Source: Clostridia bacterium (GTDB lineage: Bacteria; Aerophobota; Aerophobia; Aerophobales; AE-B3A). Taken from it: a DNA stretch of 30,023 nucleotides. Below the pieces are notes generated by a model that made no database searches, had not been told where the DNA came from, and saw only the letters and a list, made by a program, of their open reading frames with translations. Numbering within the stretch: the stretch's first letter is position 1; every line of letters begins with the position of its first letter. Below are positions 1 to 30,023 of this stretch, piece by piece. Both the position numbers and the translations under genes were made by a program. The stretch covers positions 1 through 30,023 of the forward strand of contig WJOQ01000174.1 in assembly GCA_009618505.1 (NCBI GenBank), given 5' to 3'.

Positions 1-2
1 GG

Positions 3-1922
3 GCGGGTACCATATGCTTGTTAGGAGTGAGTCTAGCTTTAGCACAGCAGGCCTGGGATACTCTACAGGAATATGAAAAAGCTACCGGAAACAAAATTGA
101 GAAATTTAGCGAGTCCCCCATGCTCAGGACAAAGGTTGCCGCAGGAGAACTTCCATCTGTGGAAGAACGACTTCCCGAGGAACCCCAGATAATTGAGCTA
201 TTGGAGGAGGTTGGTCAGTACGGTGGAACGATGTATTTGATCAGCGTAGCCGGAGAAGGCTCCGAAATTGAGGCTTCAATAAGGAACATAGGAGGAGTAA
301 CTTATGAGAATAAAATAATTCCCTCTGTAGCTAAAGGCTGGGATTTATCAGATGATTATAAGACGCTCACCTTATACCTAAGGAAAGGAATGAAGTGGTC
401 GGACGGTGAACCCTTTACTGCTGATGATATTCTCTTTTGGTATCAGGATATAATTTTAAATGACGAGCTTACCCCAACTAAACCGGAAAAGTGGTCTCCT
501 GGTGGAGAGCCAATGAAAGCGACGAAGATAGATGATTATACGGTCCGGTTTGAATTTAGTTTGCCTTACCCATCTGCAAGTGAGGTAGTGTACTCTATGC
601 CAGCTTTCTCCCCTAAACATTATCTTAAAAGATATCATATAAAGTATAATCCCGATGCAGGGGAAATAGCAAAAAAAGAAGGATACGACAACTGGTGGGA
701 ATCTTTTGGATTTCACACTACAATCACTGGCGGCCGGCCGGAAGATGTTAATCTTCCCGCTCTTACCCCTTGGGTATTTACAGAAATGGATGCTGGTCAA
801 AACACTTATTGGGAAAGGAATCCCTATTATTGGAGGGTAGATACCGCTGGAAATCAGCTTCCTTATATTGATAAGCTGATGAGTATGAATGTAGCAAATC
901 CTGAGGTAGTTGCTATGAAATCGATGAGTGGAGAAGTTGAGTCTAGCGTTGTGATGTTAAATTTCTCCGACTATCCCATTTACAAGAAGAATGAGGAAAA
1001 GGGAGGTTACAAGGTTTATTTATTCCCTGATGGAGGAGCATCAACGAGTCTCTCATATTCTTTTAATTACACTCATAAGGATCCCGTTTTAAGAAAGATT
1101 TTCAATGATATCCGTTTCAGGCAGGCTACATCTTTGGCTATCAACCGCGAGGAAATAAGCAAAACTGTATTTTATGGGAAAGTTTCTCCCTGGACTGCGC
1201 CGGTCACCCCTGACTGGGCCGGTTTCGAAGATTGGATGGGTACGTACTATGCCGAATACAATCCTCAAAAGGCGAATGAGCTTTTAGATGAGATGGGTCT
1301 TAAATGGGATAAAGGTCGTCAATACCGTCTAATGTCTGATGGTAAAACCCTATCCTTAGTTGGTGAATATTGTCTTCAGTGGCTCGGAGCGTATCCAGGC
1401 AAAATCGCAGAGTTAACCAAAGAGTACTGGGAAAAGATTGGAATTAAGCTGACTGTTAAGCAGGTGACAGAGGATCTCCAGATGGAACGAATGGGAGCAA
1501 ATGAGCATGATCTATGCCTCTGGAATTGTGATGGGTCTGGTGAACTTCAGGCACATACTAATTACCCTATAAGGTTGATGCCTCCCTGGCACTGGGCTGA
1601 TATACCCATGGGTGGTCCAGAATGGCGCAGGTGGTATGATACAAAGGGAAAGGAAGGTGAGGAACCTCCACAGGAGATAAGAAAGATATTTAATCTTGCT
1701 GATGAATGGTTAAATGTTGCTTATGGAACAGAAAAATATGTAAAGCTGGCTAATGAGCTTATCACCCTGAATGTCAAAGGTTTTTATCTTATTGGTATGG
1801 TTGAAAGCTCTCCGCGGCCAGTAATAAGAAAGAATGGTCTTAGAAATGCACGGAGAGAGGGAGGTCAATTCAGGCCAGGATTGGGGGCTTACATGACAGA
1901 CCAGTGGTTTTTTGAGAAATGA
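3..1922 (+). CDS. ABC transporter solute-binding protein, family 5 (peptide/oligosaccharide type), 5' end missing
   Basis: Extracellular substrate-binding component of a Dpp/Opp-type ABC importer. The frame is open to the window edge and reads through a hydrophobic stretch ending in ALA-QQA, a typical signal peptidase site, so the real start lies before base 1; the TTG at 18 is not a convincing start. The mature protein begins near EYEKATG, has the YGGT motif seen near the N-terminus of this family (about residue 65), and is rich in tryptophan. About 639 codons are visible, normal for SBP_bac_5 proteins. Family 5 binders take peptides, nickel or oligosaccharides; the downstream GH2, GH29 and GH32-relic genes favour an oligosaccharide, which is inference. 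A strong terminator follows at once, so the binder may be made in excess over the permeases. Confidence 0.88.
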   Translation, partial: AGTICLLGVSLALAQQAWDTLQEYEKATGNKIEKFSESPMLRTKVAAGELPSVEERLPEEPQIIELLEEVGQYGGTMYLISVAGEGSEIEASIRNIGGVTYENKIIPSVAKGWDLSDDYKTLTLYLRKGMKWSDGEPFTADDILFWYQDIILNDELTPTKPEKWSPGGEPMKATKIDDYTVRFEFSLPYPSASEVVYSMPAFSPKHYLKRYHIKYNPDAGEIAKKEGYDNWWESFGFHTTITGGRPEDVNLPALTPWVFTEMDAGQNTYWERNPYYWRVDTAGNQLPYIDKLMSMNVANPEVVAMKSMSGEVESSVVMLNFSDYPIYKKNEEKGGYKVYLFPDGGASTSLSYSFNYTHKDPVLRKIFNDIRFRQATSLAINREEISKTVFYGKVSPWTAPVTPDWAGFEDWMGTYYAEYNPQKANELLDEMGLKWDKGRQYRLMSDGKTLSLVGEYCLQWLGAYPGKIAELTKEYWEKIGIKLTVKQVTEDLQMERMGANEHDLCLWNCDGSGELQAHTNYPIRLMPPWHWADIPMGGPEWRRWYDTKGKEGEEPPQEIRKIFNLADEWLNVAYGTEKYVKLANELITLNVKGFYLIGMVESSPRPVIRKNGLRNARREGGQFRPGLGAYMTDQWFFEK

Positions 1923-1930
1923 GTGCGGAT

Positions 1931-1969
1931 AAAAAGAGCCCTGCCCAATTTTTTGGCAGGGCTCTTTTT
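1931..1969 (+). terminator. Rho-independent terminator after the solute-binding protein gene
   Basis: A perfect 15-bp inverted repeat (1931-1945 and 1955-1969) with a 9-base loop ends in a run of T. The A-run on the 5' side mirrors the T-run, so it could also work on the opposite strand. It begins 8 bases after the stop codon. It probably reduces read-through into the permease genes. Confidence 0.93.
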
Positions 1970-2009
1970 AATGAAAAACAGCAATAAGTTAACTTTTAGT
2001 GACATCATC

Positions 2010-2031
2010 CCCATCCGCAAGGGGTGGGGCT
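2010..2031. mobile_element. Hairpin resembling an IS200/IS605 (TnpB-type) element end
   Basis: CCCCATCC and GGGTGGGG form an 8-bp stem (one G-T pair) around a short GCAAG loop, followed by CTTCCTGGC. From general knowledge, hairpins of this kind, followed by a TTCC-like sequence, often lie at the ends of IS200/IS605 elements that carry tnpB. No tnpA or tnpB reading frame is present nearby, so at most this is a scar or an isolated end. It could also be an unrelated regulatory hairpin between the terminator and the permease gene. Confidence 0.28.
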
Positions 2032-2149
2032 TCCTGGCAAATCTTGTCAATAGGCAACGTCGAAAAATTGTAGAATCTTTCCAATGATTACCTTACAGTT
2101 GTCCTTTAAAGTATGAGCTAATCATCATTTCTGAAAAGGGAGCTTAAAT

Positions 2150-3142
2150 ATGTTATCCTACCTTATTCGCCGCTTTGTTTATATGTTCATTATTTTATGG
2201 GTACTATCAGTAGTCTCTTTTACCATCATTCAACTTCCTCCCGGTGACTTTTTAAGCTCTTATGTGATGCGATTGGCACGCAGTGGGCAACCAGTTGATA
2301 GGGCACAACTTGCCTCACTGAGGAAGCGATATGGCCTGGATTTGCCAGTATACGCCCAATACTTTAAGTGGATATGGAAGATGCTCCATGGGGACTTAGG
2401 AAGGTCTTTTCAGTTGAATAAGCCCGTAAGTAAGTTAATAGCTGAGCGATTGCCCTTCACTATGACATTATCTCTTTTTACCCTTGTCTTTGTCTATGCA
2501 GTAGCCATACCCATAGGGATTTACTCAGCTACTCATCAGTATTCTGTTGGCGATTATGCCTCTACTACTATTGGCTTTGTGGGTTTAGCTACTCCAAACT
2601 TTCTTTTAGCACTGATACTAATGTTTCTCTTCTTTAAATATTTTGGTCTGAGCGTAGGTGGCCTTTTCTCACCTGAATATATATGGGCACCCTGGAGTAT
2701 AGGCAAATTTATCGATATGTTAAAGCACCTTCCCATTCCCATAATTGTCATCGGTACAGCTGGTACAGCTGGGCTCATTCGTGTTATGCGGGGCTGTTTA
2801 TTGGATGAGCTTAGAAAGCAATATGTCATTACCGCCCGGGCTAAAGGGGTTGAGGAAAGAGCTCTTTTATTTAAGTATCCGGTAAGGATGGCTATCAACC
2901 CTATAGTTAGCACCATAGGTTGGATGCTCCCTGCCATTTTTTCGGGGGAGACCATTACGGCTATAGTTCTGAGTTTACCTACAACAGGACCACTTCTTTT
3001 CAGCGCATTAATGGCTGAGGACATGTTCTTAGCCGCAAGCATCCTTATGATCTTAGGCTTTTTAACTGTAATAGGAACTTTTCTTTCCGATATATTATTA
3101 ATCTGGATAGACCCTCGCATTCGCTACGAAAAAAGGGGATAA
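2150..3142 (+). CDS. ABC transporter permease, DppB/OppB family
   Basis: Inner-membrane subunit of a peptide/oligosaccharide importer. The 330-residue protein has the family layout: an N-terminal YLIRRF helix (about 4-28), the PPGDF segment, a periplasmic loop, then a bundle of five hydrophobic helices. The ATPase-docking EAA loop is visible at about 222-250 (ELRKQYVITARAKGVEE). Start ATG 2150 is preceded by an AAAGGGAG-like ribosome site. The next permease begins 3 bases after the stop, so the two are co-translated subunits of one channel. The substrate is unknown; glycosidase neighbours suggest sugars. Confidence 0.92.
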   Translation: MLSYLIRRFVYMFIILWVLSVVSFTIIQLPPGDFLSSYVMRLARSGQPVDRAQLASLRKRYGLDLPVYAQYFKWIWKMLHGDLGRSFQLNKPVSKLIAERLPFTMTLSLFTLVFVYAVAIPIGIYSATHQYSVGDYASTTIGFVGLATPNFLLALILMFLFFKYFGLSVGGLFSPEYIWAPWSIGKFIDMLKHLPIPIIVIGTAGTAGLIRVMRGCLLDELRKQYVITARAKGVEERALLFKYPVRMAINPIVSTIGWMLPAIFSGETITAIVLSLPTTGPLLFSALMAEDMFLAASILMILGFLTVIGTFLSDILLIWIDPRIRYEKRG

Positions 3143-3145
3143 AGG

Positions 3146-4258
3146 ATGAAGAAGAAAGGCGAGATTAGCGCTGAAGAAAAATATTATATAGCCTCACAAT
3201 GGCAGCTTATGTGGCGAAAGTTTAGAAAACATAAGCTGGCAATTGTGGGAGGCGGGATACTGACTATTTTTTACATTTTAGCCATATTCTGTGAATTTTT
3301 TTCTCCTTACGATATATACAAGCGTTATCCAGATTATATTTACATGCCTCCACAAAGAATACACCTTTTTGATGAAAAAGGAGTTTTTCATCTTCGTCCC
3401 TTTGTCTATGGGATAAAGCAAGAGACGGATCCGATAACCTGGGAGACAAAATTCACTGAGGATAAAACTAACAAATACCCCATTTACTTTTTTGTCCATG
3501 GCGATGAGTATAAACTATGGAATCTATTTCCTACAGATATTCATCTTTTTGGAGTAGAAAAGCCGGGGACAATATTTTTCTTTGGAACCGAGGATATGGG
3601 TAGAGACCTTTTTTCCCGCAATCTCTACGCTGCTCGTATTTCTTTGTCCGTAGGATTAGTAGGAGTAGCTCTTATCTTCATCATCGGAATTATATTAGGA
3701 GGAATCTCAGGATACTATGGTGGAGTCTCTGATATGATCATCCAAAGAGCTATAGAATTTCTAATTTCAATTCCAACTATTCCCCTCTGGATGGCCTTGG
3801 CCGCAGCTCTACCTAAAGATTGGCCAATGATTAAGGTTTACTTTGGAATTACTGTTATCCTTTCCCTGGTGGGATGGGGTGGTCTGGCTCGAGTAGTAAG
3901 GGGAAAGCTGCTAGAATTAAGAGAGGAGGATTTTGCTATGGCGGCAAAGATTGCCGGGGCAAAGGAGGGGAGAGTAATAATAAGACATCTTCTTCCCTCG
4001 TTTTCAAGCTACCTTATAGTAAGCCTAACCTTATCTATCCCGGGTATGATCTTGGGAGAGACTGCCTTAAGCTTTCTTGGTTTAGGCCTTCGTCCGCCTG
4101 CAGTTAGTTGGGGAGTTTTGTTGCATAAAGCTCAAAATATTCGCACTGTTGCCCTGTATCCCTGGCTTTTCATTCCTGCTCTTTTTGTCATCACCACCGT
4201 CCTCGCCTTTAACTTCCTAGGGGATGGCCTGCGTGATGCGGCTGACCCTTATAAATGA
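3146..4258 (+). CDS. ABC transporter permease, DppC/OppC family, with a long periplasmic insertion
   Basis: Second membrane subunit of the importer. A first helix (about 31-52) is followed by some 90 extra residues (about 54-146), rich in aromatic and charged residues, before the family motif GTEDMGRDLFSR (147-158). Usual DppC proteins of about 290-300 residues have only a short loop there; this one has 370. The C-terminal channel domain is normal, with an EAA loop (EEDFAMAAKIAGAKEG) and the ETALSFLGLGLRPP segment. Partner ATPases (DppD/DppF type) do not follow; they must lie upstream of the window or elsewhere. The insertion may contact the binding protein or substrate, which is inference. 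Confidence 0.9.
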   Translation: MKKKGEISAEEKYYIASQWQLMWRKFRKHKLAIVGGGILTIFYILAIFCEFFSPYDIYKRYPDYIYMPPQRIHLFDEKGVFHLRPFVYGIKQETDPITWETKFTEDKTNKYPIYFFVHGDEYKLWNLFPTDIHLFGVEKPGTIFFFGTEDMGRDLFSRNLYAARISLSVGLVGVALIFIIGIILGGISGYYGGVSDMIIQRAIEFLISIPTIPLWMALAAALPKDWPMIKVYFGITVILSLVGWGGLARVVRGKLLELREEDFAMAAKIAGAKEGRVIIRHLLPSFSSYLIVSLTLSIPGMILGETALSFLGLGLRPPAVSWGVLLHKAQNIRTVALYPWLFIPALFVITTVLAFNFLGDGLRDAADPYK

Positions 4259-4323
4259 AGTCTTGTTTGACTGGTTGAGGGGTTAAATTAACTTTGATGG
4301 GAAGGAGGCTTAGGTCTAAATAG

Positions 4324-4716
4324 GATGTTACGGGAATAAAAAGATTTATACACCTAATCTTGATGCCTTTGTTTTCCCCGGGTTCTCTCAGTCAGATCCC
4401 AGGGTCGGCTCATCCAGAAACCAGCACCAGAGTTAGAGAACACAAGAAAAGCGATGTAGCAATCACCTTCAAGGGAGATATGTTTGAAGTAGCTGGTGCC
4501 GATTTTCTGCTTTGTCTTCTCCAGAATCGGCAAACAATCAAACTTCATGTATTTATTGACCGGTCGGTATTGGAGATATACGTTAATGACCGCGAGGTGG
4601 TAACCCGCGTGGTTGACACTGATACCAGTGGGTGGGATGTAGAAATATTTGCGAATCATGGAGGCATAGGAGTTGTGACACTCGATATATGGGAGGTGGA
4701 ATCAATCTGGCGATGA
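4324..4716 (+). pseudogene. Relic of a GH32 glycosidase (C-terminal beta-sandwich domain only)
   Basis: The frame is open from 4324 to the TGA at 4714-4716. From about 4455 it encodes the end of a GH32 (invertase/levanase-type) protein: the IDRSVLEIYVND segment matches the C-terminal sandwich hallmark, and the end (VTLDIWEVESIW) matches the usual finish of this family. The N-terminal five-bladed catalytic domain, with its nucleophile, is absent, leaving about 85-90 recognisable residues. A good Shine-Dalgarno-like GAAGGAGG at 4301-4308 stands upstream with no matching start, which fits an internal deletion. The stop overlaps the start of the GH2 gene as ATGA, suggesting the intact gene was once coupled to it. 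Confidence 0.7.
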
Positions 4717-6452
4717 ATCAAAATGAGTCTTTTCCGAGGCCTGAATATCCCAGACCTCAAATGGTAAGGAAAGGGTGGTTGAACCTGAATGGGCGATGGG
4801 AGTTTGAGTTAGATCCGGGCCTTTCGGGAGAGGAAAGGCATTTTCAGCTTGCAAAACCATTTAGCAGAACCATTATAGTTCCATTCTGCCCTGAAAGTTC
4901 ACTTTCGGGAATTGGCGAGAAGGACTTTATACCCTGTATCTGGTATCGACGAAGCTTCGTTCTCCCAGAAGAATGGAAAGGTAGGCGAGTTCTCCTTCAT
5001 TTTGGCGCGGTGGACTATGAGGCGAACGTGTGGGTCAACGGAAGATTGGCGGGCACTCATCGTGGGGGTTATTCTTCCTTCTTTCTTGAGATAACTCATT
5101 TTTTGAAAAAAGGAAAAAATTATATCGTTGTCCGGGCAGTGGATGATACTCGAAGTAGCCTCCAGCCCAGCGGTAAACAGTCCACAAAGTTTGAATCGTA
5201 CGGCTGCTATTACAGCCGTGTTACAGGAATCTGGCAGACTGTATGGTTAGAAGCAGTTCCTTCTACCTATCTTCGCTGGTTTCGCCTCTATCCGGATCCT
5301 GCCCAGGGAAAGTTGACTGTTCATGCTGGCGTAGGCGGAGACGCTGAGAGATTTGTCCTACGCAGCAGGGTCTTTGCTTCGGGCAAAAAGGTGGGGGAAG
5401 AAAGTGCATCTGCCTGCGACCCCACCGCCTCTACTATTAAGCTTTCGGAGGTTCATCTATGGGAGCCGAAAGACCCATTTCTTTATGAGCTTGAGTTTTC
5501 GCTCGAAAAGGACGGAAACCAGGTTGACCTGGTAAAGAGCTATTTTGGCTTGCGCAAGGTTCACCTTCAAGGGAAAAAGGTCCTCATAAATAATAAGCCG
5601 GTCTTTCAGAGGCTGGTTCTTGATCAGGGATATTATCCTGATGGCATTTACACCGCTCCCACTGATGAGGCTCTAAAGAGAGACATCCAATTCTCTATGA
5701 AGATGGGATTTAACGGGGCACGTCTTCACGAGAAAGTGTTCGAGCCCCGTTTTATCTACTGGGCGGATCGCCTGGGTTACCTTGTCTGGGGTGAATATCC
5801 AAATTGGGGATTAGACCATAGCCATCCTGCAGTTTTGGAGAGAGTGCTAGCCGAATGGATTGAGGTCCTTGAAAGGGATTTCAATCACCCTTCAATTATT
5901 GGTTGGTGTCCATTCAATGAAACGCCACAAAATCAAGACCCTGAACTTATCCGGATTATTTACCAAACTACAAAATTAATAGATCCTACACGTCCAGTAA
6001 TTGACACCAGCGGTTATCACCATATAGAGACCGATATCTACGACTGTCACAACTACGAACAGGACCCGGAAAAATTTATCGCTTTATTTAAAACATTTAA
6101 GAAAGATAAAGAACCTTGGAGAAATAACCCTGAACATCAAACTCCCTATCAAGGTCAGCCTTATTTTGTTAGCGAATACGGGGGAACATGGTGGAATCCT
6201 TCACAAAAAGATGATAAAGCTTGGGGATATGGCAATAAAAAAAGACCCCGGACGAAGGAAGAATTCCTCGAGCGCTATGGAAAACTCACCGAAGCCCTAT
6301 TATTTCATCCCAAGATTTCAGGATTCTGTTATACTCAACTTTATGATGTGGAACAAGAGGTTAATGGACTATATACCTATGATAGGCGCCCGAAATTTGA
6401 CCCGGCTCCTATAAAAAAAATTAATTCTCAAAAAGCAACCATTGAGAGATAA
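4713..6452 (+). CDS. Glycoside hydrolase family 2 (beta-glucuronidase/beta-galactosidase-like)
   Basis: Retaining beta-glycosidase. An N-terminal sugar-binding jelly roll (about 10-190, with FGAVDYEANVWVNG) leads to an Ig-like sandwich (about 195-285) and a TIM barrel. The acid/base pair is N402-E403 in GWCPFNETPQ, and the likely nucleophile is E488 in FVSEYGGTWW. At 579 residues it is a compact GH2 without extra C-terminal domains. I chose ATG 4713 because it forms an ATGA overlap with the GH32 relic and begins just before the domain; GGGAGGTGG lies 13 bases upstream, a slightly long spacing. No signal peptide is seen, so it probably acts in the cytoplasm on imported oligosaccharides. Exact sugar specificity cannot be read from the sequence. 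Confidence 0.88.
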   Translation: MNQNESFPRPEYPRPQMVRKGWLNLNGRWEFELDPGLSGEERHFQLAKPFSRTIIVPFCPESSLSGIGEKDFIPCIWYRRSFVLPEEWKGRRVLLHFGAVDYEANVWVNGRLAGTHRGGYSSFFLEITHFLKKGKNYIVVRAVDDTRSSLQPSGKQSTKFESYGCYYSRVTGIWQTVWLEAVPSTYLRWFRLYPDPAQGKLTVHAGVGGDAERFVLRSRVFASGKKVGEESASACDPTASTIKLSEVHLWEPKDPFLYELEFSLEKDGNQVDLVKSYFGLRKVHLQGKKVLINNKPVFQRLVLDQGYYPDGIYTAPTDEALKRDIQFSMKMGFNGARLHEKVFEPRFIYWADRLGYLVWGEYPNWGLDHSHPAVLERVLAEWIEVLERDFNHPSIIGWCPFNETPQNQDPELIRIIYQTTKLIDPTRPVIDTSGYHHIETDIYDCHNYEQDPEKFIALFKTFKKDKEPWRNNPEHQTPYQGQPYFVSEYGGTWWNPSQKDDKAWGYGNKKRPRTKEEFLERYGKLTEALLFHPKISGFCYTQLYDVEQEVNGLYTYDRRPKFDPAPIKKINSQKATIER

Positions 6453-6644
6453 AAATAAGGCCAGGGGGAGGTGAAAACCACTACCTTAGAAAGATAGACC
6501 TCATTAACTGACTAATTATACGAGGGAGAAGACTTTAGAATCAGGCAGAGATGGCTGGACGAATGGTCAGATTTCTGATGTTCCGGGGTAGCGACAGGAA
6601 TAGTACCAGTTGTCTAGTAAAAAATTCCATAAAGGAGGATATCT

Positions 6645-8093
6645 ATGTTATATAAACCATCCTGGAATTCACTCAAAACCCATATTACCCCTATATGGTT
6701 TCAGGATGCCAAATTCGGAATATATACCCATTGGGGGATATATTCGGTTCCGGCATGTGGCCCGAACGGTAGCTGGTATCCCTATAACATGTACCGCGAA
6801 GGGACGCCGCAATACGAACATCATGTTAAAACCTATGGACTCCCTTCCAAGTTTGGCTACAAAGACTTCATTCCTATATTCAAGGCAGAGAAGTTCGATC
6901 CGGATGAGTGGGCTGAGTTGTTCAAGGAAGCTGGTGCCCAGTTTGCCGGTCCTGTAGGCGAGCACCACGATGGTTTTAGTATGTGGGATAGCCAGGTCAA
7001 TGAATGGAACGCGGCGAAGATGGGGCCGAAAAGGGATGTTGTAGGAGAGCTTGAAAAGGCTATCCGAAAACAGGATATGCGCTTCATGGTAGCGCTTCAT
7101 CATGCCGCAAACTGGTGGTTCTATCCTCATTGGAAGAAAGAGTATGACACATCAGACCCGTGCTATGCTGGTCTATATGGTCCACCACATAATCTTGAAT
7201 GGGCCCAGAATATGCCTGAATTAAAAGAAGGAAAAAACGAATGGCAACTGCAAGATAAGCCCAGCAAAGAGTTTCTTGATAAGTGGTTAGCCAAGATTCG
7301 GGAAGTCATCAATAAATATCAGCCCGACCTACTGTGGTTTGACTTTGGGCTTAATTTTGTACAGGAACATTACAAGAGGGAATTCCTTGCCTACTATTAC
7401 AATAAGGCGAAAGAGTGGGGCAAGGAGATGGTTGTAACCTATAAGTGGCACAATCTTGTCCCTGGCAGCGGCGTCATAGACCTTGAGCTGGGGCGGTTTG
7501 ATCATCTGACCTATCATGTCTGGATAACGGATACGACGGTGGATGATGGAGGCGGCTGGAGTTATTTACATGATGCCAAATACAAAACAGCAACTACCCT
7601 GGTGCACTATCTGGTGGACAATGTGAGTAAAAACGGTTTGATGCTTCTCAACGTAGGGCCCAAGCCCAACGGGGAGATACCGGAAGAAGCCAAAGAAATT
7701 CTTTTGAAGATGGGCAGGTGGCTCAAAGTAAATGGGGAGGCCATCTATGGTACCACACCCTGGATGGTATATGGGGAAGGGCCAACCAAGATGACCAAAT
7801 CCGGAATGTTTAGCGAGGAGAAGGAGGTTCAGTACAGGTCAGAAGATATTCGGTTCACGGTGAAAGATGATACGCTTTATGCGACCTGTCTGGGCTGGCC
7901 GGGAGATGAGATAACCATCAAATCCTTGTCAGAGAAGCTCTACGATTCGGAGATAAAATCTGTGAAGATGCTGGGTGTTGATGAAGTACTGCCGTGGAAG
8001 ATGACAAAAGAAAGCCTCAAGATCAAAACACCTACTAGAAAACCCTGCGACCATGCTTATGTGTTTAAAATTGAGAGAAAACGTCCATTTTGA
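6645..8093 (+). CDS. Alpha-L-fucosidase, GH29
   Basis: Retaining fucosidase that removes alpha-linked L-fucose. Family hallmarks are present: the N-terminal WFQDAKFGIYTHWG strand (18-31), EHHDGF (106-111) and the nucleophile strand LLWFDFG with D233. LLLNVGPKPNGEIPEEA near residue 335 is the usual end of the catalytic barrel, and a C-terminal beta-sandwich follows. Length (482) is normal. Start ATG 6645 has a near-perfect AAAGGAGG at 6631-6638. No signal peptide is visible, so it should be cytoplasmic. The 192 bases before it hold no convincing gene. It probably belongs with the upstream GH2 gene in glycan breakdown. Confidence 0.92.
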   Translation: MLYKPSWNSLKTHITPIWFQDAKFGIYTHWGIYSVPACGPNGSWYPYNMYREGTPQYEHHVKTYGLPSKFGYKDFIPIFKAEKFDPDEWAELFKEAGAQFAGPVGEHHDGFSMWDSQVNEWNAAKMGPKRDVVGELEKAIRKQDMRFMVALHHAANWWFYPHWKKEYDTSDPCYAGLYGPPHNLEWAQNMPELKEGKNEWQLQDKPSKEFLDKWLAKIREVINKYQPDLLWFDFGLNFVQEHYKREFLAYYYNKAKEWGKEMVVTYKWHNLVPGSGVIDLELGRFDHLTYHVWITDTTVDDGGGWSYLHDAKYKTATTLVHYLVDNVSKNGLMLLNVGPKPNGEIPEEAKEILLKMGRWLKVNGEAIYGTTPWMVYGEGPTKMTKSGMFSEEKEVQYRSEDIRFTVKDDTLYATCLGWPGDEITIKSLSEKLYDSEIKSVKMLGVDEVLPWKMTKESLKIKTPTRKPCDHAYVFKIERKRPF

Positions 8094-8133
8094 TTTTACT
8101 ATTCACAAACAGGTGCCAGGAGAAGAAGGTTAA

Positions 8134-8238
8134 GGAGTTAAACTTATCAAAATTTGTGACTTTCCTGGTAAGCAAATTGATGAAATAGAAAGATTTCAGA
8201 TTGCTAATCTTTTTGATAAAACAAACAGGAGGACGTAG
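8134..8238 (+). pseudogene. Possible 3' remnant of a lost gene in front of the alcohol dehydrogenase
   Basis: Between a TAA at 8131-8133 and a TAG at 8236-8238 lies an open 34-codon stretch that reads like ordinary protein (KICDFPGKQIDEIERF and on to NRRT). It has no start codon. Its stop is 1 base before the GTG of the dehydrogenase and the Shine-Dalgarno site lies inside it, the normal geometry of two coupled genes. I read it as the tail of a gene whose body was deleted. I do not recognise the family, and chance is possible at this length. Confidence 0.35.
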
Positions 8239-8239
8239 A

Positions 8240-9406
8240 GTGAAGACATTTAACTATTTTCAACCAACAGATATCAGATTTGGATGTGGAAGGGTAAAAG
8301 AAGTTGGTGATGTTGTTGCTCAATTTGGAAAGCGTTGTCTTCTTGTGTCAAGGCCGGTATCTAATGTGCTTGAACCAGTAATGGAAAAAGTTAAGAAATC
8401 CCTTTCAGATGCCGGAGTAACTTTTATGCATTTTGACGGGGTAATACCTAATCCGACTACTGATATCGTAACTCTAGGAGCAGAATTGGCAAGATCACAT
8501 AATGCGGACGTAGTTCTTGGAGTTGGTGGTGGATCCAGTATGGACACAGCAAAAGCTATAGCAGTTGAAGCATCTCATAGGGGAACTTCCTGGGACTACC
8601 TGTTTTTTCGAGAAACACAACCAACTGAGAAGACATTGCCCATCATTACTGTAACAACTACTTCTGGTACAGGTTCTCAGGTTACGCAGGTAGCAGTAAT
8701 CACCAATCCAAAGGAAAAAAGAAAATCTGCAATCTATAATTCAGTTATATATCCCAGAGTTGGTATCATTGATCCTGAACTAATGCTAACAGTTCCTGAA
8801 CATATTACAGCATCAACCGGTTTCGATGTATTTGCCCACTCTTTTGAAACTTATATCCATAAGAATGCTTCACCTTATACTGGGATATTGGCACTTGAAG
8901 CTATTCGGCTGGTAGCTGAATATTTATCCACTACAGTAAAGGATGGGTCAAATATCGAAGCAAGGTCAGCTTTGTCCTGGGCAGATACACTTGCCGGTCT
9001 GTCTATTGCTAATGCCGGCGTTACTCTACCTCATGGTATAGCAATGGCCATTGGAGGAAGTTGTCCACATATCATGCATGGTGAAGCTCTGGCAGCTGTT
9101 TACCCTGAATTTATGCGTTTTACCTACTGTAGTGCCATTCAGAAATTTGCCACACTGGCTCGTATTTTCGACAGTGACTTTACAGATACAACTGATGAAG
9201 CGGCTGCCAAAGAATCTTGTTCCATGATTGATGATTTTCTAAAAAAAATTGGAATGTATTTGAGTCTGAAAGGTTTAAAGGTTCCCGAAAATGAATTAGA
9301 AGAAATAGCTGATCATTCGATGGAGCTTCCAGATTATACCAACAACCCCCGCCTAGCAACTCGTGATGAGGTATTAAAAATACTTAGAAAGGCTTTTCGG
9401 CATTAA
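8240..9406 (+). CDS. Iron-containing (group III) alcohol dehydrogenase
   Basis: NAD(P)-dependent interconversion of an alcohol and an aldehyde, cytoplasmic. The dinucleotide motif GGGSSMD is at 96-102. Metal ligands are D196 and H200 (FDVFAHSFE), H265 (LPHG) and H280 (MHGEA); D196 and H200 have the same numbers as in E. coli lactaldehyde reductase FucO. I chose GTG 8240 because AGGAGG (8227-8232) stands 7 bases before it and the family N-terminus (TFNYFQPTDIRFG) begins there; an in-frame extension back to 8201 lacks support. It gives 388 residues, normal for the family. Next to a fucosidase, a role in lactaldehyde reduction is attractive but unproven. Its last 23 bases overlap the convergent DUF2088 gene. 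Confidence 0.92.
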   Translation: MKTFNYFQPTDIRFGCGRVKEVGDVVAQFGKRCLLVSRPVSNVLEPVMEKVKKSLSDAGVTFMHFDGVIPNPTTDIVTLGAELARSHNADVVLGVGGGSSMDTAKAIAVEASHRGTSWDYLFFRETQPTEKTLPIITVTTTSGTGSQVTQVAVITNPKEKRKSAIYNSVIYPRVGIIDPELMLTVPEHITASTGFDVFAHSFETYIHKNASPYTGILALEAIRLVAEYLSTTVKDGSNIEARSALSWADTLAGLSIANAGVTLPHGIAMAIGGSCPHIMHGEALAAVYPEFMRFTYCSAIQKFATLARIFDSDFTDTTDEAAAKESCSMIDDFLKKIGMYLSLKGLKVPENELEEIADHSMELPDYTNNPRLATRDEVLKILRKAFRH

Positions 9407-10655
9407 GATTCCCTTCCTTGTCAAACTCCATCTCTTCTAACTTGCCGATGATTTCAATATTATTTCTGCCCGTGAGTTCCTCTGTGAGCGCCTCCGAGAT
9501 ATAGACTTCATCAAGCTTTAACGTATTTTTAATTCTGACTACGCGTGCCTTTTCTGGCTCGACTCCCCAGCAGGTGTCGAGCGCTATTTCGATTGTCTCA
9601 CGGTCATTATCTAAGGTAAGGGGGATTTTTCCTCTCATAATGAATCTCGCCGTCAATATGTTAACTAATGATTCTTCATAATTCATTTTCTTGAATAACT
9701 TTCTAGTGATGAAATCAGCCAGGCCCAGCCCAGCAGCGTTGCCGTGGGTTTCCTGGCTAAGGTCCAGGATGACGATTCTTTTTATCTGGGGAGAGGACGG
9801 TTCTTTTTCTCCCAGTATCATCATCCGACCAATAATGTTGGTATCCATGCCTGAACCACTTATGTTTTTTCCCATTTCTTCTACGATGAGAACATCTATT
9901 TTCTGACTGGGCAGGCTGGGCATTAACTCCTTAGCCTTCAATAAGAGCTTCTTTTCCTTTTCTTGAAACTCATCCCGTCCAATCGCTTTTATGAGGGCTG
10001 TTTCGTGATAAGCGTTTTCTACTATGGCAACTCCAAAGACGATAGGCATCTTTTCAGTAATCAAGCGAGCAGCTGCCGGAACTAAGTGATGAAGACCAGC
10101 AGCTCCTTTCCTATGGATACTGAGAGCTCCTTTATGTTTACCCAAACCAATCACCATAATTTTTGCTATGCCACTTTCAATTTCGTCATGAAAATCAGTG
10201 TGCGGTTTAACTCGGTTAATGGGAATGATGGCATCTGCCTGAGAGGCGTTCTTATCAAAATAGACGGGAAGACTATTATCCAAAATACCAATCTTGATTA
10301 CCTCCATGGAGGAGACAATGGGAGCACCTACAGAGCGTTCGTTTATTCCATAGGATTCGAGGACTTTTTTTTGTCCTTCTGCTGTAGCTCCTCCGTGACT
10401 TCCCATAGCCGGGACAATGAAAGGTTTTGCCTCACATCTTTTCACCTCCCGGACTACCGCAGCCGCTACCTCCTTGATATTGGAAATCCCCCGACTTCCG
10501 ACAGCTATAGCCACACGGGCTCCTGAAGGGAGTTTGTGAAGAAACTGGGCTACTTCTTTTTTTACTTCAGATGCGATATCAACACAAACAGGGCGGGGAA
10601 ATTTTTGGCGAATCTTTATCATTTTGGGCATCTTAATTTCTTCTCTTACAGACAT
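9384..10655 (-). CDS. LarA-like protein (DUF2088; nickel-pincer isomerase superfamily)
   Basis: The 423-residue protein resembles lactate racemase LarA and its relatives, which use a nickel pincer nucleotide to move hydride on 2-hydroxy acids or sugars. Visible equivalents of cofactor ligands are H87 in GSHGGATAEG, K150/H152 in RVKPHTDFHDE and the GLGKHKGA segment (about 170-177). The true substrate of this branch is unknown. I chose ATG at 10655 because AAGGA stands 7 bases upstream; a TTG two codons earlier is possible. It follows the oxidoreductase gene by 14 bases, so they form an operon. No larB, larC or larE cofactor genes are in the window. Its 3' end overlaps the alcohol dehydrogenase gene on the other strand. 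Confidence 0.8.
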   Translation of the reverse strand: MSVREEIKMPKMIKIRQKFPRPVCVDIASEVKKEVAQFLHKLPSGARVAIAVGSRGISNIKEVAAAVVREVKRCEAKPFIVPAMGSHGGATAEGQKKVLESYGINERSVGAPIVSSMEVIKIGILDNSLPVYFDKNASQADAIIPINRVKPHTDFHDEIESGIAKIMVIGLGKHKGALSIHRKGAAGLHHLVPAAARLITEKMPIVFGVAIVENAYHETALIKAIGRDEFQEKEKKLLLKAKELMPSLPSQKIDVLIVEEMGKNISGSGMDTNIIGRMMILGEKEPSSPQIKRIVILDLSQETHGNAAGLGLADFITRKLFKKMNYEESLVNILTARFIMRGKIPLTLDNDRETIEIALDTCWGVEPEKARVVRIKNTLKLDEVYISEALTEELTGRNNIEIIGKLEEMEFDKEGNLNAEKPF

Positions 10656-10669
10656 TTCCAATTCCTTTT

Positions 10670-11647
10670 TTATTGGTTATCGGTTAGTTTAATTACTTTT
10701 CCTTTTTCCAGGGAGGTAGTAGCGGCTAGGGTTAGTTTTAAGGTTTTTAAGGCGTCTGAGTAGGGTGATTTTATGATTTCAGGATTATTCTCTTTTATTG
10801 CTTTGATGAAAAGGTCGTTCTCTGACTGATAAGGGTCAATGGTCATCTTCACCTCTTCTTTTTTCCCATTGGTAATCTTCAAAAGATGGGAAGAAAGAAG
10901 AAGGTCGATTTTAAAGCCTTTTCCGATTAAGTTAATTCCCCAATCACGCCCATGGGAGAGAATACAGGCAGAGGAAATACTTCCTATGGCTCCATTTTCA
11001 AAGTGAAGATTCACGCAGGAGGTATCATCCAGGTCATAATTTTCTACATCTTCCATTAAGCCCTGGGACCTTTGCCCATAGACTTCATTTATTTCTCCCA
11101 CTAAATATCTTGCCAGGTCAAATATGTGAGTAGTTTGTTCGACTATCTGGCCTCCTGATTCATTTTTGTTTCTCCACCAATAAACAGGACGCAGCGGGCA
11201 GAAGTAATAGCCTAAAATAAGGGCAGTTTTTCTTTTCTCAAGTTCTGTCTTGACTTTGTTTACTATGTCTGAATATCTATATACATATCCTACGCTGGAG
11301 ATAATACTATTTTTCTCAATGGCTTCATTGATTTGGTATGCCTTTTTCAGGTTTAAGGCAAGTGGTTTTTCTATAAATAGGTTTATTTTCTTTTCGGCTG
11401 CCATAATTTCTTGCTCACCATGGGCAAAGGGAGGTAGGCAAATATATACAGCTTCCAATTCTTCTTTTTCTAACATCTCCCGGTAGTCAGTATAGCAGTT
11501 AGTTGCGAAGGTTCTGGCTACTCTTTCAGCTTCCTTTTTATGTACATCACAGACGGAGACAAGCCTGGTATCTTCTATTTTTGCTAGTTTCTCCATATGG
11601 CGGACAGCGATTCTTCCTGTGCCGATAAATCCAACTCTGACCTTCAT
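10670..11647 (-). CDS. Gfo/Idh/MocA family oxidoreductase
   Basis: NAD(P)-dependent dehydrogenase of sugars, inositols or their derivatives, cytoplasmic. The N-terminal Rossmann fold shows G9-x-G11-x-x-A14, and the family lysine motif is E93-K94-P95 (FIEKPLALN). The C-terminal alpha/beta half carries the GGQIVEQTTHIFDLARYLVG helix with its conserved histidine. At 325 residues it is of normal length. Start ATG 11647 has GGGAG 7-11 bases upstream. It is the first gene of a two-gene operon with the LarA-like gene, served by a good sigma70-like promoter. The substrate is not predictable; the setting suggests a sugar or sugar acid. Confidence 0.9.
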   Translation of the reverse strand: MKVRVGFIGTGRIAVRHMEKLAKIEDTRLVSVCDVHKKEAERVARTFATNCYTDYREMLEKEELEAVYICLPPFAHGEQEIMAAEKKINLFIEKPLALNLKKAYQINEAIEKNSIISSVGYVYRYSDIVNKVKTELEKRKTALILGYYFCPLRPVYWWRNKNESGGQIVEQTTHIFDLARYLVGEINEVYGQRSQGLMEDVENYDLDDTSCVNLHFENGAIGSISSACILSHGRDWGINLIGKGFKIDLLLSSHLLKITNGKKEEVKMTIDPYQSENDLFIKAIKENNPEIIKSPYSDALKTLKLTLAATTSLEKGKVIKLTDNQ

Positions 11648-11718
11648 ATAAGCTCCCTTATTATTTAACGGTATAGGGATAGCAAAATATTTCTAAGGTT
11701 TTTATTAATTCATAAATA

Positions 11719-11747
11719 AGTATAGCATAATTATTTTAATTTATCAA
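11719..11747 (-). promoter_or_regulatory. Sigma70-like promoter for the oxidoreductase/LarA-like operon
   Basis: Read on the minus strand, TTGATA (11742-11747) and TATACT (11719-11724) are separated by 17 bases, close to the sigma70 consensus. It lies about 70 bases before the ATG at 11647. It is back to back with the aroE promoter candidate. Confidence 0.55.
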
Positions 11748-11771
11748 ATTTGAGTTTAGATGAGGCGCAGA

Positions 11772-11799
11772 TTGACAGTAAGAATGGATATGATAGAAT
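11772..11799 (+). promoter_or_regulatory. Sigma70-like promoter for the aro operon
   Basis: A perfect TTGACA (11772-11777) is followed after 16 bases by TAGAAT (11794-11799). Transcripts would start near 11806, leaving a leader of about 90 bases before the aroE ATG at 11897. The leader holds an inverted partial copy of a sequence that recurs after aroE. It is the only strong promoter candidate I see before the 17-kb run of co-directional genes. Confidence 0.55.
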
Positions 11800-11863
11800 A
11801 TTGATGATTTCTATAAAGAAAGTAGTTTGGTATAGGGATTTCCTTTTTAGACATAGAGCTGTG

Positions 11864-11880
11864 AAAATTTGCGTCCTAAT
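11864..11880. repeat. 17-bp sequence repeated in inverted orientation after aroE (12807-12823)
   Basis: The 17 bases ending in GCGTCCTAAT match the reverse complement of 12807-12823 at 16 of 17 positions. The two copies flank aroE in opposite orientation, about 0.93 kb apart. The second copy lies inside the intergenic element between aroE and aroC, so this one is likely a partial copy of the same repeat material. Confidence 0.7.
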
Positions 11881-11896
11881 TGAGTCGAATCGAGCA

Positions 11897-12781
11897 ATGA
11901 AATCATCTGAGCAATTGAGTAAAATTGATGGCAAGACAAAGATAGCAGGAGTATTTGGCTATCCTGTGGAGCATTCTCTTTCTCCTCTATTTCATAATGC
12001 CGCCTTTGCTAGACTGGGGCTTAATTTTGTCTATCTTCCCTTTCCTGTAAAGCCAGAGGAGTTGAAGATAGCCGTCCAGTCCATAAAGTCTTTAAATATA
12101 GTAGGGATGAATGTGACTATTCCTCATAAAGAGAAGGTTTTGCCCTATCTTGATCAGATATCTCCTGAGGCAAAAGTAATAGGGGCGGTGAACACTATTC
12201 ATAATAAGGAAGGCAAATTAATTGGCTATAATACAGACGGGGATGGATTTATTGTGTCATTAAAGAAGCAGGGAGGATTTGACCCCAAAGATAAGAATGT
12301 ATTTTTACTGGGTGCAGGTGGAGCTGCTTATGCTATCTCTTTTGCTCTTATTAAAAGCGGTATAAAGAAACTAATTCTTGCCAATCGTACATATTCTAAG
12401 GGAAGGGCTCTTTTAGAGCATTTAAAGAAAATTTTTCAGGATAAGTGCCAGCTCTCTCTGGTTGAGTTTATTGAGAAAAATTCCTCTTTTGTAATGAGTG
12501 AGATTGACCTATTGATTAATGCTACTTCCGTAGGTATGCATTCAGGTGACCCTCTCTTGATTGCTCCCGAAATTTTGCCGCCGAATATATTCATTTATGA
12601 TGTTGTCTATAACCGAAAAACACCTCTTTTGAAGTTAGCAGAGGAAAAAAAACTGGCTTTTTTGGGAGGACTGGATATGCTCGTCTATCAGGGTGCCCTT
12701 TCCTTTGAAATCTGGACTCAACAAAAAGCACCGGTAGAGGTGATGAAAAAGGCATTGGGAAAAAACGTGAATCGTATCTAG
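11897..12781 (+). CDS. aroE: Shikimate dehydrogenase
   Basis: NADPH-dependent reduction of 3-dehydroshikimate to shikimate. Substrate residues are S27 and S29 (VEHSLSP), catalytic K78 (TIPHKEK) and D114 (GYNTDGDGF). The NADP loop GAGGAA is at 139-144, NATSVGMH follows, and the C-terminal YQGALSFEIW supplies the usual Gln. I chose ATG 11897 (294 residues, usual family size); the frame is open back to 11750 but the extra 49 residues lack family character and overlie the promoter. No strong Shine-Dalgarno is visible. The last four codons and the TAG belong to the repeat element that follows, so the C-terminus looks altered by it. Confidence 0.95.
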   Translation: MKSSEQLSKIDGKTKIAGVFGYPVEHSLSPLFHNAAFARLGLNFVYLPFPVKPEELKIAVQSIKSLNIVGMNVTIPHKEKVLPYLDQISPEAKVIGAVNTIHNKEGKLIGYNTDGDGFIVSLKKQGGFDPKDKNVFLLGAGGAAYAISFALIKSGIKKLILANRTYSKGRALLEHLKKIFQDKCQLSLVEFIEKNSSFVMSEIDLLINATSVGMHSGDPLLIAPEILPPNIFIYDVVYNRKTPLLKLAEEKKLAFLGGLDMLVYQGALSFEIWTQQKAPVEVMKKALGKNVNRI

Positions 12782-12944
12782 TATCTAGTATCTCGTGAGA
12801 AAGTTGATTAGGACGCAGATTTTTGCAAGATAGACTAGGGTAAATAGAGAATATTGAATTGAATCCCCATAATCTGCGTTCACCTGCGTCCGCCGGGGAG
12901 ATTCTCCCGGTTGGCGAGATACGAGATACGAACAACGAGATACG
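12767..12944 (+). repeat. Heptamer inverted-repeat element A (aroE-aroC junction)
   Basis: The left arm (12773-12793) is three 7-base units, CGTATCT AGTATCT AGTATCT. The right arm (12915-12944) is CGAGATA CGAGATA CGAACAA CGAGATA CG, largely complementary to the left. The first 29 bases and last 27 bases are identical to element B, but the interior is different. Inside is a second inverted pair of GCAGAT/CTGCG-type words (12811-12820 against 12871-12890) and a GC-rich hairpin at 12891-12916 (CCGGGGAGA/TCTCCCGG). The left arm covers the aroE stop codon and the right arm ends 9 bases before the aroC ribosome site. Confidence 0.9.
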
Positions 12945-12965
12945 TATTTTATGGAGGAAAAGTCA

Positions 12966-14135
12966 ATGATGCGTTATTTAACCGCCGGGGAATCCCATGG
13001 TAAAGGTTTGGTAGCTATTCTAGAAGGGCTCCCTGCTGGCTTGAAACTGTCCAGTCAGGATATTGACCGGGAATTGAGGCGCAGGCAAGCAGGCTATGGC
13101 CGGGGGAAGAGAATGAAAATCGAGAAAGATAAAGTAGAAATTATCTCAGGGGTTCGTATGGGAAGAACACTAGGCAGCCCCATTGCTTTATTGATAAAGA
13201 ACCTGGACTGGGAAAACTGGCGCCAGGTTATGATGGTAGAAGATAGAAAAGTAATTTCTCAGAATATTCCTCCCCTCACCCATCCTAGACCCGGTCACGC
13301 CGACCTGGCCGGAGCTATCAAATATAACTTTGATGATTTGAGAAATGTTCTGGAACGAGCCAGTGCTCGGGAAACAGCAGTTCGCGTGGCTATAGGAGCT
13401 ATTTGCAGGAGATTCCTTTCCGAGTTTGAGATTCGAATTTACAGTCGGGTGATTCAGATTGGCAGCATAAAAGATGTGAACCAATGGCAGCCAATAAAAG
13501 CAAGTTATCAAATAATTGAAGATTCTCCCTTACGTTGTCTGAATAAGAGAGCCGAGGCAAAGATGATAGCTCTAATTGATTCAGCTAAAGAAAAAGGGGA
13601 TACTTTGGGAGGAGTATTTGAGGTGGTAATTCTTAACTTACCGGTGGGATTAGGAAACTATGTTCAGTGGGACCTTAAGCTCGATGCCCGGCTAGCCTAT
13701 GCTCTAATGAGCATCCAGGCAATTGTGGGGGTGGAAGTTGGCTCAGGTTTTATGGCGGCAGAGAAATTTGGTTCCCAGGTTCAGGATGAAATATTCTACG
13801 AGAAAAGTGAGCATAGGTTCTTTCGCCGCAGTAATAATGCCGGTGGCATAGAAGGAGGAATGAGTAATGGTGAACCCATCATCCTCCGAGCAGCGATGAA
13901 GCCTATATCCACATTAGCTCAGCCTTTGTCTTCAATAGACATCGTTAGCAAAAAGCCTGTAAAAGCAATGAAAGAGCGAGCTGATGTTTGTGCTCTTCCG
14001 GCTGCTTCTGTTATCGGGGAGGCAGTAGCTGCCTTTGAGATAGCCAGAGCTATGCGAGAGAAGTTTGGCGGAGATAGCCTTAGCGAGACAAAAAAAAACT
14101 ATTCTGGCTATCTCGATTATCTAAGAAAAAGATGA
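12966..14135 (+). CDS. aroC: Chorismate synthase
   Basis: FMN-dependent conversion of EPSP to chorismate, last step of the common aromatic pathway. Signatures are [12 protein letters not shown] (3-14), the [12 protein letters not shown] basic stretch, RPGHADL, the [16 protein letters not shown] helix, [13 protein letters not shown] and [16 protein letters not shown] chose ATG 12966 because GGAGG (12953-12957) is 8 bases upstream and the family begins [12 protein letters not shown]; an ATG at 12951 would place the Shine-Dalgarno inside the gene. It has 389 residues, normal for the longer chorismate synthases. The stop overlaps the aroK start as ATGA, so the two are coupled. Confidence 0.96.
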
Positions 14136-14677
14136 ATATTGTCTTAACTGGTTTCATGGGAACGGGTAAGAGTAAAATAGGAAAAAGATTAGCCGAGAGA
14201 TTGGGAATGAGTTACCTGGATACCGATGAGCTTATTGAGGAAAGGGAAAAGGACAGTGTTCCAGCTATATTCAAGAAAAGAGGGGAAGAATACTTCCGCC
14301 GCCTGGAAACTAAAGTAGTTAAAGAAGTTGCCCTTCTTGATAATTTTGTAATCTCTACCGGTGGAGGAGTTGTTTTAAGAGAAGGGAATATAAGGTTGCT
14401 CAAGAAGAATGCTCTTATTGTTTGTCTTTTCGCCAGCCCTGAGGTAATTCTTAAGCGTACAAAAGGAGATGATAACCGTCCTCTTTTAGGGGTGAATAAC
14501 CAGAAAAAGAGGATTGAGGAGCTCCTTGCGCTCCGTAAGCCTTATTATGAAAAGGCAGATTTTAGGGTTGATACTTCCGCTTTAGATAGTGAAGGAGTGG
14601 TAGAGGAGATAATAGAGTTTTTAGAAAAAGAAGAAATCTCTAGAAGAACTAAACTGGCGCAAAATGATAACCGTTAA
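14132..14677 (+). CDS. aroK: Shikimate kinase
   Basis: ATP-dependent 3-phosphorylation of shikimate. The P-loop GFMGTGKS is at 7-14, shikimate-binding D30/D32 in YLDTDE, the RRLETK arginine region at about 53-58, the STGGGVV shikimate loop near 75, and the lid arginine in NRPLL. Its 181 residues are slightly above the usual 165-175 because of a charged C-terminal tail that overlaps aroB. The start shares ATGA with the aroC stop, and the last 14 bases overlap aroB in another frame. The tight packing indicates coupled translation of aroC, aroK and aroB. Confidence 0.95.
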
Positions 14678-15752
14678 GATTAATTTAGGGAAAGAACGTA
14701 GCTATCCCGTCTATATAGGGGCAGATTTAGCCAATCTGGGGAAAACAGCAAGAAGCTTTCCCCTGGGAGCTCATATTTTGCTTATCAGTGATGAGCGTGT
14801 TTATAGTCTCTATGGTGAGGCGGTAAAATCTTGTTTGGAAGAGAATGACTTTGATGTGAGTATAGCTTGCGTGCCGCCAGGAGAGACCTCCAAGTCCCTT
14901 TTTCAAGTAGAGAAGTTGTATGCTCGCTGTGCTGAGCTTAAACTGGACCGCTCAGATGCTATCCTTGCACTGGGTGGTGGAGTAATCGGGGATTTAGCTG
15001 GATTTGTTGCTTCCACTTATCTAAGAGGGATTAATTTTTTTCTTGTACCTACTACTCTATTGGCCCAGGTTGATGCCAGCGTAGGAGGCAAAGTGGGCGT
15101 GGATCTACCCGCCGGAAAAAATCTAATAGGCTCTTTCTATCAGCCAAAATTTGTCTATATGGACCTTGAGACTTTAGAGACATTAGAGCCCAGACAAATT
15201 AGAGAAGGGTTAGCTGAGATAGTAAAGCATGGCCTGATAAAAGATAAAGAGCTCTTCTATTACCTGGAAAAAAATATAGAAAGAGTAGGTAATCTGGATA
15301 GGAAAGTAGCTCAATTCATTATAGAGAGGTCAGTGAGAATAAAAGCGGTAGTAGTTGAGGAAGATGAGCGGGAAGAAAAAGGAAAAAGGCAGGTCTTGAA
15401 TTTCGGCCACACCATAGGGCATGCCATCGAGGGAGCAATGGAGTATAAAGAGTATACTCATGGAGAGGCAGTCTCTCTGGGAATGGTAGCGGCAGCAAAA
15501 ATATCAGAAAAGTTGGGTTTTATCAGTGAGGATTTAGTAAAAAGAATAATAGAGCTTCTTAAAGTGATAGGTCTACCGGTAAAGGTAGAAGAAGTAGATG
15601 AGGATAAACTCTGGGATGTTCTCTATCGGGATAAGAAAATAAGGGCGGGTCGTTTAAGTTTTGTTCTACCCAGAGATATAGGCGATGTTTTTCTTACCTC
15701 AGAGGTTCCTATAAAGGTGATAAAAGAGGTTCTCAGGGAGATAGAGAAATGA
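14664..15752 (+). CDS. aroB: 3-dehydroquinate synthase
   Basis: NAD- and zinc-dependent ring closure of DAHP to 3-dehydroquinate. The NAD-binding GGGVIGDLAGF and LLAQVDASVGGK stretches are present. Zinc ligands are the Glu in REGLAEIVKHG and the histidines in NFGHTIGHA and YTHGEAVSLGM. At 362 residues it is of normal length. ATG 14664 lies inside the end of aroK (14-base overlap), and the stop shares ATGA with aroQ, so it depends on translation of its neighbours. No fusion or missing residue is seen. Confidence 0.96.
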   Translation: MITVKINLGKERSYPVYIGADLANLGKTARSFPLGAHILLISDERVYSLYGEAVKSCLEENDFDVSIACVPPGETSKSLFQVEKLYARCAELKLDRSDAILALGGGVIGDLAGFVASTYLRGINFFLVPTTLLAQVDASVGGKVGVDLPAGKNLIGSFYQPKFVYMDLETLETLEPRQIREGLAEIVKHGLIKDKELFYYLEKNIERVGNLDRKVAQFIIERSVRIKAVVVEEDEREEKGKRQVLNFGHTIGHAIEGAMEYKEYTHGEAVSLGMVAAAKISEKLGFISEDLVKRIIELLKVIGLPVKVEEVDEDKLWDVLYRDKKIRAGRLSFVLPRDIGDVFLTSEVPIKVIKEVLREIEK

Positions 15753-16186
15753 AACACATTTTAGTCATTCACGGGCCAAACCTGAATTTGTTGGGAAGAA
15801 GAGAAATAGACATTTATGGTAAGGTCACTTTAGCTGAGATTAATGAGGCAATTAAACAGAAGGCAAAAGAGCTGGATTGTCAGGTAAAGATAAAACAATC
15901 GAATAGTGAAGGGGAAGTAGTATCCTTTATTGGTGAGGCTAAAGATTGGACCGATGCTTTGATAATTAACCCTGCTGCTTATACTCATACTAGTGTGGCG
16001 ATAAGAGATGCTATTTTGGCAGTTGGTATTCCTGCTGTAGAGGTGCATCTCTCCAATATTTATCAGAGGGAGGGTTTTCGACAGAAATCTCTAGTGGCAG
16101 GCGTCTGTAGGGGCCAGATTGCTGGATTCGGTCTCCAGAGCTATATTCTGGCTTTAGAGGCAGCAATTGATATCCTGGAAGCGTAG
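15749..16186 (+). CDS. aroQ: 3-dehydroquinate dehydratase, type II
   Basis: Dehydrates 3-dehydroquinate to 3-dehydroshikimate through the type II (enolate) mechanism; the family is dodecameric. Motifs are GPNLNLLGRRE (9-19) with catalytic R18, Y23 in DIYG, QSNSEGE, INPAAYTHTSVAIRDA and the catalytic His in VEVHLSN. At 145 residues it is the standard size. It starts in the ATGA overlap with aroB. Type I aroD is not present in the window, so this enzyme serves the pathway here. Confidence 0.96.
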   Translation: MKHILVIHGPNLNLLGRREIDIYGKVTLAEINEAIKQKAKELDCQVKIKQSNSEGEVVSFIGEAKDWTDALIINPAAYTHTSVAIRDAILAVGIPAVEVHLSNIYQREGFRQKSLVAGVCRGQIAGFGLQSYILALEAAIDILEA

Positions 16187-16242
16187 AGATTTATGGGTAC
16201 ACTAGAGGGTATTTCTTAAAGGAGCCTTATAACCACAAGGAA

Positions 16243-16337
16243 GTGAATCGTATCTAGTATCTAGTATCTCGAAAAGAAAGAAAAATCTGAGTTCCGTATG
16301 TAATATACTAGATACGAGATACGAACAACGAGATACG
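16243..16337 (+). repeat. Heptamer inverted-repeat element B (aroQ-pheA junction)
   Basis: The first 29 bases (16243-16271) equal the first 29 of element A, and the last 27 (16311-16337) equal its last 27; the interior is only 39 bases and unrelated. The right arm, starting at 16308, contains ACTAGATACG, which pairs with CGTATCTAGT of the left arm. The element starts with GTGAATCG just as in A, where those bases are coding, so this is a real element boundary. It lies wholly in the 189-base gap before pheA and ends about 25 bases before the pheA ribosome site. Confidence 0.9.
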
Positions 16338-16375
16338 AAAATCGTCTTGAGATATCCTTGAAAGAGAGGTAAAAG

Positions 16376-17437
16376 ATGAAGTTAAATTCATTACGAAAAG
16401 AAATTGATGACATTGACTCAAAATTGGTTCAACTATTGAATGAAAGGGCAAAGAGAGTTCTGGGGGTCGCCAGGATAAAGAAAAGAGAAAAAATGGAATA
16501 CTATTCCCCCGGAAGGGAAAGAAGTATTCTCAATAGATTAATTAAGGAAAATAAAGGTCCTTTATCTAATGAGAATCTTTCTGAAATTATTCGCTTTATT
16601 CTGAAGGTTTCTTTATCTTTAGAAAAAAAATTAAAAGTTGTCTATTTTGGCCCTCCTGCTACTTTTACTCATCTGGCGGCTATGCAGAGATTTGGCCAGG
16701 AGGTAAATCTAGTCCCGGCCAAGAGTATCGCTGAAATTTTTGCCAGGGTGGAGAAAAAACAAGCTGACTTTGGCGTAGTGCCGGTGGAAAATTCCACCGA
16801 GGGAGTAGTGAATTATACTTTAGATATGTTTCTTGACTCCAATCTGAAGATATGTGCTGAGGTAATTTTGGAGATTTACCACCATCTTTTGGGCAGGGGA
16901 GAGCTCAAAGAGGTAAAAAATGTCTATTCTCATTCTCAGGCTCTGGCTCAGTGCAGAAGTTGGCTAGAGGAGAATCTTCCCGAAGTGAGATTACTTGAGG
17001 TGGAAAGTACCGCCAAGGCTGCTCAACTGGCAGCTAAGGGAATGGGAGCGGCGGCTATCGCTTCTGATGTAGCTGCCAATCTTTACAAGCTTAATATTAT
17101 GGCTTCTCGCATCGAAGATTTATCTAATAACTACACAAGATTTTTAGTCATTGGGAGAGAATATAGCGAGAGAAGCGGTGAGGATAAAACATCTATTCTT
17201 TTCTCTATAAAAGATAGAGTAGGAGCACTTTATGATATGCTTTCTCCTTTTCGCACAAATGGAATTAATCTCACTAAGATAGAGTCCCGACCTACCAAAA
17301 GAAAAGCCTGGGAGTATGTTTTTTTTGTTGATTTTCTTGGTCACAAAGATGAAGAAGGTGTTAAAAAGGCTCTTTCCGAACTTGAGGAACAGTGTTTCTT
17401 TTTGAAAATATTAGGTTCATATCCGGTAGGAGGATAG
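16376..17437 (+). CDS. pheA: Bifunctional chorismate mutase/prephenate dehydratase (P-protein)
   Basis: Turns chorismate to prephenate and then phenylpyruvate, committing flux to phenylalanine. An AroQ-type helical mutase is at about 1-85 (LRKEIDDIDSKLVQLLNERAK). The dehydratase domain follows (about 88-265), with YFGPPATFTHLAA, PVENSTEGVVN and the NNYTRFLV segment holding the catalytic Thr-Arg-Phe. The C-terminal ACT domain (about 272-353) has GALYDML and the ESRP phenylalanine-binding motif, so feedback inhibition by Phe is expected. ATG 16376 has GAGAGG about 7 bases upstream. Length 353 is typical. The following DAHP synthase starts within 12 bases. Confidence 0.95.
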   Translation: MKLNSLRKEIDDIDSKLVQLLNERAKRVLGVARIKKREKMEYYSPGRERSILNRLIKENKGPLSNENLSEIIRFILKVSLSLEKKLKVVYFGPPATFTHLAAMQRFGQEVNLVPAKSIAEIFARVEKKQADFGVVPVENSTEGVVNYTLDMFLDSNLKICAEVILEIYHHLLGRGELKEVKNVYSHSQALAQCRSWLEENLPEVRLLEVESTAKAAQLAAKGMGAAAIASDVAANLYKLNIMASRIEDLSNNYTRFLVIGREYSERSGEDKTSILFSIKDRVGALYDMLSPFRTNGINLTKIESRPTKRKAWEYVFFVDFLGHKDEEGVKKALSELEEQCFFLKILGSYPVGG

Positions 17438-17448
17438 GGGGGAAGATG

Positions 17449-18462
17449 ATGGTTATTACTTTAAAACCAGGAACCACCGAGAAGGGGATCGAGCATGTAG
17501 TGGAAAGAATTAAGGAGTTGGGATTTACTCCTCACATCTCTCACGGCGAGGAGAGGGTCATAATTGGCGTCATCGGTGAAAATGCCATTAGGTCGCGTGA
17601 GATATTCGAGGCTATGTTTATTGTTGAATCTGTTATGCCCATTTCTCGACCCTACAAGCTAGTCAGTCGGGAATTTAAGGGAAAAGCTACGGTTGTTGAA
17701 GTGAAAGATGTAAAAGTGGGAGGAAATGAGGTGGTAGTAATGGCTGGCCCCTGTGCTGTGGAAAGCAGAGAGCAACTTTTGGAAATAGCCAGAGAGGTTA
17801 AAGAGGCAGGGGCGAAGATTCTGCGAGGCGGTGCTTTTAAACCGCGTACTTCTCCCTATTCTTTCCAGGGTTTAGGAGAAGAAGGCTTGAAGTATCTGGC
17901 TGAGGTGAGTAAAATTACCGAGCTTCCTGTTGTTACTGAGGCTATGGATTCCAGACAGGTAGAACTGGTAATTAAATATGCTGATATGGTTCAGGTGGGA
18001 GCACGTAATATGCAAAACTTTGACCTTTTAAAAGAAGTAGGGAGAAGCAGGAAGCCTGTGCTTCTTAAAAGAGGGATGGCTTCCACTCTGAAGGAATTTT
18101 TGATGTCAGCGGAATATATTTTATCCAGCGGTAATTACAATGTTATTCTTTGCGAAAGGGGTATCAGAACTTTTGAAGATGCTACTCGTTTTACTCTTGA
18201 TCTTTCCACTCTCTCTCTGATTAAGGAGCTGAGCCATCTTCCTGTTATTGCTGATCCCAGCCACGCTACAGGCAAAAGAAGTCTGGTTGCTTCTATGGCT
18301 AATGCGGCTATTGCTGCCGGTAGTGACGGTCTTATGATTGAGGTGCATTCCCGGCCAGAAGAAGCTTTGTCAGATGGTTTTCAGTCCTTAACACCGCCGG
18401 ATTTTGATAAGTTGATGAGGAGAATAAGGTCAATAGCTAAAGTTCTAGGGAGGAAGGTTTAA
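17449..18462 (+). CDS. aroF: 3-deoxy-7-phosphoheptulonate (DAHP) synthase, Thermotoga type with N-terminal regulatory domain
   Basis: Condenses phosphoenolpyruvate and erythrose 4-phosphate, the entry step of the aromatic pathway. Residues 1-75 form the ferredoxin-like regulatory domain of the type I-beta enzymes; the KDO8P-synthase-like barrel follows with GPCAVES and GGAFKPRTSPYSFQG. With ATG 17449, metal ligands fall at C102, H272, E298 and D309, the same numbers I recall for the Thermotoga maritima enzyme. This supports that start over 17446 or the longer frame from 17392. Its 337 residues match that enzyme. GGGGGGA lies 5 bases upstream. The regulatory domain suggests feedback by Tyr or Phe. 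The gene name is by function; aroG is equally used. Confidence 0.93.
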   Translation: MVITLKPGTTEKGIEHVVERIKELGFTPHISHGEERVIIGVIGENAIRSREIFEAMFIVESVMPISRPYKLVSREFKGKATVVEVKDVKVGGNEVVVMAGPCAVESREQLLEIAREVKEAGAKILRGGAFKPRTSPYSFQGLGEEGLKYLAEVSKITELPVVTEAMDSRQVELVIKYADMVQVGARNMQNFDLLKEVGRSRKPVLLKRGMASTLKEFLMSAEYILSSGNYNVILCERGIRTFEDATRFTLDLSTLSLIKELSHLPVIADPSHATGKRSLVASMANAAIAAGSDGLMIEVHSRPEEALSDGFQSLTPPDFDKLMRRIRSIAKVLGRKV

Positions 18463-18471
18463 GGCGGAAAA

Positions 18472-19767
18472 ATGAGTAGTCTTTTAACCATAACTCCAGC
18501 AAAGTCTCTCCAGGGTGAGATTTCTCTTCCCGGGGATAAATCAATTTCTCATCGAGCTATTATCCTTGCCTCTATTGCCAAAGGGATTTCAGTAGTTAGA
18601 GGATGGCAGAAGGGAAAAGATTGTATGGCTACTTTGAATATTTTAAGGATGATGGGTGTAAAGACAGAAGAGAAGGGGGACGATTTAATCATTCACGGAG
18701 AGGGAAAAGCCGGGCTTGAGGAGCCAGCGGATATCCTCGACTGTGAGAATTCAGGCACTACCATGCGGCTTTTAGCCGGACTTCTCTCTGCTCAAGGTTT
18801 TTACAGTGTTCTCAGCGGGGATTCTTCTTTGAGAAGGAGACCTATGAGAAGGGTGATTAGTCCGTTAGAAAGAATGGGAGCAAAGATATCTGGGCGGGAG
18901 AATGGCCAATTTCCTCCCTTAAGTATTATGGGGAGTAGTCTTAAGGGTATAGATTATTCCTTGCCCATTCCTTCTGCTCAAGTCAAGTCCTCTCTTCTTT
19001 TGGCCGCCCTTTATGCTAAGGGGACTACCTTAATAACTGAGCCTTATCGCTCGCGTGACCATACTGAGCTTATGCTCAAATTTCTGGGAGTAAACCTAGA
19101 AATTGATAATTTGACGCTGAAGGTTGAAGGTGGGGCATCACTGATAGGTAAGGAGATATCTGTTCCGGGTGATATTTCTGCTGCTGCTTTTTTCATAGGA
19201 GGAGGAGCGATTATCAAAGGCTCACAGGTAAAAATTTTGAATATAGGGCTTAACCCTACTCGGCGAGGTTTTATTGATGTTCTTCTTCAGATGGGGGCTG
19301 ATATTAGAGTTCTCAATTTAAGGGAAAAATGTGGAGAGGAGCTCGGTGATATAGAAATAAGAGGAGGAGCTACTCTGGAAGGGACTCTTATCCGGGGAGA
19401 GATGATTCCTCGAATCATTGATGAAATACCTATTTTGGCTGTGGTTGCTTGTTTTGCCAAAGGGAAGACAGTTATTAAGGATGCCGTCGAGCTCAGAGTT
19501 AAAGAGACAGACCGCATCAAAGCGATAGCTGCAGAGCTCCATAAGATGGGAGCTCAAACTGAAGAGAAGAGAGACGGCATCATTATTGAAGGCACGGGTA
19601 AATTAAAGGGTTGTCAGTGCCAGAGCTATAAAGACCATCGGATTGCCATGGCACTGATTATAGCTGGCTTAGCTGCCGAGGGAAAGACAGAAATAGTAGC
19701 TCCAGAATGTATCGAGACATCTTTTCCTGGCTTTGAGCATACTTTGAGGAAGGTAGTGAGAAACTAA
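18472..19767 (+). CDS. aroA: 5-enolpyruvylshikimate-3-phosphate (EPSP) synthase
   Basis: Transfers enolpyruvyl from PEP to shikimate 3-phosphate. It has two inverse domains, with LPGDKSISHRA (K23), NSGTTMRLLAG (N93-T97), SAQVKSSLLLA, DEIPILAV (catalytic Asp-Glu) and ELRVKETDRI. GDKS, SAQVK, RDHTE and NPTR agree with the motifs described for class II EPSP synthases, some of which tolerate glyphosate. The Gly of the NSGT loop is kept, so the motif alone does not prove tolerance. Length 431 is normal. It starts 9 bases after the DAHP synthase stop with a weak GGCGGA site, so it is likely coupled. Confidence 0.96.
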   Translation: MSSLLTITPAKSLQGEISLPGDKSISHRAIILASIAKGISVVRGWQKGKDCMATLNILRMMGVKTEEKGDDLIIHGEGKAGLEEPADILDCENSGTTMRLLAGLLSAQGFYSVLSGDSSLRRRPMRRVISPLERMGAKISGRENGQFPPLSIMGSSLKGIDYSLPIPSAQVKSSLLLAALYAKGTTLITEPYRSRDHTELMLKFLGVNLEIDNLTLKVEGGASLIGKEISVPGDISAAAFFIGGGAIIKGSQVKILNIGLNPTRRGFIDVLLQMGADIRVLNLREKCGEELGDIEIRGGATLEGTLIRGEMIPRIIDEIPILAVVACFAKGKTVIKDAVELRVKETDRIKAIAAELHKMGAQTEEKRDGIIIEGTGKLKGCQCQSYKDHRIAMALIIAGLAAEGKTEIVAPECIETSFPGFEHTLRKVVRN

Positions 19768-19809
19768 AGAGTTTCAAAAAGTGATAAAAGAGGAGAGGGA
19801 AGGGCTGAT

Positions 19810-20658
19810 ATGAGATTAATAGAAGAAATCAGTCAGATGAAGGATTATAGAAAGAAGATAAAGGCACCTCAGGTTGTTGGTTTTGTTCCCACTATGGGCG
19901 CCATACACCAGGGTCATCTTAGCTTGTTTAGAAAAGCACGTCAGCAGTGCGATAAGGTAGTGGTGAGTATATTTGTTAATCCTATTCAGTTTGGCAAGGG
20001 AGATGACTATCAGCGCTATCCGCGCAATCTATCAGAGGACATAAGTCTGAGCAGAAAAGAAGGTGTAGATGTGGTATTTGCTCCTCCTTCAAAAAAGATG
20101 TATCCTCAAGATTATTCTACTTTTATTCAAGTAGGAGGTGCTTTGTCTTCCACTCTGGAAGGGGCTTCTCGTTCCGGTCATTTCAAGGGTGTAGCCACTA
20201 TTCTTGTTAAGTTATTTAATATAGTTAAGCCTGACTTTAGTTATTTTGGAGAGAAAGATTATCAGCAGGTTTTAGTAGTAAGAAAAGTAGTAGAGGAGCT
20301 TAACCTGGATGCCCAAATTATTGCTCTCCCTACCATAAGGGAAAGAGATGGGGTGGCTCTCAGCTCACGAAATTTTTGCCTTAATAAGGAAGAAAGAAAA
20401 GCCGCTGCCATACTATATAAAGCACTAGAGAAGGCAAAACTCTGGATTGAGGAAGGGGAGAGGAATCCTTTTAGTATAGTCTCCAAAATAAAAGATTTAA
20501 TAAAAAAAGAGCCACTGGCCAAACTAGACTATGTGGCTGTAGTTAATCCAGAGACTTTGCAGAAAGTAGAAGATATAAAAGGAGAGGTTCTCATTTTTCT
20601 TGCCGTGAGTATAGGAAGTACTAGATTAATCGATAATATGAGGATTGGATATAAATAG
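19810..20658 (+). CDS. panC: Pantothenate synthetase (pantoate-beta-alanine ligase)
   Basis: ATP-dependent joining of pantoate and beta-alanine to form pantothenate, the coenzyme A precursor. The nucleotidyltransferase motif is PTMGAIHQGHL (27-37; H33 and H36). VSIFVNPIQFGKGDDYQRYPR, the KDYQQVLVVRKV helix and the SSRN (KMSK-like) loop follow. Its 282 residues are normal. The start has purine-rich GAGGGAAGGG upstream, 42 bases after aroA. panB and panD are not in the window, so only this step is tied to the aromatic genes. Confidence 0.96.
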   Translation: MRLIEEISQMKDYRKKIKAPQVVGFVPTMGAIHQGHLSLFRKARQQCDKVVVSIFVNPIQFGKGDDYQRYPRNLSEDISLSRKEGVDVVFAPPSKKMYPQDYSTFIQVGGALSSTLEGASRSGHFKGVATILVKLFNIVKPDFSYFGEKDYQQVLVVRKVVEELNLDAQIIALPTIRERDGVALSSRNFCLNKEERKAAAILYKALEKAKLWIEEGERNPFSIVSKIKDLIKKEPLAKLDYVAVVNPETLQKVEDIKGEVLIFLAVSIGSTRLIDNMRIGYK

Positions 20659-20693
20659 CGTGTACTGGATAGTAAGACAAAAAGCAAATAAAG

Positions 20694-20803
20694 ACATTGT
20701 ATTGGGTATATTGTATGTCGTATTGCGCAATACCGATCAGTCATAACGTATCTCATATCGTAGATCTTCTCATTTTGCTCTCTTCAAAAAGGATACGAGC
20801 AAC
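20694..20803 (+). repeat. Degenerate heptamer element C (panC-lpxB junction)
   Basis: From 20694 a run of 7-base units beginning with A continues for about ten units (ACATTGT ATTGGGT, then ATATTGT ATGTCGT, later ATAACGT ATCTCAT). A perfect 14-bp palindrome, GTATTGCGCAATAC, lies at 20720-20733. Near the right end GATACGAGCAAC (20792-20803) differs by one base from the right-arm core of elements A and B (GATACGAACAAC). It looks like a worn or mosaic member of the same family in the 165-base gap before lpxB. Confidence 0.7.
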
Positions 20804-20823
20804 AATCTTGAAGAAAGGTATCT

Positions 20824-21966
20824 GTGGTGTCGAAAAGAATAATGATATGTGCAGGTGAGGTTTCGGGTGACCTCCATGCGGCTAATTTGGTCCAGGCGGT
20901 AAAAAAACTTACTCCCGATATGGAATTCTTTGGAATCGGGGGGGAGAAAATGAAAGAGGCAGGGGTAAAAATAAGAGATAGAACTGTACATATGGGGACA
21001 GTAGGCGTTATTGAAGGAGCTAAGTATTATCCCTCTTTTTGGAAGATAAAGACAAGACTTAGCAAGGCCCTCGAGGAAGAGCACCCTGATTTAGTGATTT
21101 TGGTAGATAGCCGGGATTTTAATTTGAGAATTGCCAAAATAGCCAAAAAGCTAGGAATCTTGACTCTCTACTATATTGCTCCTCCTATCTGGGCCTGGAA
21201 CGACTGGCAAAGGAGGAGTATTTCTAGAGATATTGATAGATTCATTGCTATTTTTCCGTTCGAAGCTGAAGCCTATAAAAGAGCAGGGGCAAAGGTAGAT
21301 TTTGTCGGATATCCTCTGGTAGACTTGGTCAAACCAAGTATGAGTAAAGAAGAGGCTTTACAGAGGTTTAATATTAGGTCAGAGAGATTAATAGTTGGTC
21401 TTCTTCCTGGTAGTCGAAGACATGAGATACTAAAACTCCTGCCCCTTATGTTAAAGGTTGCCGTTAGATTAGACAAAGAGTTTAAGGGTATTCAATTTCT
21501 ACTTGCTGAAGTTTCCTCTCTTTTTCATAAAGAGATTGCCAGAATTGCCTCCGGGACTAGTCTATCTCTCAAGATTATCTCCAATAATACCTATGATGTA
21601 ATGAATGTTTCTGACTTACTTATTACTGCTTCAGGAACAGCCACTCTAGAGGCAACTCTTCTTAATACTCCTATGGTTGTTATTTACAAAACTTCTTTTA
21701 GCACCTGGTTGATAGGGAAAATCTTAATAAAATTGCCTTATATAGCTCTTCCTAATATCATTGCGCGAGAGGAAATCGTTCCCGAATTAATAGGCTTTAA
21801 GCTTACTGTGAAAAGATTAGCCAAAACAGCTCGGCAGTTACTGCAGAGAAAAGATAAGTTAGAGAAAATGAAAGTTAATCTGGAGAAAGTCGCTGAGAAG
21901 TTAGGCAAACTAGGAGCAATAGACCGAGCAGCTAAAATTGTGGTAGAGATGGTAAATAGTTCGTAG
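20824..21966 (+). CDS. lpxB: Lipid-A-disaccharide synthase (GT19)
   Basis: Joins UDP-diacylglucosamine and lipid X into the lipid A disaccharide at the inner membrane. N-terminal ICAGEVSGDLHAANL and GIGGEKM, central YIAPPIWAWNDWQ and VGYPLVD, GLLPGSRRHEI and ASGTATLEATLLNTPMVVIYK are all family motifs. Length 380 is normal. The start is GTG (20824, or the next GTG at 20827) with GAAAGG upstream. The stop codon TAG and the codon before it come from heptamer element D. It opens a set of envelope genes and implies a lipid A-bearing outer membrane. Confidence 0.95.
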   Translation: MVSKRIMICAGEVSGDLHAANLVQAVKKLTPDMEFFGIGGEKMKEAGVKIRDRTVHMGTVGVIEGAKYYPSFWKIKTRLSKALEEEHPDLVILVDSRDFNLRIAKIAKKLGILTLYYIAPPIWAWNDWQRRSISRDIDRFIAIFPFEAEAYKRAGAKVDFVGYPLVDLVKPSMSKEEALQRFNIRSERLIVGLLPGSRRHEILKLLPLMLKVAVRLDKEFKGIQFLLAEVSSLFHKEIARIASGTSLSLKIISNNTYDVMNVSDLLITASGTATLEATLLNTPMVVIYKTSFSTWLIGKILIKLPYIALPNIIAREEIVPELIGFKLTVKRLAKTARQLLQRKDKLEKMKVNLEKVAEKLGKLGAIDRAAKIVVEMVNSS

Positions 21967-22048
21967 TTCATTGTTCATAGTTCATCGATAAGAACAACGG
22001 ACAAGCAGAAGATTTTAGTCAATGAACAACGAACCATGAACGATGAAT
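21957..22048 (+). repeat. Heptamer inverted-repeat element D (lpxB-DUF362 junction)
   Basis: The left arm is four units, TAGTTCG TAGTTCA, then TTGTTCA TAGTTCA (21957-21984). The right arm (22021-22048) is AATGAAC AACGAAC, then CATGAAC GATGAAT, and pairs with the left. Spacing and layout match A and B although the unit sequence differs, which suggests the period and pairing are kept rather than the exact sequence. Its first units encode the last residues and TAG of lpxB. Confidence 0.88.
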
Positions 22049-22064
22049 AAAACGGGAGAATGAT

Positions 22065-23210
22065 TTGAGCGTTGTTTCGGTAGTGAAATGCAAGAGCTAC
22101 GGGCAAGAGAGAGTGGATAAAGCAGTCAAAGAGAGTCTTGCTCTAATAGGTGGCTTAGGTAAAATCGTAAAAGCTGGCCAGAGGGTTCTGCTTAAGGTGA
22201 ATATGCTAAATGCCGATCCACCAGAAAAAGCAGTGACTACTCATCCGGCTCTTCTCAGGTCAGTAATTAGAGCAGTTAAAGAGATTAAAGGGAAGGTCAT
22301 AGTGGGTGAGTCGTCCGGGGATGCCTATAAGGATATTGAGAAAGCCTGGCAGGTAACTGGCCTTAAAAAAGCAGCCGAAGAAGAAGGAGTAAAGGTCATT
22401 AACTTTCATAAAGTAGAAAAGATTGATAATTCCCAAAACAAGAAAGCACCTACTTTGTACCTGGCCAGAGAGGCCCTGGAGTCAGATGTAGTCATTTCTC
22501 TTCCCAAATTGAAGACCCACAACTTTACCCTCTTTTCCGGAGCGATTAAGAACTTATATGGCTGTATCCCTGGGTTTCATAAGAAGGAACTTCACCGCCT
22601 CTTTCCTCGGTCAGAGGACTTTGCTCAGTTAATGGTAGATATCTTCTCCGCAATTAACCCAGACCTGGCTATAATGGATGCAATTGTGGGGATGGAAGGT
22701 GACGGGCCAGCGGCTGGTCCTCCCCGCAAGATTGGGGTAGTTTTGGCCAGTCAGGATCTTGTAGCACTAGACGCAGTTGCCTCTCATATCATCGGTTATG
22801 CTCCTTTTGATATAGACATCACCAGAGTAGCTGCAGAAAGAGGCCTGGGAGAGGGGAAACTGGAGAAAATAGAAATTAAGGGTGTCCCTCTGAGTCAGGC
22901 CAAAATAGAGGGTTATCAGCTCGCTTCTAGTATTAACGTCCTGTTAAATAAAGTACCTGGCTTTGTTCTTTTTGCTTTCAAACATTTAGCCCCCTGGCTC
23001 TTAAAAATTAGACCTGTTATAGATAAAGATAGATGTACCGGGTGCGGGAAATGTATTGAACATTGTCCTACCGAGGCAATGAAGATGGAAAAAGGCTTTC
23101 CCATTATTGACAACAAGCAGTGCATTAGATGTTTTTGCTGCCAGGAGTTTTGCCTGCAAAGAGCAGTAGGGATTAAGTATAACTGGCTAGCCAGGAAATT
23201 TCAAATCTGA
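22065..23210 (+). CDS. DUF362 protein with C-terminal two-cluster ferredoxin domain
   Basis: The first 300 or so residues form a DUF362 domain (VVKCKSYGQERV, LLKVNMLNADPPEKAVTTHP, VVISLPKLKTHNFTLFSGAIKN, AIVGMEGDGPAAGPPRKIGVVLAS). The C-terminus has two CxxCxxCxxxC sets (CTGCGKCIEHCP and CIRCFCCQEFC) for two 4Fe-4S clusters; the second has an extra Cys and lacks the usual trailing Pro. The function of DUF362 proteins is largely unknown; the clusters suggest electron transfer in an anaerobic or low-oxygen cell. TTG 22065 has GGGAG 6 bases upstream. It sits between lpxB and an LpxB-like gene and 11 bases before the latter, so a link to envelope lipid chemistry is possible. Confidence 0.9.
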   Translation: MSVVSVVKCKSYGQERVDKAVKESLALIGGLGKIVKAGQRVLLKVNMLNADPPEKAVTTHPALLRSVIRAVKEIKGKVIVGESSGDAYKDIEKAWQVTGLKKAAEEEGVKVINFHKVEKIDNSQNKKAPTLYLAREALESDVVISLPKLKTHNFTLFSGAIKNLYGCIPGFHKKELHRLFPRSEDFAQLMVDIFSAINPDLAIMDAIVGMEGDGPAAGPPRKIGVVLASQDLVALDAVASHIIGYAPFDIDITRVAAERGLGEGKLEKIEIKGVPLSQAKIEGYQLASSINVLLNKVPGFVLFAFKHLAPWLLKIRPVIDKDRCTGCGKCIEHCPTEAMKMEKGFPIIDNKQCIRCFCCQEFCLQRAVGIKYNWLARKFQI

Positions 23211-23221
23211 GGTCTTTTCTG

Positions 23222-24448
23222 ATGTATATCTTTATGGTGACCAATAGTCCGGGTGAACTCCTTGGATGGGTAAGACCAGCAGCAGAAAAACTAAAGGAAA
23301 AACTGAAAGAAGCAATAATCACGGTAGTTATTCCTCCCTGCCAATATGCCAGCGGGACGGAAGACAAAGTAGCAGGGAAACTCGCAGCTGTGGACTATGT
23401 GGTGGGCCCATCTCAATACTTAAAGTATCTTTTTCTGGGCATTAGGCCTTCTTCCTTTCGCCAGGGAAGAAAGGGAGTCATTGTTTTCCTGGGAGGAGAC
23501 CCCTTTCATGCCGTAATTCTTGCCAGACGCCTGAAGCTACCTGCGGTAGCCTATATCCAGAAACTAAGATGGAAGAGGTATTTCAAGAAGTTTATGGTGC
23601 TCAATCAAGCGGTGAGAGAAAAGTTCATTACTCAGGGAGCTAAAGAAGAAAAGGTTGTGGCAGTGGGAGACTTAACCAAAGACAGCATTAAACTAAGGAT
23701 GTCTGCCAAAGAGACGCTAAGATATTGGGGGCTTGATTCTGAGCACTTCATCATTTCTTTTCTGCCTGGAAGCAGGTCCGAGGAGATAAGATATATGGCT
23801 CCTTTTTTCTTGAGAGTAGCTGAATTGATTAAAGAGGAGTTCTCTTTGAGCCAGTTTCTTTTGATTCTTTCTCCCTTTATTCCCAGAAAAGAATTGACTA
23901 TTGGAAACGAGAACAAAGTATTCCCAGGAGTAAAGGTTAAACTACAGCAAGAAAATAGTCAATGGAAATTAGTCACTGAATCTGGCTTGAAGGTTTTGTT
24001 AGTAGAGGAGAAGCGATACGAAGCTATAAATATCTCTCATCTGATTGTGACTATTCCTGGGACTAACACACTGGAATCCACCTATCTGGGAACCCCTATG
24101 GTAGTGACCATTCCCTTAAATAAGCCAGAGGCAATACCTCTTGATGGCCTGGTGGGATTAGTAGGTAGATTGCCATTCTTTGGTTCTTTTATTAAGAAAA
24201 GGGTAGTGAGAGGTTATAGCCGGCGCATCAAATTTACAGCTATACCTAACATAAGAGCAGATAGACAGATTGTACCGGAAATAATGGGAGTGATTGAGCC
24301 GGCTGATGCAGCTAAAGAGGTCACAGAGCTGTTAAGAAACCCCGAGCGGCTTACGAAAATGAAAGAAGAATTAAGAAATATAGACACAGCAGAAGGAGCC
24401 GCCGACAAAGTAGCCAATGTCATCTTCGAAGTAGGAGGAAAGAAATAA
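23222..24448 (+). CDS. LpxB-like (lipid-A-disaccharide synthase-related) glycosyltransferase
   Basis: A second, divergent GT19-like protein of 408 residues. It shares the GT-B layout with LpxB: N-terminal MVTNSPGELLGW, a central VFLGGDPFHAVILAR, FLPGSRSEEIR in place of LPGSRRHEI, and TIPGTNTLESTYLGTPMV in place of the ASGTATLEA motif. The lipid A-type WAW segment of true LpxB is missing, so the substrate is likely different. Start ATG 23222 follows the DUF362 gene by 11 bases with TGAGG upstream, and the GT4 gene follows by 5 bases, so it is mid-operon. I infer a role in an envelope glycolipid, not proven lipid A synthesis. Confidence 0.8.
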   Translation: MYIFMVTNSPGELLGWVRPAAEKLKEKLKEAIITVVIPPCQYASGTEDKVAGKLAAVDYVVGPSQYLKYLFLGIRPSSFRQGRKGVIVFLGGDPFHAVILARRLKLPAVAYIQKLRWKRYFKKFMVLNQAVREKFITQGAKEEKVVAVGDLTKDSIKLRMSAKETLRYWGLDSEHFIISFLPGSRSEEIRYMAPFFLRVAELIKEEFSLSQFLLILSPFIPRKELTIGNENKVFPGVKVKLQQENSQWKLVTESGLKVLLVEEKRYEAINISHLIVTIPGTNTLESTYLGTPMVVTIPLNKPEAIPLDGLVGLVGRLPFFGSFIKKRVVRGYSRRIKFTAIPNIRADRQIVPEIMGVIEPADAAKEVTELLRNPERLTKMKEELRNIDTAEGAADKVANVIFEVGGKK

Positions 24449-24453
24449 GGGAA

Positions 24454-25500
24454 ATGCACATTCTTCATTTGACACCTTATATGTCTTTAGGGGGAACGGA
24501 AAGACATATTCTTAACTTAATTGCCCAGGGTTTATCACGAGGGTATCAGGTCTCTTTAGCCTCACCAGCCGGTGAGGGACTAAGAGAAGTTCCCGATGCG
24601 GTTAGGCTCTATCAGATAAAGAATTGGCGAGGGCTTAAATTATTAAGCTCTGTCAAAGCTTTAAAGGAGATAATTTTGGCTGTTAAGGACGAGATAGATC
24701 TTGTTCAAGTCCATGCCTCAGCAGAGATGGCCTACCTGGCAAAGAAGTATCTAGAGGAAAAGCCAGTAATCTTTACCTGTCACGGTTATAATACCCACCC
24801 CCCCTATTTTAACTATTGGTTGGCGGCAAGATTCTTAAAAAGAACAGACTGCGTAGTAGCTCTTACTTCCGAAGAAAAAGAGTATTTTCTTCGGGGAGGA
24901 ATTAAAGAAGATCAACTAGTCGTTATCTCCAACGGTGTAGAAGAGAGATTCTTCCATTCTCCTTCTCTTCCCGGGAACAACGACAAAGTGATAGGCCTGG
25001 TGGGAAGATTGGTTAAAGAAAAGAACTTCACCTGGGCTATCAAGAAGCAGGCTAAATATAGATTTGCCTCTAAACTTCTCATAGTAGGGAAGGGTCCCTA
25101 TCGTCATTCACTGAAAAAGTTAGTGAAGAAATTAAAGTTAGAAAAAGAGGTAATCTTCCTGGGTTATAAGGAAGAGATGGAAAAAATATATCCCCTCTTT
25201 ACTTATCTTTTGATTTCTTCCCGTAAGGAAGCTTTCGCTCTGGTCATCCTGGAGGCTCTGGCTGCTGGTGTACCAGTGCTTGTTCCTGAATGGCTTCTTG
25301 GAGTGAGAAAGTTCTACGGCTCTGCACCAGGTGTGGTTATCTTTCGAGAAGGTAAAGATTTAGCACAAAAAGTGAGAAAGAGAGAAGGGAGATTAAAAGA
25401 GGACAAAATCCGAGCTTTCGCTCGTAATTTTCTCTGGAAAAATATCTTTGATAGGTATGAGCAATTATATAGCCATCTTTTGATGAGGAGAGAATTCTAA
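24454..25500 (+). CDS. Glycosyltransferase family 4
   Basis: Retaining GT-B sugar transferase, cytoplasmic face of the inner membrane. The N-terminal acceptor domain has the usual LHLTPYMSLGGTERHILNL. The C-terminal domain has GLVGRLVKEKNF, KLLIVGKGP and the donor-binding SSRKEAFALVILEALAAGVPVL (E-x7-E). The 348 residues fit the family. It probably adds a sugar to a core oligosaccharide or other glycolipid made by neighbours. Its stop overlaps the ABC exporter start as TAATG. Confidence 0.9.
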   Translation: MHILHLTPYMSLGGTERHILNLIAQGLSRGYQVSLASPAGEGLREVPDAVRLYQIKNWRGLKLLSSVKALKEIILAVKDEIDLVQVHASAEMAYLAKKYLEEKPVIFTCHGYNTHPPYFNYWLAARFLKRTDCVVALTSEEKEYFLRGGIKEDQLVVISNGVEERFFHSPSLPGNNDKVIGLVGRLVKEKNFTWAIKKQAKYRFASKLLIVGKGPYRHSLKKLVKKLKLEKEVIFLGYKEEMEKIYPLFTYLLISSRKEAFALVILEALAAGVPVLVPEWLLGVRKFYGSAPGVVIFREGKDLAQKVRKREGRLKEDKIRAFARNFLWKNIFDRYEQLYSHLLMRREF

Positions 25501-27239
25501 TGGCAATGAAACCCTGGCGCCGTTTATTAGCTTATCTGCGGCCGTACTGGCCAATCCTTGCTGTGGTTGTCCTTCTTACTCTGTTGGTTACTTTAACTAC
25601 TCTAGCCCTTCCCTGGATCATCGGAAAAGATTTAATTGATTCGGTTATTCTGGGGGGAAAGAGTCTTAAACTATTAAATCTAATCGTCCTGATACTGATA
25701 GGACTGCTTGCTTTGAAGGGATTATTCTCTTTTGGCCAGACTTATCTAATATCACTGGTTAATTTTAAGGTGATTACTGAAATACGTAATCGCATCTATG
25801 AGCACCTACAGCGTCTTTCTTTAAGTTTTTATAGAAAAAGGCAAACGGGAGAGATTATCTCCCGGGTTATCAATGATGTAGACCAGCTTCAAAATGCCCT
25901 CACCAATACAACCGTTAACTTCCTGACTAACTGTCTCATTTTGATCGGTGTTTTTGGACTTATTTTCTATCTTCATTGGCAGCTTTCCCTTTTTATTTTA
26001 TTGGTTATTCCTATTCTTGCCTTCACCGCCAACAAATTTGGTTCGTTGATAAGAAAATTTAGCAGCTCTATCCAGGCTAGAATAGCTCATATTTCTTCTA
26101 TCCTGCAAGAGACAATAGTGGGAGTTGAAGTGGTAAAGGGTTTCGGTGCAGAAAACAGGGAGATTAAGAGGTTTAGAGAAGAAAACGCCCGCACTCTTCA
26201 ACTATCCCTAAGGAGAACGCGCTTCATTGCTGCTCTTGCTCCCTCTATGGAAATACTGACTCTCATAGGATTGGCAGGGATTCTATGGTATGGAGGAAGA
26301 GAGGTCATAAAAGGAACCTTAACTACAGGAGAGCTAATTACCTTTCTTGGATACATAGCTCTGGCAGTTAATCCCCTGGCCTATGTAAGTCAGACTATTG
26401 GTATTTACCAACAGGCTATGGCTTCAGCAGAGAGAATTTTTGAAATCCTGGATACTAAACCTGAGATAAAGGACTCACCACAGGCGGTGGAGATACCTTC
26501 TGTGAAGGGCGATGTAGAGTTAAAGAATGTCTATTTCGGCTATGATGGAGAGCCGGTTCTGGAGAATATCAATTTAGAAGTAAAGCCAGGCAAAAGATTA
26601 GCCCTGGTGGGGCCTAGTGGCGTGGGCAAAACCAGTTTGGTCAGTCTTATTCCACGATTTTATGAACTTACCTCTGGAACTATTATAGTGGATGGATACG
26701 ATATCAAGAAGGTGAAGTTAGCCAGCCTAAGGAAACAGATAAGTATTGTTTCTCAGGAGACAATACTTTTTAACGGTAGCATACGAAACAACATTGCCTA
26801 TGGCAAGATAGAGGCCTCCAATCAGGAAATTGTTGCTGCAGCCAAAAAGGCTAATGCGCATGATTTTATCATCCAACAGAGAGATGGATATGAAACGCAG
26901 GTAGGTGAACGGGGGGTAAAACTCTCGGGAGGAGAAAGACAGCGTATTGCTATAGCCAGAGCTATTATTCGAGATCCTCGTATTCTCATCCTTGATGAGG
27001 CAACCTCCGCTCTGGATACAGAAAGTGAGATTCTAATTCAGCAGGCGCTGGAAAGACTGATGCAAGATAGAACTACCTTCGTTATCGCCCATCGACTCTC
27101 TACTATTCAAGGAGCAGATACAATCGTTGTGCTCAATGAGAAGAGAATAGAGGAATTTGGCTCTCATGAAGAACTTCTAGCTAAAGATGGGTTATATGCA
27201 AGACTTTATAGAAAACAATTTAAGTTAGGAGAAAACTGA
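25500..27239 (+). CDS. msbA: MsbA-like ABC exporter (lipid/lipid A flippase type)
   Basis: Half-transporter with six N-terminal membrane segments (about 1-310) and one ATPase domain. Walker A is GPSGVGKT (371-378), the Q-loop SIVSQETILF, the signature LSGGERQR, Walker B ILILDEATSALD with E500, and the H-loop IAHRLST. The 579 residues match MsbA-type homodimers. Its place after lpxB and glycosyltransferases makes flipping of a lipid A or related glycolipid the best guess; homologous multidrug exporters cannot be excluded from sequence alone. It starts in a TAATG overlap with the GT4 gene, with GAGGAG about 10 bases upstream. Confidence 0.88.
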   Translation: MAMKPWRRLLAYLRPYWPILAVVVLLTLLVTLTTLALPWIIGKDLIDSVILGGKSLKLLNLIVLILIGLLALKGLFSFGQTYLISLVNFKVITEIRNRIYEHLQRLSLSFYRKRQTGEIISRVINDVDQLQNALTNTTVNFLTNCLILIGVFGLIFYLHWQLSLFILLVIPILAFTANKFGSLIRKFSSSIQARIAHISSILQETIVGVEVVKGFGAENREIKRFREENARTLQLSLRRTRFIAALAPSMEILTLIGLAGILWYGGREVIKGTLTTGELITFLGYIALAVNPLAYVSQTIGIYQQAMASAERIFEILDTKPEIKDSPQAVEIPSVKGDVELKNVYFGYDGEPVLENINLEVKPGKRLALVGPSGVGKTSLVSLIPRFYELTSGTIIVDGYDIKKVKLASLRKQISIVSQETILFNGSIRNNIAYGKIEASNQEIVAAAKKANAHDFIIQQRDGYETQVGERGVKLSGGERQRIAIARAIIRDPRILILDEATSALDTESEILIQQALERLMQDRTTFVIAHRLSTIQGADTIVVLNEKRIEEFGSHEELLAKDGLYARLYRKQFKLGEN

Positions 27240-27242
27240 ATA

Positions 27243-27335
27243 TGTTCATAGTTGTTAGTTCATAGTTTATTGAGAAAGAGAGGATGGTTTAGAATTCAAA
27301 GATTTTCTACGACATACGCAATACGACATACGATA
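27243..27335 (+). repeat. Mosaic heptamer element E (msbA-GT2 junction)
   Basis: The left arm is four 7-base units of the element D type, TGTTCAT AGTTGTT, then AGTTCAT AGTTTAT (27243-27270). The right arm (27309-27335) is ACGACAT ACGCAAT, then ACGACAT, and is complementary to the TATGTCGTATTGCG stretch of element C rather than to its own left arm. The right arm runs to the base before the GT2 start at 27336, and no Shine-Dalgarno is visible there. Its mixed arms suggest exchange between family members. Confidence 0.8.
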
Positions 27336-28244
27336 ATGATGGAAGCAAGCATAATAATTCCTACTTATAATCGAAGAGACATACTAAGAAGAGTGCTCAT
27401 CAGCTTATTTAACCAAACCTATCCTAAGGAGACCTATGAGATTATAGTTATTGACGATGGCTCCACGGACAATACAGAAGCCATGATTAAGGAACTCAGT
27501 GCTCCTTGCTTTCTTCAGTATCTCAGGCAAGAAAAAAAGGGTGCTGCTGCAGCTAGAAATTATGGCTTACAGAAAGCGAAGGGTGAGGTTATCATTTTCA
27601 TTGACAGTGATATTATGGTCAGCCCCCATTTCATTGAGGAGCACCTTCGTTATCATAAACAATATGATGGAATTGTAGTGCGAGGACCGGTAATTCGCAC
27701 CCGAAGTATAGAAAATCCGACCAAAGAGAGAATGAAATTGACCGATATCTCAACTGCCTTTTTTGCCACAGGAAACACATCAGTAAAGAGATCTTTTTTG
27801 GTCCAGGCAGACCCCTTTGATGAGGATTTCAAAGAATATGGCTGGGAAGATCTGGAAATGGGGGAAAGACTAAAAAGACTGGGACTAAGAGTAAGAACCA
27901 ATAAAAGGGCGGTGGGATATCATTATCAGAAAAGAGTCCGTTTAGCAGATCTTCCCTACATATGTGCCAGGGAAAAGGCGCGGGGACGCACAGCAGTCCT
28001 TTTTTATAGAAAGCATTCCACTTCAACGGTTAAGTATATGACTCAGATTAGCTTTTTCTTTTTCTTTCTGGATTGGCTACTAACCATAGGTGATTGGATG
28101 GATAAACCCTGGGGAAAAAGACTTCTAATTTATCTGGATAAACACAACCGTAACTTCACTCTTAGAGTTCTTATGAAGATAATTGTCCAACATTCCTATA
28201 TAAAGGGGATAAAAGAGGCCCTTAAGAAAAACAAGAAGGGATAA
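27336..28244 (+). CDS. Glycosyltransferase family 2
   Basis: Inverting GT-A sugar transferase. The N-terminus ASIIIPTYNRRDILRRVL and VIDDGSTDNTEAM bind the nucleotide; FIDSDI is the DxD-type metal site, and GWEDLEMGERLKRLG the catalytic ED region. A hydrophobic stretch near 230-245 (ISFFFFFLDWLLTIG) may attach it to the membrane. I chose ATG 27336 (302 residues) because the 28 residues before it are translated repeat element and the domain starts at once after the two Met codons. The lack of a visible ribosome site suggests coupling to the exporter gene or an effect of the repeat. It likely builds the same glycan as the GT4. Confidence 0.9.
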   Translation: MMEASIIIPTYNRRDILRRVLISLFNQTYPKETYEIIVIDDGSTDNTEAMIKELSAPCFLQYLRQEKKGAAAARNYGLQKAKGEVIIFIDSDIMVSPHFIEEHLRYHKQYDGIVVRGPVIRTRSIENPTKERMKLTDISTAFFATGNTSVKRSFLVQADPFDEDFKEYGWEDLEMGERLKRLGLRVRTNKRAVGYHYQKRVRLADLPYICAREKARGRTAVLFYRKHSTSTVKYMTQISFFFFFLDWLLTIGDWMDKPWGKRLLIYLDKHNRNFTLRVLMKIIVQHSYIKGIKEALKKNKKG

Positions 28245-28248
28245 TTTT

Positions 28249-28559
28249 ATGCGACCAGCACAATCTGAAAGAAAAAGAAGAGTTCTCTTTCTTTCTAATG
28301 GACATGCCGAGGATCTTATTGCTGCCACGATCATAGAGAAACTTACTGAAGAATGTTCCTACTGTGAGATAAGAGCTTTCCCGGCAAGGGTCCTCAAATA
28401 ACCAAGAAATTTTTGTATATCCAGAAGCTTCTTCTGGGAGAAGCTATATCTATAGTGGAGGCTAGAGGAGAAGCTGTGGCCGAAGAAATTTATTCAATTC
28501 TTACTCATCCCGAAGAAAAGAAAGAAGGACTAGAGGTGGGCAAAGAGAGGAGGGGGTAA
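28249..28559 (+). pseudogene. Internally deleted LpxB-related gene
   Basis: ATG 28249 opens 50 codons that begin like LpxB-related proteins (RVLFLSNGHAEDLIAATIIEKL) and stop at TAA 28399-28401. In another frame, from about 28389 to TAA 28557-28559, the sequence reads GPQITKKFLYIQKLLLGEA and continues for about 56 codons, which looks like the C-terminal end of the same family. Roughly 300 middle residues are missing and the junction is out of frame. It is a dead gene or an assembly collapse. Its neighbours keep operon spacing (4 bases before; the next ribosome site overlaps its last stop), showing that an intact gene stood here. Confidence 0.75.
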
Positions 28560-28568
28560 GGAGTCTTT

Positions 28569-29225
28569 ATGGAGATATCTTGTATTATTTGTGCCTACAA
28601 TGAAGGAGAACGAATCTTAGAAGTTCTCAATGTAGTAAAGGAGATTGCTCTCTTAGATGAAATTATTGTGGTTAACGATGGCTCAACTGATAATACCAAA
28701 GAAATCCTCTCCAAAATTGACCGAATAAAACTGATTGATTTAGAAAAGAATATGGGTAAAGGCGATGCAATGCAGACGGGAATTGAAAACTCAAATGGAG
28801 AAATAATTCTCTTCCTTGATGCAGATCTAAAAGGGTTAACCAAAAGGCATATTGAAGATTTACTTGAACCTATAATAAGAAGAGAAGTAGATATGACTTT
28901 AAGTTTTCGGGATAACAGCGGGGAGCCCCTTTTTGGAATTGATATCTTCTCTGGAGAGCGTGTCTTGCGAAGAGAAATCTTGGAAAAGATTGACCTAAGA
29001 GGTACCGAATATGGAGTAGAAGCCGCAATTAACAAATTTATTGTAGAAAACGGATGTGGTTGGAAGAGTATAAAGTGCAGGGGTTTAAAGATTACATTAA
29101 AAGAAGAAAAGTTCGGTCTTTTTAGAGGATTGTTCAAACACTATAGAATGTACTGGTATATAAACAAGAGGTTTCCCGGCCAATTCTTTATGTGGTTTAA
29201 AATGGGATTAGGACAGAAAAGATAA
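28569..29225 (+). CDS. Glycosyltransferase family 2, small (dolichol-phosphate-mannose or glucosylglycerate synthase-like)
   Basis: A 218-residue GT-A enzyme with little beyond the catalytic core. CIICAYNEGERI, VVNDGSTDNT, the KNMGKGDAMQTGIEN helix and the metal site FLDADLKGL are visible; the arrangement resembles DPM1-like and glucosyl-3-phosphoglycerate synthase-like proteins. No membrane helix follows, so it is probably cytosolic or peripheral. AAGGAG overlaps the stop of the LpxB-related relic and stands 5 bases before ATG 28569. It is the last clear gene of the envelope set. The acceptor cannot be told from sequence. Confidence 0.88.
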   Translation: MEISCIICAYNEGERILEVLNVVKEIALLDEIIVVNDGSTDNTKEILSKIDRIKLIDLEKNMGKGDAMQTGIENSNGEIILFLDADLKGLTKRHIEDLLEPIIRREVDMTLSFRDNSGEPLFGIDIFSGERVLRREILEKIDLRGTEYGVEAAINKFIVENGCGWKSIKCRGLKITLKEEKFGLFRGLFKHYRMYWYINKRFPGQFFMWFKMGLGQKR

Positions 29226-29238
29226 GAGGTCATACTCC

Positions 29239-29400
29239 TTACTCCTGACTGGGTAGCTGAATAAGGTAGATCATATACTTTCTATGCCTGGCAAATAATT
29301 TAGAATCAACCGCTGCCGGGTAGTCAAATCCCCTGTCAACCATTTTACCAATAGTCCTTCCGAGAAAAAAATTACCCAAGCTGTAAATTGAGAGGGACAT
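29239..29400 (-). CDS. Small hypothetical reading frame, 53 residues
   Basis: It opens with ATG right after an in-frame TAA and ends in TAA. The product has mixed character (LGNFFLGRTIGKMVDRG, then FARHRKYMIYLIQLP), which reads more like a protein fragment than random sequence. I see no ribosome site and no family. It converges on the GT2 gene. It may be a small protein, a gene relic or chance; I keep it only as a candidate. Confidence 0.25.
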   Translation of the reverse strand: MSLSIYSLGNFFLGRTIGKMVDRGFDYPAAVDSKLFARHRKYMIYLIQLPSQE

Positions 29401-29556
29401 TTACTTTTATGGTAAAGGCTATTATTTTTAAACCGAAGTTTGACAGCAAAACGTCATTTTTAGCCATTTGAATCTCTGTAACTTTTATTTTATGGGAGTT
29501 TCTATTTTGAAAATCCAAATAGTGTGGTGGGAAATATTATTTAATTTATGCGAAAT

Positions 29557-29584
29557 TTGACCTTTGAGAGAAGTCATCTATAAT
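29557..29584 (+). promoter_or_regulatory. Sigma70-like promoter before the aldolase relic
   Basis: TTGACC (29557-29562) and a perfect TATAAT (29579-29584) are 16 bases apart. A transcript would start near 29591 with about an 80-base leader to the ATG at 29671. It can now serve the methyltransferase gene downstream. Confidence 0.6.
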
Positions 29585-29670
29585 GGTTTTGATGATTTTA
29601 ATTTTAGGAAGAAAAAAGGAATAGGCTACTTTTTACGACAGATCAATAGGACTGAAAGGAGACGGAAGAA

Positions 29671-29835
29671 ATGTCCTTAGTATCTATGCGTCAAATTCTT
29701 GATGAAGCAGCTAAAGATGGCTACGGAGTTGATGCAGTGGCCCACCTCACTAACCCGGATCAAGCTGTAGAGCTTGTTAAGCGCACAGGCGTTGATGCCT
29801 TTGCCGTCGTAATTGGAACGAGTCACGGTGCATAA
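29671..29835 (+). pseudogene. Internally deleted class II fructose-bisphosphate aldolase relic
   Basis: The 54-codon frame joins the first 20 residues of a class II aldolase ([19 protein letters not shown]) to its middle part ([20 protein letters not shown], then IGTSHGA). About 125 residues between them, including the catalytic Asp and first zinc histidine, and everything after the GTSHGA segment are missing. In intact enzymes Tyr-Lys usually follows GTSHGA; here the codon is TAA, one base from TAT. Start, AAAGGAG ribosome site (29655-29661) and promoter are intact, so a short peptide may still be made. A deletion or an assembly error explains it better than a working gene. Confidence 0.75.
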
Positions 29836-29837
29836 AA

Positions 29838-30023
29838 ATGGCAAGTCCCTACCAGAGACTAAGTCAGATATATGATGAGGGGTGGAGTTATTTCGCTGAC
29901 TCCTATTTTGGATTAGTAAAGGAACTATTTGTGGATGACTATTCTTTTGACCGCCGCGTTCTTGATGTTGCCTGTGGGACGGGAACTCTAGCTTTGAAAT
30001 TAGCTCGGCAAGGATTCTCTGTT
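29838..30023 (+). CDS. Class I SAM-dependent methyltransferase, 3' end missing
   Basis: The first 62 codons are present before the window ends. The N-terminal YQRLSQIYDEGWSYFADSYF helix and the SAM-binding motif I VLDVACGTGTLAL (about 41-53) mark a Rossmann methyltransferase; the substrate is unknown. It starts 2 bases after the aldolase relic without a clear ribosome site of its own, so it may rely on translation of the relic. Confidence 0.85.
   Translation, partial: MASPYQRLSQIYDEGWSYFADSYFGLVKELFVDDYSFDRRVLDVACGTGTLALKLARQGFSV

Follow-up and report, generated by a model that had tools for sequence, protein, structure and literature searches.

Cyanobacterial STRR are intergenic tandem heptamers that occur at many places. 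The TAACTGA direct repeats of Beggiatoaceae, Cyanobacteria and Bacteroidetes are also intergenic tandem heptamers found at many places (PMC4679880). In Xanthomonas, intergenic tandem GGGAATC heptamers, mostly of 4 units, lie mainly between co-directional genes, and close convergent sites occur in 70 and 75 cases (PMC4692102). Geobacter metallireducens carries tandem octanucleotides paired on opposite strands at a variable distance and at many genomic places, in families of 24, 21 and 8 pairs, and the paired sites have been proposed to bind a global regulator (PMC2700814). REP units are palindromes of 20-40 b whose GTAG or CGTC tag stays unpaired; the GTAG REPs accompany RAYT genes (PMC3116915, PMC3733652).

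The window (the whole stretch of 30,023 nucleotides analysed here, from an uncultured bacterium of the Aerophobetes group) contains a gene run from aroE to the first GT2 gene, and a sequence-only reading had placed five elements of 7-base units (A-E) in every long junction of that run. With gene boundaries taken throughout from simple ORF calls, the long junctions measure about 169, 189, 165, 98 and 96 bases, in agreement with that reading except for the first, which it had given as 184. At the remaining junctions the genes overlap or are separated by no more than 42 bases, as it had stated, although nine rather than ten are counted. Tandem Repeats Finder recovered 7-base units in A, B, D and E but no array in C, and the complementary units that had been noticed on the right side of A, B and D are borne out by their inverted match scores (Table 1). 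The filling of every long junction holds at most within the aroE-GT2 run and fails for the window as a whole, where gaps of at least 150 b hold an array in 3 of 7 cases, namely A, B and, beyond the run, a weak one at 29230, and gaps of 60-149 b in one of four (D). In a sample of G001 (Ca. Aerophobetes Ae_b3a), the nearest genome compared, arrays are present in 28 of 82 gaps of at least 150 b, 14 of 41 gaps of 60-149 b and 3 of 73 shorter ones. An Rfam search of positions 12500-28600 returned a single match, far under the gathering score (E 0.55), at the DAHP synthase/aroA boundary.

Table 1. Positions of the arms, arrays and junctions in the window. TRF, period-7 call of Tandem Repeats Finder; array, call of the lag-7 detector; each score refers to the inverted match of the two arms of an element.
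Feature	Position	Strand	Units and remarks	Detection	Inverted match score
A left arm	12767..12798	+	GTGAATC, then GTATCTA, GTATCTA, GTATCTC	TRF 12774-12793; array 12770-12798	
A spacer stretch	12800..12829	-	resembles, by eye, the 3' half of repeat 11829-11883 in reverse complement		
A right arm	12915..12944	+	GAGATAC, GAGATAC, GAACAAC, GAGATAC	TRF 12915-12944; array	14
B left arm	16246..16274	+	GTATCT type	TRF 16250-16269; array	
B right arm	16302..16338	+	GAGATAC / GAACAAC type	TRF 16305-16338; array	18
Junction C	20657..20823	+	GTATTGG-GTATATT-GTATGTC-GTATTGC by eye; right end GAGCAACAA common to a G001 7-mer hairpin		
D left arm	21956..21989	+	GTTCAT type	TRF 21956-21985; array	
D right arm	22020..22047	+	ATGAAC type	TRF 22020-22047; array	16
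E left array	27244..27267	+	GTTCAT type; start common to G001	TRF	
E right array	27308..27333	+	TACGACA type	TRF	

The left arm of A corresponds to the 5' end that is conserved in the GTATCT family, and aroE (ORF 11750-12781) takes its final codons and its stop (12779-12781) from this arm; in the same manner the last codons and stop of lpxB (21964-21966) come from the left arm of D. The likeness of the A spacer to the repeat at 11829-11883 was read by eye from the window sequence and from a repeat inserted in G002. When the junctions were folded one by one, A, B and D were predicted to form hairpins more stable than those of shuffled sequences, the RNA fold z values being -5.0, -2.5 and -3.0 over entire junctions and -4.1, -4.8 and -3.1 from arm to arm, whereas C and E gave no stable fold (z of +1.0 and +1.5). 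Junction C is devoid of a period-7 array by the lag-7 detector as well. E consists of two arrays of unlike unit types that do not pair with each other and are missed by the stricter lag-7 detector; the G001 counterpart of its right array is of the GAGCAAC type and has the same end point.

The phasing by 7 bases is genuine and extends throughout the genome. Ten G001 contigs, chosen regardless of hits, hold 9 lag-7 intergenic arrays against 0.95 in shuffles (maximum 4 in 20 shuffles), and the sole lags to rise clearly above shuffles are 7 and 14; lag 8 remains at the level of chance where lag 7 is enriched. The intergenic DNA of the window behaves in the same way, with a lag-7 self-match z of 4.8 against 20 dinucleotide shuffles and lag 14 as the second highest (z = 2.0). 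The pairing of the arms also exceeds chance: adjacent arrays have a mean inverted score of 12.46 and a direct score of 4.66, while re-dealt partners reach 7.81 (sd 0.79) and attained the observed value in none of 200 trials. A score of at least 10 was obtained for 24 of the 35 adjacent pairs, and the distance between paired arrays ranges from 11 to 140 b.

Further copies exist at many sites as multicopy families. None of the outcomes that would have overturned the sequence-only reading (a 7-base period or arm pairing no stronger than chance, or a lack of additional copies) was thus observed, which supports a genome-wide set of paired elements. Three of these, collected by similarity to chosen copies, comprise 10 (GTATCT), 14 (GTTCAT) and 32 (GTGAAT) long copies among the sampled loci; each has conserved unit words, conserved arms and polar ends that recur at many sites in several genomes, and two of the three possess clearly alignable, conserved cores. 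The conservation of arms and cores indicates that not only the period but also the sequence is preserved, contrary to the earlier suggestion that structure and not sequence is maintained. Alignment also revealed common outer modules flanking different hairpin types. Such modules had been suspected by eye beside element B, but a BLAST search with the modules gave no hit in the window at E 0.01.

The comparison of orthologous junctions showed that relatives differ in the presence, absence or type of element. A and D are absent at the corresponding G001 junctions, that of D being a plain 21 b, and a GTGAAT hairpin lies within a G001 insert of ~380 b that the window does not have. The aroE/aroC junction of G003 measures about 230 b and carries two other 7-mer arrays, while it is about 0-44 bases in eight relatives without an array there, which argues that the long junctions result from insertions. 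The elements are thus multicopy, mostly intergenic, arm-paired, family-specific and variable at the same operon junction between relatives. We propose, with a probability of roughly 0.6, that they are short dispersed non-autonomous hairpin repeats of several families, REPIN- or MITE-like in their behaviour and spread in trans. In an element of about 80-170 bases, tandem 7-mers would make up the left arm and, across a spacer, 7-mers largely complementary to them the right arm; such an element may form a hairpin in DNA or RNA. Non-autonomous copies would be spread by a trans-acting enzyme recognising the hairpin or the arms, slippage could add or remove whole 7-mers in the arms, and mosaics may arise from the combination of neighbouring copies. 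Surviving insertions would be mainly those just 3' of stop codons, probably transcribed as stem-loops in mostly one orientation.

A different reading, to which we give tentative and limited credit, treats the elements as a separate class of mobile hairpins recognised by the 7-base phase of their paired arms and not by a fixed sequence, in which one enzyme or a templated process would move families with diverged arm words while the arms stay complementary. The changes of type at the same junction are compatible with such phase recognition, and so are a paired GTTCAT hairpin (L180) in the distant genome G241 and the network of unit words, in which 42 of 48 words fall into one one-mismatch component (mean 11.8, maximum 31, for permuted words). 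Aerophobetes arrays share a skeleton (4.25 bits for 118 arrays against 2.68, sd 0.04, after column permutation; 3.42 against 2.58, sd 0.105, for 46 distinct units), a statistic that includes related words, one-mismatch linkage joining 112 of the 118 arrays. No support was obtained for a unit skeleton that distant genomes would share; the universal form GTNNNYN was dropped, as 19 distant arrays, including two row pairs that represent identical places, fitted it at 0.347 against 0.357 permuted.

It is also conceivable, although unlikely, that these are RNA hairpins under selection for a regulatory role, with stem-loops that stabilise, terminate or decouple segments of operon mRNAs or, as put forward for the Geobacter sites, bind a global regulator. 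Between co-directional genes the elements lie in the sense of transcription by 28 to 6 (p 0.0002), the median fold z is -3.6 for paired regions and -0.63 for array-free intergenic DNA, and A and D are placed after stop codons. The orientation bias, however, also fits a simple tolerance of one orientation, C and E have no fold, and the presence of elements varies at the same junction between relatives.

Growth of arrays by slippage at each site, with pairing produced by strand switching and no movement, appears improbable, and for the three families it is already largely refuted. Two arrays differ between the G001 and G002 orthologues by exactly 14 b (two units), as slippage would predict and as the gain or loss of whole units under the preferred reading also allows, and for 20 of the 33 inter-array spacers the sample contains no match at another site. 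Since only 13 of the 33 do have a match, copying of the whole element cannot be demonstrated for many copies. Identical unit words and polar ends nevertheless recur at many sites and in several genomes, which speaks against growth in place, and alignable cores in two families are not expected from separate growth.

Our preferred reading of dispersal in trans calls for a mover, and several candidates were examined. Y1_Tnp is found in 7 of 17 genomes of the order, with four matches in G001 and two in G005, where element matches are few, weak and partial. Five genomes clearly carry elements (G001, G002, G003, G006 and G008); of these, G001 alone has Y1_Tnp, with no match in the other four (69-84% complete), and a 7-mer array is absent over about 3.4 kb at the two full-length G001 loci. 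Y1_Tnp was set aside, as its distribution over these genomes does not appear to follow the elements. RVT_1 (G006 only, 1 of 9 genomes) and DDE_Tnp_1 (5 of 9, missing from element-bearing G003 and G008 and present in G004, which like G007 and G009 is element-free) were likewise set aside. At 13 loci of these three gene families, any 7-mer array was seen in two, arrays bracketing the gene in none, and an autonomous partner with identical ends in none. Spread by phages or plasmids was also discarded: the GTATCT element is unmatched in 72,556 plasmid records, as is the GTGAAT element among 50,697 phage records, and of the IMG/VR stretches that contain the exact three-unit patterns (23 and 42), 0 and 3, respectively, have an inverted partner no more than 200 b away. 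At lags 7, 8 and 9, seed-free intergenic DNA of IMG/VR gave 30, 30 and 27, and therefore no 7-specific signal there. That the elements are ordinary REP/REPIN sequences moved by a RAYT-type Y1 transposase is very improbable, despite the inverted doublet with spacer, the hairpin, the mostly intergenic location (PMC3116915, PMC3733652) and the Y1_Tnp matches of G001 and G005, given arms of tandem direct 7-mers instead of tagged palindromes (none was found on reading the listed arms), the lack of matches in the four other element-bearing genomes and the array-free Y1 loci.

In one lineage, several repeat families thus share a 7-base hairpin plan and turn over within a core biosynthetic operon between relatives. 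This offers a tractable case for asking why it is heptamers, rather than units of another length, that recur in the intergenic DNA of bacteria, and how such hairpins move where no linked transposase was found, and it warns annotators that inserted repeats can supply gene ends in Aerophobetes, as in aroE and lpxB. A full-text search that covered few subscription papers gave no description of these elements. The paired intergenic layout itself, which the sequence-only reading had suggested might be undescribed, has precedents in Xanthomonas (PMC4692102) and Geobacter metallireducens (PMC2700814). The Geobacter arrays are also tandem pairs on opposite strands at variable distance, and their class 1 unit, GTTGCTYN, closely resembles a unit of the Aerophobetes elements, GTTGCTN; that class 1 unit is however 8 and not 7 bases long, the families are smaller and the available part of that account does not mention insertion between relatives. 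Xanthomonas shares the intergenic tandem heptamers, partly in convergent pairs, but its single G-rich word (GGGANTN) can form quadruplexes, whereas no Aerophobetes unit word has a G-run of three. The TAACTGA system, as far as described (PMC4679880), has one word in direct arrays, with a sole indirect repeat in the BOGUAY genome, and its one-base variants are rarely repeated, whereas variant words are the rule here. With MITEs the elements share terminal inverted repeats in the form of paired arms, but not a signal of target-site duplication (longest shared flank word 0.68 against 0.73 re-dealt for GTGAAT, n=28, and 1.33 against 1.30 for GTATCT, n=9). Like REPINs they are multicopy inverted doublets with a spacer, form hairpins and lie mostly in intergenic DNA and downstream of genes; unlike REPs their arms are direct 7-mer arrays, for which no RAYT link was found in the genomes compared. 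The Aerophobetes elements are best described as a distinctive and apparently mobile form of a repeat type already known from bacteria.

The aroE-containing gene run is conserved order-wide. Pfam identifies ten of its proteins (aroE, aroC, pheA, DAHP synthase, lpxB, a DUF362 protein, an lpxB-like protein, GT4, an ABC transporter and GT2), and the labels aroK, aroB, aroQ, aroA and panC follow gene order and the earlier reading of the sequence. The nearest genome compared, Ca. Aerophobetes Ae_b3a (G001), has 26% of sampled 31-letter words in common with the window, and from aroE to lpxB its proteins are 84-98% identical to those of the window.

Intergenic DNA of the window shows an excess of matches to itself seven bases on (z 4.8). 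In the intergenic DNA of a 309-kb sample of G001 the z values are 13.7, 9.0 and 10.2 at lags 7, 14 and 21, lag 12 ranking next (4.8), and no lag-7 rise was found in coding DNA of that sample. When an array is counted wherever 11 or more of 14 successive lag comparisons match, the window and the G001 sample together contain 79 lag-7 and 49 lag-14 arrays (shuffles 3.4 and 2.4) and 2-6 at each of lags 4-6, 8-13 and 15; the 18 lag-7 arrays of coding DNA (279 kb) lie inside the 7-33 range of other lags. Ten of the 20 G001 stretches (189 of the 309 kb) were picked for hits or orthology. The enrichment over shuffled intergenic DNA is also present in the other ten, with 9 lag-7 and 10 lag-14 arrays (shuffles 0.95 and 1.30; maxima 4 and 3 in 20 shuffles); the next highest lags there, 11 and 12, give three arrays each, not above their own shuffle maxima.

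The analysis of arm pairing, using 118 arrays from the window and samples of five genomes (G001, G002, G003, G006 and G008), yielded 35 adjacent pairs at most 150 b apart. Inverted-match scores average 12.46 in these pairs, against 4.66 for direct matches; when the right partners are re-dealt, the mean inverted score is 7.81 (sd 0.79) and never exceeds 11.83 in 200 trials. The score reaches 12 or more in 20 of the 35 pairs and is 3-6 in 11, some of which look like neighbouring arrays of different elements. On RNA folding, the paired regions show a median z of -3.6, with 15 below -4, against -0.63 and one for 35 array-free intergenic 100-mers of G001. The sequence-only reading had placed 7-base elements in five window junctions, A to E: TRF detects arrays of period 7 in all of these except C, and A, B and D fold as hairpins (z -5.0, -2.5 and -3.0), whereas C and E do not (+1.0 and +1.5).

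The commonest units among the 118 arrays are GAGATAC (23), GAACAAT (10), GAGCAAC (9), GCTATAC (8) and GAAATAC (6), together with a TATTCAC/GATTCAC/CATTCAC group. Three hairpin families of array-spacer-array layout, named by the left-arm unit, comprise 10 (GTATCT), 14 (GTTCAT) and 32 (GTGAAT) distinct long copies in the loci examined. The ends of the GTATCT family are polar and conserved (5' GTGAATC-GTATCTA-GTATCTC, 3' AGATACG-AACAACG-AGATACG); cores are clearly alignable in GTGAAT and GTTCAT copies and more variable in GTATCT copies, and mean pairwise identity in the GTGAAT family is 0.79 in the left arm, 0.79 in the core and 0.86 in the right arm. Inter-array spacers matched elsewhere in the samples in 13 of 33 cases, and many copies therefore have diverged or unrelated spacers.

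Further copies were found in relatives, in up to six of nine genomes of the same family. By counts that are lower bounds and include many arm-only matches, the GTATCT query matched four genomes (G001 at least 35, G002 at least 35, G003 at least 29, G006 at least 36), GTTCAT five (at least 49, 47, 9 and 25 in the same order, and at least 2 in G005) and GTGAAT six (at least 42, 49, 9 and 7, at least 2 in G005 and at least 13 in G008). Among the matches listed, none of the three queries hit G004, G007 or G009. Lag-7 arrays in random samples agree with this distribution (G002 23, G003 10, G006 3, G008 3, G007 1, shuffles at most 1.0; none in samples of G004, G005 and G009).

At orthologous junctions, those of A and D are plain in G001 and those of B and C are occupied by other 7-mer elements; at E the left array type is common to both, the right unit differs, and the right-array end point is common by eye. 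Ahead of the GT4 gene, where the window has <30 b, G001 carries a ~380-b insert that includes a GTGAAT hairpin; a second insert of G001, ~67 b long and free of 7-mers, lies at DAHP synthase/aroA. The aroE/aroC distance, approximate like all those taken between tblastn ends, is 23, 24, 20, 11, 23, 14, about 0, 44 and 50 in G004, G005, G006, G007, G009, G010, G011, G012 and G001, and 230 in G003, with AGCGTAT and ATTCAC arrays inside; that of aroQ/pheA is 11-22 in seven of eight relatives besides G001, 100 in G010 and about 309, with an array, in G001. Over the stretches compared, G001 and G002 are 94-98% alike; two of their arrays differ in length by exactly 14 b (two units), one site has just a stub in common, and a ~121-b insertion in G002 bears another repeat, with GAGCTAT-type 7-mers by eye. 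These distances and differences indicate insertion of the elements into tight junctions, followed by rapid change. The insertions A and D provide the last codons and stop of the preceding gene.

Between co-directional genes, 28 copies share the orientation of the genes and 6 oppose it (p 0.0002; GTATCT 6:0, GTTCAT 7:2, GTGAAT 15:4, the last alone p 0.019), in a test based on simple ORF gene calls that omitted 22 of 56 copies for mixed orientation or a missing neighbour. Such a bias suggests that the hairpin, once transcribed, has an effect, whether beneficial or harmful. A search for target-site duplication gave no signal. As candidate movers, Y1_Tnp occurs in 7 of 17 genomes and, of the five clearly element-bearing ones, in G001 only; RVT_1 occurs in one and DDE_Tnp_1 in five of nine. 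Among 13 fetched loci of these genes, a 7-mer array was present in two and bracketed the gene in none.

In 290 genomes, three-unit GTATCTN and GTTCATN patterns occur in 9 and 13, the reversed controls in 2 and 5, and single far matches can thus be chance. The distant G104 uses the same unit vocabulary, with 6 lag-7 arrays (two of them seeds; shuffles 0.0) in two 12-kb stretches picked for hits; two such stretches of G206 picked regardless of hits have one (shuffles 0.2), and G241 has a paired GTTCAT hairpin. G080 matches the reversed control TACTTGNTACTTGNTACTTG 17 times, which suggests 7-mer arrays built on a different word. G010, a genome from the same order, carries octamer rather than heptamer arrays (lag 8: 14, shuffles 1.3).

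Coordinates of further features in the window and in stretches of the compared genomes
Sequence	Position	Feature	Remark
Window	11829-11883	Dispersed repeat GGTATAGGGATTTCCTTTTTAGACATAGAGCTG..., directly upstream of aroE	Matched once in the G001 sample; similar stretch in a G002 insertion
Window	28377-28389	G001 longer by roughly 870 bases; adjoins short reading frame after GT2 gene	May represent a partly deleted gene
G001 C117 (L015)	7058-13440	~6.4 kb separating aroC from aroK, which overlap in the window	Right end includes a stretch resembling 5' region of window aroE
G001 L031	about 6873-6900	C-rich module CCCCTCACCTTAATCCTCTCCCC flanking GTTCAT hairpin	Also in G002 and G006 samples
G001 L026	14072-14096, 16276-16300	Same module flanking GTTCAT hairpins	
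G010 L102	e.g. 93-151, 236-289, 11433-11495	Octamer arrays GGATTAAA / GGATTAGA	Same idea, period 8

The nearest published systems are the convergent heptamer pairs of Xanthomonas (PMC4692102) and the tandem octamers of G. metallireducens, paired on opposite strands (class 1 GTTGCTYN; PMC2700814). REPINs (PMC3116915) and tagged REPs (PMC3733652) have the doublet-hairpin plan in common with the present elements, and TAACTGA repeats (PMC4679880) the unit length. Our literature search found no description of a single lineage that combines several families of hairpins with heptamer arms, conservation of their cores, mosaics of neighbouring elements and rapid turnover at operon junctions.
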